A program made the position numbers and the translations under genes. A DNA stretch of 64,000 nucleotides from Chitinophagaceae bacterium UBA7600 (GTDB lineage Bacteria; Bacteroidota; Bacteroidia; Chitinophagales; Chitinophagaceae): positions 1-64,000 of the forward strand of contig DLKC01000066.1 of the NCBI GenBank assembly GCA_002478885.1, read 5' to 3'. The first letter of the stretch is position 1. Every line of letters begins with the position of its first letter. The notes beneath the pieces are model-generated. The model had not been told where the DNA came from. It did no database searches and saw only the letters and a list, made by a program, of their open reading frames with translations. Shown piece by piece: positions 1-64,000 of the stretch.

Positions 1-2
1 AT

Positions 3-1679
3 GTGAACAGAATCATTGGGAATGTGCAGTTAGATTATAAATTACATTTCCTGCCAGATCTTCACGTATTGGTAAACCTGGGCGTTGATAATATCAGTGG
101 CTCCGGAGATGACAACACGGATTCAACATCGGCCACCAATTATTTAACCAAAGGCCGGTTCGTTCATTACGAGCAAAAGAAAAAGAACACGCTTGCCGAT
201 GTATCATTGTTTTATACAAAAGAGTTAAAAAGCCTGAATACAAAATTTGATGTTTTGGTTGGGCATAGCTATCAGGATTTTGTAACAGAGGTTTCCAACT
301 TTGCGGCTTATGGCCAGGATGGAACAAAAATACCGGGTTCTGATCCAACCTATGCTACAGATAAGCCAGAGTACAGACTTGAATCTTATCTCGGCAGGAT
401 GAATATTACTGTAGCAAACAAATACTTACTTACTGCTTCAATCAGGAGAGATGCCAGCTCTAAATTTTCTAAAGACAACAGGGTTGGTTATTTCCCGGCA
501 TTTGCAGGCGCGTGGAAGTTGCGTGATGAATTCTTCAAAGGAAGTAAAGTGGTTACTGATCTTAAACTTCGTTTAGGCTGGGGTGAAACAGGTCAGCAGG
601 ATGGCATTGGCTATTATTCTTATCTGCCTGTTTACACAAGAAGTAATGCAACCGCCCAATACCAGTTTGGGGATGCATATTATTCTTTCCTCCGCCCTTC
701 GGGTTATGATCCTAATATCAAGTGGGAATCAACCCAAACATCAAATATTGGATTAGATTACGGTTTTGTGAATAACAGGATCAGTGGTTCCGTAGACTTT
801 TTCAAAAAGAAAACAAAGGATCTTTTGAGCACTGTTCCAGTTGCTCCGGGTGCCAATTTTGTAAACCTGTTGACGACCAACGTTGGTAATATGGAAGTTA
901 AGGGTGTTGAACTTACGGTGAACACTGTTCCGGTTAAAAATGCAAACCTCACCTGGGAGTTTGGTTTTAACTATACCTACAGCAAGCAGGAGATCACCAA
1001 TCTGCTTAAACAGCAAGATCCTAATTTCAAAGGAATTGAAGTGAGCGGTATTTCTGGTGGTACAGGTAATAACATCGGTAAATTTTACGTGGGTTATGCT
1101 CCTTATACGTATAACGTTTACAAGCAGGTGTATGATCCTTCAACCGGAAAAGCCATCGAAGGATTGTATGAAGACATTAACCGTGATGGTAAGATCAATG
1201 ACGATGACCGTTATTTCTATAAGAAACCTGCCCCGGATGTTTTATTGGGAATCAACACACAAGTGATTTATAAGAATCTTTCTATTGGTCTTGCGATGCA
1301 TGGTTCCTTCGGCAACTATGTTTACAATAACTATTTTGCAAACAGTGGTGTGTTGCGTTCGATCAAGAACCCGATCAACTTCATCGGTAACGCTTCAACC
1401 AATTACCTCGAAACATCGTTTAACAACAACCAATATTTATCTGATTACTATATTGAGAATGCCTCTTTCCTAAGGCTTGACAACATCAATATCGGGTACA
1501 ATTTTGGGAAAGTATTGCATAATGCAGCTTCTCTAAGAGGTAACCTAAGTGTTCAGAACGTTTTTGTGATTACAAATTACAAAGGGCTGGATCCTGAAAT
1601 CGCCGCCGATTCAGGTGTAGATAACAATATCTATCCACGTCCGAGAATAATTTCTCTGGGTTTCAATCTTGATTTTTAA
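3..1679 (+). CDS. SusC/RagA-like TonB-dependent receptor, C-terminal part (5' truncated by window)
   Basis: This is the last 558 residues of an outer-membrane TonB-dependent transporter of the SusC/RagA type. The reading frame is already open at the window edge, so the N-terminal carboxypeptidase-like domain, the plug and the true start lie outside. What is visible is beta-barrel: alternating aromatic and polar strands, a barrel end with PRPRIISLGFNLDF, and a terminal aromatic residue as usual for outer-membrane barrels. It stands 18 bp ahead of a SusD-like gene, which fixes the SusC assignment. In the family the barrel imports oligosaccharides or other large nutrients bound by the SusD lid. 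The substrate is unknown. No hydrolase follows in the operon, so any degradative enzyme must lie upstream of the window or elsewhere. Confidence 0.93.
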   Translation: MNRIIGNVQLDYKLHFLPDLHVLVNLGVDNISGSGDDNTDSTSATNYLTKGRFVHYEQKKKNTLADVSLFYTKELKSLNTKFDVLVGHSYQDFVTEVSNFAAYGQDGTKIPGSDPTYATDKPEYRLESYLGRMNITVANKYLLTASIRRDASSKFSKDNRVGYFPAFAGAWKLRDEFFKGSKVVTDLKLRLGWGETGQQDGIGYYSYLPVYTRSNATAQYQFGDAYYSFLRPSGYDPNIKWESTQTSNIGLDYGFVNNRISGSVDFFKKKTKDLLSTVPVAPGANFVNLLTTNVGNMEVKGVELTVNTVPVKNANLTWEFGFNYTYSKQEITNLLKQQDPNFKGIEVSGISGGTGNNIGKFYVGYAPYTYNVYKQVYDPSTGKAIEGLYEDINRDGKINDDDRYFYKKPAPDVLLGINTQVIYKNLSIGLAMHGSFGNYVYNNYFANSGVLRSIKNPINFIGNASTNYLETSFNNNQYLSDYYIENASFLRLDNINIGYNFGKVLHNAASLRGNLSVQNVFVITNYKGLDPEIAADSGVDNNIYPRPRIISLGFNLDF

Positions 1680-1697
1680 TCATAAAACTATTGTAGT

Positions 1698-3278
1698 ATG
1701 AAAAGTAGTATAAGAAATATAATCATAGCAAGCGTTGCAGCAGTTACTGCAACATCCTGCGCAAAAAAATTGGATCTGTATCCACAGAACGATCTTACAC
1801 CGGCTACGGTTTATTCTACGCCGGAAGGATATAAATCAGTATTGGCAAAGGTATACGGTGGCCTGGCCACAACCGGTAACGCTGGTCCTGCCGGTGCATC
1901 TGATATCCAGGGGCTGGATGAAGGCTCTCAATCGCCATTTATTCGCGGTTTTTTCAATTGTGAAGAGCTGCCTACAGATGAAGCCGTTGTAGCCTGGAAT
2001 GACCAAACCATTAAAGATTTCCATAATCTCAGATGGAGCAGTTCCGATCCGTTCCTGCTTGGTATGTATGCAAGGCCTATCTATAATATTTCAGTAGCGA
2101 ATGAATACCTGAGAGAATCTACAGACGAGAAGGTTGCAGGCCGTAATATAACGGGTGCGGATGCCGATGCCATCAAAAGCTCAAGAGCGGAAGTTCGTTT
2201 TTTAAGAGCATTCAATTATTGGGTAATGATGGATCTCTTTGGTAAATCAACCTTTATTACAGAAGAAAATGCGGTTGGTACAGACCTTCCAAAGGAAATA
2301 GGAAGAGCAGATCTTTTTAAGTATATAGAAGATGAACTGCTGGCTATTGACGGTGACCTGGCTCCTGCAAAAACAATTGAATATGGCCGTGTAGACCAGG
2401 CTGCAGCATGGGCGTTGTTAGCGCGCATGTACCTGAACGCAGAAGTGTATACAGGAACACCAAGATGGGCAGATGCACTTACTTATGCAAAGAAAGTGAT
2501 CGATGCCGGTTACGCGTTGCAACCAAGTTATCCAATGTTATTCATGGCCGACAATGAAAAGCAAAAAGACGAATTCATTTTTGCTGTTAACTGCGATGGA
2601 TTAAATACACAGTCTTATGGTAACACTACATTTTTTGTGCATGCTCCTGCAGGTGATGACCATGACGTTTATGGTGTAGGTGGCGGATGGTATGGTTATA
2701 GAACAACTTCAGCTTTTGTAAATTTGTTTGAAGACAATACAGGCGCCACAGACCAGCGTGCATTGTTCTCCAACCAAACCAATGCAGCTATCAACGATAT
2801 CAGCGATTTTAACCAGGGCGTGCATGTGCGAAAATATGTAAACGTTCGTTCAGACGGTGGCGCCACAAAAGACGTAACCCGCAACTTCTCTGATGTTGAC
2901 TATCCTGTATTCAGGCTTTCTGAAATGTATCTTATTTATGCTGAATGCAACCTGAGAGGTGGTGGCGGCGATGCTGCAACTGCGCTAAGTTATCTTAATA
3001 AAATACGTACAAGAGCTTACGGCAATACAGGATCGGGCACAATATCTGAATTCGATTTGCAAACCGTTCTTGATGAAAGAGGAAGGGAACTATATTGGGA
3101 AGGGCATCGTCGTACAGACCTTATCCGTTATGGCCTCCTTACCTCAAGTACTTATTTGTGGCCATGGAAGGGTGGTGTTGGCTCAGGAACAGGTGTAGAT
3201 TCGAAATACAATATTTTCCCTATTCCGGCAACAAACCTTACTTCTAATACGAACCTCACACAAAACGATGGCTATTAA
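1698..3278 (+). CDS. SusD/RagB-family nutrient-binding outer-membrane lipoprotein
   Basis: This 526-residue protein begins with a lipoprotein signal ending in ATSC near residue 21, so it should be anchored to the outer membrane on the cell surface. The N-terminal half has the helical repeats of SusD-like proteins (for example RAEVRFLRAFNYWVMMDLFG near residue 165). The C-terminal part has the usual ending with LNKIRTRAYG, LDERGRELYWEGHRRTDLIRYG and FPIPATNL. Family members cap the SusC barrel and bind the glycan. The start is 18 bp after the SusC stop and the next gene begins 25 bp downstream, consistent with one transcript. The substrate cannot be deduced. Confidence 0.95.
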   Translation: MKSSIRNIIIASVAAVTATSCAKKLDLYPQNDLTPATVYSTPEGYKSVLAKVYGGLATTGNAGPAGASDIQGLDEGSQSPFIRGFFNCEELPTDEAVVAWNDQTIKDFHNLRWSSSDPFLLGMYARPIYNISVANEYLRESTDEKVAGRNITGADADAIKSSRAEVRFLRAFNYWVMMDLFGKSTFITEENAVGTDLPKEIGRADLFKYIEDELLAIDGDLAPAKTIEYGRVDQAAAWALLARMYLNAEVYTGTPRWADALTYAKKVIDAGYALQPSYPMLFMADNEKQKDEFIFAVNCDGLNTQSYGNTTFFVHAPAGDDHDVYGVGGGWYGYRTTSAFVNLFEDNTGATDQRALFSNQTNAAINDISDFNQGVHVRKYVNVRSDGGATKDVTRNFSDVDYPVFRLSEMYLIYAECNLRGGGGDAATALSYLNKIRTRAYGNTGSGTISEFDLQTVLDERGRELYWEGHRRTDLIRYGLLTSSTYLWPWKGGVGSGTGVDSKYNIFPIPATNLTSNTNLTQNDGY

Positions 3279-3303
3279 TCGTTAACAGAAAAATTATCTC
3301 GAT

Positions 3304-4143
3304 ATGAAAAATATATCAAAAACATTATTCCTTTTGGCTACGCTTGCCATATCTCTTTGGTCTTGCGAGAAGGATGAAGTGAAAGATTTCTTCAAGGGCG
3401 GCACTGCGCCGCAATTGTCTTCGTCTGTTACAGGAGATTTAAATCTTAACTATGCCGATGCAGCCAACGAAGCACTTACCTTAAGCTGGACGAATCCTAA
3501 TTACCAGTTTACCACTGGAATAAGTTCACAGGATGTGTCTTACGTAATTGAAATCGACACTGCAGGCTCTAATTTCACCAACCCAAACAGGCAAAGTGTT
3601 GCAGTGAGCAAAGAACTTAGCAAATCGTTTACCGTAACCCAAATGAACGACTATATGCTGAACCAGCTGCAATTGAAGGTTGGTGTTTCTCATACGCTCG
3701 AAATGAGGGTAACGGCAACTCTAGGCACTAATGGCGCTGTTCCACTTTATTCAAATGTGCTCAGCTTTACCGCCACACCTTATGCTATTCCTCCAAAGGT
3801 AACGCCGCCAACAAACGGCACACTCTGGATGGTTGGTGATGCTGCACCTTCAGGATGGTCTAATCCGTTGCCTGCTCCTTACGATGTAAACCAGGCATTC
3901 ACTAAGGTGTCTGAAACCGTTTATGAGCTGGTTGTAACACTACCCGGAAATGGTGGTTATAAACTGATACAGGAACAAGGCGTTTGGGGATCTCAATATC
4001 ATATGCTTGCCGGCGGTACATGGGAAGGTGGCGATTTTGAGAAGAGAGACTCCGATCCCCAGTTCCCCGGACCTCCATCTTCCGGAAGCTATAAAATTAC
4101 CGTGGACTTCCAGAGAGGAAAATTTACTGTAACCAAACAATAA
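3304..4143 (+). CDS. SusE-like surface lipoprotein (one SusF/SusE binding domain)
   Basis: This 279-residue lipoprotein has its lipobox cysteine in SLWSC near residue 21. Residues about 35-160 form an N-terminal SusE-type domain (LSWTNPNYQF, VSYVIEIDTAGSNF). A proline hinge (PPKVTPPTNG) then leads into one SusF/SusE starch-binding-like domain (LWMVGDAAPSGWSNPLP through FPGPPSSGSYKITVDF). In the Sus system such proteins are surface glycan-binding accessories, not enzymes. It follows the SusD-like gene by 25 bp and precedes a longer paralogue that shares both domain types. The glycan bound is unknown. Confidence 0.88.
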   Translation: MKNISKTLFLLATLAISLWSCEKDEVKDFFKGGTAPQLSSSVTGDLNLNYADAANEALTLSWTNPNYQFTTGISSQDVSYVIEIDTAGSNFTNPNRQSVAVSKELSKSFTVTQMNDYMLNQLQLKVGVSHTLEMRVTATLGTNGAVPLYSNVLSFTATPYAIPPKVTPPTNGTLWMVGDAAPSGWSNPLPAPYDVNQAFTKVSETVYELVVTLPGNGGYKLIQEQGVWGSQYHMLAGGTWEGGDFEKRDSDPQFPGPPSSGSYKITVDFQRGKFTVTKQ

Positions 4144-4198
4144 TTAACGATCAGTCGGCTGATATTTTTCACTGGCTGACCCATATAAAAAAAGTTTT

Positions 4199-5344
4199 AT
4201 GAAATACATGTCAAAATTAATGCTGTCTGCAGCCGTTGTGGTTACGCTCTTTGCAGCTTGCGATAAGGTCGGCGACCTGCCGGTTTACCAGGGTGGGATA
4301 GCTACCGTGCTTGCAAGCTCGGTTAATGCTATTGCCCCGGCTCCAGCCGATTCGCTTTCCGATGTGGTTGTATTCTCCTGGTCTGATCCCAAATACGCAA
4401 CTGATAAAGAAACGGTGAAATATATTGTTCAGATAGATGAAGCTGGCAATAACTTTGCTGCTTCTTCTTCAAAAACAGTTTCCGGCGATCAGCAGGTTTC
4501 CTTTACCGGTAAAGAAATCAATGCCATTTTGTTAGGCAAAGGATATGCGTTTGGCGAGTCTCACGATATGGAGGTGCGTGTTGTTTCTTCTTATGCAAAC
4601 AATAACGATCAATTGCTCTCCAATGTGCTTACAATACCGATGACAGCGTACAAAATTCCTCCGAAGATCGCGCTGCCTGCATCAGGAAAATTATACCTAG
4701 TCGGTGATGCTTCTGAAGGTGGTTGGTCGAACCCTGTACCGGTTCCTTCGCAGGAGTTTGTGCAAACCGACGAAACAACATTTGCAGGTGTCTTTAATCT
4801 CGCAGCAAATAAAGAGTACCTTGTTTTACCTGTGAATGGTAGTTGGGATCACAAATATTCAGTAGCAAATAAAACATTGCCAAACCTTTCTGCAGGTGGT
4901 GATTTCGGTTACGACCTTTCTGATAATTTCCCCGGCCCTGCAACAGCTGGCCAATACCTGATAAAGCTCGACTTCCAGTTGGGTAAATTTACGCTTACAC
5001 CTTATACAGGCAGTTTGCCAACTAACCTTTTCCTTGTCGGCGATGCCACACAGGGCGGCTGGTCAAACCCTGTTCCGGTTCCGTCACAGCAGTTTACGAG
5101 AATTAATTCTTCTGTATTCGAAATAACCACCCAGTTAAATGGTGGTAAGGAATACCTGATGTTGCCCGTAAACGGAAGCTGGGACCACAAATATTCAGTG
5201 GCCGACAAAACGCTGACCGGTCTTTCAGCCGGTGGCGAATTTGGTTACGATAAGCCAGACAATTTCCCTGGCCCGTCAGCCAGCGGCAATTATAAGATAC
5301 AGGCGAATTTTGCAACCAATCAATTCACCGTAACAGCGCAGTAA
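4199..5344 (+). CDS. SusF-like surface lipoprotein with two tandem binding domains
   Basis: This 381-residue lipoprotein (lipobox LFAAC near residue 20) has the same N-terminal SusE-type domain as the preceding gene, then two tandem copies of the C-terminal binding domain. Both copies begin with LVGDA(S/T)xGGWSNPVPVPSQ and contain LPVNGSWDHKYSVA and FPGP. Copy 1 starts near residue 163 and copy 2 near residue 276. The copies are much closer to each other than to the single domain of the upstream gene, which suggests a recent internal duplication. The role inferred from the family is surface glycan capture. It is the last gene before the operon terminator. An in-frame ATG three codons downstream is an alternative start. 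Confidence 0.88.
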   Translation: MKYMSKLMLSAAVVVTLFAACDKVGDLPVYQGGIATVLASSVNAIAPAPADSLSDVVVFSWSDPKYATDKETVKYIVQIDEAGNNFAASSSKTVSGDQQVSFTGKEINAILLGKGYAFGESHDMEVRVVSSYANNNDQLLSNVLTIPMTAYKIPPKIALPASGKLYLVGDASEGGWSNPVPVPSQEFVQTDETTFAGVFNLAANKEYLVLPVNGSWDHKYSVANKTLPNLSAGGDFGYDLSDNFPGPATAGQYLIKLDFQLGKFTLTPYTGSLPTNLFLVGDATQGGWSNPVPVPSQQFTRINSSVFEITTQLNGGKEYLMLPVNGSWDHKYSVADKTLTGLSAGGEFGYDKPDNFPGPSASGNYKIQANFATNQFTVTAQ

Positions 5345-5368
5345 AGTATTATTAATGCTTTTGATAGC

Positions 5369-5402
5369 AAAATGCCGTCTTGAATAAAGGCGGCATTTTT
5401 AT
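5369..5402 (+). terminator. Rho-independent terminator of the SusCDEF-like operon
   Basis: The stem AAAATGCCG (5369-5377) pairs with CGGCATTTT (5391-5399), followed by T-rich sequence. It lies 25 bp after the SusF-like stop codon on the same strand. Confidence 0.8.
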
Positions 5403-5410
5403 TTTATGAT

Positions 5411-5595
5411 ACCGGCTTTGTGCCACTGGCATCGACTGTTGCGTCGCACCCTTCAGCGTTCTCCTCATTTCCGGACAGGGCGGAAGCAAAAAAAAAGCTG
5501 CAGCAACCATAAGTTGCTGCAGCTTTAACAGGTATAAAATATTTGCTGCATTGAATTGTTGCCGTACAAGAGTGCGACGCAACCAAGCCCGGTTT
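5411..5595. repeat. REPIN/MITE-like inverted pair, copy 1
   Basis: The left core GTTGCGTCGCAC is at 5438-5449 and the right core GTGCGACGCAAC at 5572-5583. Outer flanks ACCGGCTTT and AGCCCGGTTT mirror each other. The left flank also carries GTGCC and TGGCATCG, shared with other copies. GTACAAG directly precedes the right core, as elsewhere in the family. The interior is unusual because it holds the minus-strand terminator hairpin at 5494-5526. Confidence 0.8.
5485..5526 (-). terminator. Strong terminator hairpin for the leftward fluoride/pyrophosphatase operon
   Basis: A perfect 14-bp stem is formed by AAAGCTGCAGCAAC (5494-5507) and GTTGCTGCAGCTTT (5513-5526). On the minus strand it is followed by an uninterrupted T run. 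It lies about 95 bp beyond the stop of the 50-residue membrane protein gene and inside repeat copy 1. Confidence 0.85.
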
Positions 5596-5619
5596 AACAG
5601 TTAGTGCCCGGCCAATGAA

Positions 5620-5772
5620 TTACATAATGTCCATAGCCAGCGCGAAATAAGTAACCACACCAGGTAATGCCAGCCAGAAAAACTGTCTTAAAAAAATCAT
5701 CAGCACTATAAGTATAACTAACCAAAGAAAGAATAACATCCAGTATTTTGCGGTTGACCTGTTGGCTTCCAT
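5620..5772 (-). CDS. Small (50-residue) hydrophobic membrane protein
   Basis: This short open frame encodes MEANRSTAKYWMLFFLWLVI and continues with LIVLMIFLRQFFWLALPG and a hydrophobic C-terminus. It reads as a short polar N-terminus followed by one long or two short membrane segments. The ATG at 5772 lies 54 bp after the TauE/SafE-like gene on the same strand, and the frame closes about 95 bp before a strong terminator, so it looks like the last gene of that operon. I do not recognise a family and assign no function. The other open frame over this region (5594-5794, minus) lacks such organised hydrophobicity and I consider it the shadow. Confidence 0.68.
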   Translation of the reverse strand: MEANRSTAKYWMLFFLWLVILIVLMIFLRQFFWLALPGVVTYFALAMDIM

Positions 5773-5826
5773 ATGCGTTTTTTAGTTTGTGCAAAAATAA
5801 TACTCAGATGAATATTGCCGAAGTTT

Positions 5827-6198
5827 TTATTTATCGAAAAAGAGCATCTTTATTCCTACAATAATAAGTACGCCGGCGAAAACTTTTTTAAGATCAGCCT
5901 GTGAAATGCTTAATGCCAGCTTGCTGCCAAGCCAGCCCCCGATGGTAAATGCCAAAGCCATGATGAGTACAATCTTAATATCGACCTGCCCTTTTTGATA
6001 GTAATTCCACACCGCGAGAATGCCAACGGGTAAAAGCAGCAGGCCCAATGAGGTGCCCTGTGCCTGTTGCTGCGTAAAACCCAATAGCAGCACCAGGGCG
6101 GGCACAATTATAATACCGCCACCAACGCCCACCAGGCCACTGATAATGCCCGCTAAAAGGCCAATAACGAGCAACAACATTATGGTTTGCGCACTCAT
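5827..6198 (-). CDS. TauE/SafE (TSUP)-family permease, single-repeat form
   Basis: This 123-residue membrane protein has about four membrane segments and the glycine-rich family start LLAGIISGLVGVGGGIIIVP. Full-length TSUP transporters are near 250 residues and contain two such repeats. This one corresponds to a single repeat and may work as a dimer (inference). The family moves sulfite, sulfoacetate and other anions across the inner membrane, but the substrate is not evident here. Its ATG overlaps the pyrophosphatase stop codon by one base (TGATG), implying translational coupling. Confidence 0.85.
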   Translation of the reverse strand: MSAQTIMLLLVIGLLAGIISGLVGVGGGIIIVPALVLLLGFTQQQAQGTSLGLLLLPVGILAVWNYYQKGQVDIKIVLIMALAFTIGGWLGSKLALSISQADLKKVFAGVLIIVGIKMLFFDK

Positions 6199-6743
6199 CA
6201 GGATTTTTTGAAGTTGTCTTTGTATGACTGTATCGCTTCCTCAACGATTTTAAGGGCAGTGGCTTTATCGCCGTAATCTTCTACCTGCACGCTTTTGTTT
6301 TCAAGGGTTTTGTATTCCTCGAAAAAGTGGCGTAGCTCATCAAAGAAATGTTTGGGCAATTCTTCTATATTATTGATATAGTTGATCGACTTATCATGCG
6401 CTGCCACTGCAATAATTTTATCGTCGGCATCGCCACCATCGATCATTTGCATTACGCCGATCACCTTTGCTTCCACAATGCAAAGCGGTTGAATGATCTG
6501 CCCGGACAGCACAAGTATGTCCAGCGGGTCTTTGTCATCGCCGTAAGTTTGAGGAATAAACCCGTAGTTGGAAGGATAATGAAACGATGAATAAATAACG
6601 CGGTCTAATTTTAATAGCCCTGTTGGCTTATCGATTTCGTATTTGGTTCTGGAACCCTGTGGTATTTCAATTACTGCATTTACAACTCTCGGTGCCTGGT
6701 CTCCAAAATGTACGCCGTGCCATGGATGTAATACTGTCATCAT
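6198..6743 (-). CDS. ppa: Family I inorganic pyrophosphatase
   Basis: This soluble enzyme hydrolyses pyrophosphate to two phosphates in the cytoplasm, pulling biosynthetic reactions forward. The metal-binding signature [10 protein letters not shown] is present, as are the substrate-site features [14 protein letters not shown] and [12 protein letters not shown] choose the ATG at 6743 (181 residues, product [10 protein letters not shown]), which matches the usual length near 175-180. The open frame runs 21 codons further upstream but that extension is low-complexity Asn/Thr-rich and lacks homology to the family as I know it. The gene sits between DUF190 and the TSUP permease in a tight operon with crcB. 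Family I pyrophosphatases are classic fluoride-inhibited enzymes, so the context is meaningful. Confidence 0.95.
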
Positions 6744-6808
6744 AAGTTTAGATGTTGTTTTGTTATTGTTGCTGTTGTTGAACCTTTGAGAAGGTTCGCG
6801 GGGCAAAG

Positions 6809-7159
6809 TTAATGCTGCTTTCCCGGCTGGTAGTAAATAACAGTTAATTTTTCGGTTGTCATCAAAGCGCCTTTGCCGGTTCTTTCAAAAATATCGTTTA
6901 TTACAGGGATAAAGGAATTAATTTTTGCTGCTTCGTCCACCATTTCAACGATTACCGGCAGGTTTTCCGAGATGTCTATCAGCCTTGCTGAATGTATAAC
7001 TGCGCTCGCCCCGTAACCTAGCATGCCTCTTAACACGGTTGCCCCTGCAAGCCCACATTCTCTTGCTTTTGTTACGATAACCTCGTAAACGGGCTTATGT
7101 TCAAGCCGGTCAGATTCCCCGACGAATATGCGCAACAGTAATGCTTCGCCGTTTTGCAT
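6809..7159 (-). CDS. DUF190 family protein
   Basis: This 116-residue cytoplasmic protein matches DUF190: it begins with [20 protein letters not shown] and contains [19 protein letters not shown] and [18 protein letters not shown] segments typical of the family, which has a ferredoxin-like, PII-like fold. DUF190 genes are often found next to crcB, and here it starts 10 bp after the crcB stop. Its biochemical role is not established. A regulatory or sensing role for the fluoride channel is inference from co-occurrence and fold. Confidence 0.9.
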
Positions 7160-7169
7160 GGTTTATGGT

Positions 7170-7556
7170 TTAAAGATATTTTACGCTGATAACCCCAAGA
7201 AAAACTGCTGCAATTCCCAACAGCACGCTTCCGGCAATGTACAACCCGAAATAAAGATAGTCGCCTGTACGAAGCAGGTTCATGTTTTCGTAGGCAAAGG
7301 TGGAGAAGGTTGTAAAGCCGCCACAAAAGCCCGTTGTTAATGCCATCCTCCACTCCGGCGTCAGAAGGTTACCTTTCTCACTTAACGCATAAAACAAACC
7401 GATGAGCAGGCAGCCAATAAGGTTTACTGTAAATGTGCCAAAAGGAAATGCCAATGCATAGAACCTGGCAAACCAGTTTTGCATGCCATACCTCGCTACA
7501 CCACCCAGGCCGCTACCTGCGAAAACGATCAATAAAGTTTTGAGTGAGCTGTTCAT
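7170..7556 (-). CDS. crcB: CrcB/Fluc fluoride channel
   Basis: This 128-residue four-helix membrane protein exports fluoride as a dual-topology dimer in the family. The diagnostic motifs are all visible: GGVARYGMQNWF, GTFTVNLIGCLLIGLFYAL and GFCGGFTTFSTFAYENMNLL, the last containing the phenylalanine-rich fluoride pathway. It is followed 10 bp later by DUF190 and then pyrophosphatase, a fluoride-sensitive enzyme. I see no fluoride (crcB-type) riboswitch: only 23 bp separate it from the upstream lipoprotein gene, with which it is probably co-transcribed. Confidence 0.95.
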   Translation of the reverse strand: MNSSLKTLLIVFAGSGLGGVARYGMQNWFARFYALAFPFGTFTVNLIGCLLIGLFYALSEKGNLLTPEWRMALTTGFCGGFTTFSTFAYENMNLLRTGDYLYFGLYIAGSVLLGIAAVFLGVISVKYL

Positions 7557-7579
7557 AAATTATTGCTGACAGTTGTTGC

Positions 7580-7981
7580 CTAAAGATTGCCGTCGAACGT
7601 GTATTTAAAATCTACCAGCCAAACACCGTTTCGCAGGATCACTTTTACCTTTCTACCCGTTTTGTCAAATGAATTCTGATAGTTGATGATATGCGTAGAG
7701 TCGTTTAACGTAGCATCTTCATTGATGATGATCGATGCATCATGGTACTGCTGTTGTTCAGCTTTGCTCTTGTCGTTGAAATTCCGCTTCTGGGTAAGCA
7801 GCAGATCATTGTTCTTATCGTCATTGATCATATAAAAGGCTGCTTTGTCAAAGTCACCCTTTAAACAACCGTCAATAAATTCACGGCCTGCATCAAAAGC
7901 ATTTTCCGCTTTTGGATAGTTCACTTTGTCGTTGCAGTTGCATAACAAAACAGCAGCCAGTAATATGCTTAGATATTTCAT
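7580..7981 (-). CDS. Small lipoprotein, DUF4878-like (putative)
   Basis: The predicted product is 133 residues with a lipoprotein signal (MKYLSILLAAVLLCNC). The mature part begins with an acidic helix and has the look of a small NTF2/cystatin-like fold: FIDGCLKGDFDKAAFYM followed by strands ending VKVILRNGVWLVDFKY. This pattern resembles DUF4878-type lipoproteins, but the match is by eye only. I set the start at the ATG at 7981; the open frame extends 12 codons further without a signal. It lies 23 bp upstream of crcB on the same strand and seems to lead the operon. Function unknown. Confidence 0.72.
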   Translation of the reverse strand: MKYLSILLAAVLLCNCNDKVNYPKAENAFDAGREFIDGCLKGDFDKAAFYMINDDKNNDLLLTQKRNFNDKSKAEQQQYHDASIIINEDATLNDSTHIINYQNSFDKTGRKVKVILRNGVWLVDFKYTFDGNL

Positions 7982-8005
7982 ATCGTTTTTTTCTTGAGCC
8001 GGTTT

Positions 8006-8013
8006 CAAAATTA
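8006..8013 (-). promoter_or_regulatory. Candidate -7 box for the lipoprotein-crcB-ppa operon
   Basis: The minus strand reads TAATTTTG, a perfect match to the Bacteroidota -7 consensus TAnnTTTG, 25 bp before the lipoprotein start codon and after the upstream phoH terminator. No good TTTG -33 box is seen at normal spacing. Confidence 0.45.
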
Positions 8014-8069
8014 GCACTCATCCGGTAATAAATGTTCTGCAATTATGCTATAGCTTGTCGCGGCTGCCA

Positions 8070-8100
8070 AATAAAAGAGGCGGTAATTCACCGCCTCTTT
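8070..8100 (-). terminator. Rho-independent terminator after phoH
   Basis: AAAGAGGCGG (8074-8083) pairs with CCGCCTCTTT (8091-8100). On the minus strand it is followed by TTTTATTT. It lies 18 bp past the phoH-like stop codon. Confidence 0.82.
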
Positions 8101-8117
8101 TTATTATTGATTGAATA

Positions 8118-9101
8118 CTAGTCCCTGTGATAGGAGGGCGCTCCCTCTTTCTCTCTTTCCTTGTCGTAAGCTTTAATAATAGCTTTTACCAGTTTATGGC
8201 GCACAACATCTTCTTCATCCAGTTCAATGTGCGAAATACCATCAATGTTCTGCAGAATGCGGATGGCCTTTTCCAAACCGCTCCGTTGGTTCTTTGGTAA
8301 ATCAATCTGTGTGGGATCACCTGTGATAATGGCTTTCGCATTTGCACCGATACGCGTCAAAAACATTTTTAGCTGCAGGTCATTTGCATTTTGCGCCTCA
8401 TCAAGTATGATGAATGCGTTGTCCAATGTTCGTCCGCGCATATAAGCCAGTGGCGCAATTTCAATGGTGCGTGTGCTCATATAATAGCCAAGCTTATCGG
8501 CGGGGATCATGTCGTCCAGCGCATCGTACAACGGGCGCAGGTATGGATCAATCTTTTCTTTAAGGTCACCCGGTAAAAACCCAAGATTTTCACCTGCCTC
8601 AACAGCAGGCCTGGTGAGAATGATTTTCTTTACAATTTTATTTTTCAATGCACGTACAGCAAGCGCAACTGCTGTATACGTTTTACCGGTACCGGCTGGC
8701 CCAACAGCAAATACGATATCATTTTTATCGCTTGCAGTAACCATCCGTTTCTGGTTAATGGTTCGGGCACGCACTGTTTTTCCATTCGGCCCCAACACAA
8801 GAATGTCATTAGGATTTCTTTCTTTAAAGTTATCAATAGTTTCTGCATCGTCTCCCCCGAGTATTTGCTCGAAATAATTATCACTCATGTCTCCATTGCG
8901 CTCCATGTACTGGATAATGAGATCAATTTTTTCACGGGCTGTTTCAATTTGTTCAGGGGAACCACTCAATTTTACCTGCGTACCTCTTGAAAGGATTTTC
9001 AATAAGGGAAATTTCTTTTTCAGCAGGTCAAGCTTTCTGTTATTCACGCCAAAAAATTCAATCGGATTAACAGATTCGAGGTTGATGATTGTTTCAGTCA
9101 A
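8118..9101 (-). CDS. PhoH family ATPase/RNA-processing protein
   Basis: This 327-residue cytoplasmic protein carries an N-terminal KH-like region (residues about 20-75), then the PhoH P-loop domain with Walker [17 protein letters not shown] near residue 133 and Walker [10 protein letters not shown] near residue 230. Length and order match PhoH (PhoH-L/YbeZ type). Family members are ATPases or helicases linked to RNA processing and ribosome maturation, often acting with YbeY, which is not in this window. It appears to be a single-gene transcript with its own terminator. The C-terminus is charged (KEREKEG). Confidence 0.94.
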
Positions 9102-9159
9102 AGGTTTTCCAATTTTAGTGATTAATTATTTTTCGGTCTCTCTAACTTAAGGGCTCTCT

Positions 9160-9167
9160 CAAATTTA
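9160..9167 (-). promoter_or_regulatory. Possible -7 box for phoH
   Basis: The minus strand reads TAAATTTG, matching TAnnTTTG, in AT-rich DNA 59 bp before the phoH start. No -33 TTTG at the usual distance, so this rests on the -7 box alone. Confidence 0.33.
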
Positions 9168-9294
9168 ATTTATTAAAATTGAAACACAACGCTTAATGTT
9201 ATTCACAGATTGTGGATATAAAGTTCCATTTTTAACGCAACAATTTTATCTAAAGAAATGGTAAAGGTTTTGTTTACCGGCTGTATTACTAAAG

Positions 9295-9430
9295 GCATCT
9301 TTGCTTGCGACGCTATGTTCATCTTTTGTAAATATGGCATCCAAAAAAAGCTTCAATGCGGTCAAATATCTTGTTCAGCATCTTGCTGCAGTTGAAGTGT
9401 GCGACGCAACGATGCCAAATAGCATTGCTG
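9295..9430. repeat. REPIN/MITE-like pair, copy 2 (left arm decayed)
   Basis: The right core GTGCGACGCAAC is intact at 9399-9410, followed by GATGCC and GGCTCATAAA as at other copies. The left side, GGCATCTTTGCTTGCGACGC (about 9295-9314), looks like a mutated left arm. The rest of the 449-bp gap between phoH and the T9SS gene is AT-rich and includes a possible weak hairpin AACAAAGGG / CCCTTTGTT (9500-9535) downstream of the T9SS gene. Confidence 0.65.
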
Positions 9431-9550
9431 AAGCTTGGCTCATAAAGAGCGATACGATTTTGTGTTCCTCCCGTATTATAAGTTGCTGCATATGGAAACA
9501 ACAAAGGGCTGCTACTGCCTGTACAACCCTTTGTTATGTTTGTTAATTTT

Positions 9551-10312
9551 CTAAAGTGCCTGCAAATTACCGGTGAGGATTTTGCCATCGACTATTGCCG
9601 TTACTTTATAAATGCCGGGAGATACTTTCGTTCCATTTTTGTTAAGCATGTTCCAGGAAATATTATACGCGCCTGCAGCTTTACTTTCATTTACGAGTGT
9701 TTTTACTGTAAGCCCGTTAATGTCATAAATAGTAATATTCACTTTTGCCTGTGACGAAATCTTGTACGCTATGTGCGTATAGTCTTTCGCAGGGTTGGGA
9801 GAAATTTTAAGCGCATTATTATCTGCGTTCTTTTTTGTGTCTGTCGGCTTAGTTCCTGGCTTAGGCGCAAATGATTTTCCGCAAGGTCCCTGGGCATACC
9901 ATGTACCTGTGAAGAGAACGGAGCCAAAACAGTAACTGGTCCAGTTGCCATTGCCGCTATATGATATGCTGCCATTTTTTACTACCATAGCAGCACCTGT
10001 ATAAACAAATGAATCGTTGTAAAAATTACAACCGTCAGGATTGGGGTTGATTACGTGCATTTCCATTTGCCCGCTGGAGATGCCCTTTGTAAGATCCAAC
10101 CACAGCGTGACCCTGCTGCCACCATAAGCATCTGAGTTTCCCACTCCATAATATGTATCAACGCCCGTCATTTGCAGGTCTGCAAACTTGTAGGTATAAT
10201 AGCCATCCTGGAAACAGACTTTTAAATTTGATGTCATTGGTTGTGCGAAAGTCTTGACAGAAAGGAAAGTGAAGCATAGCAATACAATAAATGCTAAAGT
10301 TTTCTTTTTCAT
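9551..10312 (-). CDS. Secreted protein with T9SS type A sorting domain
   Basis: This 253-residue protein has an N-terminal Sec signal (KKKTLAFIVLLCFTFLSVKTFA-type segment cleaved near residue 23) and a C-terminal T9SS sorting domain of about 85 residues starting KISPNPAKDYTHIAYKI and including TIYDINGLTVKTLV and SPGIYKVTAIVDGK. The middle, about residues 25-150, is Cys- and Gly-rich, with paired aromatic strands, and I do not recognise it. Family knowledge says such proteins are exported by the type IX machinery and attached to the surface or released. Ligand and function are unknown. Confidence 0.83.
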   Translation of the reverse strand: MKKKTLAFIVLLCFTFLSVKTFAQPMTSNLKVCFQDGYYTYKFADLQMTGVDTYYGVGNSDAYGGSRVTLWLDLTKGISSGQMEMHVINPNPDGCNFYNDSFVYTGAAMVVKNGSISYSGNGNWTSYCFGSVLFTGTWYAQGPCGKSFAPKPGTKPTDTKKNADNNALKISPNPAKDYTHIAYKISSQAKVNITIYDINGLTVKTLVNESKAAGAYNISWNMLNKNGTKVSPGIYKVTAIVDGKILTGNLQAL

Positions 10313-10417
10313 AAAAAAGCATTGACTGGTGAAAAAATAGGTGGCAGTATTTAAATCTAAGACAATTAGTTGTATTACCAGCTAACAGCAGCGTTTATTT
10401 TGGCAACAGCTTATCAT

Positions 10418-10425
10418 TACATTTG
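10418..10425 (+). promoter_or_regulatory. Candidate -7 box for the MurC-like gene
   Basis: TACATTTG fits TAnnTTTG, 45 bp before the ATG. A TTTG at 10399-10402 could be a -33 box but the spacer (15 bp) is short. Confidence 0.42.
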
Positions 10426-10470
10426 ATAAACTGAATTTATTTTTAGCTCAAGTGATGTTTATTTTGCAGC

Positions 10471-11850
10471 ATGATCACATCTATCAAAGATTTTAGCCAT
10501 GTATTTTTTATCGGTGTTGCCGGCACAGGCATGAGCGCTCTTGCGCAATGGCTGGCCGGCGAAGGCTATAGTGTCAGCGGCAGCGACCGGTATTTTAAAC
10601 CCGGTGAATACAACGACACAAAGGCGAAGCTGGAAGAGGCGGGTATACAATGTTTTCTACAGGATGGGTCTGGTATAACTGCACAAACAGCGCTTGTGGT
10701 GGTTTCAACTGCCATAGAAGATACTGTGCCCGAAGTGCAGAAGGCAAAAAGCTTAAATATTCCCATCCTTCGACGTTCGCAGTTGCTGGCATTGATTGGT
10801 GAGCGCAAAAAAACAATCGCTGTTGGCGGCACGTCGGGCAAGAGCACTACAACGGCCATGTTGTTCCAGGTACTGGAGTATGCCGGATTGCAGCCCGGCA
10901 TTATCAGTGGCGCCGGTTTAATAAGCATTATTAAGGAAGGTAAAATCGGCAATGCGAAGACCGGGAAGGGCGAGTGGCTGGTGATTGAAGCCGATGAAAG
11001 TGATGGGTCCATTGTGCAATACAAACCTGAAATAGGCGTATTACTGAATGTTGATAAAGACCACAAGGAGATTGAGGAACTGATGGATGTTTTCCGAACG
11101 TTTAAAGCCAATACAACCAACCAGTTTGTTGTTAATCAATCGCACCCGCTTGCAAACAAGCTCTCCCAAAACATCGCTCACGATTTTTCGGTTGATGCGC
11201 ATTCGGGCGCGGGGTTTATTGCTACCTCTTTTGAACAACACGGTCTTACTATTTCTTTTCGTGTGAATGGTGTTCCTTTTGAGTTGCAACAAGTCGGTAA
11301 GCACAATATGGAAAACGCACTGGCTGCCGCAACCATTGCAGCTCTTGCGGGGGTGCCCCTGGAAGTCAGTGCGGCTGCTTTAAAAAGTTATGAAGGCATT
11401 TACCGCCGCCACCAGGTATTGGGTGAAAAGGATGGTGTGTTGTTAATCGACGATTATGCGCACAACCCTGCAAAATGTGCAGCTTCCATCCAGGCATGCC
11501 AATACATAGCCCCGAAGGTGATTGCATGGTTTCAACCGCATGGATATGCGCCTACCAGGTTTTTGCGCAACGATTTTGTGCAGGAGATAGCGGCAGTATT
11601 AAGGCCAGGCGATGAAATATGGATGAGCGAGATATTTTATGCCGGAGGTACTGCGGTAAAAGATATTTCCGCACTGGATCTTATAAACGATTTAAAGGCG
11701 CTGGGGAAAAATGCTTTCTTTACAGCGCAACGAAACGATTTTCTTTCGGTGGCAAGGCCTCATTTTACACCCGGTTGCGTGTTGTTACTGATGGGTGCAA
11801 GAGACCCGTCATTGGAAGATTTTGCCAGGCAAGTGTGGCAGGAACTATAG
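10471..11850 (+). CDS. MurC-like Mur ligase family protein
   Basis: This 459-residue protein has the three Mur-ligase domains in order. An N-terminal Rossmann-like domain (VFFIGVAGTGMSALAQWLAG) is followed by a central ATPase domain with P-loop GGTSGKSTTTAML near residue 119 and EADESDGS near residue 175. The C-terminal domain has RRHQVLGEKDGVLLIDDYAH near residue 315. Mur ligases join an amino acid or peptide to UDP-MurNAc; MurC and Mpl are the nearest relatives by layout. The usual GTHGKTTT loop is altered to GTSGKSTT and the gene is not in a division/cell-wall cluster, so it may be a paralogue with another role, such as muropeptide recycling. True substrate unproven. Confidence 0.8.
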   Translation: MITSIKDFSHVFFIGVAGTGMSALAQWLAGEGYSVSGSDRYFKPGEYNDTKAKLEEAGIQCFLQDGSGITAQTALVVVSTAIEDTVPEVQKAKSLNIPILRRSQLLALIGERKKTIAVGGTSGKSTTTAMLFQVLEYAGLQPGIISGAGLISIIKEGKIGNAKTGKGEWLVIEADESDGSIVQYKPEIGVLLNVDKDHKEIEELMDVFRTFKANTTNQFVVNQSHPLANKLSQNIAHDFSVDAHSGAGFIATSFEQHGLTISFRVNGVPFELQQVGKHNMENALAAATIAALAGVPLEVSAAALKSYEGIYRRHQVLGEKDGVLLIDDYAHNPAKCAASIQACQYIAPKVIAWFQPHGYAPTRFLRNDFVQEIAAVLRPGDEIWMSEIFYAGGTAVKDISALDLINDLKALGKNAFFTAQRNDFLSVARPHFTPGCVLLLMGARDPSLEDFARQVWQEL

Positions 11851-12000
11851 CGAACGTTGCTGCGATGCAGATACAGGCATCCCGCTTCCCGCCTTGACCC
11901 CGGCAAATTGAGGAAGAATACAAACAATTATCCAAAGATTAATACTGCTTTGTGCGCTTTTACTACGGCTTATCTACCGGGTATCCACCGGGTAAGGGGC

Positions 12001-12155
12001 GGGAGAAGTCGAACGGGAACCTGAATGGTGAATGGTGAATAGGCCGGAGTAGGGTGGGAGGCGTTAAACGTGAGACGAGAAACGGGAAGTGTCAAACGGA
12101 GACGGGACACATGAGACGGAACTCGTCAATGGTGATTGGGTCAATGGTGAATAGA
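12001..12155. repeat. Degenerate purine-rich tandem repeat tract
   Basis: Within the 492-bp gap 11851-12342 the plus strand becomes G/A-rich and shows drifting short repeats: GAATGGTGAATGGTGAATAGG (12023-12043, here split by family drift), then units of the type ACGTGAGACGAGAAACGGGA, and a direct repeat GTCAATGGTGA at 12125-12135 and 12140-12150. It encodes nothing convincing. The rest of the gap holds repeat copy 3 and otherwise nothing I can support. Confidence 0.6.
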
Positions 12156-12200
12156 CATGGCTGTTTTGTGGCAATTGTAATGTAAGCTACAGCTGCCCAG

Positions 12201-12270
12201 CCTGTGGCAAAAGTACAAGTGTGCGACGCAACGGCAGCATCATGCAAGCACCAAAGCCGGGCCTCAAATA
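12201..12270. repeat. REPIN/MITE-like solo arm, copy 3
   Basis: GTACAAGT leads into the core GTGCGACGCAAC at 12221-12232, followed by GGCAGCATCATGC and AGCCGGGCCTCAAATAA, the same order as in other right arms. No left partner is evident. Confidence 0.72.
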
Positions 12271-12342
12271 ATTCCAAAGAATATTTATATTCACCTGCCC
12301 AATTATTGCTGCCATCTTCAAAATTATTTTCAACAAAAATGT

Positions 12343-13911
12343 ATGTCGAACACAGATCAGTTTTTACAAGCCGTACAAAGTGGTTACAGTTTTAAAGGAG
12401 AACATGTGAAAATCGGGTGTGCCATGCTCGATGGCCAGGTGCTGAGCGGTGCCGATGTTTTTATTCCGCTGAAAACGTTGAACCGTCATGGCCTTATTGC
12501 AGGCGCGACCGGGACGGGTAAAACAAAAACATTGCAGGTGATCAGCGAGATACTGAGCGATGCCAGTGTGCCCGTTATTATGATGGACATTAAGGGCGAC
12601 CTCAGCGGTATTGCCGCAGCCGGCACTGCAAACGATAGAACCAATGACCGCTGCAAGCTGCTGAATATTACCTACACGCCGGCAGCATACCCGGTGGAAC
12701 TGATGACGCTAAGCAATGAAAAGGGTGTAAGGCTAAGGGCAACGGTTACCGAATTTGGCCCGATACTTTTAAGCAAGATCCTCGGCCTGAACGATACACA
12801 GGGTGGCGTAGTGTCCATGATCTTTAAATACTGCGACGACAACAAGCTGCCGCTGCTCGACCTGAAAGACTTTATTAAAGTACTGCAGTTTGTAAGCAAC
12901 GAAGGCAAGGCCGAGCTGGCCAAACTGTATGGCAATATTTCTTCGACTTCTACCGGAACCATTCTTCGCAAAGTGGTGGAACTGCAGCAACAGGGCGCTG
13001 ACATTTTTTTTGGTGAGCCGAGCTTTGAGGTTGATGACCTGATGCGTATTAGCGATGATGGCAGGGGCATGATCAATATTCTGCGTGTTACCGACATGCA
13101 GAGTAAACCAAAGCTGTTCTCGACGTTTATGCTGCAACTGCTCGCCGAATTATACGCGACCTGTCCCGAAGAAGGTGATATGGATAAACCAAAACTGGTG
13201 ATGTTTATCGACGAAGCCCACCTGTTATTTGATGAAGCAACAGATGCATTGCTGAAGCAAATAGAAACTGTGATCAAACTCATTCGCAGTAAGGGTGTGG
13301 GCATCTTCTTTTGTACACAAAACCCGCAGGATGTGCCTGCCTCTATTTTAAGCCAGCTTGGCTTAAAAGTGCAGCATGCATTGCGGGCATTTACAGCGGC
13401 CGACAGAAAAACGATCAAACAGGCGGCGGAGAATTTTCCGGAGACTGAATACTATAAAACGGAAGACCTGCTCACACAAATGGGTATTGGGGAGGCATTC
13501 GTTACGCTGCTGAATGAAAAAGGAATTCCGACACCGTTGGTACATACTATGCTTTGCCCGCCACGCAGCAGGATGGATATTTTATCAGACATGGAAATTG
13601 ATTCGCTTGTTGGTAAAAGCAAACTGGCCAATAAATACAACCGCACAATCGATAGTGAGAGCGCTTACGAAATACTCAACGAAAAGCTGGAAGACGCTGC
13701 CCAAAAAGCACAGGATGAGAAAGAACAGCAGGAGCAGGCCAAAGAAGACCAGAAAGCAAAGAAGAACGCTCCGAAAGAAAAAAGCTTTTTTGATGATCCT
13801 GCGGTTAAGCAGATAGAGCGTACTGCGGCATCTGTTATTACCCGTAGTTTGCTGGGAGCATTGGGGTTAGGTGGCAAAAGCAGCAGCAGGAAAAAATCGA
13901 GCTGGTTCTGA
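12343..13911 (+). CDS. HerA-like / DUF853 family ATPase
   Basis: This 522-residue protein resembles the DUF853 (YjgR-type) branch of HerA/FtsK ATPases. Walker A GATGTGKTKT is near residues 54-63, followed by IMMDIKGDLSGIA. Walker B LVMFIDEAHLLF is near residues 286-297, and a sensor region IFFCTQNPQDVP near 325 follows. The C-terminal 70 residues are a charged, probably coiled stretch (DEKEQQEQAKEDQKAKK) ending in a Ser/Lys-rich tail. Family members are hexameric nucleic-acid-linked ATPases, but the cellular role of DUF853 is not well defined. No NurA nuclease partner is next to it. Confidence 0.9.
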   Translation: MSNTDQFLQAVQSGYSFKGEHVKIGCAMLDGQVLSGADVFIPLKTLNRHGLIAGATGTGKTKTLQVISEILSDASVPVIMMDIKGDLSGIAAAGTANDRTNDRCKLLNITYTPAAYPVELMTLSNEKGVRLRATVTEFGPILLSKILGLNDTQGGVVSMIFKYCDDNKLPLLDLKDFIKVLQFVSNEGKAELAKLYGNISSTSTGTILRKVVELQQQGADIFFGEPSFEVDDLMRISDDGRGMINILRVTDMQSKPKLFSTFMLQLLAELYATCPEEGDMDKPKLVMFIDEAHLLFDEATDALLKQIETVIKLIRSKGVGIFFCTQNPQDVPASILSQLGLKVQHALRAFTAADRKTIKQAAENFPETEYYKTEDLLTQMGIGEAFVTLLNEKGIPTPLVHTMLCPPRSRMDILSDMEIDSLVGKSKLANKYNRTIDSESAYEILNEKLEDAAQKAQDEKEQQEQAKEDQKAKKNAPKEKSFFDDPAVKQIERTAASVITRSLLGALGLGGKSSSRKKSSWF

Positions 13912-13927
13912 TTCGTGTGCCCTGCGC

Positions 13928-13935
13928 TACATTTG
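13928..13935 (+). promoter_or_regulatory. Candidate -7 box for the exported racemase-like gene
   Basis: TACATTTG matches TAnnTTTG 20 bp before the ATG at 13955, in the short gap after the HerA-like gene. Confidence 0.45.
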
Positions 13936-13954
13936 CAATTGCTAAATCACACTA

Positions 13955-15361
13955 ATGACAAAACGTATTCTCTGTATTATACCTGCCTGCCTGTTCCTGC
14001 AAATAAGTTTTGCGCAGCAACCTGCGGCAAAGCAAAAAAAACAACTGCCTATCGGCGTTTTTGACAGCGGCACCGGGGGACTCACCGTTTTGCAGGCCAT
14101 GCTCACGCTCGATGCATTTAATAACGAAACGGGTTTGCCGGGTCCGGATGGCAAGCCTGATTTTGACAAAGAGTATTATCAATACCTGGCAGACCAGGCC
14201 AATATGCCTTACGGCAACTACGCCGCAGAGAATAAAACAGCGTTGCTTAAAGAACATGTTTTAAAGAACATGCAGTTCTTTATGCAGCCAGATTATGCAT
14301 TGCAACAAAAAGATAGCTGGTTGCAAAAAAGTAAACCGGAAGTGAAGATGATCGTTATCGCCTGTAACACGGCTACGGCATATGCCCTGGGCGATATCAA
14401 AAATTATGTAGCGCAGCAACAAAAAAATATCCCTGTAATCGGTGTAATCGATGCAGGTACAAAAGCAGCATTGGAATACCAGCAGGCGCATGCCAAGGGA
14501 ACAATCGGTGTGTTTGCCACGGCAGGAACCGTTGCAAGTGAAGGTTACCCGCGCACCATTAAAGCAATGGCTGCCAAACTGAATATGCCGGAGCCCTCTG
14601 TTGTAAGCCAGGGTGGCGTTGGATTGGCGGAAAGCATTGACCGTGACTGGAGTTATTTCAGCGACACGCTTACCCGGGTACGCAGCGAATACAAAGGCCC
14701 GTCTGTAAAAAATACCTCCCTGCATATTGAACCATCGTTGGGGGCGGCTTATCATTTTAATACAGAAGGCAACAAACTGTTGTGCGAATTTGATGGAAGC
14801 GGCAATTGTCTTGATATGCAATTGAACGACCCAGCGAATTATGCGCGCTATCATCTCGTAACGCTCTGCGAAAAAATGCTGCTGCAGCATTATACGCAAC
14901 CCATGAACACGCTTATTCTTGGTTGCACGCATTACCCTTATTTAAAAGATACGATCGCTGAAGTGTTGAATGAGTTATACAATTTTCAGAGCGATGGTAC
15001 GTTTCGTTACCGTGCGGTGCTGGCCGAACATGTGGAGTTGATCGATCCGGCTTTGGAAACAGCGAAACAGGCTTACGTCACCATGCGAAGCGATAACCTG
15101 CAGGAAGACAAGCCGGGCAAAAAGGAGAACATGTTTTTTATCAGTGTGCCCAACACGTCGTTGCCTGGCGTACAACTGCAAACCGATGGCTGGTTCACTT
15201 ATGCCTACAAATATGGCCGCACAGAGGGCGCCAACAAGGACTATGTAAAATATGTTCCCTTCGATACAAAAAATATTTCGGCGGCGACCTATGCACGTTT
15301 TAAAATGGTACTGCCCGATGTGTATAAAAAGCTGCAGCTTGAAGTAAAAGGAATCAATTGA
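13955..15361 (+). CDS. Exported glutamate/aspartate racemase-like protein (MurI homologue)
   Basis: This 468-residue protein starts with a Sec signal peptide (RILCIIPACLFLQISFAQ, cleavage near residue 21). The MurI-type racemase core follows: IGVFDSGTGGLTVL near residue 33, first catalytic cysteine in VIACNTATAY (Cys137) and second in LILGCTHYPYL (Cys324). Cytoplasmic MurI is about 260-270 residues with its two cysteines about 110 residues apart; here they are 187 apart, indicating an insertion of roughly 75 residues plus a long C-terminal extension of about 130 residues. The active site looks intact, so periplasmic racemase activity on a D-/L-amino acid is plausible but unproven. Confidence 0.83.
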   Translation: MTKRILCIIPACLFLQISFAQQPAAKQKKQLPIGVFDSGTGGLTVLQAMLTLDAFNNETGLPGPDGKPDFDKEYYQYLADQANMPYGNYAAENKTALLKEHVLKNMQFFMQPDYALQQKDSWLQKSKPEVKMIVIACNTATAYALGDIKNYVAQQQKNIPVIGVIDAGTKAALEYQQAHAKGTIGVFATAGTVASEGYPRTIKAMAAKLNMPEPSVVSQGGVGLAESIDRDWSYFSDTLTRVRSEYKGPSVKNTSLHIEPSLGAAYHFNTEGNKLLCEFDGSGNCLDMQLNDPANYARYHLVTLCEKMLLQHYTQPMNTLILGCTHYPYLKDTIAEVLNELYNFQSDGTFRYRAVLAEHVELIDPALETAKQAYVTMRSDNLQEDKPGKKENMFFISVPNTSLPGVQLQTDGWFTYAYKYGRTEGANKDYVKYVPFDTKNISAATYARFKMVLPDVYKKLQLEVKGIN

Positions 15362-15390
15362 TTTGGTCCCCGGCCCTGGTAACATCAATT

Positions 15391-15420
15391 AAGCTCTTGT
15401 TGCGTCGCACTCTTGTACTG
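15391..15420. repeat. REPIN/MITE-like solo arm, copy 4
   Basis: The core GTTGCGTCGCAC is at 15399-15410, followed by TCTTGTACTG. It sits in the 90-bp gap between two co-directional genes and has no partner. Confidence 0.72.
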
Positions 15421-15451
15421 TTTGTTCGCAATGCATCAATCAAATGATCTT

Positions 15452-15949
15452 ATGAAGTACGCTTTAAACCTATTGTTGTCCATCCTGTTGCTCAGCCTTA
15501 TGCATGCCGATGCACAAAAGCATGACACAAAAAAAATGGTTCCGCCGTTTGATATTGAACTCACCAATTCAAAACATTTTAAGGCGAACGAGCTGAAAAA
15601 AGAGATCCCTGTCATCATCATTTATTTTGATCCAACCTGCGAGCACTGCCATGCATTCACCGGTGAAATGCTTAAACATTATAAAGAATTTGGCAACACC
15701 CAGATTGTCATGATCTCTTACACACCGGTTGCACAGGTTGTGAAATTTGAGGCCGATTTCAGCCTCATGAATTATCCAACGATCAAGGTCGGCACCGAAG
15801 GCGAAAGCTTTGTCGTGCAGCGTTTCTACGGCGTTCAAAAATTTCCCTTCATTGCCTTATACGATAAGACCGGCCTTATCACCGCTTATCACCGAACGCC
15901 AACCACGGTGGATGTAGTGCTGAAGGAGTTAAAGAAACAATCAATGTAA
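15452..15949 (+). CDS. Exported thioredoxin-fold protein
   Basis: The product from the ATG at 15452 is 165 residues with a signal peptide (MKYALNLLLSILLLSLMHAD, cleaved after about residue 22). The thioredoxin-like active site is IIIYFDPTCEHCHAFTGEML, a CEHC motif, followed by the cis-proline-type loop FPFIALYD. It should act in the periplasm as a thiol reductase or oxidoreductase of the TlpA/AhpC-like group. I reject two upstream in-frame starts (15413, 15431) because they place extra residues before the signal and run into repeat copy 4. Partner protein unknown. Confidence 0.84.
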   Translation: MKYALNLLLSILLLSLMHADAQKHDTKKMVPPFDIELTNSKHFKANELKKEIPVIIIYFDPTCEHCHAFTGEMLKHYKEFGNTQIVMISYTPVAQVVKFEADFSLMNYPTIKVGTEGESFVVQRFYGVQKFPFIALYDKTGLITAYHRTPTTVDVVLKELKKQSM

Positions 15950-16150
15950 CTTAATGCTGGTGCTGTTGAACAGCGCGCTGCAGTAAAGAATGCTTTCGCA
16001 TGCAGGCTGAGGAAAGCTCCTGGCTTCCTGCGCCATGGCGCTGCTTAACCCGGAAGGCTGACCAATGTCAGTGCCTGCTAACGGTTAATGCTGCTAAACT
16101 TCATGTTTCAACCCTGATGTGTATCATAAATTTTTGTTTGCTGCTGCGGG

Positions 16151-16158
16151 TAGCTTTG
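16151..16158 (+). promoter_or_regulatory. Candidate -7 box for the coiled-coil protein gene
   Basis: TAGCTTTG matches TAnnTTTG 37 bp before the ATG at 16196; TTTG occurs upstream but with a short spacer. Confidence 0.5.
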
Positions 16159-16195
16159 TTACTCCTAAAATCATTAAACCTAAAACGATCAACAA

Positions 16196-16579
16196 ATGGA
16201 GCAGCCAAAATCAGTTCACTATTATGAGGAATTATCAGAATGGGAACAAACATGTAGCCTTTACGACCACGAATTCAATGAACTGGATACTAAATTGTCC
16301 AGGATGATACAAGAGAATTCAGCACCGCATTTTGTAGAAAGCGCAAAATATTACATGCAGCAACTAGAGGCTGTACTGTCAGACGTTAAAAAAAATATAA
16401 CCGAAATGTACGACCAGGAAGACCATTTGAAAGCAGACCATGCATACCTGGTTGATAGCGCCATTCCAAAGAGTATTGAAAATAAGCAGGAAGAATTCAG
16501 GCAAAGCATGAAAGTTGTGGAGAAAAGGTTTATTGATCTGAAATACGGCTGCTACAGTTTTATAGCCCGCCACGAGTAA
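16196..16579 (+). CDS. Hypothetical helical/coiled-coil protein
   Basis: This 127-residue protein has no signal peptide or membrane segment and is predicted cytoplasmic. It is rich in Glu, Lys, Gln and His with heptad-like spacing through most of its length (YYMQQLEAVLSDVKKNITEM, QEEFRQSMKVVEKRFIDLKY), suggesting a long helical hairpin or coiled coil. I recognise no family. A good -7 box 37 bp upstream and a clear terminator 50 bp downstream support a single-gene transcript, so I regard it as real. Confidence 0.72.
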   Translation: MEQPKSVHYYEELSEWEQTCSLYDHEFNELDTKLSRMIQENSAPHFVESAKYYMQQLEAVLSDVKKNITEMYDQEDHLKADHAYLVDSAIPKSIENKQEEFRQSMKVVEKRFIDLKYGCYSFIARHE

Positions 16580-16628
16580 GCCATTTGCCGTGCGCGGCTG
16601 CAATGCTTTTTCAGCAATTTATTTGATT

Positions 16629-16657
16629 GCCCGTCTTTTGCGGGCTTTTTCTTTTTT
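16629..16657 (+). terminator. Rho-independent terminator
   Basis: GCCCG (16629-16633) pairs with CGGGC (16641-16645), followed by TTTTTCTTTTTT. It follows the coiled-coil protein gene by 50 bp. Confidence 0.85.
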
Positions 16658-16755
16658 AGAGCTGGTTTATTATCGCCCATATTTACCCGACATTTGTTTG
16701 GAAAGGCCGGTCTGCTACTCATGCCGGCGATAAGGGTGAAGATAAAACTCATGCC

Positions 16756-17463
16756 ATGCAGCAAATTACAGGCAATCTTTTCCAGTTGGCACTTGGTGCA
16801 GTCAACGTGTTCGTCATTGAAGATGATGGATTAACGCTCGTAGACACCGGTTATGAAAACAGTACAGACAAGATATTTTCCGCATTGCAAAAAGCCGGTA
16901 AAGATCCGGCAGCTATAAAACGCGTTATTCTTACGCATTGTCATCCCGACCATTCAGGCAGTGTCGCCGAAATAAACAGGCGGCTTGGCGTTCCGGTTTA
17001 TGCCCATGTCAACGATGTTACATTGCTGGAAAGCGGTATCGGAGGGCGGGAGCCGAAAGTACTTTCACCCGGGCTCATGAATTGGATAATTTTCCAGTTG
17101 TTCATCAAAAGAGGTAGTGCTGCGATTCAGGCAGTAAAGATCGATGAACAATTGCACGATAACGACATCATTCCCGTAGCAGGCGGCATACAGGTTATTC
17201 ATACACCCGGCCATTGCGCCGGCCATATAGCGTTGTTATTAAAAAGCGAAGGCCTGCTCATCTCGGGAGACCTCTGCGCAAACGTGATGGGGCTCGATTT
17301 GAGTACCGTTTACGAAGACCGTGCAACAGGTATCGACAGTATTTTGAAAGCGGCCGCGTTTGATTTCGACAGGGCTGTTTTCGGTCATGGGAAACTGCTT
17401 GGCCGGGCCGCCAATAAAAAAATGCATGCGCATTTCCTGCCGTTTTCAAAAAGGCATCAATAG
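16756..17463 (+). CDS. MBL-fold metallo-hydrolase
   Basis: This 235-residue cytoplasmic protein has a complete metallo-beta-lactamase-fold metal site: THCHPDHSGS near residue 61 (HxHxDH), HTPGHCAGH near residue 150, the bridging Asp in SGDLCA near residue 174, and the late His in FGHGKLL near residue 213. The family includes glyoxalase II-like thioesterases, lactonases and nucleases; the single compact domain is nearest to glyoxalase II/quorum-lactonase-like hydrolases. The substrate cannot be read from sequence. It faces the His-repeat lipoprotein gene across a shared terminator. Confidence 0.9.
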   Translation: MQQITGNLFQLALGAVNVFVIEDDGLTLVDTGYENSTDKIFSALQKAGKDPAAIKRVILTHCHPDHSGSVAEINRRLGVPVYAHVNDVTLLESGIGGREPKVLSPGLMNWIIFQLFIKRGSAAIQAVKIDEQLHDNDIIPVAGGIQVIHTPGHCAGHIALLLKSEGLLISGDLCANVMGLDLSTVYEDRATGIDSILKAAAFDFDRAVFGHGKLLGRAANKKMHAHFLPFSKRHQ

Positions 17464-17500
17464 TGGAACACCTTCAGTGCTGAAGCGATTGTGCTGTAAA

Positions 17501-17530
17501 TAAAGAGAGCAATAGGTATTGCCCTCTTTA
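17501..17530. terminator. Likely bidirectional terminator between convergent genes
   Basis: TAAAGAGAGCAATA (17501-17514) pairs with TATTGCCCTCTTTA (17517-17530) with one mismatch. It lies between the convergent MBL gene and the His-repeat lipoprotein gene. Confidence 0.6.
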
Positions 17531-17552
17531 TGCAGGTCCAACTTTGCAATGG

Positions 17553-18140
17553 TTAATGATGGGAAAGGCTATCACGACCGTGGTCATGTATACTGTCTGC
17601 TCCATGGTAATGAAGGCTGTCGCCATTATGCCGGAAGCTGCTATCCCACCCGTGCCAGTGTGTGCTGTCTCCGCGGTCTCCGCCATGCCCAAGGCAGCCT
17701 TCCAGTTCTCTGCCGAGTTTTTGTTCCAGTACTTTTACGAAATTTCCCGATACGTCAAATGCCAAACCAACAGGCTGACCTTTGTATTGAATGATTACAA
17801 TATAACCGGAAGCATTGCCTGCACTATCCGTAACAGCATAAGCCTGCTGTGCAATGTAGCCGGTATAAGCCGAAAGCAGGTAATCCGTTATAACCGCTGG
17901 CAGGCTGCTGAAACTGATTGAATCCCTGGAAGAGGAGCGCGAACAGCCATTGATCACGTAAATGGAATCCATTGCAGAAGAGGACGCCGCACTGCTACCT
18001 ACCGCGATCGCTTGTAACTGGGAAATGACAGCCGACAGAGAGTTTTGATCAGGCACTGCAACCGTATTTTTTTGGCATGATTCCATTGTGCAGGTGAACA
18101 ACGTAAGTAGTAGTAAAACCGCCAAAAGTTGAGTTCTCAT
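17553..18140 (-). CDS. Exported protein with C-terminal histidine-rich octapeptide repeats
   Basis: This 195-residue protein has an export signal with cysteines near its end (LLTLFTCTMESC), so it is probably a lipoprotein or periplasmic. Residues about 40-150 look like a PepSY/YceI-size single domain ending with GYIVIIQYKGQPVGLAFDVS. The last 38 residues are four and three-quarter tandem octapeptides of the form DSxxxHGx: DSTHWHGW, DSSFRHNG, DSLHYHGA, DSIHDHGR, DSLSHH (residues 158-195). With ten histidines in about 45 residues this tail should bind transition metals such as Cu, Ni or Zn (inference). It is divergent from a c-type cytochrome gene. I do not recognise a named family. Confidence 0.78.
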   Translation of the reverse strand: MRTQLLAVLLLLTLFTCTMESCQKNTVAVPDQNSLSAVISQLQAIAVGSSAASSSAMDSIYVINGCSRSSSRDSISFSSLPAVITDYLLSAYTGYIAQQAYAVTDSAGNASGYIVIIQYKGQPVGLAFDVSGNFVKVLEQKLGRELEGCLGHGGDRGDSTHWHGWDSSFRHNGDSLHYHGADSIHDHGRDSLSHH

Positions 18141-18293
18141 AATTCGATTGATTTAAAGTGAATAAATAAATGTTGATAAAAAAGTAGAATTGCTTAATAA
18201 TGCGGTTTGATTTAAAACATGCCTGTTTGCGTTTGAGTTGTATAATGCCCGGATGTAATTTTTATTGCAATGTCATGTAGCCGACAGCCGGTT

Positions 18294-18341
18294 TTGCGGT
18301 GAAACATGCAAAACTTGCGGTGAAACAGGCTGCGGGCAGCC
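18294..18341. promoter_or_regulatory. Direct-repeat operator-like site in divergent promoter region
   Basis: TTGCGGTGAAACA occurs twice, at 18294-18306 and 18315-18327, a period of 21 bp (two helical turns), followed by the hairpin GGCTGC GG GCAGCC (about 18328-18341). It lies in the 311-bp gap between the divergent His-repeat lipoprotein and cytochrome genes. The rest of the gap is AT-rich with nothing else I can name. Confidence 0.42.
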
Positions 18342-18451
18342 GCAGAACTGAAATTGACTATTTGACGAGCGGCAACGATTAGCAGTTATACATGTGTAAT
18401 TTCAGTAAGGATTTTTTCCGCTCAGATTTTTACCTGTCAATTAAAGTTATT

Positions 18452-18940
18452 ATGAAACTGTTTATCGTATCAGCAGCAATGATCGTCCTTGTTACTGCTT
18501 CGGCATTTTCAATCGCCCCTGCGGGAGAAGAAACACAGCACAGTTATTTGGGCACGGATAGTCTCGAAGCTGAAAGATTGAAATATATGAATGCCGTACT
18601 GGAGTCAATAAAAGGAATGGAGCAACTACCAGCTGACTCAGTGTTCAAAAATCTGAAGGTTATAAAAGGGGCAAGCAGCATTTCTGCTGAGCATCTTTTA
18701 TGGATGATGAATTGGGGATGGAGTGCGGAGCTTGGTGTAAGCTGTAATCATTGTCACGTAATCGGAAAATGGGAGTCTGATTCCATTCAAAAGAAGGATA
18801 TCGCAAGAGGCATGTGGTTAATGCGGGTGAAGATCAACAATGAAATTCTGCCGGGTATAACAGGCAGGAATTATGATCAGCAGCCTGCTGTAACATGTAT
18901 TACCTGTCACCGGGGTAAAGCGGTTCCGGATGCAGGATAA
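18452..18940 (+). CDS. Di-haem c-type cytochrome, reaction-centre-cytochrome (CytoC_RC)-like
   Basis: The product from the ATG at 18452 is 162 residues with a Sec signal (MKLFIVSAAMIVLVTASAF). Two haem-c motifs are present, CNHCH at residues 98-102 and CITCH at 149-153. The pattern ELGVSCNHCHVIGKWESDSI followed by KKDIARGMWLMRVKINNEIL matches the repeat of photosynthetic reaction-centre cytochrome c subunits, which also occur in non-phototrophic Bacteroidota. It should sit in the periplasm as an electron carrier. No reaction-centre genes are present, so this does not imply phototrophy. An upstream in-frame start at 18392 would destroy the signal peptide position. Confidence 0.87.
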   Translation: MKLFIVSAAMIVLVTASAFSIAPAGEETQHSYLGTDSLEAERLKYMNAVLESIKGMEQLPADSVFKNLKVIKGASSISAEHLLWMMNWGWSAELGVSCNHCHVIGKWESDSIQKKDIARGMWLMRVKINNEILPGITGRNYDQQPAVTCITCHRGKAVPDAG

Positions 18941-18998
18941 CCTTCCCGAATCTGTTTAATACTTCTGCTTATAAACAATAGCCAACCCGGGAATACCC

Positions 18999-19006
18999 TA
19001 CATTTG
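18999..19006 (+). promoter_or_regulatory. Candidate -7 box for the lipoprotein at 19039
   Basis: TACATTTG matches TAnnTTTG 33 bp before the ATG; no convincing -33 box. Confidence 0.42.
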
Positions 19007-19038
19007 TTTTTTGTATGTTACTATAACAGTTGTATTAC

Positions 19039-19656
19039 ATGAAGCATTTCAGGCAATATGCTTTTTTCTTTTTGCTGGTTGCTTCGCCGTTACTGCTCTT
19101 GCACGCGGGCTGCGTAAAGGAATATAGTTTCGAAGGCAACCAGGCTGATTCCATCCCCACGCTTGATACTATTCCCCGCGACACGACAGACACTACCAGT
19201 GCTGCACAACCCTCCATTCTTCCGCCATGCGATCTTTGTCACCAGGCAGACGCGCTTATAACGGGTCAATGGGGTTTTACTAACGGTAACACCTATGCAT
19301 GCGGCTCATTTACAGATGCGGGTTTTATCGGAGGCAATTCAAAGGCCGATTTTACTTTTTTCGGTCCTTCTTCCTGCTCGATCGACACCGGTATAGTCGT
19401 AACAGTTTACCTGCCCGTTCCTTTAGACCGCGATCGTTCCGGTGTTATCAGCAACCACGCCGCTTTTTATTACTACGACCACATTGGCATCAATGATATA
19501 TTTATGAGCCGGGGCGGCGCACCATTCACCGTTATTGTTGATCATTTTGATTATGCTACCGGAATTGTTACAGGGTCGTTCAGTGGCACCGTTTTCACGG
19601 CGAATGGGGACACCGCCCATATTACTGCAGGCAGGTATAAGGCAAAACTGCATTAG
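19039..19656 (+). CDS. Hypothetical lipoprotein
   Basis: The product from the ATG at 19039 is 205 residues with a lipoprotein signal (FFFLLVASPLLLLHAGC, lipobox HAGC). After an Asp/Thr-rich linker (TLDTIPRDTTDTTSA) comes a PCDLCH pair and a strand-rich domain of about 140 residues that ends KAKLH. CDLCH resembles a haem-c motif (CxxCH), so haem or metal binding is possible, but with nothing else cytochrome-like around it I would not call it a cytochrome. No family recognised. A TTG codon at 19030 in the same frame is a less likely start. Confidence 0.75.
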   Translation: MKHFRQYAFFFLLVASPLLLLHAGCVKEYSFEGNQADSIPTLDTIPRDTTDTTSAAQPSILPPCDLCHQADALITGQWGFTNGNTYACGSFTDAGFIGGNSKADFTFFGPSSCSIDTGIVVTVYLPVPLDRDRSGVISNHAAFYYYDHIGINDIFMSRGGAPFTVIVDHFDYATGIVTGSFSGTVFTANGDTAHITAGRYKAKLH

Positions 19657-19694
19657 TGCTTATACATTATAGCGGCATATCTATTTTTGATCCC

Positions 19695-19880
19695 GGCTGT
19701 TAAACTTCTGTTTGGCTTCGTTGCGTCGCACTCTTGTGCAACAGAATATAGGTCCAAGACCAGGATGCGAAAGTGGACTACAATCTTTTCTTTTTGCTGA
19801 CTTTCGGACTATTTGCCCAAGTGTGCGACGCAACGGAAGATGCTACAACTGCAAATGCCGGCTACCAAAAAAAGATCATA
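19695..19880. repeat. REPIN/MITE-like inverted pair, copy 5
   Basis: Left core GTTGCGTCGCAC at 19720-19731 and right core GTGCGACGCAAC at 19823-19834, 91 bp apart. CCCGGCTG on the left and GCCGGCTACC on the right form the outer flanks. The inner motif GCTGACTTTCGGACTA precedes the right core, as the reverse complement of a motif seen in copy 8. Confidence 0.82.
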
Positions 19881-19925
19881 AAAAAATGTAGATTTACTTT
19901 TCAACCGACTGAAAGCAAAAAATAA

Positions 19926-20678
19926 ATGAGTATTTCTTCATCAGTTAACAATAACAACGGGCATCGCCGCTGGGTAAAACTCACTCACTGGATTGGTACA
20001 GTTAGCTTTCTTGTGCTCCTGGTAACAGGGATAGAGATACTGATGGTGCATCCCCGGCTTTACTGGGGCGATGTTGGCAATGATCTTACCAAACCGTTGT
20101 TTGAATTGCCGATCAGCCGAAACTATCAGCATGGTGGCTGGGATAAAAGCATGCCTTTTTTTGATTACGCGGGCTCACCGGTTAGTGCCGGCCGCACATA
20201 TGATATCTTCAACCAAAATGGGTGGGGCCGCAGTCTTCACTTTTTGTCGGCATGGATCCTCGTAATAACCGGTGTGATCTATTTATTGATCGCGGCATTC
20301 AGCGGGCACATGCGCCGCAACCTCTGGCCGCGGTTTAGAGAGTTGTCGCCGAAATTATTTTACGAAGATGTCGTTCATCATCTGCGATTGAAGGTTGCAT
20401 TTGTAAAAGGTCCGCAATATGGCCTGTTACAGAAGATAAGCTATGTTGTGGTAATATTCCTGTTGCTGCCGGTGATTGTTTTAACCGGGCTAACAATGTC
20501 GCCTGCTGTTACTGCTGCATGCCCATGGCTGCTGACGATATTTTTCGGTGCACAATCAGCACGCACTATTCATTTTTTTGCAGCGGTATTATTGCTTTTA
20601 TTTCTGCTGGTGCATGTAGTAATGATAGCGAGGTCGGGTTTTAAACAACACATGCGTGCAATGACATTCGAAAAATAA
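19926..20678 (+). CDS. Cytochrome b/b6-type membrane subunit
   Basis: This 250-residue protein has four to five membrane segments and conserved haem-ligand histidines (KLTHWIGTVSF near residue 20, LHFLSAWILVITGVIYL near 105, RTIHFFAAVLLLLFLLVHVV near 215). The layout matches the cytochrome b subunit family of thiosulfate reductase, formate dehydrogenase and Ni-hydrogenase (a DUF4405/MsrQ-like fold). It precedes the molybdopterin oxidoreductase gene by 34 bp on the same strand, so it most likely passes electrons between that enzyme and the quinone pool. Confidence 0.87.
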   Translation: MSISSSVNNNNGHRRWVKLTHWIGTVSFLVLLVTGIEILMVHPRLYWGDVGNDLTKPLFELPISRNYQHGGWDKSMPFFDYAGSPVSAGRTYDIFNQNGWGRSLHFLSAWILVITGVIYLLIAAFSGHMRRNLWPRFRELSPKLFYEDVVHHLRLKVAFVKGPQYGLLQKISYVVVIFLLLPVIVLTGLTMSPAVTAACPWLLTIFFGAQSARTIHFFAAVLLLLFLLVHVVMIARSGFKQHMRAMTFEK

Positions 20679-20712
20679 TTATCCACCTGCTGACCGAAAC
20701 AATCATGCACAG

Positions 20713-21468
20713 ATGAAAAAGAAAAATCTTGTAACAAGACGCACAGCCATTATAACCGGGGTATCATCATTGGGTGCACTGCTGTTGAACGGATGTTCCA
20801 AAACGTCGCCACCCACCTATGGTAATATTTTACGCATGGGCGATGTATTTACCTATAATGCACAGCGGGCATTATTGCCCGGCCAATCCCTTGTCAAAGA
20901 ATATAATCATGGCGATATATCGTCTTTTCCTGCCACAGGCACTACCAATCCTGGTGACTCAGCATCACCGTATTTCAGCCAGGATTACGCGGGCTTTCAA
21001 AATAACGCATTTGCTAACTGGAGGCTAAAGATTGAGGGTAGTGTGTCGAAACCGGGTTATTATTCGCTTGCCGATTTGCACAGGTTTCCATCAAAGACGC
21101 AGATTACACGTCATACATGCGAGGAAGGCTGGACGGCGATTGCTGAATGGACAGGTGTGCAATTGAGCCGTGTTTTGCAGGCTGCGGGTATAAAACAAAG
21201 TGCTCGTTTTGTAAACTTCTACGCATTTGATGAATATATGGAAAGTGTAGACATGCTCGACGCCTTTCACCCGCAAACCATTCTTGCGTATGGCATGAAT
21301 GGCCGTAATCTACCGCTTCAGCATGGTGCGCCTTTGAGAGTGCGCATCGAAAAACAGATCGGGTATAAAAGTGTAAAATATTTACAGCGAATTGTGGTAA
21401 CAGATGAATTCGTTGACAATGGCTACGGCAAAGGGTTTGGCGGCTGGTCTTGGTATAATGGCATATAA
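20713..21468 (+). CDS. Exported molybdopterin-dependent oxidoreductase (sulfite oxidase/MsrP-like)
   Basis: This 251-residue protein has a twin-arginine-type leader (NLVTRRTAIITGVSSLGALL) with a lipobox-like NGC after it. The body is a sulfite-oxidase-family Mo-cofactor domain with the molybdenum-ligand cysteine in TRHTCEEGWTAIAEWTGVQL near residue 137 and the cofactor region NLPLQHGAPLRVRIEKQIGY near 200. Family members oxidise sulfite or reduce methionine sulfoxide and other S/N-oxides in the periplasm. Substrate and direction are unknown. The pair with a cytochrome b gene points to membrane electron exchange. Confidence 0.88.
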   Translation: MKKKNLVTRRTAIITGVSSLGALLLNGCSKTSPPTYGNILRMGDVFTYNAQRALLPGQSLVKEYNHGDISSFPATGTTNPGDSASPYFSQDYAGFQNNAFANWRLKIEGSVSKPGYYSLADLHRFPSKTQITRHTCEEGWTAIAEWTGVQLSRVLQAAGIKQSARFVNFYAFDEYMESVDMLDAFHPQTILAYGMNGRNLPLQHGAPLRVRIEKQIGYKSVKYLQRIVVTDEFVDNGYGKGFGGWSWYNGI

Positions 21469-21528
21469 GTGTGCAAAAGCCAGTGAACCTGATCTTTATT
21501 TTCGCTGCACAACCGGGTATGCGGGCTT

Positions 21529-23562
21529 TCACCGGCTTATTACCGGGAATTGGGAGATCCGCAGGTTGCTACATCCGTATGGTATCAATGTAATCTCCTC
21601 CGCATCTTTTGATGTCTCTAATCCGTTCGTAATGCTGTATGGTATGGGTCCCGACATATCGTTGTATATCTTCCAGGAAGGAATGCGTCTGGCCTTTGTT
21701 TTTAATTCAACCGGCGCGCTTTCCGGGTTCCATGGATAATTGTCCAACTGCTGTTTTGTGTTCACTGTAAAAGCCTTCCCAAACTCATTGTCGCCGGTTT
21801 CAGGCAGGCCATAGTTCCAGGGAGTGGTAGGATAAACTTCGGAGTAGCTGTTACCATACGCCACCGGGTCTTTGTCATTTTTTATTTCTTTCCATTCTTC
21901 CCCGATTTTTAAAGCATATACCAAAGGCCCGCGTTCAACGGAAACAGCATTTTCATACCATTTGTTGCTGAAAATATCCATGGGTAATTGAAGAGTTATT
22001 AAATCGCCGTCCTTCCATTGCCTGTTAATCTTAATGATTGTATCCCCCGATACTGCCTTATAATCTTCGCCGTTGATCTTTATGATTGCTTGCTTGCACC
22101 ACGATGGTATCCGCAGATGAAATGGAAAAGCAACGGCCGCAGGTTGTGCCGTTGTAAATTTAAATTGTATCGTTTCATCAAACGGGTAATTCGTTTGTTC
22201 CTCAAAGGAGATTTCAGTGCCGTTTCCAACATATGCTTTTACTTCACTAGGGGCATATACAATGGCTGCGAGTCCTTTATCAGGTGTAGCATACCAAAGA
22301 TTTTGGGTGAATTTTGGCCAACCCTGGTGCATGTTTGAAGTGCAGCACGGATACCCCGTTAACAGCCCGTAGCAAACATCTGTACCGCCATGATTCTGAT
22401 CAAAATTGCGTATATGCCTCGTGATCATCACCTGGTTAGCCTGCTGAAAATATTGCCTGGCTGAGAAGTCGTCGGTCACCTGTGCCGGCAATGCATTAAA
22501 AGCTATCCTTTCCAATTGATCTGCATAAGACACATCGCCAGTTACTGCGATCATATTCTCCAGACTGAACATCATCTCCACAGCAGAACAGAGTTCTGAA
22601 CCTTGCGTAGGATCATTGCCATGGAGAGCTTCATCTCCGCCATATAAACCGTGCGCCATACCATCGTACTGCTTTATATCGGCAAATGCTTTTTTTACCG
22701 CATCCAGGTATTGCTGTTCCGGGTGTTGCTGAAAATAAATGATGGGTTCTTTAATACCCTGCGCAAGGTTTACGCAATGAATACTTCCTTTTTGCGCTAG
22801 CATGCCTGTATGCAAAAAAGCATCTGTATAGTCAAAGGTTTGTTGGTGAATCAACTCAGCAAGATCAAGTAAAAATTTGTCGCCTGTAATATTGTAAAGC
22901 CAATAAACGATCATGAGATTATCGCCCCCGCGGTAGCGCGCCCAAAAGGTCCAGTGATCTAAAGGGTTTTTGGGTAGTTCCTTCAACTGGTAACGGAAAT
23001 AATTGGTCATTAAAGTGAGCACTCTTTTATCTGCCGTGGCCGAATAGTATTGCTGCAACACTTTCAGTATAACCATTTTTGGCCACCAGTCTCGGCTATT
23101 ATTTCTTTGAAGCCCGGGCTCGTAACTATAATCTTTTGACGGGCCAAAATATCCGTCAGGTTGCTGACTGTTTATTGCCCATTCGATCCATGGCTTTGTT
23201 TTCGCGATCAGTTCCTGGTCATTTAAAATATACGCCAGCGGGAGCAGGCCATCTATCCAGTATGGGCCTCTTTCCCATTGATCACCGTCACCGCCCAGCC
23301 AACCATTACGTTCATTCATCACAAGCGGGTATAATTTGTCGAGCTTCCCGGTTGCCCCGTCTTTCTGGCGAATCAACATTTCCTTTAGCCAGCCCGCTGG
23401 TTTTATGTTTCCAAGCGGCAGCTGGTAATAGGCATTCATACGAAGCGGAGCCTTATTTACCGCGTACACCTTAAATGAAGGCTTTTCTTTAGGGTTTTCC
23501 TGTGCTTTAAGCCCGCTGTGAAACAACGCAGGAAGTAACGGTAGAAGCATGAAAATTTTCAT
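21529..23562 (-). CDS. GH127-like beta-L-arabinofuranosidase (DUF1680)
   Basis: The product from the ATG at 23562 is 677 residues with a signal peptide (MKIFMLLPLLPALFHSGLKA). The GH127/DUF1680 pattern is clear: LGNIKPAGWLKEMLIRQKDG near the N-terminus, an alpha/alpha-barrel middle, and the zinc-site signature elements GSELCSAVEM (ExC) and YPCCTSNMHQGWPKF (Cys-Cys). In the characterised bifidobacterial enzyme a Glu and three Cys at these places bind Zn and catalyse. Activity on beta-L-arabinofuranosides or related plant-glycan linkages is the family expectation; specificity is open. The open frame extends 41 codons upstream but into the divergent gene, so I reject that start. Confidence 0.9.
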   Translation of the reverse strand: MKIFMLLPLLPALFHSGLKAQENPKEKPSFKVYAVNKAPLRMNAYYQLPLGNIKPAGWLKEMLIRQKDGATGKLDKLYPLVMNERNGWLGGDGDQWERGPYWIDGLLPLAYILNDQELIAKTKPWIEWAINSQQPDGYFGPSKDYSYEPGLQRNNSRDWWPKMVILKVLQQYYSATADKRVLTLMTNYFRYQLKELPKNPLDHWTFWARYRGGDNLMIVYWLYNITGDKFLLDLAELIHQQTFDYTDAFLHTGMLAQKGSIHCVNLAQGIKEPIIYFQQHPEQQYLDAVKKAFADIKQYDGMAHGLYGGDEALHGNDPTQGSELCSAVEMMFSLENMIAVTGDVSYADQLERIAFNALPAQVTDDFSARQYFQQANQVMITRHIRNFDQNHGGTDVCYGLLTGYPCCTSNMHQGWPKFTQNLWYATPDKGLAAIVYAPSEVKAYVGNGTEISFEEQTNYPFDETIQFKFTTAQPAAVAFPFHLRIPSWCKQAIIKINGEDYKAVSGDTIIKINRQWKDGDLITLQLPMDIFSNKWYENAVSVERGPLVYALKIGEEWKEIKNDKDPVAYGNSYSEVYPTTPWNYGLPETGDNEFGKAFTVNTKQQLDNYPWNPESAPVELKTKARRIPSWKIYNDMSGPIPYSITNGLETSKDAEEITLIPYGCSNLRISQFPVISR

Positions 23563-23659
23563 AAGGCAATTTAGTGCATTACATCGTTTGCCCTCATGCA
23601 AACCAATGCTAAAATATGCCTGCCACTTTTGCTTAAGTTTGTGCATAAAATTGTTCCAG

Positions 23660-24379
23660 ATGGTTTCAAGGAAAATAATTTTCATCTTGCTGCTTGTTGC
23701 CTTTTCGGCTTACTCGAAAGGGCAAACATTGGAAAAGATTATTGCAAACTATATCAACTACTCCGGCGGCGAAAAGCAATGGGGTAAAATCAAGACCATC
23801 ATTAGTTCCGGAACTTACAATTACGGTGGCCTGGAGTTTCCGTTTGAAGCATATGCAAAAGCACCGAACCGGTATAAATATATCGTTGGTACCGGTGACC
23901 GGTCCTTTATTCAGTCATTCAACGGGGCAAGTGGATGGAAGATTGATGGCTTCAAAGGCGAGACTGCAAAAACCATGCTGAGCGGAAATGATGCACGTGC
24001 CATGGCTAATGAAGCAGATGTGGACCTGGAAAGCCCTTTTATCAACTATCAACAAAAAGATTACGAGGCGGTTTTAGAGGGGAGAAAACCGGTGAATAAC
24101 ATGGACTGCTACCAGGTAAAGCTGATCCGCAGTACCGACACTGCAATTTATTTCTTTAATGTGAATGATTTTTCATTGGTAAAAAAGCAAGCCATATCAA
24201 AGAATGCTGAATTAGACAGAAGCTTGCTCGATACTTATTATAGCGACTATCAAATGGTGGAAGGAATAAAACAGCCTTTTAAAATGATCAGTAAAATCGG
24301 CGATCAAACTATATTAACGATCACTGTTCAGAAAATACAGTTAAATACCGCTATTGATGACAGCATTTTCAAACCATAA
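23660..24379 (+). CDS. Outer-membrane lipoprotein-sorting (LolA-like) family protein
   Basis: The product from the ATG at 23660 is 239 residues with a Sec signal (MVSRKIIFILLLVAFSAYSKGQ). It resembles the LolA-like/DUF4292-type fold: TLEKIIANYINYSGGEKQWG, then alternating strands with YAKAPNRYKYIVG and ASGWKIDGFKGE. Such proteins bind hydrophobic ligands or escort lipoproteins in the periplasm; the exact role here is unclear. I choose this start over the ATG at 23549, which lies inside the divergent GH127 gene. It is divergent from GH127 with 97 bp between starts and convergent with the redoxin gene. Confidence 0.8.
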   Translation: MVSRKIIFILLLVAFSAYSKGQTLEKIIANYINYSGGEKQWGKIKTIISSGTYNYGGLEFPFEAYAKAPNRYKYIVGTGDRSFIQSFNGASGWKIDGFKGETAKTMLSGNDARAMANEADVDLESPFINYQQKDYEAVLEGRKPVNNMDCYQVKLIRSTDTAIYFFNVNDFSLVKKQAISKNAELDRSLLDTYYSDYQMVEGIKQPFKMISKIGDQTILTITVQKIQLNTAIDDSIFKP

Positions 24380-24385
24380 ACATCC

Positions 24386-24994
24386 CTACTGCGTTTTCTT
24401 CCACGCGATCCTGCAGCCGATTGCTTTGGTAACAGTTACCGCAGGTTGGCCCTTGTTTAGCAAAGCATTCACTGCATCTTCCACATATTTTGTTTTCGCG
24501 CTGTTGCTGTTTTCCGCATCGTTATCTATGGCACCTGTGTACGCTACTATATTTCCCTTCGCCGTTTTGCTGGTGACGAAAACATGAGGGGTATTTTTTG
24601 CGCCATAGGCAGCTGTTACCAATTGGCCTTCATCGAATAAATAAGGGAAAGTAAATTTATTGGAAGCTGCATGTTTTTTCATTTCATCAAAATTGTCCCC
24701 GGGCGAAGCAACCTGGTCATTCGGGTTGATTGCAATTACGGGAAAGCCCAACGGTGCATATTTATCATTCAAATCAATAACACGCTGTTCATAGCGCTTT
24801 GAATAAGGGCAGGTATTGCAGGTAAACACAACGATAAAACCTTTTGCTTCGGGGTAGTCAGCAAATGATACGACCTTTTCGTTCACGTTCTTCAAATGAA
24901 TATCCGGCGCGGCCGTGCCCGGTGTAATCGTTGTTACCTGCGCCTGCGTCGTAAGTGAAATCACGATAAAACAAAGTGCGATACATTTTTTCAT
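24386..24994 (-). CDS. Exported redoxin/thioredoxin-family protein
   Basis: This 202-residue protein has a signal peptide (MKKCIALCFIVISLTTQA) and an AhpC/TSA-like thioredoxin fold: ITPGTAAPDIHLKNV, the CxxC site VVFTCNTCPYSKRYEQRV near residue 58, then FPVIAINPNDQ and TPHVFVTSKTAKG. The CNTC pair followed by P-Y-S-K is common in periplasmic thioredoxin-family proteins annotated as redoxins. Its start overlaps the upstream TlpA-like stop by four bases (ATGA), so the two are co-translated. Substrates unknown. Confidence 0.87.
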   Translation of the reverse strand: MKKCIALCFIVISLTTQAQVTTITPGTAAPDIHLKNVNEKVVSFADYPEAKGFIVVFTCNTCPYSKRYEQRVIDLNDKYAPLGFPVIAINPNDQVASPGDNFDEMKKHAASNKFTFPYLFDEGQLVTAAYGAKNTPHVFVTSKTAKGNIVAYTGAIDNDAENSNSAKTKYVEDAVNALLNKGQPAVTVTKAIGCRIAWKKTQ

Positions 24995-25473
24995 AAGTCC
25001 GCTTTAAAATTGTTGTATGCTGTCACCAGCTCCTCGTAGCTGAAATCTCTTTCAAAAAGCACATGCTTTCGCTTGCATAAAAATAATGTTGTGGGTATTG
25101 CACCAGACCAGGTTGAGTCAATGCGGTTGATATATTCCTGTGGGTCCTTTTCATCAAGCAGCAACACATCGCTTTGCAGGTTGTTTTTTTTAAGAAATGG
25201 CAATAAGGCTGTTTTTACTTCGGAACTGAAATCAAGGCTTATCAAAAGTACTTTCGCTTTATCCGTTTTAATTGTCTGTCCAAATTGTTCAAACGATGGC
25301 AGTTCCTTTACGCAGGGGCCACACCAGGTAGCCCAGAAATTGATGATATAGGTTGTATCGCCACCCTTATCGATCCTGTTTTTCAACTGGTCGACGTTTA
25401 TAGAAGTGATATGCTGGCTTAAAGCAAAAAAAGGAAATGCCGCAATAAACCATATCAACGCATACTTTTTCAT
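24991..25473 (-). CDS. TlpA-family protein disulfide reductase
   Basis: This 160-residue protein has a signal peptide (KYALIWFIAAFPFFALSQ) and a classic TlpA/ResA thioredoxin fold with the active site NFWATWCGPCVKELPSF near residue 46 and a cis-proline loop AIPTTLFLCKRKH near 125. Family members reduce disulfides in the periplasm, often for cytochrome c maturation or extracytoplasmic protein folding. The two other thiol-disulfide proteins and two c-type cytochrome domains in the window could be clients (inference). It overlaps the following redoxin gene by four bases. Confidence 0.92.
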   Translation of the reverse strand: MKKYALIWFIAAFPFFALSQHITSINVDQLKNRIDKGGDTTYIINFWATWCGPCVKELPSFEQFGQTIKTDKAKVLLISLDFSSEVKTALLPFLKKNNLQSDVLLLDEKDPQEYINRIDSTWSGAIPTTLFLCKRKHVLFERDFSYEELVTAYNNFKADL

Positions 25474-25547
25474 TGGATCATAAATGTAATTATTAAGTCA
25501 CTAATCCTCACACCCGTTTTACAAAAAGCCTGTTAACACTATGAGGC

Positions 25548-25755
25548 CGGCTGCATATCATTTTCCGTCTTCGTTGCGTCGCACACTTATACTGCAGCAT
25601 ACAAGTCGGAAATATTATAGACTTAAAGTACGCAAGCATTTTATCAGTGCGCAAATGGCGTCGGCCTTTTCCGTCTTTGCTGACCTCCCAGTTTATTGCA
25701 CAGGAGTGCGACGCAACAGCCGATGCCACAGGCACAAAAGCCGGCTCCAAAAAAA
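25548..25755. repeat. REPIN/MITE-like inverted pair, copy 6
   Basis: Left core at 25573-25584 and right core at 25706-25717, 121 bp apart. The right outer flank carries the full set ...GCCGATGCCACAGGCAC then AAAAGCCGGCTCC and AAAAAAATATAA; the left flank has GAGGCCGGCTGC. It fills most of the 309-bp gap between the TlpA and GDSL genes; nothing else is visible there. Confidence 0.83.
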
Positions 25756-25782
25756 TATAAGCACTGATACAACGCTGACCAG

Positions 25783-26607
25783 CTAGTAGTGCTTCATTTT
25801 CTTTTCGAGCATATTGGCAATGATCGAGTAGCCTTTGTCGGAAGGATGTAATCCATCGTAGGTCATATTGATTGCACCGGCGGGATAAGGATATTCGTCT
25901 GTGCCGGGGTTAAACGGAATGTCGATAAAATCCGGATAAGCGTAGTTCTTGTAAACACCGGTTTGCGGGTCTTTTAAACGCTTGAAGTTGACAAGATTTT
26001 TGTATTCCATTCCGCTGTTGTGAAAAAGGTCGACCACATCAAAATGTTCATAGTTGCCGATGGAGTCGATGGCATTGGCGAATTGTTCCAGCATCTGTCC
26101 ATTCTTTGCTTTATAAGATCCCCATGCATTATTTTTCATGCCGTTGATGTAAACAAAATCTACACGCTTCATTGGCGTGATCAGCAGGATTTTTGCAGCA
26201 GGATTCAGGCTGCGCAACTTATTCGTAATAATGCGAAAAGAGCCATAAACAGTATTGTTGCCGGTATTGTTTTTGTAATCTGAAAGTGTGCCAAGCGGCC
26301 GCCCTGCCCACCAGTCATTCGTTCCAAGGAAGATAGAATAAACATCGGCTTTTGTAATGCCGAGTTTGTCGACCTGGTCGGCAATGCCACCCGATGTCCA
26401 GCCGTTGTGCCCCTGGTTCGTGTAATGTATATTGGGCATTTTTTCGGTAACGAGTGTCATATAACCTTTCGTAATGCGGTTGCCCGTTTCGTCGGTGTGA
26501 TCATTCAGGTAAGTAATGGAATCGCCAATGGCCGTCCATGTAATTTCTTTCTTTGAAAAAGAGGTGCTTATGATAACAACCACCGCGGCAAACAACAATC
26601 GTTTCAT
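25783..26607 (-). CDS. SGNH/GDSL-type hydrolase (exported)
   Basis: This 274-residue protein has a signal peptide (MKRLLFAAVVVIISTSFSKK) and the four SGNH blocks: the nucleophile Ser in AIGDSITYL near residue 30, Gly in the NQGHNGWTSGG region near 64, Asn in FLGTNDWWAG near 97, and the Asp/His pair in YDGLHPSDKGY near 253. The family acts as esterases and lipases, commonly de-acetylating polysaccharides in carbohydrate loci. Substrate unknown. It is monocistronic and flanked on both sides by repeat copies. Confidence 0.9.
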   Translation of the reverse strand: MKRLLFAAVVVIISTSFSKKEITWTAIGDSITYLNDHTDETGNRITKGYMTLVTEKMPNIHYTNQGHNGWTSGGIADQVDKLGITKADVYSIFLGTNDWWAGRPLGTLSDYKNNTGNNTVYGSFRIITNKLRSLNPAAKILLITPMKRVDFVYINGMKNNAWGSYKAKNGQMLEQFANAIDSIGNYEHFDVVDLFHNSGMEYKNLVNFKRLKDPQTGVYKNYAYPDFIDIPFNPGTDEYPYPAGAINMTYDGLHPSDKGYSIIANMLEKKMKHY

Positions 26608-26679
26608 GTGATCGATTTTTGTGTAATAGTAAAATTATTCGGGGAAAACAGGGAGAAGAATTTTTGGATCCTGCTGTTC

Positions 26680-26740
26680 AACAAGTATCCAACATCGTTG
26701 CGTCGCACTCCTGTACTGCATCGCTATGGGCAACAGGCGC
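26680..26740. repeat. REPIN/MITE-like solo arm, copy 7, in a 437-bp gap
   Basis: The core GTTGCGTCGCAC is at 26697-26708, followed by TCCTGTACTG. It lies in the gap 26608-27044. The rest of the gap, which includes the presumed promoter of the S74/T9SS gene, shows no coding frame I can support; TTGTACACGG near 27000 is not a convincing promoter box. Confidence 0.7.
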
Positions 26741-27044
26741 AGAGATTAAGATCGGTTATGCCAATACAGGTGCAGGTATAACTACTTTTTATTTTCAGCA
26801 TCAATACGCATACCTGTTGTATGGTTAAAGTGATACTTTGCGCCAGTATCGCTAACTTAGAGAACAGCTAACACTTTTATTGGAACAAACCAACCGCTGA
26901 TTTAATATTCGTTTCAACAGGCAAAACACCAACCGCAACAAGGATCTACAGATAAGTGCATGCTGCTATCATGTCTCTTCACTGCAAACACCATACATCT
27001 TGTACACGGGTTCAAAGATTGTTTAACCACAAAAAATCATCACC

Positions 27045-29084
27045 ATGAGAAAGCCATTACTCTTTATTGCAACTGCGTTCATTGCCAATGCGGTTATCGC
27101 TCAAAGCTGGTTGCTCACCGGCAACAGCGGAACAAATGTTTCCACAAATTTTATCGGAACCACCGATTCAAAGCCCCTCACATTCAGAGTAAACAACCTA
27201 CAGGCCGGCTATATAGATTTTGCATCGGGTAAAGCCAATACCATGTTTGGTTACCAGGCACTGCGCAGTAATACCGGTAACAACAACCTGGCGCTCGGCT
27301 ACAAGGCTTCCTACTCGAATACAACGGGAAAAAATAATATGGCTGCCGGCGCTTATGCACTCTACTTTAATACCACCGGTTACAGCAATATTGCTATTGG
27401 TATTGGTGCTCTTTACAGGAATACAACCGTCCCTAACCTTGTGGCGGTTGGGGATTCGGTGTTATACAATAACGCATCCGGTGGCGGAAATACCGGTATT
27501 GGCTCCAAGGTACTCTATACCAATACTTCGGGAAACTCCAATACGGCAGGCGGCTTTTATGCGCTGCATAATAACAGCACTGGTAGTTTCAATTCAGCAT
27601 GGGGCGTAAGCGCACTTACGGCCAATACATCGGGTAGTTATAACAGTGCCCTTGGTTTGGCCGCATTGGGGCAAAATACCACCGGCAATTACAATACGGC
27701 ATCGGGTTATCAATCCTTATACTTTAATTCAACAGGTACACAAAATACCGCCATGGGTTACCAGGCATTATATTTTAACAAGGCAAACCTGAATACTGCA
27801 GTCGGTTACCAGGCAATGTATACCAATTCAACCGGCAGTTTCAATACCACAATGGGTACCTTTTCGATGTATAATACCACAACAGGATACAGCAGTGCAG
27901 CTTTCGGGTATTCTGCTCTATATGGGAATACCACAGGCTACTATAATGCTGCCATGGGTCCGCTGGCATTATTCAGCAACAGCACCGGTTATGAAAATAC
28001 GGCAAGCGGGTACCGTGCCCTTTATAGCAATACAACAGGGGCAACTAATACCGCTTCCGGGTGGGAAGCGCTATATAACAATATAAACGGCTATGGCAAT
28101 ACTGCGACAGGTACAAGCGCTTTGGCAAGTATCACCACCGGCTCGTTCAATACTTCCATCGGCAATATCGCATTGGCCGGTTTATTTGTTGGTAGTTATA
28201 ATACAGCAATAGGAAATGCATCCGGGCCTTTTATTATTACGGAAATGTACAATTCAACGGCCGTAGGTGATGAAGCAGAGCCGTCGGTTGACAACCAGGT
28301 CCGTATCGGCAACGGCAGTGTAAGCAGTATTGGCGGTGCAGTAGGCTGGACAAATTATTCAGATGAAAGAATAAAGACCGATATAAGAGAAAACGTGCCT
28401 GGCTTGTCTTTTATCAACCTGCTTAAACCTGTCACCTATCACTTCAAACTTGCAAAAGAAAATGAACTGATGGGAAAGAGGAAAGACACTGTAAACTGGA
28501 GAAGCAAGTATGATATTGAGAAAATGAATTTCACAGGTTTACTTGCACAGGAAGTACAGAAAGCGGCGAAGCAGATCAATTACAATTTCAGCGGTGTTGA
28601 TACAGCAGGAAAAGTCTGGGGTCTCCGGTATGCTGAATTTGTTATGCCTCTGATAAAGTCAGTACAGGAACTTAGCAAAATGAATGATCAGAAAGACGCT
28701 GAGATCGCGCAACAAGGCGCACAGATTAACGATCTTCAAAAACAGATCAATGATTTAAAAGCATTGTTGTTGCCGGGGAAGACAGACATAACAACAGCTG
28801 ACCCGTTGCTGACAAATAGCGCCGTGGCATCCCTTGCGCAAAATGTTCCTAACCCGTTTGCAAGCAGCACATCAATCAACTATAATTTGCCGAAGCAGTT
28901 TTCTTCAGCCAGGATAATGATAACAGACAAAGCCGGTAACACCGTCAAGCAGTTTAGTATTTCAGGAGCAGGAAAAGGAAATATAACTGTTGATGCTGCG
29001 ATGCTTTCTTCCGGCACTTATCAATATTCGTTATACGTGGATGGAAAGCTGCTTGCCTCAAAGCAAATGTTGCTGGGAAAATAA
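27045..29084 (+). CDS. T9SS-exported repeat protein with S74 intramolecular chaperone domain
   Basis: This 679-residue protein has a signal peptide (LLFIATAFIANAVIA). Residues about 70-400 are some 15 tandem repeats of about 22-24 residues with the pattern NTTGxxNxAxGxxALYxN, like the head repeats of trimeric fibre and YadA-type adhesins. Next is a peptidase S74 chaperone domain with the Ser-Lys dyad SDERIK (Ser439, Lys444), then a coiled coil (LSKMNDQKDAEIAQQGAQIN), and a C-terminal T9SS domain (VPNPFASSTSINYNL... SSGTYQYSLYVDGKLLAS). S74 domains trimerise phage tail fibres and then cleave themselves at the Ser. A secreted trimeric surface fibre is the likely product. Confidence 0.85.
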   Translation: MRKPLLFIATAFIANAVIAQSWLLTGNSGTNVSTNFIGTTDSKPLTFRVNNLQAGYIDFASGKANTMFGYQALRSNTGNNNLALGYKASYSNTTGKNNMAAGAYALYFNTTGYSNIAIGIGALYRNTTVPNLVAVGDSVLYNNASGGGNTGIGSKVLYTNTSGNSNTAGGFYALHNNSTGSFNSAWGVSALTANTSGSYNSALGLAALGQNTTGNYNTASGYQSLYFNSTGTQNTAMGYQALYFNKANLNTAVGYQAMYTNSTGSFNTTMGTFSMYNTTTGYSSAAFGYSALYGNTTGYYNAAMGPLALFSNSTGYENTASGYRALYSNTTGATNTASGWEALYNNINGYGNTATGTSALASITTGSFNTSIGNIALAGLFVGSYNTAIGNASGPFIITEMYNSTAVGDEAEPSVDNQVRIGNGSVSSIGGAVGWTNYSDERIKTDIRENVPGLSFINLLKPVTYHFKLAKENELMGKRKDTVNWRSKYDIEKMNFTGLLAQEVQKAAKQINYNFSGVDTAGKVWGLRYAEFVMPLIKSVQELSKMNDQKDAEIAQQGAQINDLQKQINDLKALLLPGKTDITTADPLLTNSAVASLAQNVPNPFASSTSINYNLPKQFSSARIMITDKAGNTVKQFSISGAGKGNITVDAAMLSSGTYQYSLYVDGKLLASKQMLLGK

Positions 29085-29229
29085 TTTGCATGCTGCAGTT
29101 GGATTATTAGCGCTTTTAATGCGGGGAGCACAGGCGTACAAGTATGCGATACTGAATAGACCGGCACTATAACGCAAGAAAAGTTGAACAGGAGCAATGC
29201 CGCCGGGTAAAAAAATTTACTGCTTCGTG

Positions 29230-30300
29230 CTAGGCCTTATTGTTTCGAAGAAATGTTTCCACAAATGCATCATCGATCAGGTTTGGATAATTTTTACATA
29301 CACGGTTGATCTCTTCGGACTGGCCTTCGGAAAGTTGTTCACCTGGATCAAGACACCATGTTCCTTCGAGCAATCCTTGCCTGCGCAACACTTCATGTAT
29401 GCCGGGAATGCAACCATGGAATTGATGTTTAACATCGAAGATAGCAGCATTCATATCGGTGATGGCGATGCCTTCTGATAGCAAGCCGGCCGCACCTGCA
29501 TAATCATTCGCAACACATTGTTTGATCTGCCCGAGCAGTGTTGTTGCTTTTTTGGTCCATACCGCCCAATGACCAAGCAGGCCGCCAACGAATCTTTTTT
29601 CAGCGATGCTGTTGCCTTCAGGAATGTGATAGGGGGTCAAAAGGTCCGCAACAATATTATCATCATTGCCGGTATATAAGGCGACCCCGTTGCGCCTTTC
29701 ACTGTTGCAGACAGCTCTGACTACGTCAAGCGTTTGATAGCGGTTAAAGGCTGCAACTTTTATGGCATATACATTTGGGATCTCAACAAAACGGCGCCAG
29801 AAGTCGTAGCTGAGCAAGCGCCCGCCCGCCGCGGGCTGAAGATAGAAACCAAACAAGGGCATGATTTCAGCAACTGCATACGCACGCTCAATAAGTTCGG
29901 CTTCCGTGTATTGCTGCAAACCACCATTGCTCAGCAGCCCGAGATGATAGCCATGCTTTACCGCGAGCGATGCTTCATTGATCGCTTGTTCAACAGGCCC
30001 GCAGATGCCTGCCACTTTTATAAACGGGCTTTGTAATTCTGCCCGTTCAATTTCATCGGCTGCTATTTTCAATACTGGCTCAAACAGGTTTATACCCGGC
30101 TTTCTTATGGCGAATTGTGTTGTATGTACGCCAACAGCAATGCCGCCAGCCCCGCTGGCTATATAATATTTTGTAAGCAGCCGCTGTCTTGCTTCATCAA
30201 GTTTCAGATCTTTCGTTAATGCCAATGGATGCGCCGGTATTACCACACCCTCCTGCAATACGTTGTTGACAGCTGCATCCAGTGATTTGTATGTTGCCAT
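29230..30300 (-). CDS. Dihydrodipicolinate synthase (DHDPS/NAL)-family aldolase
   Basis: This 356-residue TIM-barrel protein fits the class I, Schiff-base DHDPS/N-acetylneuraminate-lyase family. The catalytic Lys is in VYAIKVAAFNRYQTLD near residue 180, and other blocks are VVIPAHPLALTKD and ASGAGGIAVGVHTTQ. Length is longer than typical DHDPS (about 290-300) by a C-terminal extension. Paralogues in catabolic clusters cleave 2-keto-3-deoxy sugar acids to pyruvate and an aldehyde. It is the last gene of the leftward MFS-GNAT-epimerase operon and starts 2 bp after the epimerase stop. True lysine biosynthesis is unlikely here. Confidence 0.85.
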   Translation of the reverse strand: MATYKSLDAAVNNVLQEGVVIPAHPLALTKDLKLDEARQRLLTKYYIASGAGGIAVGVHTTQFAIRKPGINLFEPVLKIAADEIERAELQSPFIKVAGICGPVEQAINEASLAVKHGYHLGLLSNGGLQQYTEAELIERAYAVAEIMPLFGFYLQPAAGGRLLSYDFWRRFVEIPNVYAIKVAAFNRYQTLDVVRAVCNSERRNGVALYTGNDDNIVADLLTPYHIPEGNSIAEKRFVGGLLGHWAVWTKKATTLLGQIKQCVANDYAGAAGLLSEGIAITDMNAAIFDVKHQFHGCIPGIHEVLRRQGLLEGTWCLDPGEQLSEGQSEEINRVCKNYPNLIDDAFVETFLRNNKA

Positions 30301-30302
30301 GA

Positions 30303-31319
30303 TTAATACTTGCCTTTTCGTTCGTTGTAATGGGTGGGCTTATCGATTGTTTTACCGCCCTCGTTATACCACTGCAATATTACTTTCATCATCTGTTCCA
30401 GTGATGTCTTTGGATAACCAAAAAGCCGGAAGCATTCGGATGCATCTGACAACAACGAAGTTGGCTGTTCTTCCTTGACGAATAATGGAGCTCTGCCAAG
30501 CATGCGGCCAAATGTTTCAGCAATCCACCTTGTTGACAAAGTGCCGGGGCCGGTAACATTTAATATTTTACCTGGCACCGCGCAATGATGCAAACAGCGC
30601 AAAGCAATTTCGTTTGCATCACCCTGCCAGATCACATTTACACCTCCCATGGAAAGATCGATGGGGCGTTGTTCTTTAACCGATCGCGCAATCTCCAGTA
30701 AAATGCCATAGCTCACATCATTTGCATAGTTAAGCCGGTATATTAAAATGGGGGTATTATTCTTTGCAGAGAAATACTGAAACATACGTTCGCGGCCAAG
30801 ACAGGATTGCGCATATTCCCCGATAGGCTCAGGCACTGTATCCTCTGTTGCGCCGGCGCCATTGGCATCAGTAAGCGGGTAAACATTGCCTGTGGAGAAA
30901 ACAACGATGTTGGCATGTTTAAATTTCTCAGCAACGCGGCCCGGTAAATAGGTGTTCATGGCCCAGGTGTAACTTTCATTGCCTGTTGTGCCAAACTTCA
31001 TCCCTGCCAGGTACAGTACATTTTCAACTTCGGGCAGAGCCTGCAATTCAACTTCGTTCAGCAGGTCTGCTTTAATGGTTTCGATCCCTTGCTGTTCTAA
31101 CAACTGTTGCAGACCGGGTTCATTAAAACGGGCAACACCTATTACTCTTTTCTTTATCCCTGCTTCGCTGATGGCCTGCCTGGCTGCCCTAGCCAAAGCC
31201 GGGCCCATTTTACCACCCACACCCGCAATGAGAATATCTCCTTTTAGTTTTTCGATAGCAGCAACCAACTCCCCGGATGGCTGCAGTAACCTGTTATATA
31301 GTTCCGTTGTTGATGACAT
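30303..31319 (-). CDS. NAD(P)-dependent epimerase/dehydratase (extended SDR)
   Basis: This 338-residue protein has an N-terminal Rossmann motif ILIAGVGGKMGPALARAA near residue 29, then LYLAGMKFGTTGN and VVFSTGNVYPLT, and a Tyr/Lys pair position near residue 168 that is not a clean YxxxK (EYAQSCLGRERMF). The layout matches extended SDR epimerase/dehydratases acting on nucleotide or free sugars. Given the neighbouring DHDPS-like aldolase and MFS transporter it probably oxidises or dehydrates a sugar or uronate (inference). The atypical active site leaves a catalytic question open. Confidence 0.78.
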   Translation of the reverse strand: MSSTTELYNRLLQPSGELVAAIEKLKGDILIAGVGGKMGPALARAARQAISEAGIKKRVIGVARFNEPGLQQLLEQQGIETIKADLLNEVELQALPEVENVLYLAGMKFGTTGNESYTWAMNTYLPGRVAEKFKHANIVVFSTGNVYPLTDANGAGATEDTVPEPIGEYAQSCLGRERMFQYFSAKNNTPILIYRLNYANDVSYGILLEIARSVKEQRPIDLSMGGVNVIWQGDANEIALRCLHHCAVPGKILNVTGPGTLSTRWIAETFGRMLGRAPLFVKEEQPTSLLSDASECFRLFGYPKTSLEQMMKVILQWYNEGGKTIDKPTHYNERKGKY

Positions 31320-31359
31320 ACTCCTTGTTTAGTTGGTTATAAAGACTTACCCGTTGTTA

Positions 31360-32220
31360 TCAGCCAAACTCCGGCCCGACGATAAGATAGTATTGACCCG
31401 TATTGCCAAAAGCAATATGGTCGTTTTTATACATGCGGACAAATGTGCGTTGTTGCTCAAATCCCATGGATAGTAAGAAATTTATGGTAGCTGTTTTATC
31501 GCACAATACATCAGCAACAACAGGCTTATCGACCAGGTCCTGTAATGCTCGGCCGATGAGTGCGCCGGCATCAGCGGCACTTTCAGCCATTACCGGCCCG
31601 ATGTGTTGATACCTGCTACCGTTTCGCCCAAGCGCAAATCCGGTGATCATGCCATCACGTTTTGTCATCCATGCTTTATAAGAGTGCTGTGTGAACAACG
31701 CGTGCAACATTATGCTCCTGTCAACGCCAAACACAAATTTATCCAGCGCAATAATACCCGGCATATCTTCCGGTTGAACAGGGAATACTTGTTCGCCTGC
31801 TTCTGGCGGTAAATTTTTTACAGCGGTATTTACCATCCTTGTCACCTGGTATTCTTCTTTAAATCCAAACCCTGTATAAACCTTTTGCCCGGCAGCAGTC
31901 GCATCGAGTTTGATTGCTTTGAAACTGTCCAGTTTCTCCAGCACATTTTCCAGCAGCAATTTGCTGATGCCTTTGCCCCGGTATGTTTTTTCAACGAGCA
32001 CCATCGCGAGCCACGCAAGCTCATTTGCATAATTTATGGCCGTTGTTGTTCCAATGATTTTGTTGCCTGTTGTTGCAAGCATACAAACGTTTTGAGCATG
32101 CGATGTAAAGAGCTTCCAGTCATCTTGCGTTTGGTTCCACCCTTCCGCTTCAGATAAACGCATGGCAGCCGGTATATCCGCTTCCCGTATACTTCTTAAG
32201 GTGATAGTTGAGGTATTCAT
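31360..32220 (-). CDS. GNAT-family N-acetyltransferase (two GNAT-like halves)
   Basis: This 286-residue protein starts with a GNAT domain: TLRSIREADIPAAMRLSEAE, then the acetyl-CoA loop VLVEKTYRGKGISKLLLENV near residue 85. The C-terminal half (residues about 145-286) resembles the Acetyltransf_18-type second domain found fused to GNATs. The acceptor is unknown; an amino sugar or amino-acid-like metabolite would fit the surrounding catabolic genes. It lies 40 bp before the epimerase gene and 23 bp after the MFS gene in one operon. Confidence 0.84.
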   Translation of the reverse strand: MNTSTITLRSIREADIPAAMRLSEAEGWNQTQDDWKLFTSHAQNVCMLATTGNKIIGTTTAINYANELAWLAMVLVEKTYRGKGISKLLLENVLEKLDSFKAIKLDATAAGQKVYTGFGFKEEYQVTRMVNTAVKNLPPEAGEQVFPVQPEDMPGIIALDKFVFGVDRSIMLHALFTQHSYKAWMTKRDGMITGFALGRNGSRYQHIGPVMAESAADAGALIGRALQDLVDKPVVADVLCDKTATINFLLSMGFEQQRTFVRMYKNDHIAFGNTGQYYLIVGPEFG

Positions 32221-32243
32221 GCAACCAGTTTAATTCAGCCGCG

Positions 32244-33500
32244 TTAATGCGCTTCATTATAGTCGATATCTTTTTTAAATGTTTCTTCCAGGAAGGAAAG
32301 TGCCAGTATTGCCAGTGCGTAGGTGATAAAAGCAACGATCAGGGCGCCATAGATCGAACCTGCGTAGCTTTTGGTTACGCCATATAATAACGACAACGGT
32401 ATCACTGTGGCTCTCACAAAATTGGGTATGCTGGTGGCAACGGTAGCTCTCAGGTTCGAGCCGAATAATTCGGCCGCCACGGTAATAAAAAGCGTCCAAT
32501 ACCCGCTGCAAAAACCAAGGCATGCGCATATCACATAAAACATGGTAATGGTTTGCAAACCCGCAAGCAGGTAAACGGCTACGAAAGAGGCCGACAATAG
32601 AATGAAAAGTAACATGGCCTTCTTCCTGCTTTGCCATACCTGGCTTATATAACCACTTACAAAATTGCCGGCCACCTGCCCGGCAAATGCAAACATTACC
32701 GCTTTGCCGGCATCAATGGGGGCCGCAATGCCAAGCGCTTTTCCAAACTCAGGTGAGAAGGTGATGAGAATGCCTACCACAAACCAAATGGGCATACCGA
32801 TAACAATGCCATTGATGTATTTCAGCATCCGTGTTTTGTTGCTCAACAACATGCGCAGGTCGCCACGTTTCACTTTATTTTCTTTCAATTGCGTGTAGAT
32901 CCCCGATTCAAAAACGCGGATCCTTAAAACCATCAGCAATAAGCCCAAACCGCCGCCAATAAAATAAGAAATGCGCCATTCAAAAAAGAAGGAAACCAGG
33001 TAAGCAAGCAACGCGCCCATTACACCCATCGTGGCAACCAGTGTTGCACCATAACCGCGGATTTTGTTGGGAAGAATTTCTGTAACAAGTGTAATACCTG
33101 CACCCAACTCACCGGCAAGCCCAAAGCCTGCTATAAAACGCAGCACGGCATAAGCTTCCAGTGAATTGACAAAACCGTTGCCAATATTCGCCAGTGAATA
33201 AATAAGAATAGAACCAAACAAAACTGAAAGCCTGCCTTTTTTATCGCCCATTATTCCCCAGAAAATTCCGCCGATGAGCATGCCTGCCATTTGCAGGTTC
33301 AGTAACATGATGCCGTCTTTCATAATGCTGTCACCGGAAATATTCAGCGACTTTAGACTCGGCACGCGAACAATACTAAAAAGAAACAGGTCGTACATAT
33401 CCACCATATATCCAAGCGCGGCAACAAGCACAGGAATGCGCATCAGTTCCTGTACAATGGTTCGGTTTAATATAACAGCTGTTGTCGATGGATTTTTCAT
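32244..33500 (-). CDS. MFS transporter (sugar/organic-acid type)
   Basis: This 418-residue protein has twelve predicted membrane segments and the MFS motif A in FWGIMGDKKGRLSVLFG near residue 84, followed by LRFIAGFGLAGELGAGITLV near 130. It is a general MFS permease of the metabolite/H+ symporter or sugar-acid type. As first gene of the operon MFS-GNAT-epimerase-aldolase it likely imports the substrate of that pathway across the inner membrane. No outer-membrane SusCD pair adjoins it, so the outer-membrane route is unclear. Confidence 0.9.
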   Translation of the reverse strand: MKNPSTTAVILNRTIVQELMRIPVLVAALGYMVDMYDLFLFSIVRVPSLKSLNISGDSIMKDGIMLLNLQMAGMLIGGIFWGIMGDKKGRLSVLFGSILIYSLANIGNGFVNSLEAYAVLRFIAGFGLAGELGAGITLVTEILPNKIRGYGATLVATMGVMGALLAYLVSFFFEWRISYFIGGGLGLLLMVLRIRVFESGIYTQLKENKVKRGDLRMLLSNKTRMLKYINGIVIGMPIWFVVGILITFSPEFGKALGIAAPIDAGKAVMFAFAGQVAGNFVSGYISQVWQSRKKAMLLFILLSASFVAVYLLAGLQTITMFYVICACLGFCSGYWTLFITVAAELFGSNLRATVATSIPNFVRATVIPLSLLYGVTKSYAGSIYGALIVAFITYALAILALSFLEETFKKDIDYNEAH

Positions 33501-33529
33501 CAGAATTATTTCGTTTATTTTTTATGGTC

Positions 33530-33720
33530 CAGGCTGTTGAATCAATGGCATCTTCGTTGCGTCGCACACTTGTACGATTAGTCCGTAAGTCAGCAAAGAT
33601 GCAAAGTCCGACTGTAATTGATCTTTGCTGAAGTAACGCTCGGCCTTGCCGATGTGCATGTTACAGTACAAGGGTGCGACGCAACAAAAGTTTAATAGCA
33701 CTACTATTGCCTGGTTCAAA
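33530..33720. repeat. REPIN/MITE-like inverted pair, copy 8
   Basis: Left core at 33556-33567 and right core at 33674-33685, 106 bp apart. GGCATCTTC precedes the left core; ACACTTGTAC and TTAGTCCGTAAGTCAGCAAAGA follow it; GTACAAG precedes the right core. It is one of the cleanest copies and fills the 301-bp gap upstream of the MFS operon. Confidence 0.85.
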
Positions 33721-33801
33721 ATCTGTTAACCTTACTTCGCAGTGGCAGCATGCTAAACAGGAGCGGTAAATATTTTGATTTTGTTTCGCTCCGGTTAATG
33801 A

Positions 33802-35532
33802 TTAATGAGCGCTTACCATCTTGTACATCCTGCCATCTGCTTTGGTAAGAATGTAAAGCTCTCCCTTCGCATCGCGGCCAAAATGAAGATCAACACGATC
33901 GTTGCCGCAGGCTTCTTTTAGTGTTTTACCTGCGCCGTTGATCGAGATCTTCCATTCCTTAATTGTCGCCAGTTTACCCTGCTGCAAATCGGCAACATCC
34001 ACATAAAAAAGCCTGCCTGATGGAATATCGCCGAACAGGTATTTACCTTTCAATTGTGGTATGGAATTGCCCCAATATTCATAGCCACCCGAAATAGCTT
34101 TTCCCTCATCGTGATCATATTCCGCAACGGGGTAAGTAATATGATAAATACTGTCGTTGGCGGGCAGCGGGTACACGTTACCGAGATTATCGTTAACATC
34201 TGCTGTTACAAAATGTCCCTCTCTCAAAGGCCAGCCATAATCGTTGCCGGGCTTTATAAGGTTGATCGATTCAATATTTGCCTGGCCGATATTGCATGCC
34301 AGCATTTGCCCTGATCTTGTCCAGGTAATCCGGTGTGGGTTCCTGAAACCATATGCATATACTTCGCCCGATTTTTTGTCTGCCAGTGCTGCAGTAAAAG
34401 GATTGTTTTTTGGAATACCGTATTTGCCATTTTTGCTGTTATTGCCCGAAGGGTCGATGCGGATAATACTTCCCCAGATGTGTTCTTTGTTATGCGAAAT
34501 AGAAGGATATCCTTCTTCCATACTTCCGCCATCACCAACGCCGATATACAATAGCCCATAATCTTCATCACCGGGTTTGGATAACGGGTTGAAGGTAATT
34601 TCCTGCATGCCATGTATACCCGACACCATATTTACCCTAAGTAGTTCACGGCCTGTTCCTGAAAAAACTGCTGCATTAGGATCATTTACTTTCCATTCTG
34701 TAAGCACCCATTGCAGGGTTACCTTGATAGAATCAGCGTAAACAAAATCCGCAGGCGCAGAGCCCGGCGCTTCCGTATGCGTGGTATATAAAAGACCATT
34801 CTTTGCAAAGTCGGGATGAAAAGCAAAACTGCCGAAACCAGTTGCCAGCCCCGGCTGGTTGATGAATTTGGGCTCCAGTTTTTGCATATCCATATATACT
34901 TCCGGCTGCCCGTTTTTAAGCCGGTATAATTTACCGCGCAGGTCATTCACAAAAAGGTCGGCACTGTTTGGTTGAAAACCCAACTTGGTAATTCTCGCCA
35001 TTGGAGCGCTGTCGTTGGAAGCGGGGAACTGTGTAACGGGTTTCAGGTCAACAACAAGATTCGACAATGCAATCGGCTCGGGTATCGGGTTCGCCAGCCC
35101 TTTAGCTGTTGCAGGCTTTTCCCCCGCAGACTGGTGCGTATGCATAAACGCAATCAGTGCATGAATCTCACTGTCGGGTAAATAGCCAAACGAAGGCATT
35201 ACTATCTTGTATTGCTTCAGCAAATCCTGCGCATCTTTGTCTCCTGACGAGATCACCTCCTGCGGGTTCTTTATATAACGCACCAGCCAGTCGACAGACC
35301 GCTTCCCCGTGACTCCACTTAGCTGCGGCCCGATAGCATCCTGCCTGAAATTGTGGCAACCACTGCAGTTCCTGTTAAATGAAACTTCGCCTGCGGCAAT
35401 GGTTACAGAATCTTTGGCTATAGCGCTATCGTCAGATAAGGATCCTGGATTGCAGGAGCTTAAAAAAAACACAGATAAATAAGTGCTGCAAATAATAAGG
35501 ATCGCTTTTCTTATTGCTGGTTGTGGGATCAT
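33802..35532 (-). CDS. Lipoprotein with N-terminal cytochrome c and PQQ-type sugar dehydrogenase domain
   Basis: This 576-residue lipoprotein (lipobox FFLSSC near residue 27) has a cytochrome c domain first, with the haem motif FNRNCSGCHNF near residue 60, then a six-bladed glucose/sorbosone dehydrogenase (GSDH) propeller: ATGFGSFAFHPDFAKNGLLY, YIGVGDGG, HIWGSIIRIDPSGN, AYGFRNPHRITWTRSG. GSDH-family enzymes oxidise aldoses with PQQ in the periplasm and pass electrons to a cytochrome; here the acceptor is fused. It ends the Gfo-SDR-PmoA operon (52 bp after the PmoA-like gene). Confidence 0.9.
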   Translation of the reverse strand: MIPQPAIRKAILIICSTYLSVFFLSSCNPGSLSDDSAIAKDSVTIAAGEVSFNRNCSGCHNFRQDAIGPQLSGVTGKRSVDWLVRYIKNPQEVISSGDKDAQDLLKQYKIVMPSFGYLPDSEIHALIAFMHTHQSAGEKPATAKGLANPIPEPIALSNLVVDLKPVTQFPASNDSAPMARITKLGFQPNSADLFVNDLRGKLYRLKNGQPEVYMDMQKLEPKFINQPGLATGFGSFAFHPDFAKNGLLYTTHTEAPGSAPADFVYADSIKVTLQWVLTEWKVNDPNAAVFSGTGRELLRVNMVSGIHGMQEITFNPLSKPGDEDYGLLYIGVGDGGSMEEGYPSISHNKEHIWGSIIRIDPSGNNSKNGKYGIPKNNPFTAALADKKSGEVYAYGFRNPHRITWTRSGQMLACNIGQANIESINLIKPGNDYGWPLREGHFVTADVNDNLGNVYPLPANDSIYHITYPVAEYDHDEGKAISGGYEYWGNSIPQLKGKYLFGDIPSGRLFYVDVADLQQGKLATIKEWKISINGAGKTLKEACGNDRVDLHFGRDAKGELYILTKADGRMYKMVSAH

Positions 35533-35584
35533 GATTTTATACAGTTGGCATTTGTTGTTTTAAGAAATGTTGAACGTTAACTGG

Positions 35585-36535
35585 CTACTGAAGATCGCGG
35601 ACATATTGATTATACAAATTCTCAAGATCAATATTACTCAATTCATTTTTATGAATAAGTACCCGGTATCTCAGCCGCAACCCTTTCACAGGCACCGGCA
35701 CAGCTGCATTGCCCGGGTAAACAATATTCTGCATACTTTTTTGTTTGCGCAATATCCATTGGCGCGATAACGCGTGGTCACCGGGAAACACAGCTACACC
35801 ACTTTTCGGAAAAGCTGCACCATCAAAAGAGCCCGTAAAATCCATCCATGGACCTGCCCAAACAGCTGAATCTTTTGCCGTTACCACGCTGTCTGCTGAA
35901 AAAAAACCGATATCAGCAGGCAGTTTTAACCGGAGACAAAAACCGCCATAACCTTTATAATCCGGGGAGCCACCTATCTGCAGGTTGTCTTTTAACGGCG
36001 ATAGCAAAATATCAAAATCTATTGCGCGGTATTGGCTGGTGGATTGATTTACTGTAATGGATGTGTGTTCCCGGAATACAGGAACCCGGTTGCTGTCAGT
36101 CAACGCTGCTTTCCACAAAACATCCGCAACCAGGCTAATGCTTCCCTTCCCGTTTTTTATTTGGGTCTTTGTAACATCCCAGGAAATGCTGTCACAGGTC
36201 CAGCCATCGGCTACTTGCCTGCCATTAAACATGATCTGGTGCCAGGCCCAGAAAATGCCACGGTGATAAGGGTGGTCTTCGGGAAAATCTTCTGTCAGCA
36301 CGTGCTCATCAAGACTGTAAAGCGGGTGAATATAACCTGAACGTTCATATTTCCCGTCCAATGCTGTTGGTTGAACCTGGTAGAAAAGAACCTTCTTCCC
36401 ATGTTCTGTTATTTCAATGCCGGCCTTTGTTTTTTTTGCTTCGAATGGCTGGCCACGCAGGCCGGTGCAAAACAATACTGCGATGCCAAAAAGCACTATT
36501 GAAGGCCGGTATCCTATAAAGTTTTGATCGTACAT
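35585..36535 (-). CDS. PmoA/DUF6807 family exported protein
   Basis: This 316-residue protein has a signal peptide (IVLFGIAVLFCTGLRGQ). The family features are HPLYSLDEHVLTEDFPEDHP, YHRGIFWAWHQIMFNGRQVA and WAGPWMDFTGSFDGA, which place it in the DUF6807 family labelled PmoA in databases. It is unrelated in function to methane monooxygenase. Members occur in sugar-oxidation clusters beside Gfo/Idh, ThuA and GSDH proteins, but the reaction is not established; several conserved His/Asp suggest a metal or catalytic site. It is translated between the SDR (28 bp gap) and the cytochrome-GSDH gene. Confidence 0.86.
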   Translation of the reverse strand: MYDQNFIGYRPSIVLFGIAVLFCTGLRGQPFEAKKTKAGIEITEHGKKVLFYQVQPTALDGKYERSGYIHPLYSLDEHVLTEDFPEDHPYHRGIFWAWHQIMFNGRQVADGWTCDSISWDVTKTQIKNGKGSISLVADVLWKAALTDSNRVPVFREHTSITVNQSTSQYRAIDFDILLSPLKDNLQIGGSPDYKGYGGFCLRLKLPADIGFFSADSVVTAKDSAVWAGPWMDFTGSFDGAAFPKSGVAVFPGDHALSRQWILRKQKSMQNIVYPGNAAVPVPVKGLRLRYRVLIHKNELSNIDLENLYNQYVRDLQ

Positions 36536-36563
36536 GTTTCACCGGGTATGGCCCGTTTTGAAT

Positions 36564-37334
36564 TTATAATCTCGGTATGGTCATGCCACCATCGACCATA
36601 ATGACCTGGCCGGTCGAATACATAAAATTTCCATTGGCAAGCGCAGCCACAACTTTCCCAACATCTCCGGGCTCGCCCCAGCGCTGCTGTACACATAAGC
36701 CACCTGCAATCAGGTTGTCATACTTTTCTTTAACACCCGCTGTCATATCGGTACGGATGACACCGGGCCGAACCTCGTACACAGGAATATTATATTCGCC
36801 GAGCCGCACCGCAAACAATTGGGTGGCCATGCTCAGGCCGGCCTTGGATATACAATACTCACCACGGTTTACGGATGCCACTGTTGCCGATATGGAAGAG
36901 ATATTAATGATACAACCGTTAAATGCATCATCTGCTTTTTTTTGCCCGATCATCCAGTTGGCGGCTTTTTGTGTAAGAAAATAGGCGCCCTTTAGATTGG
37001 TTGAAACGACTTCATCAAAACTTGCTTCGGTTGCTTCAAGAATGTCTTTGCGTTCTTTGGGAGCCATGCCTGCATTGTTCACCAGCACATGCAGCCGGCC
37101 AAAATGTTCCCGCACTTCGTTCATGATTTTATCCCTGTCTGCCGGTATCGCAACACTGCCACGACAATAGATAACATCATTGCCGGCATCTTTCAGTTGC
37201 TTTATTGCATCTGTTACCTCATTTTCATTACGGGTGCCGTTGATGGCAAGATCAAAACCATTTGCTGCCAGTTGCATGGCAATACCAAAACCAATGCCCC
37301 TGCTGCCACCTGTAATTAATGCTACTCTTTTCAT
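36564..37334 (-). CDS. Short-chain dehydrogenase (3-oxoacyl-ACP-reductase/sugar-alcohol type SDR)
   Basis: This 256-residue protein is a classical SDR: cofactor motif ALITGGSRGIGFGIAMQLA near residue 5, VNNAGMAP near 88, catalytic Ser-Tyr-Lys in NISSISATVASVNRGEYCIS with YCISKAG near 160, and the PGVIRTDMT segment. It is NAD(P)-dependent. In this operon with Gfo/Idh and GSDH it likely acts on a sugar or sugar alcohol, not on fatty-acyl intermediates. Exact substrate unknown. Confidence 0.9.
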   Translation of the reverse strand: MKRVALITGGSRGIGFGIAMQLAANGFDLAINGTRNENEVTDAIKQLKDAGNDVIYCRGSVAIPADRDKIMNEVREHFGRLHVLVNNAGMAPKERKDILEATEASFDEVVSTNLKGAYFLTQKAANWMIGQKKADDAFNGCIINISSISATVASVNRGEYCISKAGLSMATQLFAVRLGEYNIPVYEVRPGVIRTDMTAGVKEKYDNLIAGGLCVQQRWGEPGDVGKVVAALANGNFMYSTGQVIMVDGGMTIPRL

Positions 37335-37349
37335 CTGCTTCGTTGTTAA

Positions 37350-38495
37350 TTATAATGCTGGTATATCAACCCAACACTTTTTACTCCAGCTTTCCAGCCC
37401 TTTTACCGCAAGTTGCACACCTTTAGCGCCTTCATACATATTCCATGGAAATGCATCACCTTTTACCACATGTTTTAAAAATAGTTCCCACTGTACTTTA
37501 AAAGCGTTCTCGTAATTTTCCTGCTCCGGGATCTTTGACCAGCCTTCGAAAAAGTTGATTGGTTGCGGAATATCGGGATTCCATACAGGCTTTGGCGTAT
37601 TGCCATAGTGCTGGATATAACATTCGCGCAAACCGGCAACAGCAGAGCCTTTTGTGCCATCGACCTGCAGCGTTAAAAGGTCATCGCGTCGCACCCTCAC
37701 CGCCCACGACGAATTGAACTGCGCAATAATATCGCCTTCCAGTTCGAATGTTGCATAGGCTGCATCATCTGCTGTGCACGAATACGGCTTTCCCTGTTCA
37801 TCGATTCTTTGCGGAATATGTGTGGCGCCCAAACAGGAAACAGCTTTTACTTTTCCAAAAACATTGTCGAGCAGGTAGCGCCAGTGGCAAAGCATGTCCA
37901 CTATAATACCACCACCATCTTCTTTCCGGTAATTCCAGGAGGGGCGCTGCGCAGGGATAGTCTCGCCTTCGAACACCCAGTACCCAAACTCACCGCGTAT
38001 CGAAAGTATCTTCCCAAAAAATCCCTGCTGTATCAACCGTTGTATTTTAAGTATGCCGGGCAACCAGAGCTTATCCTGCACCACGCCATGTTTTACGCCT
38101 GCATTCTCACAAAGATGGTACAGCCCCATCGCTTCATCAATGTCAGTTGCAACCGGCTTTTCACAGTAGATATGTTTGCCCGCTGCAACTGCTTTCTTTA
38201 CTGCGTTGGAGCGCCTTGTGGTTGTTTGCGCGTCGAAATAGATAATGTTGCCGGCATCAGCCAGTACCGCATCAAGGTCGGTGCTCATCTTTGTTATACC
38301 AGATAATGCGCAAAGATTTTTCAACTTGTTTTCATCACGTCCAACGAGCACAGGATCGGGCATAATCGTTTCGCCGGCATTTATTTTTACGCCCCCTTGT
38401 TTTATGATTGCTGCAATGGATCGCAACAGGTGCTGGTTCGTTCCCATTCGCCCTGTAACGCCATTCATAATAATACCCACTTTGTGTTCTTTCAT
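37350..38495 (-). CDS. Gfo/Idh/MocA-family oxidoreductase
   Basis: This 381-residue cytoplasmic protein has the N-terminal nucleotide-binding domain (VGIIMNGVTGRMGTNQHL) and the family signature IYCEKPVATDIDEAM with the conserved EKP near residue 113. A C-terminal alpha/beta substrate domain follows (FGYWVFEGETIPAQRPSW, GGGIIVDMLCHWRYLLDNVF). It is an NAD(P)-dependent sugar oxidoreductase. It is the first gene of the Gfo-SDR-PmoA-cytochrome/GSDH operon, with 15 bp to the SDR gene. Members of this family make and consume keto-sugars. Confidence 0.92.
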   Translation of the reverse strand: MKEHKVGIIMNGVTGRMGTNQHLLRSIAAIIKQGGVKINAGETIMPDPVLVGRDENKLKNLCALSGITKMSTDLDAVLADAGNIIYFDAQTTTRRSNAVKKAVAAGKHIYCEKPVATDIDEAMGLYHLCENAGVKHGVVQDKLWLPGILKIQRLIQQGFFGKILSIRGEFGYWVFEGETIPAQRPSWNYRKEDGGGIIVDMLCHWRYLLDNVFGKVKAVSCLGATHIPQRIDEQGKPYSCTADDAAYATFELEGDIIAQFNSSWAVRVRRDDLLTLQVDGTKGSAVAGLRECYIQHYGNTPKPVWNPDIPQPINFFEGWSKIPEQENYENAFKVQWELFLKHVVKGDAFPWNMYEGAKGVQLAVKGLESWSKKCWVDIPAL

Positions 38496-38654
38496 TTGCA
38501 GTCTTTTTTATTTTTTTGTTACCGGCATTGGTTCTTTTGGCAATCCCGTACGTACGGGGTGCTGTTACTCACCTGATCGCCCGGAACATCTTTGATAAGA
38601 TCGTGAAAGGTGAGATAATCTTACGCTTTACCTTTTACGTCTCTCGAATACAGA

Positions 38655-38725
38655 TTTACCGCACAAGTGTGCGACGCAACCAAAGATTAATAGTAATTCC
38701 ACAGCCCGACCCATAAAAATATAAT
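38655..38725. repeat. REPIN/MITE-like solo arm, copy 9
   Basis: The core GTGCGACGCAAC is at 38669-38680, preceded by GCACAAGT and followed by CAAAGATTAATAGT and AGCCCGACCCATAAAAATATAA. It separates the Gfo operon from the TIM-barrel/GH88 pair. Confidence 0.72.
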
Positions 38726-38752
38726 CACTTATACAATTAATGGAAAGGCTGT

Positions 38753-39583
38753 TCACGAATGTTCCGCGTATGCCTTCACGATCTTTTTAAGAAACAGCTC
38801 CTGGTCCTCCTTCCAGTACTTGTTGGAAAATATCTCTACTTCATTAAAGCCGTTAAAGCCTGTTGTTTCTACCCACGACCTGATTTGTTTAATGGGAATA
38901 CATCCTTCGCCCATCAGCCCACGGTCTAACAACAAATCGGTTGTGGGCATTTTCCAGTCGCAGATATGAAACGCAAACAGGTTGTCATTTTTACCACAGC
39001 GGCTTATTTCCTGTTCGAGCGAATTATCCCACCAGGTATGATACACGTCAACTGCCACGCCAACCCATGGTGAATTCAAAGCCTCAGCCATATCATTGGC
39101 TTGTGCCAGCGTATTGATTGCCGAGCGTGTGTCGGCATACATCGGGTGCAGGGGTTCAATCGCCAACTTTACGCCGGCTGCTGCTGCATAAGGCAGTACA
39201 GTTGCAATGCCATCATGAATTTGTTTTCTTGATTCATTCAAAGACTGCAAAGGATCTGCACCGCAAACAAGCACGATCAGCGATGTTCCCAGCTGCGCAG
39301 CTTCTTCAATCGCTCTTTTGTTATCATCAATGGCCGCCATTCTTTTTGCCGCATCTGTATGTGGAAAAAATCCTCCCCTGCAAAGCGACACAATGCTGAG
39401 GTCATAATCGCGTAACATGCGGCCCGTGTCTTGGATATTTCTTCCTTGCAATGCATCGCGCCACACCGTAATACCTTTTACACCTGCGGCCGAAAAATGC
39501 TTTGCAGCAGTTTCAACATCCCATGGTTTTGTAGTAATGGTATGGATGCACAATCTTGAAAGGTCGCTCATTTCGTTTTGCAT
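38753..39583 (-). CDS. Sugar phosphate isomerase/epimerase-family TIM-barrel protein
   Basis: This 276-residue protein fits the xylose-isomerase-like TIM-barrel family: CIHTITTKPWDVETAAKHFS, LVVCGADPLQSLNESRKQ-type segment, KLAIEPLHPMYADTRSAINT (metal Glu) and VGVAVDVYHTWWDNSLE, then FNEVEIFSNKYW with a late metal Glu. Such enzymes isomerise or epimerise keto-sugars using a divalent metal. Its start is fused to the GH88 stop (one-base overlap), so the two enzymes are co-translated and probably act on the same released sugar or uronate. Confidence 0.88.
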   Translation of the reverse strand: MQNEMSDLSRLCIHTITTKPWDVETAAKHFSAAGVKGITVWRDALQGRNIQDTGRMLRDYDLSIVSLCRGGFFPHTDAAKRMAAIDDNKRAIEEAAQLGTSLIVLVCGADPLQSLNESRKQIHDGIATVLPYAAAAGVKLAIEPLHPMYADTRSAINTLAQANDMAEALNSPWVGVAVDVYHTWWDNSLEQEISRCGKNDNLFAFHICDWKMPTTDLLLDRGLMGEGCIPIKQIRSWVETTGFNGFNEVEIFSNKYWKEDQELFLKKIVKAYAEHS

Positions 39584-40962
39584 TACCCTATGTTGAAAAA
39601 AGTATGATACGTATCGCTATTGATGATCCGCTGTATATAAAGCGCCGCCTCTCTCGCATGGTAATCGCCCCACATGCTTGACTCGCCGTAAGGAATCTTA
39701 CTTCCGGCAGGAATATGATCCCAACCATTGGGGCGGTGATAAATCGAATGTAACAACAAGCCCTGGTGATTGTCTCTTATACTCAGGTAAGGCTCCTCAA
39801 AAATGGTATCCAAAACGGTAAGCCCTGCCTGCCAGTATCGGTCGCCGGTTTGCTGTTCTCCTTTTTGTTGCAGGTATCTTCCCAGCCTTAACAATCCTTG
39901 TGCGGCAATCGCTGCAGCGGAACTGTCTACCGGCTCATAGGCATTAAACGGGTCGGCCGGTTTATGCAGGTAGTCGCCAAGTTGATGAAGATCGGGTGCG
40001 CCGGTATCCCAGTAGGGTACACCATCAGAAGGGGTGTTATCAATATAAAAGTCGCAGGTAGCTTTTGCTGTTTTTAGCATAAGCGAAAGAAGATCTGGCT
40101 TTGGCAAGAATGGTCTTAGCGCTTCTTCATCAATTGTATCAAACCATTCCAGTTCTTCTGCAAAGCCGCACATGGCCCAGGCCAATCCTCTTGTCCACGT
40201 GGTAAAACCAGAATAACCCTGTTGCGAATTGGGGCAACGGAAATTCCCATCCTTTACATTAAAAACACTTTCGTGTGCGGTTCGTCCCCATACATCATAA
40301 GTGTCGCGGCCTTCGCCATAAAAAACGGCATACTTTGCCGTAGACTGTATATGTTTGATTGCCCGCTCGAGCAGGCTTATTTTTATATCACCCTCTGCCT
40401 GTAAAACATGGCCAAGGCTATGGCTCAGGATCAAGGCCCGCACAGAACGGATCGTATCTACAAACAGCGAGTGTGCCCCGTTAAAGGAATGAATAAAACC
40501 GCCGTCTTTTATACTGGTCCACCGGCTGGCCTGCACAGCGCCGGAGATTTTTAGTGCGAGCTCGTAAAAATTTTTCTCCCACTCATTGTAAGTGGTTTTG
40601 CCTTCGTGCATCAGCCGGAGCAGGTTGCCATAAGTGCTTACATTATTAAATCCGTGATCGTGCACACCGGTATGGCTGATATGCGGCGCCATTGCTGCAA
40701 CAGTTTGTTTTCGTCCAAGCTCAAGCATGGTAGTATCGCCTGTTGCATCAAACTGTAAAATAGCCGCGCCATATTGAAAACCCTGTGTCCATTCTGTCCA
40801 TCCTCTTGTTGTGTAATGCCCGTCTACAGTAAAAACAGGCGATCCTTTTGTCGCGTCATAATGCTTTTCGAGCAACCCGATTTTTGCAGCGGAAAGCTCC
40901 CAGAACCTGTTGAGTTTTTTAGTAAGACCGGCTGGCTTTAAATCGTTATTAATATGGATCAT
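39583..40962 (-). CDS. GH88-like unsaturated uronyl hydrolase
   Basis: The product from the ATG at 40962 is 459 residues, near the GH88/unsaturated glucuronyl hydrolase length. The catalytic-Asp places are visible: SHTGVHDHGFNNVSTYGN and ALFVDTIRSVRALILSHS-like, corresponding to the two Asp of characterised enzymes, and YDVWGRTAHESVF and SSMWGDYHAREAALY follow. GH88 hydrates the unsaturated uronic end left by polysaccharide lyases and releases the sugar. The open frame begins 73 codons earlier, but that stretch overlaps a repeat copy. A start at 41091 would give a possible hydrophobic leader, so export remains possible. Confidence 0.88.
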   Translation of the reverse strand: MIHINNDLKPAGLTKKLNRFWELSAAKIGLLEKHYDATKGSPVFTVDGHYTTRGWTEWTQGFQYGAAILQFDATGDTTMLELGRKQTVAAMAPHISHTGVHDHGFNNVSTYGNLLRLMHEGKTTYNEWEKNFYELALKISGAVQASRWTSIKDGGFIHSFNGAHSLFVDTIRSVRALILSHSLGHVLQAEGDIKISLLERAIKHIQSTAKYAVFYGEGRDTYDVWGRTAHESVFNVKDGNFRCPNSQQGYSGFTTWTRGLAWAMCGFAEELEWFDTIDEEALRPFLPKPDLLSLMLKTAKATCDFYIDNTPSDGVPYWDTGAPDLHQLGDYLHKPADPFNAYEPVDSSAAAIAAQGLLRLGRYLQQKGEQQTGDRYWQAGLTVLDTIFEEPYLSIRDNHQGLLLHSIYHRPNGWDHIPAGSKIPYGESSMWGDYHAREAALYIQRIINSDTYHTFFNIG

Positions 40963-41139
40963 GCTTACGAAACTTTTGGGTAACCCTGTTTTTATATGCT
41001 GAAGCGAAAAGATAAATTTATTTTTTTGTTCGGCTACTATGATCGATAAAAAAATCATCGCTGCGTATGTTAGTGTGTGCTTGCATGGCATGTCAAGGAT
41101 TTTTGGGACAAGCATTTGTTCTTTGGTCATCGTTGTTCT

Positions 41140-41225
41140 GCAAAAGTGTGCGATGCCGGATAAGCCGGCACTATCGCGCAACAGTCGATGCCACGAAGTA
41201 TAAAGCCTGGCCCAAAATATATTGC
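41140..41225. repeat. REPIN/MITE-like arm with expanded core hairpin, copy 10
   Basis: At 41148-41182 the core is interrupted: GTGCGA, then TGCCGGATAAGCCGGCA with CTATC, then GCGCAAC. It forms a long hairpin. The outer part GTCGATGCCACG and GCCTGGCCC is shared with other right arms. Its reverse complement is found exactly at 47403-47437. Confidence 0.8.
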
Positions 41226-41319
41226 TCCTTTCATCCCAAAGAAAACCCGATAAGTGTCAGGTAAACATTTTTATAATATCTTTCCATTTCCAATTAAATC
41301 ACCCTTTTATTACCGATCG

Positions 41320-44300
41320 ATGAACAAAATTGCTTCTGCCATTTGCCTTGCAATGGCTATGATATTTTTTTATGGCTGCCAGTCAGACTCCGGCGGCCGC
41401 AAAATATTGGTCTTTACCAAAACAAAAGGCTATCACCACGAATCTATTCCCGCTGGCGTGGCAGCTATAAGACAGCTTGGAAAAGACAACAACTTTGGCG
41501 TTGATACAACCGATGATGCAAGTGCATTCAACGACGACAATTTGAAAAAATACCGTGCGGTTGTTTTTTTAAGCACTACGGGAAACATCCTGAACTCAGA
41601 CCAGCAGGTAGCTTTTCAGCGCTATATAGAAGCAGGCGGTGGTTTTATGGGTATTCATGCCGCGGCCGATGCGGAATACAACTGGGCATGGTACAATAAG
41701 CTGGTGGGCGCGTACTTTAAAAGTCACCCGGGTAACCCGAATGTGCGTACAGCTACCGTTAATGTAAAAGATACCGGCAATATTGCCATGAAAGGTATTC
41801 CCGAAAAATGGCAGCGTACCGATGAATGGTATAATTATAAAAATATCAATGCCGACCTTAACGTGGTAGCCACACTTGACGAAGACAGTTATGAAGGTGG
41901 CGAGAACGGCAAAGACCACCCTATTGCCTGGTGGCATGATTATGATGGTGGCCGCGCATTCTATACCGGTGGCGGGCACACAACAGAAAGCTTTAGTGAG
42001 CCTTTATTCCTTAAGCACCTTGCCGGTGGCATTGCATATGCCATGGGCGCTGATTCTTTAAAACTCGATTATACCAAAGCCTATGCTACAAAAGCACCGG
42101 AAGAAAACAGGTTCACCAAAACGGTGTTGACCAATGACCTGAATGAGCCGATGGAAATTGCCGTTACTCCGAACAAAACCGTTTACATTATTGAACGCTC
42201 CGGTAATTTTTATGCCTACAATCCAACAGCCAATACCACCAAACTGGTACACAAATTCAAAGTATTGCCCGATACAAAAGAAGCTTTTGGCAATGGCTTG
42301 CTGGGCATGACCATCGATCCTGACTTTGCGACCAACAAATTCATATACTTTTTCTACTCACCCGATTCGTTACCGACACCTACGCACCAGGATATTTCAA
42401 GATTTAAAATGATCACCGAAGACTCTATCGACCTGGCTTCGGAAAAAGTGATCATACAGGTACCGATTGATCCTGAAGTAAGCGCACATACCGGTGGTTC
42501 GCTGGCATGGGATAAAAACAAGAACCTCTTTATCTCCACCGGCGACAATACCGTTCCTTTTGAATCGAATGGGTATGCGCCATTGGATGAAAGGCCGGGC
42601 AGGAAAACATTTGATGCGCAGCGCTCTGCCGCCAATGCCAATGATCTTCGCGGTAAGGTGATACGCATTCATCCCGAAGCTGATGGCAGTTACACGATAC
42701 CCGATGGGAACCTTTTTCCCAAAGGAACAGCTGGCACAAGGCCCGAAATCTATACCATGGGGTGCCGCAACCCTTACCGCATCGCCGTTAACCAGGCAAC
42801 ATCAACATTATACTGGGGAGAGGTTGGTCCGGATGCAGGCGAAGATTCCAAAGTAGACCCGAGAGGGTATGATGAATTTAACCAGGCTAAAAAGGCCGGT
42901 AATTATGGCTGGCCATATTTTGTGGGCGACAGCAAGGCATACCACGATTCTGACTTTGCCACGCATGCCATCGGCGACCTCTTTGATGTAAATGGCCCTG
43001 AGAATAATTCTCCCAACAATGACGGTATCAAAAAACTGCCACCCGCAACAAAGGCGATGATCTGGTACCCCTATGGTTTATCAAAAGAATATCCGGAGCT
43101 GGCAGATGGCGGCAGAACGGCTATTGCCGGGTATTTTTATCACTATGATAAAGCACTGGCCAAAAAGAACAGTATCCCGGCTTACTACGACAACGTGTTA
43201 TTCGTAATGGACTGGATGCGCAACTGGATATTTGCTGTGCGTTTCGATGAGAACGAAAACTACAAACGCATGGAAGCCTTTATGCCTTTAACCGGCGACT
43301 TCAGGAGGCCGATCGATATGGACATAACACCCGATGGCATCATGTATGTGCTCGAATATGGTACGGTGTATGGCGCAGACAACGACGATGCGAGGCTCGT
43401 ACGTGTTGACTACAACGATGGCAACCGTGCACCCGTTGCAAAAATTACAGCAAAAGACACGATCGGTTTAACACCGCTGAAAGTGAGCTTCGATAGCAAA
43501 AACAGTTATGACAATGATGAAGATGACCAGCTGAAATATGAATGGATATTTGAGGGAAGTAAAGTGGCTTCCACAGATGCAAAAACGGAATACACTTTTG
43601 CCAACAAAGGGGTCTATAAAGTAACATTGAAGGTCACCGACCCTTCAGGGTTAAGTTCAACGGATACTATGACCATTAAAGCTGGCAATACTGCGCCGGT
43701 AGTAAACATCAGCACCACGGGTAACAGCTCCTTCTATTTTGATGCAACCTCGCTCGACTATGCGGTGGACGTAAAAGATCAGGAAGACGCCGGTGTCGAT
43801 CCGCAGAAGCTGCAGGTAAAACTCGAATACCTGCCAAAAGAAGCAGGTAGTTACAAAACGGTAAATGGCCAGGGTATTTGGGTTACGCCGGCTAAAGATC
43901 TTATACAGGCCAGCGATTGCAAGGCCTGTCATCAATTGGATAAATATGTTTTGGGCCCCGCTTTTCTTGATGTCTCCAAAAAGTATGACAGCAAGCCGGA
44001 AACCATATCAAAGCTTGCGGCCAAGATCATCTCCGGTGGCACAGGTGTGTGGGGCAACACGCATTACATGACGGCTCACCCGCAGTTGAGTAAAGACCAG
44101 GCAAGCACTATTGTAAAATATATTCTCTCGCTTAAAGACCAGCAGACAAAAGATAGCCTGCCCGCGAAAGGAACTGTTGCCGCTGCCGGCAAACAGGGAG
44201 GTACCTATGTGCTGTCGGCCACTTACACCGATAACGGCAATGGCGTTGTTCCTTTAACCTCAACAAGCGAAATGGTCTTAAGGCCACCAACGATACAGGC

Positions 44301-44658
44301 GGCAGATGTTGATGTTATCGGCAGTATGGAACGCTACCAGGACATGCTGGGCGCGATAAAGAGCAAAGCTTATTTTGTGCTCAAGGGAATAGACGTTAAA
44401 GACATAAAACAGGTAACCTGTAATTATGCAGCCAAAGCCAACGCGGCCGCCATAGAGATACACGCAGACTCGGCAAAAGGCGCACTGTTAAGCACAATTA
44501 ATTACCAGCCGACCGGCGACTGGAGCAAGTTTAAGCAAGCATCTGCGCCTGTTACCGATCCCGGCGGCAAACACGATCTCTACTTCGTATTCAAAAAGGA
44601 AGGCGAGGTAAGCGGTGAGGGATTATGCCTGCTCGACTGGATCAGGTTTTCAAAATAA
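41320..44658 (+). CDS. ThuA - PQQ sugar dehydrogenase - PKD - cytochrome c - carbohydrate-binding fusion lipoprotein
   Basis: The product from the ATG at 41320 is 1,112 residues with a lipoprotein signal (FFYGC near residue 22). Domain order: ThuA (residues about 30-255, TKTKGYHHESIPAGVAAI, GGGFMGIHAAADAEY, GGHTTESFSE); GSDH propeller (about 264-695, NGLLGMTIDPDF, GCRNPYRIAVN); PKD (about 701-785); cytochrome c (CKACHQLDKYVLGPAF from about 867); and a C-terminal carbohydrate-binding domain from about 990. ThuA oxidises or handles keto-sugars; GSDH oxidises aldoses; electrons go to the fused cytochrome. The protein likely sits on the outer membrane and starts extracellular sugar oxidation. Confidence 0.92.
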   Translation: MNKIASAICLAMAMIFFYGCQSDSGGRKILVFTKTKGYHHESIPAGVAAIRQLGKDNNFGVDTTDDASAFNDDNLKKYRAVVFLSTTGNILNSDQQVAFQRYIEAGGGFMGIHAAADAEYNWAWYNKLVGAYFKSHPGNPNVRTATVNVKDTGNIAMKGIPEKWQRTDEWYNYKNINADLNVVATLDEDSYEGGENGKDHPIAWWHDYDGGRAFYTGGGHTTESFSEPLFLKHLAGGIAYAMGADSLKLDYTKAYATKAPEENRFTKTVLTNDLNEPMEIAVTPNKTVYIIERSGNFYAYNPTANTTKLVHKFKVLPDTKEAFGNGLLGMTIDPDFATNKFIYFFYSPDSLPTPTHQDISRFKMITEDSIDLASEKVIIQVPIDPEVSAHTGGSLAWDKNKNLFISTGDNTVPFESNGYAPLDERPGRKTFDAQRSAANANDLRGKVIRIHPEADGSYTIPDGNLFPKGTAGTRPEIYTMGCRNPYRIAVNQATSTLYWGEVGPDAGEDSKVDPRGYDEFNQAKKAGNYGWPYFVGDSKAYHDSDFATHAIGDLFDVNGPENNSPNNDGIKKLPPATKAMIWYPYGLSKEYPELADGGRTAIAGYFYHYDKALAKKNSIPAYYDNVLFVMDWMRNWIFAVRFDENENYKRMEAFMPLTGDFRRPIDMDITPDGIMYVLEYGTVYGADNDDARLVRVDYNDGNRAPVAKITAKDTIGLTPLKVSFDSKNSYDNDEDDQLKYEWIFEGSKVASTDAKTEYTFANKGVYKVTLKVTDPSGLSSTDTMTIKAGNTAPVVNISTTGNSSFYFDATSLDYAVDVKDQEDAGVDPQKLQVKLEYLPKEAGSYKTVNGQGIWVTPAKDLIQASDCKACHQLDKYVLGPAFLDVSKKYDSKPETISKLAAKIISGGTGVWGNTHYMTAHPQLSKDQASTIVKYILSLKDQQTKDSLPAKGTVAAAGKQGGTYVLSATYTDNGNGVVPLTSTSEMVLRPPTIQAADVDVIGSMERYQDMLGAIKSKAYFVLKGIDVKDIKQVTCNYAAKANAAAIEIHADSAKGALLSTINYQPTGDWSKFKQASAPVTDPGGKHDLYFVFKKEGEVSGEGLCLLDWIRFSK

Positions 44659-44675
44659 ACAAACACACTTTTTTC

Positions 44676-44703
44676 AAAGCCTCAGTAATGAGGCTTTTTT
44701 TTG
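44676..44703 (+). terminator. Rho-independent terminator after the ThuA fusion gene
   Basis: AAAGCCTCA (44676-44684) pairs with TGAGGCTTT (44689-44697), followed by T residues. Confidence 0.85.
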
Positions 44704-44834
44704 TGCCCTGCTTTGCTGTTGCTGTTATGCTTTACCTGCGGAATAGCGGCTTATTCGGCACCGCATACCGGCGCTGCAGCATCCAGGCGGGAAAGACCTG
44801 GCCAGAAAACAGGAAATGGGCTTTCAGTTTTTTC

Positions 44835-44915
44835 TTTCTTTGCTGAGCTCCGGGCTAGTTGTACAAGCGTGCGACGCAACGAAGTTGCCATAGGTGCCAC
44901 TGCATGGCTCATAAA
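44835..44915. repeat. REPIN/MITE-like solo arm, copy 11
   Basis: CTTTGCTGAGCTCCGGGCTAG, then GTACAAGC and the core GTGCGACGCAAC at 44869-44880, followed by GAAGTTGCC and GGCTCATAAAAAAAT. GGCTTATTCGGCACCGC near 44750 may be a degraded partner. Confidence 0.74.
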
Positions 44916-44948
44916 AAAATGCCATTAACAGCTGGATGTTTACCATAC

Positions 44949-45509
44949 TTAGGCCGCGCCTGAAGCATACGCTTTGCCCGGCTGCGGTGCTGCTGTCTTG
45001 CGTTTGATAATAAGGGAGGCGATAAGACTTACAAGTAATCCGACAGGTAGAATCTCCATGTAGGTGAGCAATACGACGAACAAAGGATTTTTATACATGT
45101 CGGAATATTGCTTTAGCTGTTCCGTTTGTTTGGCAATCTCATCTGCACTTAAACCTTGCTCCTTTGCAGCATTTAACGTATAGGCTGTGTACTTCTCCAT
45201 AAAGTCGGGGATAAAAAAATAGTAGCAGACAAGCCAGGTAACAACATAGAAGGTAGCGGTGACCAATGTTATCAGCAGTGCCGCTTTAAATGCTTTGCCA
45301 AAGCTGATGATACCGCCATATTGCTTATCCCGGAGATGTTTGAGCGCGACAAAAATGAAAGAAAAAGCGAGTATCATGGATGCATAACCGATGACCATGC
45401 CATGTTCAAACTCGTGCCCCGTGCTTTTGGTATACACGGTGGTAGCGATCAGTTCGGCAGCAACGATAAAGCCACCGATAAAGCCATAACGCAAAATGGT
45501 CCGTTTCAT
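44949..45509 (-). CDS. DUF4199 domain membrane protein
   Basis: This 186-residue protein has four membrane segments (ILRYGFIGGFIVAAELIATT, GYASMILAFSFIFVALKHLR, FKAALLITLVTATFYVVTWL, LTYMEILPVGLLVSLIASLI) and a polar loop with LSADEIAKQTEQLKQYS near 130. The fold and the RYGFIGG start match DUF4199, a Bacteroidota-type inner-membrane family of unknown function. It follows a membrane-bound LuxR-type regulator by 120 bp on the same strand, so it may be its target or partner. Confidence 0.85.
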   Translation of the reverse strand: MKRTILRYGFIGGFIVAAELIATTVYTKSTGHEFEHGMVIGYASMILAFSFIFVALKHLRDKQYGGIISFGKAFKAALLITLVTATFYVVTWLVCYYFFIPDFMEKYTAYTLNAAKEQGLSADEIAKQTEQLKQYSDMYKNPLFVVLLTYMEILPVGLLVSLIASLIIKRKTAAPQPGKAYASGAA

Positions 45510-45629
45510 AAAAATGTTTTTTGGTTAAAAAGATGTAACAGCTAAGATGCGTTGAACGTGTTTGGAACCGATCATACTTTCGGGTGATTTTTCGATTACC
45601 AGGTATTTTTAATACTAAAGTAGTAGCGC

Positions 45630-46115
45630 TCAGGGTATGATAGAGAGCTTTTTTGCTTTTTCAACGGCCTGCGTGCGGCGGCTTACCTCCAGTTTGTAAA
45701 AAAGGTTGGCTATATGCGTCTTCACCGTATTCACCGAAACATACATGGCATTCGCGATTTCCTGGTTACTCATTCCGCCTGCGATCAGTTGAAGCACTTC
45801 GAGTTCTCTGGCGCTGAGATCTGTTTCTTTGAGGGCTTTTTTGTTCGGCTCGAATGCATGCTGACCAGTAACAAATACCTCGCGCTCTACAATGGTTTCT
45901 TTTTCTATGACTAAGGTTTCTTTTTTAGGGCTGAAAAGTTTACGCGAAAGCCAGATGCCAAGCAAGGTGAAGAGTATTGCAATGCTTCCCGCATAAATTT
46001 CAATGCTGTGGTCGATAATCAGCAGCCGGTATTCCACAAGCTTCAGCAACAGGAAAAGCAATGCAAGTGCAACGCTGTAAATGAATAACATTTTATTGTG
46101 CTTCAAAAATTGCAT
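45630..46115 (-). CDS. Membrane-anchored LuxR-type HTH transcriptional regulator
   Basis: This 161-residue protein has two N-terminal membrane helices (MLFIYSVALALLFLLLKLVE and IEIYAGSIAILFTLLGIWLS), a Lys/Glu-rich linker, and a C-terminal LuxR/NarL HTH (LSARELEVLQLIAGGMSNQE, IANAMYVSVNTVKTHIANLF) near residues 98-150. There is no receiver domain, so it is not a standard response regulator. DNA binding from the membrane is implied. The neighbouring DUF4199 membrane protein is a natural partner to test. Confidence 0.88.
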   Translation of the reverse strand: MQFLKHNKMLFIYSVALALLFLLLKLVEYRLLIIDHSIEIYAGSIAILFTLLGIWLSRKLFSPKKETLVIEKETIVEREVFVTGQHAFEPNKKALKETDLSARELEVLQLIAGGMSNQEIANAMYVSVNTVKTHIANLFYKLEVSRRTQAVEKAKKLSIIP

Positions 46116-46303
46116 CGCCTTGTTTTAAAGCTAAAATACCTGAATTTCCGCTTCATATAAAAGGGGTTCATAAAAAAGCGCCAGTGCCTTTCAAAGAATC
46201 TGTCCCGGCAAACATAGGATATTCGGTGGCTGGTCCTTATACAAACCCGTACAATCCGGTTGGCAATGTTTATTTTTAAGTTCAAAGCAGTAAACGATTT
46301 TAT

Positions 46304-47302
46304 ATGACTACAGAACAGTTTGTACTTGCATCAAGGCCGAAAGGATCGCCCGGTGCGGAAAATTTCAGGAAAGAACATATTGAACTGCAGCCATTGCAGG
46401 ATGGCGAAGTGCTGTTAAAGGGGCTTTACTATTCGGTTGATCCATATATGCGCGGCAGGATGAATGATGCAAAATCGTATGCAGCACCCTTCCAGGTTGA
46501 TGAACCGATCAAGGGCGGCGTCGTTGCAAAGGTGCTGGAAAGTAAGGCTGCAGGTTTTGCCGCCGGGGATATTGTGGTTGACATGTTACCATGGCGAAGG
46601 GAAACGACCGCATCAGCCAAAACATTAAAGAAAATTGACACCACTCTTGCACCGCCAAGTTATTATCTCGGTATATTGGGTATGACCGGCCTTACAGCAT
46701 ACATCGGTTTAATGCACATCGGTAAACCCAGGGCAGGGGAGGCCGTGGTGGTTTCCGGTGCGGCCGGTGCGGTGGGCATGGTGGTCGGGCAAATCGCTAA
46801 AATACAAGGCTGCAGGGTGGTTGGCATTGCAGGCTCCGAAGAAAAGATCGGCCTGCTAAAAAATGAGTTTGGCTTTGATGAGGCTATCAATTACAAAACC
46901 ACAACCGATATGGCAAAGGCAATTGCTGAAGCCTGTCCCGCTGGTGTGGACATTTATTTCGACAATGTGGGCGGCGAAATATCCGATGCGGTTACGCTCA
47001 ACCTGAACTTTTTTGCGCGCATTCCCTTATGCGGCCAAATCTCGCTATACAACAATACCCAATTTTCAACAGGCCCACGACTACAAACTATTTTACTCAC
47101 AAGAAGTGTGTTGATGCAGGGCTTTATCGTAAGCAATTACCAACATCTTTTTGCAGAAGGTATTCAGCACCTGGCACAGTGGGTAAAGGAAGGAAAGCTT
47201 CAATTCACCGAGACTTTTGTGCAAGGCTTTGACCAGTTGCCGGCTGCATTCCTGAGTTTATTCAAAGGCGACAACACGGGAAAAATGATTGTACAGGCAT
47301 AA
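46304..47302 (+). CDS. NADP-dependent oxidoreductase, zinc-independent MDR (CurA/LTB4-dehydrogenase-like)
   Basis: This 332-residue protein is a medium-chain dehydrogenase/reductase without the catalytic zinc ligands: VLLKGLYYSVDPYMRGRMND near residue 44, the cofactor motif VVVSGAAGAVGMVVGQIAKI near 150, and YFDNVGGEISDAV near 225. Length and these segments match the curcumin reductase/15-oxoprostaglandin reductase group that reduces the C=C of enones with NADPH. Physiological substrate unknown. It is alone between intergenic regions. Confidence 0.93.
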   Translation: MTTEQFVLASRPKGSPGAENFRKEHIELQPLQDGEVLLKGLYYSVDPYMRGRMNDAKSYAAPFQVDEPIKGGVVAKVLESKAAGFAAGDIVVDMLPWRRETTASAKTLKKIDTTLAPPSYYLGILGMTGLTAYIGLMHIGKPRAGEAVVVSGAAGAVGMVVGQIAKIQGCRVVGIAGSEEKIGLLKNEFGFDEAINYKTTTDMAKAIAEACPAGVDIYFDNVGGEISDAVTLNLNFFARIPLCGQISLYNNTQFSTGPRLQTILLTRSVLMQGFIVSNYQHLFAEGIQHLAQWVKEGKLQFTETFVQGFDQLPAAFLSLFKGDNTGKMIVQA

Positions 47303-47318
47303 CAGGAATTAATAAAGT

Positions 47319-47367
47319 AAATGTATCAGTACTTATATATTTTACGTCTATACGTAAACATACATTT
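47319..47367. repeat. Nested AT-rich palindrome after the MDR gene
   Basis: Outer arms AAATGTAT (47319-47326) and ATACATTT (47360-47367) enclose inner arms TTTACGT (47341-47347) and ACGTAAA (47352-47358). It may be a weak terminator for the upstream gene or a protein-binding site. Confidence 0.5.
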
Positions 47368-47394
47368 TATGTGCCCGGCTTTCGCTTCCCTGTG

Positions 47395-47450
47395 CAGCTG
47401 CTGTTGCGCGATAGTGCCGGCTTATCCGGCATCGCACACTTGTGCCACAG
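47395..47450. repeat. REPIN/MITE-like arm with expanded core hairpin, copy 12
   Basis: At 47403-47437 the core is GTTGCG, then CGATAGTGCCGGC, TTATCCGGCATCGCAC, the exact reverse complement of the 35-base core of copy 10. ACTTGTGCC follows. Confidence 0.8.
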
Positions 47451-47586
47451 TAAAAAGTGCATCAAAGCGATAGGCAAATCGTTCCGGTTGATCATTTTCA
47501 AACGCCTTGGTCACTGCATTCCTTTGCATTAAATATTTCCACCGGCAAAAAAAACTTTATCTTGAAAACAGGATCAAATAAACTTT

Positions 47587-48531
47587 ATGCTAAACAGGAG
47601 AGAACTTTTTAAACTGTCGGGCGCCGCATCACTGGCGGCATTGGTACCAGTATCTTTTACCAGGGCCACTGCGCCGGTGCCGGCAAAAGGGCCGTTCCGC
47701 TTTTGCCTGAACACGAGCACGATCATGGGGCAACAGCCTGGCCTGATTAAATCAATTGAAATAGCGGCTAAAGCCGGGTACGATGGGTTGGAGCTTTGGG
47801 TAAACGATATCAAAGATTATCTCGCCAAAGGCCATACGCTGCAATCATTGGCTGACTTTATAAAATCAAAGGGTCTTGTGGTGGAGGATGCGATCAGTTT
47901 TACTACATGGCTGGTGGATGATGATGCCAAACGACAGGCCGGCCTTGCAGAACTGGAAGAAGAAATGAAAATGATGGCCGCACTCGGTTGCCGACGTATC
48001 GCCGCCCCGCCGATGGGCCTGGAAGAAGGGGCTGTTATAGATTATAAAAAAGCGGGCGCCCGTTACAAAGAAATACTGGCGCTTGGAAGAAAATACAAGG
48101 TAATGCCGCTGCTTGAGTTTTGGGGTGCTTCAGGCACGGTTTACAACTTCGGGCAGGCACTCGCCATAGCGGCTGCTGCCGATGATCCCGATGTAAAAAT
48201 ATTGCCCGATGTGTATCATCTCTTCAGGGGTGGCTCCGGGTTTAATTGTTTAAAAATGGTGAGTGGAAAAATGATCGATATCATTCACATGAACGACTAT
48301 CCCGCCAACAAATCGGTGGACCAGCAAACCGATGGCGACAGGGTTTATCCCGGCGATGGCTCCGCACCATTAAAACAAATACTCGCTGACCTTGCGGCTA
48401 TGGGCGGGACAAAAGTGTTATCACTTGAGCTTTTCAACGAAACTTACTGGAAAGAAGATGCACAGCTTGTGGCATCAACCGGCCTTCAGAAAATGAAGCA
48501 ACTGGTAAATGAAGTGTTGGCAGGGAAGTAA
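47587..48531 (+). CDS. Exported sugar phosphate isomerase/epimerase-family protein
   Basis: This 314-residue protein has a twin-arginine-like leader (NRRELFKLSGAASLAALVPV). The TIM-barrel family features are SIEIAAKAGYDGLELWVNDI, LLEFWGASGTVYNFGQALAI, KILPDVYHLFRGGSGFNCLK, IIHMNDYPANKSVDQQTD and LSLELFNETYWKEDAQLV. The pattern is near hydroxypyruvate-isomerase/xylose-isomerase-like proteins with metal-binding Glu and His. An export leader on such an enzyme is common in Bacteroidota sugar loci. Substrate unknown. It converges with another TIM-barrel gene. Confidence 0.86.
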   Translation: MLNRRELFKLSGAASLAALVPVSFTRATAPVPAKGPFRFCLNTSTIMGQQPGLIKSIEIAAKAGYDGLELWVNDIKDYLAKGHTLQSLADFIKSKGLVVEDAISFTTWLVDDDAKRQAGLAELEEEMKMMAALGCRRIAAPPMGLEEGAVIDYKKAGARYKEILALGRKYKVMPLLEFWGASGTVYNFGQALAIAAAADDPDVKILPDVYHLFRGGSGFNCLKMVSGKMIDIIHMNDYPANKSVDQQTDGDRVYPGDGSAPLKQILADLAAMGGTKVLSLELFNETYWKEDAQLVASTGLQKMKQLVNEVLAGK

Positions 48532-48612
48532 TGTTGGCTATGAGGCAAATATTCGCACGTGGCATTTTAGAATGATCGTAAGCTGATCAAATCAGGTTTA
48601 AATGCTCCTGCG

Positions 48613-49374
48613 TTATACAGGCAGATATTTTTGTAATAAGCAAATGCCATCCCGTATGGCTTCCCGTCCATTCGATTCAATGCCATACCAGCCACGATAC
48701 CCGCTTTGTTTACAAAGCCCTATCATGCTTGCAGTAAGCCCTTCTGTTGGCTGGTTGCGGTACGACATACCCTTTGCGTAAGGAACAGTTTTTTGCAGGT
48801 AAGTATAATTATCAAAATCATCGGCTGGTTCACGCCAGTCAGGATAAGTGCCAAACAAGGGATGATCAACTTCTTTCATAAGGGCAACCATCCAGTCGGG
48901 GTCGTTGGAAAGTCCACCATGATTTTCTATAAGCACTTTTATATTTGAACCAGCAGCATATTCCAGCAAAAGATGATAAGATTCAGCAGCGCATTGCAAT
49001 GCTTCTTCTTTTGATGTTTGATCCATGCCACGGCAATTGGTACGGATAGCATGGCAGCCAAGGTAATGCGCAATATCAATCCATTTGCGGTGATTAAGGG
49101 TAAACTGTCTCCGTTCTTCTTTAGTCGAGGCGCAACCATCGCCTTCGTCATCCACCATGATCAATACCATTTCTACGCCGTGATCTGCAGCATTGTTTTT
49201 TAATTCATTTAAATAAGTGGCGGTAGGCACTGCGAACAGCGTATTCACAAACTCAATTCCATTAAGCCCGAAATCTTCCCTTGCAATTTTCGGGAAATCG
49301 AGTGTGGTCCATCTACCCGCTCTTATTTCTTCGACCAATGCCCATTGGGCCAGTGAAATATCATCTTTGATCAT
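48613..49374 (-). CDS. Sugar phosphate isomerase/epimerase-family protein
   Basis: This 253-residue cytoplasmic protein is a TIM-barrel of the xylose-isomerase-like superfamily: FPKIAREDFGLNGIEFVNTL, VEMVLIMVDDEGDGCAST, ALGCHAIRTN-type segment and KVLIENHGGLSNDPDWMVAL with its metal Glu, ending GYRGWYGIESNGREAI. There is no signal peptide. It converges with the exported homologue, so two different isomerases face each other at this locus; along with the one at 38753 the window has three. Confidence 0.87.
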   Translation of the reverse strand: MIKDDISLAQWALVEEIRAGRWTTLDFPKIAREDFGLNGIEFVNTLFAVPTATYLNELKNNAADHGVEMVLIMVDDEGDGCASTKEERRQFTLNHRKWIDIAHYLGCHAIRTNCRGMDQTSKEEALQCAAESYHLLLEYAAGSNIKVLIENHGGLSNDPDWMVALMKEVDHPLFGTYPDWREPADDFDNYTYLQKTVPYAKGMSYRNQPTEGLTASMIGLCKQSGYRGWYGIESNGREAIRDGICLLQKYLPV

Positions 49375-49459
49375 GATTAGTAAAATTTAAGTTGTACTGG
49401 TATAGGTCAGAATTTACAGTCATTCCTGAAATTAACCGATCGTGAAAAGCAGCAATGAT

Positions 49460-49568
49460 AGATGCTTCATTCGCCAGCATGACAAACTGAAAGGCAAACA
49501 CAAGCTGGGAATAGCATTTCAACTTCATCGAAAAAATCCGGCGTGTCATGCCGAAGCAAGAGGCATCT
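49460..49568. repeat. Second repeat family (AGATGCTTC / GAAGCATCT type), copy A
   Basis: The left arm AGATGCTTCATTCGCCAGCA (from 49460) is complementary in part to the right arm TGTCATGCCGAAGCAAGAGG (from 49544, ending GCATCT at 49568). Between them is AAGCTGGGAATAGCATTTCAAC-like sequence. It is one of the widespread Bacteroidota intergenic repeats that create false short reading frames. Confidence 0.7.
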
Positions 49569-49610
49569 CTTTCTGTTTAACTTGCTGAATATTTAACCTT
49601 CAGATGAATG

Positions 49611-49645
49611 GTGCGACGCAACAGGCGTTGCCACATGTACCGGAG
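49611..49645. repeat. REPIN/MITE-like solo arm, copy 13
   Basis: The core GTGCGACGCAAC is at 49611-49622, followed by AGGCGTTGCCAC and GGAGCCGGGC. It lies 36 bp beyond the stop of the GH3 fusion gene. Confidence 0.73.
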
Positions 49646-49658
49646 CCGGGCACATCAA

Positions 49659-52598
49659 TTACTTTTTTCTCTCCGCTTCAATTGCTTTATACACATTCTC
49701 GAGCAATGCAATTCTTACATTCAGCTCAGAGATCTTTTTATTATCACCACCCATCGGGTTGACGCGGTTCGACAAAAAGATGAACACAATATTTTCTTTT
49801 GGATCGACCCATACACAGGTGCCCGTAAAACCTGTGTGGCCAAAGGTTTGTGGCGATGCGCTCAATGCCGGGTAAGGATCTTTTCTTATCGCATTATCTT
49901 TCTCCGGTTTATCAAAGCCGAGGCCTCTTCTGCTCGAATCGCTGTGATAGGCAGTGAAGAAATCGATCGTTTCTTTCTTTATAAAACGCTGGCTGTTGAG
50001 CTCGCCGCCATTGAGCAACATCTGGTATAATTTGGCAAGGTCATACGCGTCGCTGAACAAACCTGCATGACCGGCAACACCGCCAAACATGGCAGCACCG
50101 GGATCATGCACAAAACCAGCTAACTGCTGCAGACGAAAATATTTTTCATTCTCAGTTGGTGCAATCTTATTCAGCGGCATAGAGAGCGAAGGCTTGAAGC
50201 CGGTTGATTGCATATGCATCGGCGCGTAAAAATGATCGTGCACATAATTGTCAAGCGTTTGGCCCGCGATCTGCTCAACGATCTTGCCAAGGAAAATAAA
50301 ATCGTTATCACTGTAAATGTATTTTCCTGTTGTGCCAACCGGGCTGGCTAAGATGCGTGCATTGATCGTATCGAGATAATCCTTGCGCATATACATGTTG
50401 GCGGCAACGGGAACGCTGTAAACCGCATCGGGCGCTGATTGGTAATAGCCGGGTTTGGGTATGCCGGTGAGCGTGTCGATTGTTTCGCGGTAGAAAGGAA
50501 TATACGCGACAAGACCCGCCTGGTGCAACAGCACATTTTCCAGTGTAAGATTTTCTTTGTTGCTGCCTTTTACCCATGGCAGGTAATCGCCCAAAGTCTT
50601 TTTAATATCGAGTTTGCCTTCGTCGTACAATTTCATAACCGCAACAGTGGTAGCAGAGATCTTTGTAACCGACGCAAGGTCATAGACCGTTTCCGTTGTC
50701 ACCGGTTGCTTTCGATCGTAACTGTAGTAACCGTAAGCGCGGTTGAAAACGATCTTACCGTTTCTCGCTACAAGCAATACGCAGCCGGGTGTTGCCTGTT
50801 GTGCAATGGCTGCTTCCGCAATGGAATCTGCTTTGTTCAGCACCTGACTGCTCAGGCCTTGTTCTTCGGGGGCGGCAAATGCCAGTTCCATCGGTGCATT
50901 TACAACACCGTTGCCATATTTGAAATTACCAACGGTTACAGGCAGGGTACCTCTCGCAGCAAATTTACCGTTCAGCCAGTCAAATGCTTTTTGCTGAAAG
51001 ATCGCGTCATCTTCATAACAGGCAATGATATTGGGCGCCGTACTCACGTTTTTGATTGCATAAGGATTGGCAAATACCATCGTGATGGTCGGATTGATCT
51101 GTTGTATGTTTTGTGCCAGTTGAATAGCTGCATCACTAAACCCGAAATTATTTGCGGGTGACTTTGCCAGTTTGTGCACGCCGACGATTACTTTGCTATA
51201 CTTGTTTTGCAATGCATTCAAAATCGCTTCCGCTTTTGTGGAATCATCGGCTTTGTAATCAAAGAAATAAAGATCAGCATTGAAATGATCTTTTAACAGC
51301 GTGGCAAATGTATTGGCTTCGGTAAGCCCTATACCAACATAGGCAATGCGGTCATTTTGTTGTAACGGTAATAAGCGCGGATGTGTTAACTGCACAATGG
51401 TAAGCGCGTGTTCAGCCGCTTCCGCTCTTAACGAAGGAACAGCCATATTCAGCTCTTTGGTAAGCCCATCGATGTTGATGGGTTGCAGTTTATTAAGGCC
51501 AAGATGATATTTCGCAAGCAGCACCCTTTTTACCCTTGCTTCAAGATCTTTTTTGTCAAGCTGTTTTTTCTTCAATGCCTTTATCGTGGCTTCAATAGTG
51601 CCGGGCACATCGCCGGGTAAACAAAGCATGTCATTGCCTGCGAGCAATGATTGCAAACCACCAACTGCATCCGGATAATATTTAGCCACGCCCTGCATCT
51701 CCAATGCATCGGTAAAAGAAATGCCTTTAAAACCAAGCTCGTTGCGGAGTAAATCGGTAATACTGTTTTTTGAAAGCGATGTGGGCAGGTGCGCGGTCGT
51801 ATCAATAGCAGGAATACCAAGGTGCGCATTCATCACGCTGCCAACGCCGGCTTTGAATAATTCTTTGAACGGGTATAATTCAAGCGTATCCAGTTGTTCG
51901 ATCGTTTTGTTGATCATGGGCAGGTCAAAATGCGAATCAACACTTACATCACCATGGCCCGGGAAATGTTTGGCGCAGGCCATCACGCCCACATCCTGCA
52001 GGCCGTTCATGATCTGGATACCAAACTTCGCTACCTTATATTTATCCTCGCCAAAAGAGCGGTAACCAATTACCGGGTTGTTCGGATTGTTATTGATATC
52101 AACTACCGGTGCATAATCAACCTGTATGCCCGCACGCTTGCATTGTTCGCCCATGGCGCGGCCGATCTTATAAATAATGCCGGCATCATCAACGGCGCCA
52201 AGCGTAAGCTGGTCAGGGAATTTCATCACGCTGTCATACATGCGCATACCCACACCCATCTCACCATCGATAGAGATCATGATCGGTGTTTTCGCGATGC
52301 TTTGAAAATGGTTGATAAAATTTGCCTGGTCAACCGGGTTGCCCTGGAACAAACAAATAGAACCAATATTGTATTTGCGCACTTCTTCTTCCACTTTCTT
52401 ATCGTAGAACTCCCAGCCTGTCGGGGTTTTGGCAGACAACCGCACTACCATCAATTGAGCGATGCGTTGTTCTTTCGACAGGGATTTATATACACTGTCG
52501 ACCCAGTGTTTCGCTTCAGGTGTCTCGTTCAGGAACTTCTGGCAAAAAGCAGTCTGTGCAAATGCAAGCAATAAGAGGAGTATATGCAGACGTTTCAT
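49659..52598 (-). CDS. NagZ-like GH3 fused to a serine beta-lactamase-fold hydrolase
   Basis: The product from the ATG at 52598 is 979 residues with a signal peptide (MKRLHILLLLLAFAQTAFCQ). The N-terminal GH3 domain (residues about 40-380) has the NagZ signature KHFPGHGDVSVDSHFDLPMI with its His-Asp dyad and KTPIMISIDGEMG-type core, indicating beta-N-acetylglucosaminidase activity. A GH3 C-terminal-like region follows, then a class C beta-lactamase-fold domain (about 600-975) with SVTK, YSD (YIYSDNDFIF) and HTG (FGHTGFTG). It may cleave muropeptides in the periplasm. The open frame extends seven codons upstream of the signal start. Confidence 0.92.
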   Translation of the reverse strand: MKRLHILLLLLAFAQTAFCQKFLNETPEAKHWVDSVYKSLSKEQRIAQLMVVRLSAKTPTGWEFYDKKVEEEVRKYNIGSICLFQGNPVDQANFINHFQSIAKTPIMISIDGEMGVGMRMYDSVMKFPDQLTLGAVDDAGIIYKIGRAMGEQCKRAGIQVDYAPVVDINNNPNNPVIGYRSFGEDKYKVAKFGIQIMNGLQDVGVMACAKHFPGHGDVSVDSHFDLPMINKTIEQLDTLELYPFKELFKAGVGSVMNAHLGIPAIDTTAHLPTSLSKNSITDLLRNELGFKGISFTDALEMQGVAKYYPDAVGGLQSLLAGNDMLCLPGDVPGTIEATIKALKKKQLDKKDLEARVKRVLLAKYHLGLNKLQPINIDGLTKELNMAVPSLRAEAAEHALTIVQLTHPRLLPLQQNDRIAYVGIGLTEANTFATLLKDHFNADLYFFDYKADDSTKAEAILNALQNKYSKVIVGVHKLAKSPANNFGFSDAAIQLAQNIQQINPTITMVFANPYAIKNVSTAPNIIACYEDDAIFQQKAFDWLNGKFAARGTLPVTVGNFKYGNGVVNAPMELAFAAPEEQGLSSQVLNKADSIAEAAIAQQATPGCVLLVARNGKIVFNRAYGYYSYDRKQPVTTETVYDLASVTKISATTVAVMKLYDEGKLDIKKTLGDYLPWVKGSNKENLTLENVLLHQAGLVAYIPFYRETIDTLTGIPKPGYYQSAPDAVYSVPVAANMYMRKDYLDTINARILASPVGTTGKYIYSDNDFIFLGKIVEQIAGQTLDNYVHDHFYAPMHMQSTGFKPSLSMPLNKIAPTENEKYFRLQQLAGFVHDPGAAMFGGVAGHAGLFSDAYDLAKLYQMLLNGGELNSQRFIKKETIDFFTAYHSDSSRRGLGFDKPEKDNAIRKDPYPALSASPQTFGHTGFTGTCVWVDPKENIVFIFLSNRVNPMGGDNKKISELNVRIALLENVYKAIEAERKK

Positions 52599-52639
52599 CG
52601 ATTCAATTTTCAGCCACAAGATAAATGATAAAAAGAATT

Positions 52640-52700
52640 TGGTTACCGGCTTTCAGCACACAGATCAGACTTTCGTTGCGTCGCACACTTCAACACACAC
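52640..52700. repeat. REPIN/MITE-like solo arm, copy 14
   Basis: ACCGGCTTTCAGC precedes the core GTTGCGTCGCAC at 52675-52686. It is oriented opposite to copy 13 on the other side of the GH3 gene. Confidence 0.73.
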
Positions 52701-52772
52701 AACATCGGTCGACCGTCGACCGATTGTACAATTCAGCATGCAGAAAAGGCGGCTCACAGGCAGATGAAGAAT

Positions 52773-52880
52773 AGATGCTTCCTGCGTCAGCAGGACAAAC
52801 TCCGGAATAACGGTAAGCTGAGCATAAAATTTCGACGTCATTAAAGAACCGTGGCTTGTCATGCCGGGGTACGAAGCATC
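52773..52880. repeat. Second repeat family, copy B
   Basis: Left arm AGATGCTTCCTGCGTCAGCA (from 52773) and right arm TGTCATGCCGGGGTACGAAG (from 52857, ending CATC). The internal sequence AAGCTGAGCATAAAATTTCG is in the same direction as copy A. Confidence 0.7.
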
Positions 52881-52889
52881 ACATTCAAC

Positions 52890-54803
52890 TCATGCTTTGA
52901 TAGCCGTTATAAAATTGAGTTCATCAATACGGATCTTGTTTTCCGACTGCAAAAATTTGATGGCTTTCCAGGTGAGTTCCCTGTTAAATCCGTTAAGCTT
53001 TTCAAGCAGGAATTTTGTCTCAATGCCTTCAGGTGGCACGTGCAGGAAGATCACGTCGGTTATCTTTTGTAAAACCGCAGCCTCATCACTGTTTCTTTTT
53101 TTACTAAGACAATTATCGCATACTCCGCAATCGTGCAGGGATTTGTCACCAAAATACGCCGCGATAAATTTACCGCGGCATGCCTGTTGCATCTGCACAT
53201 ACTGCGCCATGCTGTTTACCCGTTCGCTGAACTTTTTCTTGCGTTGCAGGTATTGTTCGTGGTTGAGGTTGAGAAATTGCGCCGGCGCACGGTTGAGGAT
53301 AAAATAAAGTTGCGGCGTTTCTTTCTGTGGCAGGTAATCAATAATGCCAAGCGCCTTTAAACGAAAAAGGTCCTCCTTTACTTCCTCTGGTTTTTTTTGG
53401 GTAAGCCATGCAAGCTGCTTTTCATAAACCGAAACGGGATTGTCCATGATACCCTCGTAATTACGCAGCATACATTTCATCACGGGTTCAAGTTGCGGAT
53501 GGCTTTCTTCGTAATCCATCAAGGCATCTTTGGGAATAAGAAAATATGCCTGTGACGGAATGAAAATATTTTCATTGAAATGGATATGCCCTTCCTGTTC
53601 CAACACCTTCAATACGTTAATTACAAGCAGGACATCATGTTTAAAATTCTTTGCGAACTCATTCAGGTCAAAATCATAATAGTTGCCTTCGCCAATGCCA
53701 ACCGGAATTTGCAAATAGTCGGCAAGTGACTGGTATACCTTTCTTATTTCAGTGATAGATGGGAAACGCAATTCAGGGAGTGCCTGTAGCGCCTGCAGGT
53801 CTTCGTGCTGGTATAACAGGACGGCATAGGCTTTAAGATTGTCCCTGCCTGCACGGCCGGCCTCCTGGTAATAATTTTCAACACAGTCCGGAATATCGTA
53901 ATGGATAACGGTGCGCACATCGGGTTTGTCAATACCCATACCAAAAGCATTGGTGCAGACCATCACGCGGTTCCTGTTATTGATCCACGCGTCCTGCTTG
54001 CTGTTTCTTTCTTCCTGTGGCAGCCCTGCATGATAATAATCTGCAGCAATATTTTGCAGCCGAAGCAAATGCGCGATCTCTCTCGTCAGCTTCCTGTTCC
54101 GGCAATAGACAATGCTGCTGCCGTTCACACGCTTCAATATCTCCGTCGCCTTGTTGATCTTGCTATCGGTAAGAAATACGCTATACGAAAGATTGCTCCG
54201 CTCAAACGATTGCCTGAAAACAGCAGCGTTGGTAAATTTCAATTGCAGCACAATATCCTGTTGTACTTCGGGCGTGGCAGAAGCAGTGAGTGCAAGCACG
54301 GGAATACCCGGCAGTTCATCCCTTAGCTTCGCGATACGCAGGTAGGAGGGACGGAAATCATAACCCCACTGCGAAATGCAATGTGCTTCATCCACCGCGA
54401 TAAGGCTGATATTTAATGCAGGCAGATAATCTTTAAAGAGTGCTGTTTCCAGTCTCTCCGGTGAGAGGTATAAAAATTGATGATCACCCTGCATGGCAAG
54501 CTGTAAGGTCTTTCTCACTTCAATCGGGCTTAGACCGCTGTGAATGGCCAGTGCGGGAATGCCTCGCTTCTCAAGCTGTTCCACCTGGTCTTTCATCAGC
54601 GCGATCAGTGGCGAGATCACGAGGCATAAACCTTCTTTCATCAATGTGGGGACCTGGTAACACAGCGATTTTCCGCCGCCGGTAGGTAATAAGGCAAGGG
54701 TATCATTGCCCGCAAGCACAGAACAAATGATCGCTTCCTGCCGGGGGCGAAAAATATCAAAATGCCAGTACTGTTTTAATATGTCAACGGGAGCATTGTT
54801 CAT
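52890..54803 (-). CDS. RecQ-family ATP-dependent DNA helicase
   Basis: This 637-residue cytoplasmic protein has helicase motif I LALLPTGGGKSLCYQVP near residue 35, the DEAH-type motif II AVDEAHCISQWGYDFRPSY near 136 (the RecQ-specific QWGHDFR-like segment), motif VI HYDIPDCVENYYQEAGRAGR near 308, and zinc-cysteines in CRGKFIAAYFGDKSLHDCGV CDNC-type sequence near 553. The short C-terminus appears to lack an HRDC domain. RecQ unwinds DNA in repair and recombination. A second RecQ elsewhere is common in this phylum, so I give no gene symbol. Confidence 0.93.
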   Translation of the reverse strand: MNNAPVDILKQYWHFDIFRPRQEAIICSVLAGNDTLALLPTGGGKSLCYQVPTLMKEGLCLVISPLIALMKDQVEQLEKRGIPALAIHSGLSPIEVRKTLQLAMQGDHQFLYLSPERLETALFKDYLPALNISLIAVDEAHCISQWGYDFRPSYLRIAKLRDELPGIPVLALTASATPEVQQDIVLQLKFTNAAVFRQSFERSNLSYSVFLTDSKINKATEILKRVNGSSIVYCRNRKLTREIAHLLRLQNIAADYYHAGLPQEERNSKQDAWINNRNRVMVCTNAFGMGIDKPDVRTVIHYDIPDCVENYYQEAGRAGRDNLKAYAVLLYQHEDLQALQALPELRFPSITEIRKVYQSLADYLQIPVGIGEGNYYDFDLNEFAKNFKHDVLLVINVLKVLEQEGHIHFNENIFIPSQAYFLIPKDALMDYEESHPQLEPVMKCMLRNYEGIMDNPVSVYEKQLAWLTQKKPEEVKEDLFRLKALGIIDYLPQKETPQLYFILNRAPAQFLNLNHEQYLQRKKKFSERVNSMAQYVQMQQACRGKFIAAYFGDKSLHDCGVCDNCLSKKRNSDEAAVLQKITDVIFLHVPPEGIETKFLLEKLNGFNRELTWKAIKFLQSENKIRIDELNFITAIKA

Positions 54804-54918
54804 GCAAAATAGCCTTGCTGATAAAGGTATTAAGCAGCCGCAACAGAAGTTGATTTATTTATAGCGCACTTGCCGTAAAAGCAACAGGGCATGCTTTGTG
54901 GTTTTGCCGCCAGGTTGT

Positions 54919-57036
54919 TTAATTCACTTTTTTATAATTCAGTCTTACGGAATTAACCGCCAGCACCACATCGCTGAAACCCATAGCCAGCGCGCCAAAG
55001 GTGGGACTTAGAAAGCCAAAAGCCGCTACCGGTATGGCAATAATATTATAAAAGAATGCCCAGAATAAATTTTGTTTGATGGTAAGATAGGTATGCTTGC
55101 CGAGCCCGAGCGATAGCGGCAAATTCCTGATCCCATGATCCATCAACACCACCTGTGCACTTTGCATGGCTACTTGTGTGGCATCGCTCAGCGAGATACC
55201 AACGGTTGCTTTTGCCAAAGCCGGCGCATCATTAATGCCATCGCCAACCATGGCAGTTGGGGCAACGGAATTGTACCAGCCGATCTTCTCCAGTTTTTGT
55301 TCCGGCGTTTGTTCGGCCACAAACTCATCGATGCCCAGCAGCCGGGCAACGTGTTCGCATTTTTCTTTCCGGTCACCGCTGAGCAAAATGGTTTTAATGT
55401 GTTGGGCTTTTAGCATGTCAACCACCTGTTTGGCCTCAGGCCTCACCTCATCTTCCACATCGATCCAGCCGATGAGTGTGTCGTTCTTTGTAACGTACAC
55501 TGCATGGGTATGGTCAGTTGCCATGTGGTTCACCGCTTTAAAAGAACCGGCTACGTATTTGTTGCCATCCTTATCTTCCGCTTTCATGCCCACACCTTTG
55601 ATCTCTTCGATCTTTTTCCAGCGCAGGTCTGTTTTGCTTTTCCATTCTTTTGCAATGGCCCTTGCTATCGGGTGGTTGGAGTATTTCTCCAGCGAGGCCG
55701 CCAGTCGTTTAAAAAGGGTTTCGTCAATACTGGTATCGAATGCTGCAATTGTAAACCGGCCTGTTGTTAATGTACCTGTTTTGTCAAACACCACCTGCTT
55801 TATGTCTTTAAAGATCTCCAGGCTCCTGGCATTTTTAAACAGTACGCCATTCCTCGCTGCGCGGCCAAGGCCTACAGCAATGGCAGCCGGCGTTGCCAAC
55901 CCCATTGCACAGGGACAAGCGATCACCAGCACCGCAATACTTCTTAACAGGCTTTGTGAAAGACCTGCATCGGTAAACACATAATTACCGATCAGGGTAA
56001 CCAGCGCAATGCCCAACACCACCGGCACAAACACGGCGCTGATCTTGTCTGCAAGCTGCTGAATCGGTGGCTTTTCCGCCTGCGCTTCCTTCACCAGCAT
56101 TAGTATATTACTGATCACGGTATTTTCACCTACGGCAGTCACGTATGCTTTTACGGTGCCGCTTTCCACGATGCTTCCGCCAATGAGTTTATCATTCATC
56201 TTTTTTTCCACCGGCACACTTTCCCCTGTTAAGATAGATTCGTTTACGCTCGCTTCTCCCCACAGCACTTTGCAATCCATGGGAACATGCTCGCCGTTCC
56301 TGATCAATAAAATATCGCCTACTTTCAGATTGGCACTGTCTACCGGAAAAACATGTTCATTGTGCTGGTCGTCATAGGCGATCATATTGGCGGTTACCCT
56401 GGTTGACTTTGCAAGTTTTCTCAGCGCAGACTGTGTGGTCTCGACTGATTTATCTTCCATCCAGTTGCCAAAAAAAACAAGGGTAATAATGGCCGCGCAG
56501 GTCTCGTAGAACATATAATCTCCGGCATTACCCGTTATCGTTCCATAAAGGCTGTAACCAAATGATGCAATGGCGCCAATAGCGATCAGCACATTCATAT
56601 TGGGGATGCCTTTGGTTACACTCTTCCACGCACTTCTGCCAAAAAAATCCATCCCAACAAAAAACACGGGTATCGTCAATGCAAGCTGTACATACGGGTT
56701 CATCAGCACATGTATATGCACCCCGGGTATCATATGCAGCATCAGCGGAAGCGTAAACACAGCACACAATAAGAATCGCTGCAGGTGGTTTTTAAAAAGC
56801 TTTTTTGGAGGTTTAGCTGCGCCTGCCAATTCATCGCTCACCACATGATAGCCGAGGCCTTCGATGCCTTTTGCAATGGCAGGTTTTGTATCATTGCCGT
56901 TGAGGTCAAAACTGATATCACCACCGATAAAATTAACCTTCACATTGGCCAATCCTTTTTGTTCAAGATGTTTCTGAATGGTCAATGCGCAATTCGTACA
57001 GCTCATCCCTTCTACTTTCCAGTTCACTTTTTCCAT
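54919..57036 (-). CDS. Copper-type heavy-metal P1B-ATPase
   Basis: This 705-residue inner-membrane pump has one N-terminal HMA domain (VEGMSCTNCALTIQKHLEQK, Cys13 and Cys16), the transmembrane metal motif IACPCAMGLATPAA, the phosphorylated Asp in VFDKTGTLTTGRF, the SNHPIARAIA HP motif, and GDGINDAPALAKATVGI. The C-terminal helices include LAMGFSDVVLAVNSVRLNYK. The CPC motif with a CxxC HMA points to Cu(I) export. A palindrome around its promoter may be an operator for a copper-responsive repressor (inference). No chaperone or CsoR/CopY gene is adjacent. Confidence 0.93.
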   Translation of the reverse strand: MEKVNWKVEGMSCTNCALTIQKHLEQKGLANVKVNFIGGDISFDLNGNDTKPAIAKGIEGLGYHVVSDELAGAAKPPKKLFKNHLQRFLLCAVFTLPLMLHMIPGVHIHVLMNPYVQLALTIPVFFVGMDFFGRSAWKSVTKGIPNMNVLIAIGAIASFGYSLYGTITGNAGDYMFYETCAAIITLVFFGNWMEDKSVETTQSALRKLAKSTRVTANMIAYDDQHNEHVFPVDSANLKVGDILLIRNGEHVPMDCKVLWGEASVNESILTGESVPVEKKMNDKLIGGSIVESGTVKAYVTAVGENTVISNILMLVKEAQAEKPPIQQLADKISAVFVPVVLGIALVTLIGNYVFTDAGLSQSLLRSIAVLVIACPCAMGLATPAAIAVGLGRAARNGVLFKNARSLEIFKDIKQVVFDKTGTLTTGRFTIAAFDTSIDETLFKRLAASLEKYSNHPIARAIAKEWKSKTDLRWKKIEEIKGVGMKAEDKDGNKYVAGSFKAVNHMATDHTHAVYVTKNDTLIGWIDVEDEVRPEAKQVVDMLKAQHIKTILLSGDRKEKCEHVARLLGIDEFVAEQTPEQKLEKIGWYNSVAPTAMVGDGINDAPALAKATVGISLSDATQVAMQSAQVVLMDHGIRNLPLSLGLGKHTYLTIKQNLFWAFFYNIIAIPVAAFGFLSPTFGALAMGFSDVVLAVNSVRLNYKKVN

Positions 57037-57037
57037 T

Positions 57038-57086
57038 GATTCAAAATTTATACTGCTGCAAATTTACCACAGGTAAAATTTGAATC
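57038..57086 (-). promoter_or_regulatory. Promoter with flanking palindrome upstream of the copper ATPase
   Basis: The minus strand reads TAAATTTG (plus 57059-57066), a match to TAnnTTTG, 23 bp before the start codon. It is flanked by inverted arms GATTCAAAATTTA (57038-57050) and TAAAATTTGAATC (57074-57086), complementary at most positions. The arrangement fits an operator over the promoter. The rest of the 525-bp gap to 57561 holds repeat copies and a hairpin CCGGTTGGT / ACCAACCGG (57350-57374); no gene is seen. Confidence 0.5.
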
Positions 57087-57159
57087 TGGCGCGATGCGGA
57101 ATATCTTTTAAACAGCGTTGCATTTTATAAAGTTTCTTGTGTTACGAACTACAGTGCAG

Positions 57160-57215
57160 GTGGCATCGCCTGTTGTGTCACTCACTTGTGCGCTTAGTCC
57201 GCAAGTCAGCAAAGA
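57160..57215. repeat. REPIN/MITE-like degraded left arm, copy 15
   Basis: TGGCATCGCCTGTTGTGTCA, then CACTTGTGCGCTTAGTCCGC and AAGTCAGCAAAGACGG, match the left arm and inner motif of copy 8 with changes in the core (GTTGTGTCACTC, 57172-57183). Confidence 0.66.
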
Positions 57216-57442
57216 CGGCTAGACTGAAATTTGTTTTCCTTACCGGTTGCCGGGAGCAGCAACTGGTAAGGCTGGCATCAATTTAATAATTGGCAGCGGT
57301 GCCCAATTGAAAGTATTCGAGGCACAATATGAATAAAGAATTTTTACTACCGGTTGGTCTCCCTCACCAACCGGAACAGTAAGTATGAGTTAATAAAGAA
57401 GGGAGAACCTGAACCCGGCTTTTACGATCCTCGGCACCGGCG

Positions 57443-57478
57443 GTTGCGTGAAAGGTGCCGGCTTATCCGGCTTCACAC
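57443..57478. repeat. Expanded core hairpin variant, copy 16
   Basis: GTTGCG, TGAAAGGTGCCGGC, TTATCCGGCTTCACAC: the same architecture as copies 10 and 12 but with a different outer stem (GTGAA/TTCAC in place of GCGAT/ATCGC), so the pairing is kept by paired changes. Confidence 0.7.
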
Positions 57479-57561
57479 TCTTCATCCGCAGCATTCAATG
57501 GAGCAAGCGCCTGTTTGTTCCTTTTGTACAATGGTCAAAATAGGCAATCTTCAGAAACGCT

Positions 57562-59406
57562 TTATTCCTTCACGAGCATTTTTGTAACTACGGTACTGCC
57601 ACTTTCTATCCTTAACCAATAATTGCCCGATTTTAACTGGCTGATATTCCAGTTATATGTTCCTGCTGTTACAATAGTAGCTGCTTTCCTGTTGCCCATA
57701 AGATCGCTGATGCTAAGCATAGTTTTCTGAGTGCCAGGCAAACCTTCTATCTGTAAACTATTCTTTACAGGATTCGGATATATTTTTATCATGGAAGCAT
57801 TGTCATTTTCTATCGCCAGTACATTAGAAGTGATGTTACTCCCATCTGATGCTACGGCGGTTAACCTGTAATAGTTTGTTCCTGTTAAAGGGGCAGGGTC
57901 TTCAAAATAATTGTTTGATTGATTACGACGATGTGTGGTTAAGGTGGCAATGGGATTAAATATTGTACCATTTGCACTGCGCTCAACTGTAACAGCATTG
58001 CCTGCCAGGTGTGGAAAATCATCCCAGGTAAAACCGTGTTTGTGCAGCCATTTCTTTATTTTGGCAAACCAGGGTTTTTCAACCGGGTCTCCGTTATAAC
58101 GGACAAGGGCTGGATTTTGCACTACTTCAATAAATCCAACTACTACAATTTTTCCATCAGGTTGCAACAAAGCGTCATAGGCATAATCAGCGCTCCCGCC
58201 AAAATCGGTGACCTGTATACCATTTTCACCAAAATGCGTATTCGGTGATCCATCCTTATTATACCGCGCCACAATAAAGTCGGCAGGTACCCCATCGCCA
58301 TAAAGATTATAGTTAGTGCCTGCCACGATAATTTGCCCATCATCCTGTAACAGCACTTTTTGGCCCACGGAAGACCTTGTCCCTGCAACCGTAATTACTT
58401 TGCCATTCTCTCCAAAGCTGCTGTCGGGTGCACCGCTGGATTGATAACGGACCAATGCAATATCTCCTGCATAACCAGCCATATTACCGGCAGCACCCGT
58501 TGCAACAATCTTACCATCCGGCTGCAGCACGATGGAAGTGATTTTATCTCCGCCCGCCGCAACATCGCTCATTACCGTGCCGTTGTTACCAAATGAAATA
58601 TCAGCGCTGCCATCCGGTAAATAGCGGGCAAGAACGAAAAGCGTCCTGTCGGCACTTGTGCCTGTTTGTCCACCGGCTACTATTTTACCATCCGGCTGTA
58701 CGGCAATACTGTGTGCCTGGTCAAAACCTTTGTAACTTGTGCGGATCCAGCCATCCCCGCTAAAACCGGCATCAAGGCTGCCGTCGGGCATATATCTTGC
58801 CACCAGCCAGCTTTGATCACTGCCGCCGCACATTACGATCCTGCCATCCGGCTGCAGGGTAACAGCATAGGCTCTTTCATCATCATCTCCAAAATCGTAG
58901 TCTGCTATGCCATTCACGCCAAAGCTGCTGTCAAAAGTTCCATTGCTGTTATAACGTATCAGCACCGCATCAACATCTTCCAGGTAGTACGGATTATATA
59001 TTTTTCTATAGCCTTCCCCCGCCGCAATTATTTTTCCGTCATCCTGGACTAGCACATCCCTTACCTGCAAAAGAAACACTCCCTCGGCCGTAAGCGTAAC
59101 TACCTGGCCGTTATCGCCAAACGATGAATCAAGGCTGCCATCAGCATTATAACGCATTATAAGGAAGTCATATTCATTTACACCACCATATCCCGTAAGC
59201 AGAATTTTGCCATCTTTTTGCAGTGCTGAGGCATAGATATATCCAATAGTTTCATTGATTACTTTGCCACTGTCCCCAAAACTATTGTCTAAGATGCCGG
59301 GTTGGCCTTGCACATGAAGTAGGGCAAGGTTTAAGATGCCTGCAAATAATGATCTTTTTAAAAAATTATTATTTGTAACATTCATCATTGATAAAATCTT
59401 TCTCAT
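57562..59406 (-). CDS. Delta-60-repeat protein with T9SS sorting domain
   Basis: This 614-residue protein has an N-terminal signal (FAGILNLALLHVQGQ) and about seven tandem delta-60-type repeats of roughly 55 residues with the pattern LQPDGKIVxxG...ARYNxDGSLDSSFGxxG (residues about 35-430), which form a beta-propeller-like fold. A linker leads to a C-terminal T9SS domain (KIYPNPVKNSLQIEGLPG, SDLMGNRKAATIV, LKSGNYWLRIESGS). It is predicted to be secreted through T9SS. Function unknown. The start may be one of two ATGs within the first eight codons. Confidence 0.88.
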   Translation of the reverse strand: MRKILSMMNVTNNNFLKRSLFAGILNLALLHVQGQPGILDNSFGDSGKVINETIGYIYASALQKDGKILLTGYGGVNEYDFLIMRYNADGSLDSSFGDNGQVVTLTAEGVFLLQVRDVLVQDDGKIIAAGEGYRKIYNPYYLEDVDAVLIRYNSNGTFDSSFGVNGIADYDFGDDDERAYAVTLQPDGRIVMCGGSDQSWLVARYMPDGSLDAGFSGDGWIRTSYKGFDQAHSIAVQPDGKIVAGGQTGTSADRTLFVLARYLPDGSADISFGNNGTVMSDVAAGGDKITSIVLQPDGKIVATGAAGNMAGYAGDIALVRYQSSGAPDSSFGENGKVITVAGTRSSVGQKVLLQDDGQIIVAGTNYNLYGDGVPADFIVARYNKDGSPNTHFGENGIQVTDFGGSADYAYDALLQPDGKIVVVGFIEVVQNPALVRYNGDPVEKPWFAKIKKWLHKHGFTWDDFPHLAGNAVTVERSANGTIFNPIATLTTHRRNQSNNYFEDPAPLTGTNYYRLTAVASDGSNITSNVLAIENDNASMIKIYPNPVKNSLQIEGLPGTQKTMLSISDLMGNRKAATIVTAGTYNWNISQLKSGNYWLRIESGSTVVTKMLVKE

Positions 59407-59425
59407 AATTTATTTTTATAAATAG

Positions 59426-59650
59426 TTAATCACACGTTTGGTTAATTACATCTTTGTAATAGGTAGTGCCAACTTTTGCATAGGAAACTTTTGCTACTCT
59501 TTTAAACGTTAATCCGGATATTGGGTTCGTGAGGTTGAAAGTACATATCGCCGCATTGAAATCACAGGTCTTCAAGTTGCCAACTTCCTGGGAATATAAC
59601 GAAGGAGAACAAACAATTAAACTGGATAAAAGTGTGAGGCTTGTTTTCAT
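59426..59650 (-). CDS. Small exported protein (74 residues)
   Basis: This small protein has a signal-peptide-like N-terminus (MKTSLTLLSSLIVCSPSLYS). The mature part is about 54 residues with three cysteines (NLKTCDFNAAICTFNLTNP and the final TCD) and several Lys/Thr. It lies 19 bp upstream of the delta-60-repeat T9SS gene on the same strand and may be co-transcribed with it. I recognise no family. The short length and reading-frame context keep this below certainty. Confidence 0.58.
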   Translation of the reverse strand: MKTSLTLLSSLIVCSPSLYSQEVGNLKTCDFNAAICTFNLTNPISGLTFKRVAKVSYAKVGTTYYKDVINQTCD

Positions 59651-59808
59651 GGCAGCAGGTTAAGTGTTCGATGACAGGTTTGCACTTTGAAACTACTGCA
59701 AATATTTAAACTGTTAAAATGAATGTTATATTCCGGGGACGCTGTGGAGACAAAAATTTCTCTTCATTATTTCGGTTGGCGGGGGAACCAACGAATGGCG
59801 AAATTAAT

Positions 59809-59869
59809 TAAGCTGCAAGCCTTAAGCTATTAGCTGCAGGCAAATACAAAAGGCTTAAAGCTTTTAGCT
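59809..59869. repeat. Degenerate AGCTTAAGCTGCAAGC-type repeat tract
   Basis: TTAAGCTGCAAGCCTTAAGC, TATTAGCTGCAGGC and GGCTTAAAGCTTTTAGC are loosely repeated and partly palindromic. It lies in the 436-bp gap 59651-60086 before the TonB receptor, which otherwise holds repeat copy 17 and no gene I can support. Confidence 0.45.
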
Positions 59870-59889
59870 AACCGCTCAGAACTGTTGCT

Positions 59890-59912
59890 TCTGTACAAGA
59901 GTGCGACGCAAG
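59890..59912. repeat. REPIN/MITE-like solo arm, copy 17
   Basis: CTGTACAAGAGTGCGACGCA at about 59891-59910 is followed by AG instead of AC, a slightly mutated core. No partner is visible. Confidence 0.68.
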
Positions 59913-60086
59913 AAAAGCTTCATGCTTATTCCAATGCCCGTCTCCTAAGTTGTTAATTTCTTTTTTACATATTAATGTTAGTTAAGAGTAGACTACCACC
60001 CATGCCCGCAATTGACCGTTGGTAAAAACCAGCAGCGATAACTGTAACACAACGGCAACTTTGCACACTTATATTGAAAAAAATCT

Positions 60087-62540
60087 ATGATCAAGTTAAT
60101 ACCCACGCTAACTTTAATGATGCTTTTATCTTTTGCCTCGATGGCGCAAAACATAAAAGGCACGGTGAAAGATGCCGAAGGCAAACCCGTTGCAAACGCA
60201 AATATTTCCTTACTGAGTGCAAAAGATTCTTCAGTGGTAAAACTCGCGGTATCAGACCAATATGGTCAATACCATTTCGCCAATATTAAAGATGGCCGGT
60301 ACCTCGGTAGCATCAGTTATGTAGGTTACAAGACCGCGTGGTCGCCTGCATTCAACGTTGCGGCTGCTGATGTAACAATACCGGATATTGCGATCACAAA
60401 ACTGAGCGGTGATCTGAAGAATGTTACCGTAGTGGCTAAAAAACCAATGATAGAAGTGAAGGCCGACAAAACCATCGTTAACGTGGAGAACAGCATTAAC
60501 GCGGTGGGCAGCGATGCGTTGGAATTGTTGCGTAAATCGCCCGGCGTGTTGGTCGACAAAGATGATGCGCTTAGCCTTGCCGGCAAAAATGGCGTACAGG
60601 TTTATATCGATGGAAAGCCTTCGCCCCTTAGCGGTGCCGATCTTGCGGCTTACCTTAAATCGATCCAGTCAACACAGATCGAAAGCATTGAACTCATCAC
60701 CAATCCGTCAGCAAAATATGAAGCCGCGGGTAATGCGGGGATCATCAATATCAAACTAAAAAAGAATAAGGCTTTTGGTACCAACGGCTCTGTGAACGCC
60801 GGTTATAATATCGGGATCTATCCCAAATACAACGGTGGCTTTGCCTTTAATCACCGCGATAAAAAGATCAACATTTTTGGCAACTATAATTACAACCACA
60901 ACCACAACGAAAGCTTTATGAACATTTACCGTGTTCAGCTCGATACCGTGTTTGATGGTCATTCCACCATGACCTTCCTCAACAACAGTCATGGGTTTAA
61001 GGGTGGCCTCGATTACTATGCAGGTAGCCGCAGCGTAATCGGTGTAATGGTGAATGGTAATATTTCAGATAACGATTTTTCCAACCTGAGCAAGACCAGG
61101 ATCTATTATCAGCCTACCGGTATTACCGATCGCCTGCTGGTTGCCGACAACTCCAGCCAGAGCAAACGGAACAACATAAACTTCAATGCAAATTACCGTT
61201 ATGCCGATACAGCGAACAGAACGCTGAATATAGATGCCGACTATGGTTTCTACGATATTAAGAGCAACCAGGTGCAGCCGAATTATTATTACGATTCCAC
61301 GGGCACGGTATTGCAAAGCCAGCTCGTTTACAATATGATCGCGCCTACCAATATTGATATGTATTCGCTGAAGGCTGACTATGAACAGGACTATAAAAAG
61401 GGCAGGCTTGGTATAGGCGCGAAATCTTCCTACGTGAACTCAGTAAATAATTTCGACCGATACAATGTCTATTCAAATGAAAAAGTAAAAGACACGCTGC
61501 GCAGCAATGATTTCAACTACAGGGAAAACATCAATGCAGTGTATGTCAACTACAACAAACAATACAAAGGCGTAATGATCCAGGCGGGTCTCCGGGTAGA
61601 GAACACGCATTCAGAAGGGGAATCTTTTGGTTTTACCGGCAGTAACGGGGCTTATGAAAGCTACGACTCCGTGTTTAAAAGAGACTATACCGATTTCTTC
61701 CCAAGCGCCGCGGTCACTTTCAACAAAAACCCCAAAAGCCAGTGGAGCATCAGTTATAGCAGGCGCATCGACAGGCCGGCTTACCAGGACCTGAATCCCT
61801 TCGAGTTCAAACTCGATGAATATACTTACCAGAAAGGTAATACACAGTTACGCCCGCAATACACCAACAGTATTGCCGTGACAAACACCTTCAAATACAG
61901 GCTCACGACAACGCTGAATTACAGCCATATCAGCGATGTGTTTTCACAGTTGATCGATACAGCCGAAAAATCAAAGGCATTTATTACAAAGAAGAATCTT
62001 GCAGACCAGGATATCGTAAGTCTTAACATCAGCATGCCCTTCCAGTATAAATGGTACAGCGTATTCGCCAATGTGAATACGTATTACTCAAAATACAGGG
62101 CCGATTTTGGCGAAGGCCGTACGATCAACCTCGATGTGTTTGCCGTAAATGTGTATGCACAGCAATCATTCAAGCTGGGTAAAAAGACAACAGCGGAACT
62201 CAGCGGCTTTTATACATCTCCCTCTATCTGGCAGGGTACCTTCAAAAGCAAACAAATGTGGAGCCTTGATGCCGGTATTCAGCAAACGATCCTCAAAGGA
62301 AAGGGCACTGTTAAGGCAACCGTTACGGATATTTTCCAGACTATGCGTTGGAGCGGCACCAGCAATTTTGCCGGCCAGTACATAAAAACCAATGGCGGTT
62401 GGGAGAGCAGGCAATTACGCATGAGCTTTACCTATCGCTTCGGCAATGCCCAGGTAAAAGCGGCACGCCAGCGGAAGACTGCAACCGACGAAGAAAGTAA
62501 ACGCGTGGGCAGCCAGGGTGGCGGCTTAAGCAACAATTAA
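60087..62540 (+). CDS. TonB-dependent receptor, outer-membrane beta-barrel family
   Basis: This 817-residue protein has a signal peptide (IPTLTLMMLLSFASMAQ), an N-terminal carboxypeptidase-regulatory-like beta-sandwich (IKGTVKDAEGKPVANANISL, residues about 22-105), a plug (LRKSPGVLVDKDDALSLAGK near 145) and a long outer-membrane barrel to the C-terminus. The last 25 residues are Lys/Arg-rich (KAARQRKTATDEESKRVGSQ) and extend past the usual terminal barrel strand. There is no adjacent SusD gene, so this is probably a peptide-, metal- or small-ligand-type receptor. Ligand unknown. Confidence 0.91.
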   Translation: MIKLIPTLTLMMLLSFASMAQNIKGTVKDAEGKPVANANISLLSAKDSSVVKLAVSDQYGQYHFANIKDGRYLGSISYVGYKTAWSPAFNVAAADVTIPDIAITKLSGDLKNVTVVAKKPMIEVKADKTIVNVENSINAVGSDALELLRKSPGVLVDKDDALSLAGKNGVQVYIDGKPSPLSGADLAAYLKSIQSTQIESIELITNPSAKYEAAGNAGIINIKLKKNKAFGTNGSVNAGYNIGIYPKYNGGFAFNHRDKKINIFGNYNYNHNHNESFMNIYRVQLDTVFDGHSTMTFLNNSHGFKGGLDYYAGSRSVIGVMVNGNISDNDFSNLSKTRIYYQPTGITDRLLVADNSSQSKRNNINFNANYRYADTANRTLNIDADYGFYDIKSNQVQPNYYYDSTGTVLQSQLVYNMIAPTNIDMYSLKADYEQDYKKGRLGIGAKSSYVNSVNNFDRYNVYSNEKVKDTLRSNDFNYRENINAVYVNYNKQYKGVMIQAGLRVENTHSEGESFGFTGSNGAYESYDSVFKRDYTDFFPSAAVTFNKNPKSQWSISYSRRIDRPAYQDLNPFEFKLDEYTYQKGNTQLRPQYTNSIAVTNTFKYRLTTTLNYSHISDVFSQLIDTAEKSKAFITKKNLADQDIVSLNISMPFQYKWYSVFANVNTYYSKYRADFGEGRTINLDVFAVNVYAQQSFKLGKKTTAELSGFYTSPSIWQGTFKSKQMWSLDAGIQQTILKGKGTVKATVTDIFQTMRWSGTSNFAGQYIKTNGGWESRQLRMSFTYRFGNAQVKAARQRKTATDEESKRVGSQGGGLSNN

Positions 62541-62573
62541 ATAGCTCGTAAGATGGTTTTGGTGATTAAAAAC

Positions 62574-62606
62574 GGCTTGGGATGATTTATCCCGGGCCTT
62601 TTTTTT
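62574..62606 (+). terminator. Rho-independent terminator after the TonB receptor
   Basis: GGCTTGGGA (from 62574) pairs with TCCCGGGCC (to 62598) with two G-T pairs, followed by TTTTTTTT. Confidence 0.82.
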
Positions 62607-62774
62607 CCCCAACGATTATTTTAAATTTTTTTTACAATTCATGCAGCACTACCCGTGCAGTACTGGTCTATGATGTACCATTACGCCGAAACCAGGTGAA
62701 CTAATTACTGCAGCTTGAGACTATTTTGAACCTTATGAGTAATACCTTATTTTCCAGATAATTGGAAAAACAGA

Positions 62775-62805
62775 AATCCCGGGCCTCAACCCGGGATTCT
62801 TTTTT
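62775..62805. terminator. Terminator hairpin between convergent genes
   Basis: AATCCCGGG (62775-62783) pairs with CCCGGGATT (62790-62798), followed on the plus strand by CTTTTTTC and preceded by an A-rich run that becomes U-rich on the minus strand. It can serve the leftward isoaspartyl peptidase gene. Confidence 0.7.
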
Positions 62806-62829
62806 CTCATGTGACTACCTAAGAACCGC

Positions 62830-63771
62830 TTAACGATATATGGCTATTTGTTCCAATCCTGCATTGTCTTTTACCCCGCGGTACATGCCCTCGCAGTTAA
62901 ACAGCAACGCCGCGTTCCCCTTTGCATCCACGCCGATCATGCCCCCTTCGCCGCCGAGTTTAACCAGTTTGTCATTGGTTACCACATTCATGGCCGCTTC
63001 AAGCGATAGCCCCTTGTATTCCATAAGGCAGCTTACATCGTAGGCCGCCACAGCCTGCATAAATATTTCTCCGTGGCCCGTACAACTGATAGCGCAGGTT
63101 GTATTGTTGGCATAAGTTCCGGCGCCGATAACCGGGCTGTCCCCGATGCGGCCATATTGCTTATTGGTCATGCCGCCGGTAGAGGTTGCAGCGGCAATAT
63201 TCCCGTGCATATCGCAGGCTACCGCACCCACCGTTCCAAACTTCTTTTCCCTGGCCAGCGCCGGGTCCACCGAGTGGTCAAGCGCAAAAGCATCTGAATC
63301 CTGTATCGCCCTGAGCTGCTCATAACGGAAGGACGAAAAAAAGTAGGCATCTGCTTCAAAACGAAGCCCTTGCTTTTTTGCAAAAGTTTCAGCGCCTGCC
63401 CCGCATAAAAAAATATGGTTGCTCTTACGCATGATCTCAGCCGCAAGCGCTACCGGGTTGCGAACATTGCTCACCGCGCTTACCGCACCCGCAGCAAGAT
63501 TGCTGCCATCCATAATCGAAGCATCCATCTCATGCCTGCCGTCTTTGGTAAACACTGAGCCACGACCTGCGTTAAAATGAATATCGTCTTCGAGCGAGGT
63601 TACGGCCGCAATAACCGAGTCAACCGCTGTTCCCCCTTTCGCTAAAACGGAATAGCCCGTTTGCAATGCCTCATTCAGCCCCGAGCGGTACGATGCTTCC
63701 AGCGAAGCGGTCATATTGCTTTTAAGAATGGTTCCGGCACCGCCATGTATTGCAAGGGTAAATTTGTTCAT
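62830..63771 (-). CDS. Isoaspartyl peptidase / plant-type L-asparaginase (Ntn hydrolase)
   Basis: This 313-residue protein begins with FTLAIHGGAGTILKSN (the HGGAG element) and has the autoprocessing and nucleophile Thr in HGNIAAATSTGGMTNKQYGR near residue 194. The layout matches type III asparaginases/isoaspartyl dipeptidases such as IaaA, which are cut before the Thr to form an alpha/beta heterotetramer that hydrolyses beta-aspartyl peptides. No export signal is seen, so it is likely cytoplasmic. It converges with the TonB receptor across two terminators. Confidence 0.92.
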   Translation of the reverse strand: MNKFTLAIHGGAGTILKSNMTASLEASYRSGLNEALQTGYSVLAKGGTAVDSVIAAVTSLEDDIHFNAGRGSVFTKDGRHEMDASIMDGSNLAAGAVSAVSNVRNPVALAAEIMRKSNHIFLCGAGAETFAKKQGLRFEADAYFFSSFRYEQLRAIQDSDAFALDHSVDPALAREKKFGTVGAVACDMHGNIAAATSTGGMTNKQYGRIGDSPVIGAGTYANNTTCAISCTGHGEIFMQAVAAYDVSCLMEYKGLSLEAAMNVVTNDKLVKLGGEGGMIGVDAKGNAALLFNCEGMYRGVKDNAGLEQIAIYR

Positions 63772-63837
63772 ACGTGTTTATGGGTATTCGGCGAAGCGGC
63801 GAAAGTAGCTAAATTAGTAGCTTAAAACTTCTAAGAT

Positions 63838-64000
63838 TTGAAGCAGTTTCTTAAAAGGCGTTTAACATTGTCCGATTTTTTTTTGATAGCGGTCAACCTT
63901 GTGCCCTTATGGGGGGTGTGGTTTAAAGGCTGGAGCGCCACGGAGCTTTTTATTGTTTATTGCATGGAGAGCATTATCCTGGGTGGCTACAATATCCTTA
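63838..64000 (+). CDS. Start of a DUF6498-like membrane protein (3' truncated by window)
   Basis: An open plus-strand frame runs off the window end. From a TTG at 63838 it reads KQFLKRRLTLSDFFLIAVNL then VPLWGVWFKGWSATELFIVY and CMESIILGGYNIL. The segment NLVPLWGVWFxGWSxxELFxxYxxExIILGxxNIL is typical of the N-terminus of DUF6498 membrane proteins. The start is uncertain because no ATG precedes it in frame before a stop; a TTG at 63868 is an alternative. It is divergent from the isoaspartyl peptidase gene. Confidence 0.55.
   Translation, partial: MKQFLKRRLTLSDFFLIAVNLVPLWGVWFKGWSATELFIVYCMESIILGGYNIL

What the first reader, a model, noticed from the sequence alone, without database searches (positions are those of the whole stretch)
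5411..59912. A dispersed REPIN/MITE-like repeat family on the core GTTGCGTCGCAC
About 20 copies or half-copies of GTTGCGTCGCAC or its complement sit in gaps, at 5438, 5572, 9399, 12221, 15399, 19720, 19823, 25573, 25706, 26697, 33556, 33674, 38669, 44869, 49611, 52675 and 59901, plus variants at 41148, 47403, 57172 and 57443. Copies 1, 5, 6 and 8 are inverted pairs with cores 91-122 bp apart. Arms share an ordered set of blocks: CCGGCT, GTGCC, TGGCATC, the core, ACTTGTAC, then TAGTCCGnAAGTCAGCAAAG. Ordered blocks and inverted pairing are what REPINs and MITEs show. No transposase is in the window.
Basis: partly seen in the sequence, partly recalled or inferred. Interest (0 to 1): 0.75.

Follow-up and report, generated by a model that had tools for sequence, protein, structure and literature searches.

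The report
Genome-wide, evenly spaced DNA recognition units
The window is dotted with DNA units of about 80 bases that recur some 1,700 times in this bacterium's genome and up to about 2,500 times in relatives; they keep an almost unchanging core and often their place between genes while their flanks drift, which looks more like a maintained DNA signal than like a jumping repeat.

Summary
The repeats are real. The window holds 18 units with an intact core and 3 with a split core. The genome holds about 1,730; 8 counted genomes of the family hold 290 to 2,510, while 131 of 294 sampled have no exact type 1 core.

A unit is about 82 bp: T-tract, CCGGC, GC-rich block, 11-bp core, CTTGTAC, AGCA. 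The core comes in discrete forms (TTGCGTCGCAC, TTGTGTCACTC, rarer TTGCCACGCTC) with few intermediates.

Several REPIN/MITE predictions fail. Arms of 110 pairs are hardly more alike than random arms, and no target duplication is evident. Decayed copies are rare. G140, a complete genome with 2,510 cores, has no Y1 transposase match.

Instead, units often keep gap and orientation between genomes although flanks are saturated. They are spaced more evenly than randomly chosen gaps, lie outside genes, and one end abuts stop codons. They also occur in real phage DNA.

Best reading: a DNA recognition site held by selection or drive, most like DNA uptake sequences; BIME-like boundary sites are a close rival. 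Rare unit-limited copies show that copying or conversion happens too. Reader protein and function are not shown.

The parts
5396..5477 (+). type 1 unit, core 5438-5449; left partner of a pair
5544..5625 (-). type 1 unit, core 5572-5583; right partner
9371..9452 (-). type 1 unit, core 9399-9410
12193..12274 (-). type 1 unit, core 12221-12232
15357..15438 (+). type 1 unit, core 15399-15410; T-tract end at the stop codon of the ORF 13955-15361
19678..19759 (+). type 1 unit, core 19720-19731; left partner of a pair
19795..19876 (-). type 1 unit, core 19823-19834; right partner
25531..25612 (+). type 1 unit, core 25573-25584; left partner of a pair
25678..25759 (-). type 1 unit, core 25706-25717; right partner
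26655..26736 (+). type 1 unit, core 26697-26708
33514..33595 (+). type 1 unit, core 33556-33567; left partner of a pair
33646..33727 (-). type 1 unit, core 33674-33685; right partner
38641..38722 (-). type 1 unit, core 38669-38680
41148..41182 (-). split (hairpin) core: type 1 half-sites around an insert with the palindrome GCCGGCTTATCCGGC
44841..44922 (-). type 1 unit, core 44869-44880
47403..47437 (+). split (hairpin) core, type 1 half-sites
49583..49664 (-). type 1 unit, core 49611-49622; T-tract end at the stop codon of the ORF 49659-52619 (-)
52633..52714 (+). type 1 unit, core 52675-52686
57130..57211 (+). type 2 unit, core GTTGTGTCACTC at 57172-57183
57443..57478 (+). split (hairpin) core, diverged half-sites
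59873..59954 (-). type 1 unit with C at the first core base, core 59901-59912

Best explanation
Each unit is a DNA-level recognition site, probably read by a protein found in part of this bacterial family. The 11-bp core plus CTTGTAC is the main contact; the T-tract, CCGGC and AGCA blocks help. Shown by comparison: the core is kept while flanks drift to saturation; gap and orientation are often shared between genomes; spacing is even; units run equally with and against tandem genes; the T-tract end tends to abut stop codons. Inferred: selection or drive removes core mutants, and units are occasionally seeded or overwritten by copying or gene conversion from other units. Likeliest job, as a guess: a self or uptake mark of the DUS/USS type (my estimate about 0.3), where DNA carrying a unit every few kb is favoured; next, a supercoil or boundary site of the BIME type (about 0.25).
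For: Core strictness: 42 of 51 one-mismatch cores are the same G-to-C change at base 1, and two-mismatch cores (26) do not exceed my chance arithmetic (about 32). Same column profile in another genus. Core-masked flank profile: intact cores 156, 189, 132 against 8, 4, 14 with 1-4 mismatches in own, G140, G058. Orthologous gaps: 8 of 13 G140 gaps with a unit also have one in G058, 7 with shared orientation; core type same in 9 of 10 matched units, flanks 0.458 identical against 0.423 for random units over 14 pairs. Spacing CV 0.601 vs null 0.796 (p 0.0007) own; 0.503 vs 0.733 (0 of 3,000) G140; 0.568 vs 0.798 (0 of 3,000) G058. Strand-neutral: 35 with and 34 against genes in tandem gaps; 1,255 and 1,255 on the two strands of G140. 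Units in the gaps of a phage with terminase, portal, capsid, sheath and tape-measure genes.
Against: Unit-limited near-identical copies exist, and halves of units are more related than independent columns predict. Distribution is patchy even within genera. With type 1 alone, G140 spacing is not clearly even (CV 0.731 vs null 0.811 +- 0.069). Unlike USS/DUS the units are almost absent from ORFs. ComEC is in 20 of 20 unit-rich and 18 of 20 unit-free genomes, so it does not discriminate. Single-step core variants exist: 10 with a changed last base in 400 kb of G140, and 4 of the 100 listed G024 cores are intermediates between type 1 and type 2. No reader protein was identified. The flank profile was trained on intact-core units.
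Confidence: 0.5

Rival explanations
1. REP/REPIN-like or MITE-like mobile repeat: a transposase (RAYT or another) copies single units or inward dimers into gaps behind genes, and the core is the end or hairpin it recognises.
For: Extragenic, inward pairs; patchy copy number; unit-limited near-identical copies in G058 and here; presence/absence between relatives; split cores form a longer hairpin at the dyad; in 2 of 28 Y1 loci (L167 of G069, L177 of G207) the gene sits between inward units about 1.6 kb apart.
Against: Arms of 110 pairs: left halves 0.384 vs null 0.385, right halves 0.473 vs 0.452 +- 0.010; no evident target duplication (best 3-base match 17 vs permuted maximum 13.7 +- 1.8, longer words within null). 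G140 and G024 have no PF01797 match though 10 of 12 unit-rich genomes do. Decayed copies rare. Places kept across genera. Other transposase families were not searched genome-wide.
Confidence: 0.27
2. BIME-like boundary or supercoil site: units bind gyrase, a nucleoid protein or similar between transcription units; this differs from the best reading in the job, not in being a maintained DNA site.
For: Edges of genes, T-tract end at stop codons; convergent gaps of 100-199 nt filled in 14 of 16 here and 18 of 24 in G140; even spacing; mosaic halves.
Against: Absent from many close relatives, so not essential; also present in phage DNA; binding is untested. The BIME comparison is recalled.
Confidence: 0.25
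3. RNA element at gene ends (terminator, attenuator or stabiliser).
For: T-tract end within 6 bp of a stop codon in 31 of 63, 33 of 57 and 25 of 57 single units behind a gene (own, G140, G058).
Against: Units run with the genes in 35 and against them in 34 tandem cases. No Rfam match in the window at gathering scores. No base-pair covariation in register along 94 copies. The T-tract precedes the CCGGC block instead of following a hairpin (sequence).
Confidence: 0.05

Closest known systems
DNA uptake sequences (DUS of Neisseria, USS of Pasteurellaceae)
   Same: Hundreds to thousands of copies, fixed short core, no strand bias, even spacing (passages of PMC1939737, on even spacing and orientation), dialects
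   Different: About 82-bp extended unit; 3 of 501 cores deep in ORFs over three genomes against 65% and 35% of H. influenzae and N. gonorrhoeae sites in ORFs (same passages); one end anchored at stop codons; uptake not shown
GTAG REPs and REPINs with RAYT transposases
   Same: Extragenic, behind genes, many inverted dimers (abstract of PMC3733652)
   Different: No GTAG tag in the unit, arms not related to each other, no RAYT needed in G140
CGTC REPs
   Same: Head-to-head dimers, reported also from Bacteroidetes, no dedicated transposase (PMC3733652, section 6 and passages)
   Different: Those have 8-9 bp stems and 4-5 base loops with a CGTC tag at one end; type 1 has only a short dyad TGCG-T-CGCA with CGTC at its middle
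TnpA-REP subclass 2.6 repeats of Bacteroidetes
   Same: Atypical repeats around a Y1 gene with copies elsewhere in the genome (PMC6006769, section 25)
   Different: The Y1 gene of this genome that looks nearest to that subclass (L033; my reading of its motifs) has no type 1 or type 2 core in its 3.2-kb locus
BIMEs of enterobacteria (recalled)
   Same: Mosaic extragenic units at ends of transcription units
   Different: No sequence likeness tested; binding untested

Membership tests
REPIN / GTAG REP | GTAG-type tag beside a palindrome | tested here: not met
   column profile of 94 copies shows no such tag
REPIN / GTAG REP | RAYT gene flanked by the repeat | tested here: not met
   3 PF01797 genes here, no type 1 core within 1.5 kb, one type 2 core about 1 kb off; none in G140 and G024; 2 of 28 Y1 loci elsewhere between inward units
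REPIN / GTAG REP | dimer of two related inverted units | tested here: not met
   arms of 110 pairs: 0.384 vs 0.385 and 0.473 vs 0.452 +- 0.010
MITE | terminal inverted repeats alike within a copy, and target duplication | tested here: not met
MITE / mobile repeat | recent copies limited to the element | tested here: met
   a few pairs in G058 and here; edges differ between cases
CGTC REP | 8-9 bp stem, 4-5 base loop, CGTC at one end | tested here: not met
   types 1 and 2 by sequence; family description
DUS/USS | very high copy number, strict core, no strand bias | tested here: met
DUS/USS | even spacing | tested here: met
   three genomes; type 1 alone in G140 not significant by CV
DUS/USS | a large share inside ORFs | tested here: not met
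   2 of 175, 0 of 193, 1 of 133 deep in ORFs
DUS/USS | goes with competence genes | tested here: inconclusive
   ComEC 20 of 20 vs 18 of 20; pilus genes not tested
DUS/USS | raises DNA uptake | not testable with these tools
   needs an assay
BIME | binds gyrase, IHF or Pol I (recalled) | not testable with these tools
   needs a binding assay
Rfam RNA families | match to a covariance model | tested here: not met
   0 matches in the window at gathering scores

The most novel reading that the evidence does not exclude
A DNA self or uptake mark in Bacteroidota: about 1,700-2,500 evenly spaced 82-bp sites per genome in the richest relatives, kept in place, in discrete core dialects, and shared with phages of the same hosts; a signal system unlike DUS and USS in size and placement.
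Probability: 0.27. Interest if true: 0.87.

Novelty: new variant of a known kind. Interest (0 to 1): 0.68.

Why it matters
A signal repeated about once per 2-3 kb in the richest genomes, with an almost unchanging core and places often kept across genera, implies a dedicated reader protein that I could not find named. If it governs uptake or self-recognition, it makes competence in this phylum directly testable; if it is architectural, it offers thousands of natural boundary sites. The discrete core dialects and the split-core form are also a rare record of how such signals change.

Tried and rejected
RNA structure: no Rfam match at gathering scores, no covariation in register. RAYT as mover. 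Another dominant core in unit-free relatives: k-mer scans of 14-40 kb from 8 genomes with none or one core and of 100 kb from 4 low-copy genomes showed none that I could tie to the unit (small samples; other repeated words were seen). Helical phasing of the flank blocks at 10.5 bp: attractive by eye, not significant (mean profile p 0.14, block permutation p 0.35). Clean empty sites: same-genus genomes are about 65-79% identical in the aligned DNA (main pieces), so edges cannot be read; one 76-bp gap in G266 faces unit-bearing gaps of about 160-220 bp in G097 and G171, the unit being type 1 in one and type 2 in the other. Close phage relatives with and without units: best other match 40% protein identity for one query, none for the other. 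Plasmids: nothing beyond 21-base chance matches for one 301-base query. Voids as foreign islands: between neighbouring cores of both types no void over 8.5 kb in the 400 kb of G140, one here and two in G058.

Print: words of the cores, both strands, in the held PMC library gave 3 papers, none on bacterial repeats by title. Topic searches: searches gave 0 papers, 91 gave one (PMC6006769), 46, 53, 56 and 57 were read as listings only. Papers seen: PMC3733652 (abstract, passages, section 6), PMC6006769 (passages, section 25), PMC1939737 (passages).

Full report
1. GTTGCGTCGCAC occurs 16 times exactly in the window; with up to two mismatches there are 20 hits against 5.06 +- 2.42 in 100 shuffles. 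In the whole genome (5.47 Mb, 105 contigs, 98.7% complete) it occurs 963 times, the reversed control 0 times. The pattern STTGYGTCRCWC, which covers both main core types, occurs 1,731 times here, and 2,510, 2,505, 2,378, 1,819, 1,670, 993 and 290 times in G140, G148, G207, G069, G058, G025 and G024.

2. Anatomy. 94 exact copies in 464 kb of this genome and 116 copies in 400 kb of G140, another genus with 37.6% GC, show information in the same columns: a T-tract at -38 to -32, CCGGC at -28 to -24, a block ending near -4, the core 0 to 11, wCTTGTAC at 12 to 19, and AGCA near 35 to 39. Outside about -42 and +40 the mean profile falls to background. Of 51 one-mismatch cores 42 are G to C at the first base; 26 two-mismatch cores are no more than my chance arithmetic gives.

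3. Discrete cores. TTGCGTCGCAC (138) and TTGTGTCACTC (37) stand apart in the 464 kb; in G140 121 and 72. They differ at three bases, two of them complementary changes about the dyad. Steps between them are few but exist: in G024 4 of the 100 listed cores; in G140 10 cores differ from type 1 at the last base. A third form, TTGCCACGCTC, has 10 copies in the G058 stretch, 5 in G148, 2 here, 1 in G025 and 0 in G140; the 10 of G058 share the outer anatomy. In this genome 30 places hold CCGGCTTATCCGG; 13 other unit-rich genomes have 0 or 1. The 6 in the 464 kb and the 14 printed (partly the same) sit in units at the middle of the core; some have degenerate half-sites; both type 1 and type 2 half-sites occur.

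4. Placement. Cores deep inside ORFs of 200 aa or more: 2 of 175 here, 0 of 193 in G140, 1 of 133 in G058 (ORFs called by a longest-ORF script of mine). In tandem gaps 35 units run with and 34 against the genes (type 1 with up to one mismatch). Among single units behind a gene end, the T-tract end lies within 6 bp of the stop codon in 31 of 63, 33 of 57 and 25 of 57; the other end does so in 4 of 49, 3 of 45 and 1 of 52 (own, G140, G058). Between two gene ends the T-tract end is the nearer one in 18 of 22, 21 of 26 and 22 of 24 single units. Units thus tend to read from a gene edge into the gap, which may be why pairs face inward (32 of 33 here, 46 of 47 in G140). Spacing of unit-bearing gaps is more even than 3,000 random choices among candidate gaps: CV 0.601 vs 0.796 +- 0.083 (p 0.0007), 0.503 vs 0.733 +- 0.059 and 0.568 vs 0.798 +- 0.070 (0 of 3,000 each) for own, G140, G058. 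With type 1 alone the CV test was strong here and not significant in G140.

5. Evolution. Of 294 genomes of the family 163 have an exact type 1 core, up to 1,304 copies, very unequal within genera. A 16-base type 2 pattern is in 4 of 295 genomes of the class: 4 of the 7 that belong to this family, none of 288 others. Low-copy genomes hold isolated single units of the same anatomy (30 loci viewed from 5 genomes). A flank profile with the core masked finds intact cores in 156, 189 and 132 sites and 1-4 mismatches in 8, 4 and 14 (own, G140, G058); the profile was trained on intact-core units, and the nine 3-mismatch sites of G058 are probably the third core. G140 and G058 (one genus) share 8 of 13 gaps that bear a unit in G140, 7 with shared orientation, 1 with opposite orientation. 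In a 13-kb block shared with this genome 4 type 1 units match in gap and orientation, one gap has them opposed, and others are unmatched; in one of those gaps G140 and G058 have a type 2 unit in the same orientation (read together). Matched units are on average hardly more alike in their flanks than random ones (0.458 vs 0.423, 14 pairs; 2 of 14 clearly more alike); type agrees in 9 of 10 G140/G058 pairs, while the 4 pairs with this genome came from a type 1 list.

6. Copying does occur. In G058 8 unit pairs reach 0.80 identity in the flank columns, here 1, in G140 none; two of those in G058 extend beyond the unit, others do not (six pairs were printed per genome). Here two dimers share their interior but not their outer arms, and two units share the left part up to about +20 only. 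Left and right halves each show excess relatedness, whole units less so. I read this as occasional copying or gene conversion; it partly favours the mobile rival.

7. REPIN and MITE tests. In 110 inward pairs from five genomes the arms are no more alike than shuffled arms on the left (0.384 vs 0.385) and slightly so on the right (0.473 vs 0.452 +- 0.010); no target duplication stands out, the best 3-base match being 17 against a permuted maximum of 13.7 +- 1.8. PF01797 has 3 hits here, none with a type 1 core within 1.5 kb, one with a type 2 core about 1 kb off. Ten of 12 unit-rich genomes have a hit; G140 and G024 have none. In 2 of 28 Y1 loci the gene lies between inward units. Other transposase families were not searched genome-wide.

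8. Phages. A 20-base form of the motif hits 28 IMG/VR stretches. One contig has portal, capsid, decoration, sheath, head-closure, tape-measure and terminase genes with units in the gaps (6220, 12667, 15673, 19044 of L362). Others hold an S49 peptidase or RecT gene and were not proven further.

9. Interpretation. Strict core, drifting flanks, kept places, even spacing and scarce decay fit a DNA recognition site under selection or drive. DUS and USS are nearest in behaviour, REP and BIME nearest in placement; neither membership is met in full. ComEC is in 20 of 20 unit-rich and 18 of 20 unit-free genomes and does not decide. Function and reader are unknown.

Noticed in passing
window 41148-41182, 47403-47437, 57443-57478; L449-L478: Split cores: a stretch with GCCGGCTTATCCGGC sits at the core's centre, 30 places in this genome and 0 or 1 in 13 other unit-rich genomes.
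   Followed up: partly
L167 (G069), L177 (G207): Y1 transposase gene between inward-facing type 1 units about 1.6 kb apart in two genomes of one genus.
   Followed up: no
G058 stretch C2: 2559 and 71294 (script coordinates): Two units whose left blocks look reciprocally exchanged with blocks about 47 bp further out, as after recombination between the two loci.
   Followed up: no
G058, G148: Third core form TTGCCACGCTC followed by GGTTCA-like sequence, 10 and 5 copies in the stretches read.
   Followed up: partly
L347-L351 (G007): Another over-represented word, CCCTGTAAGGG, 9 copies in 100 kb against 0.02 expected: probably a different repeat family.
   Followed up: no
window 27045-29084: ORF with Peptidase_S74 (endosialidase chaperone) domain and internal 48-51-base periodic repeats.
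   Followed up: no
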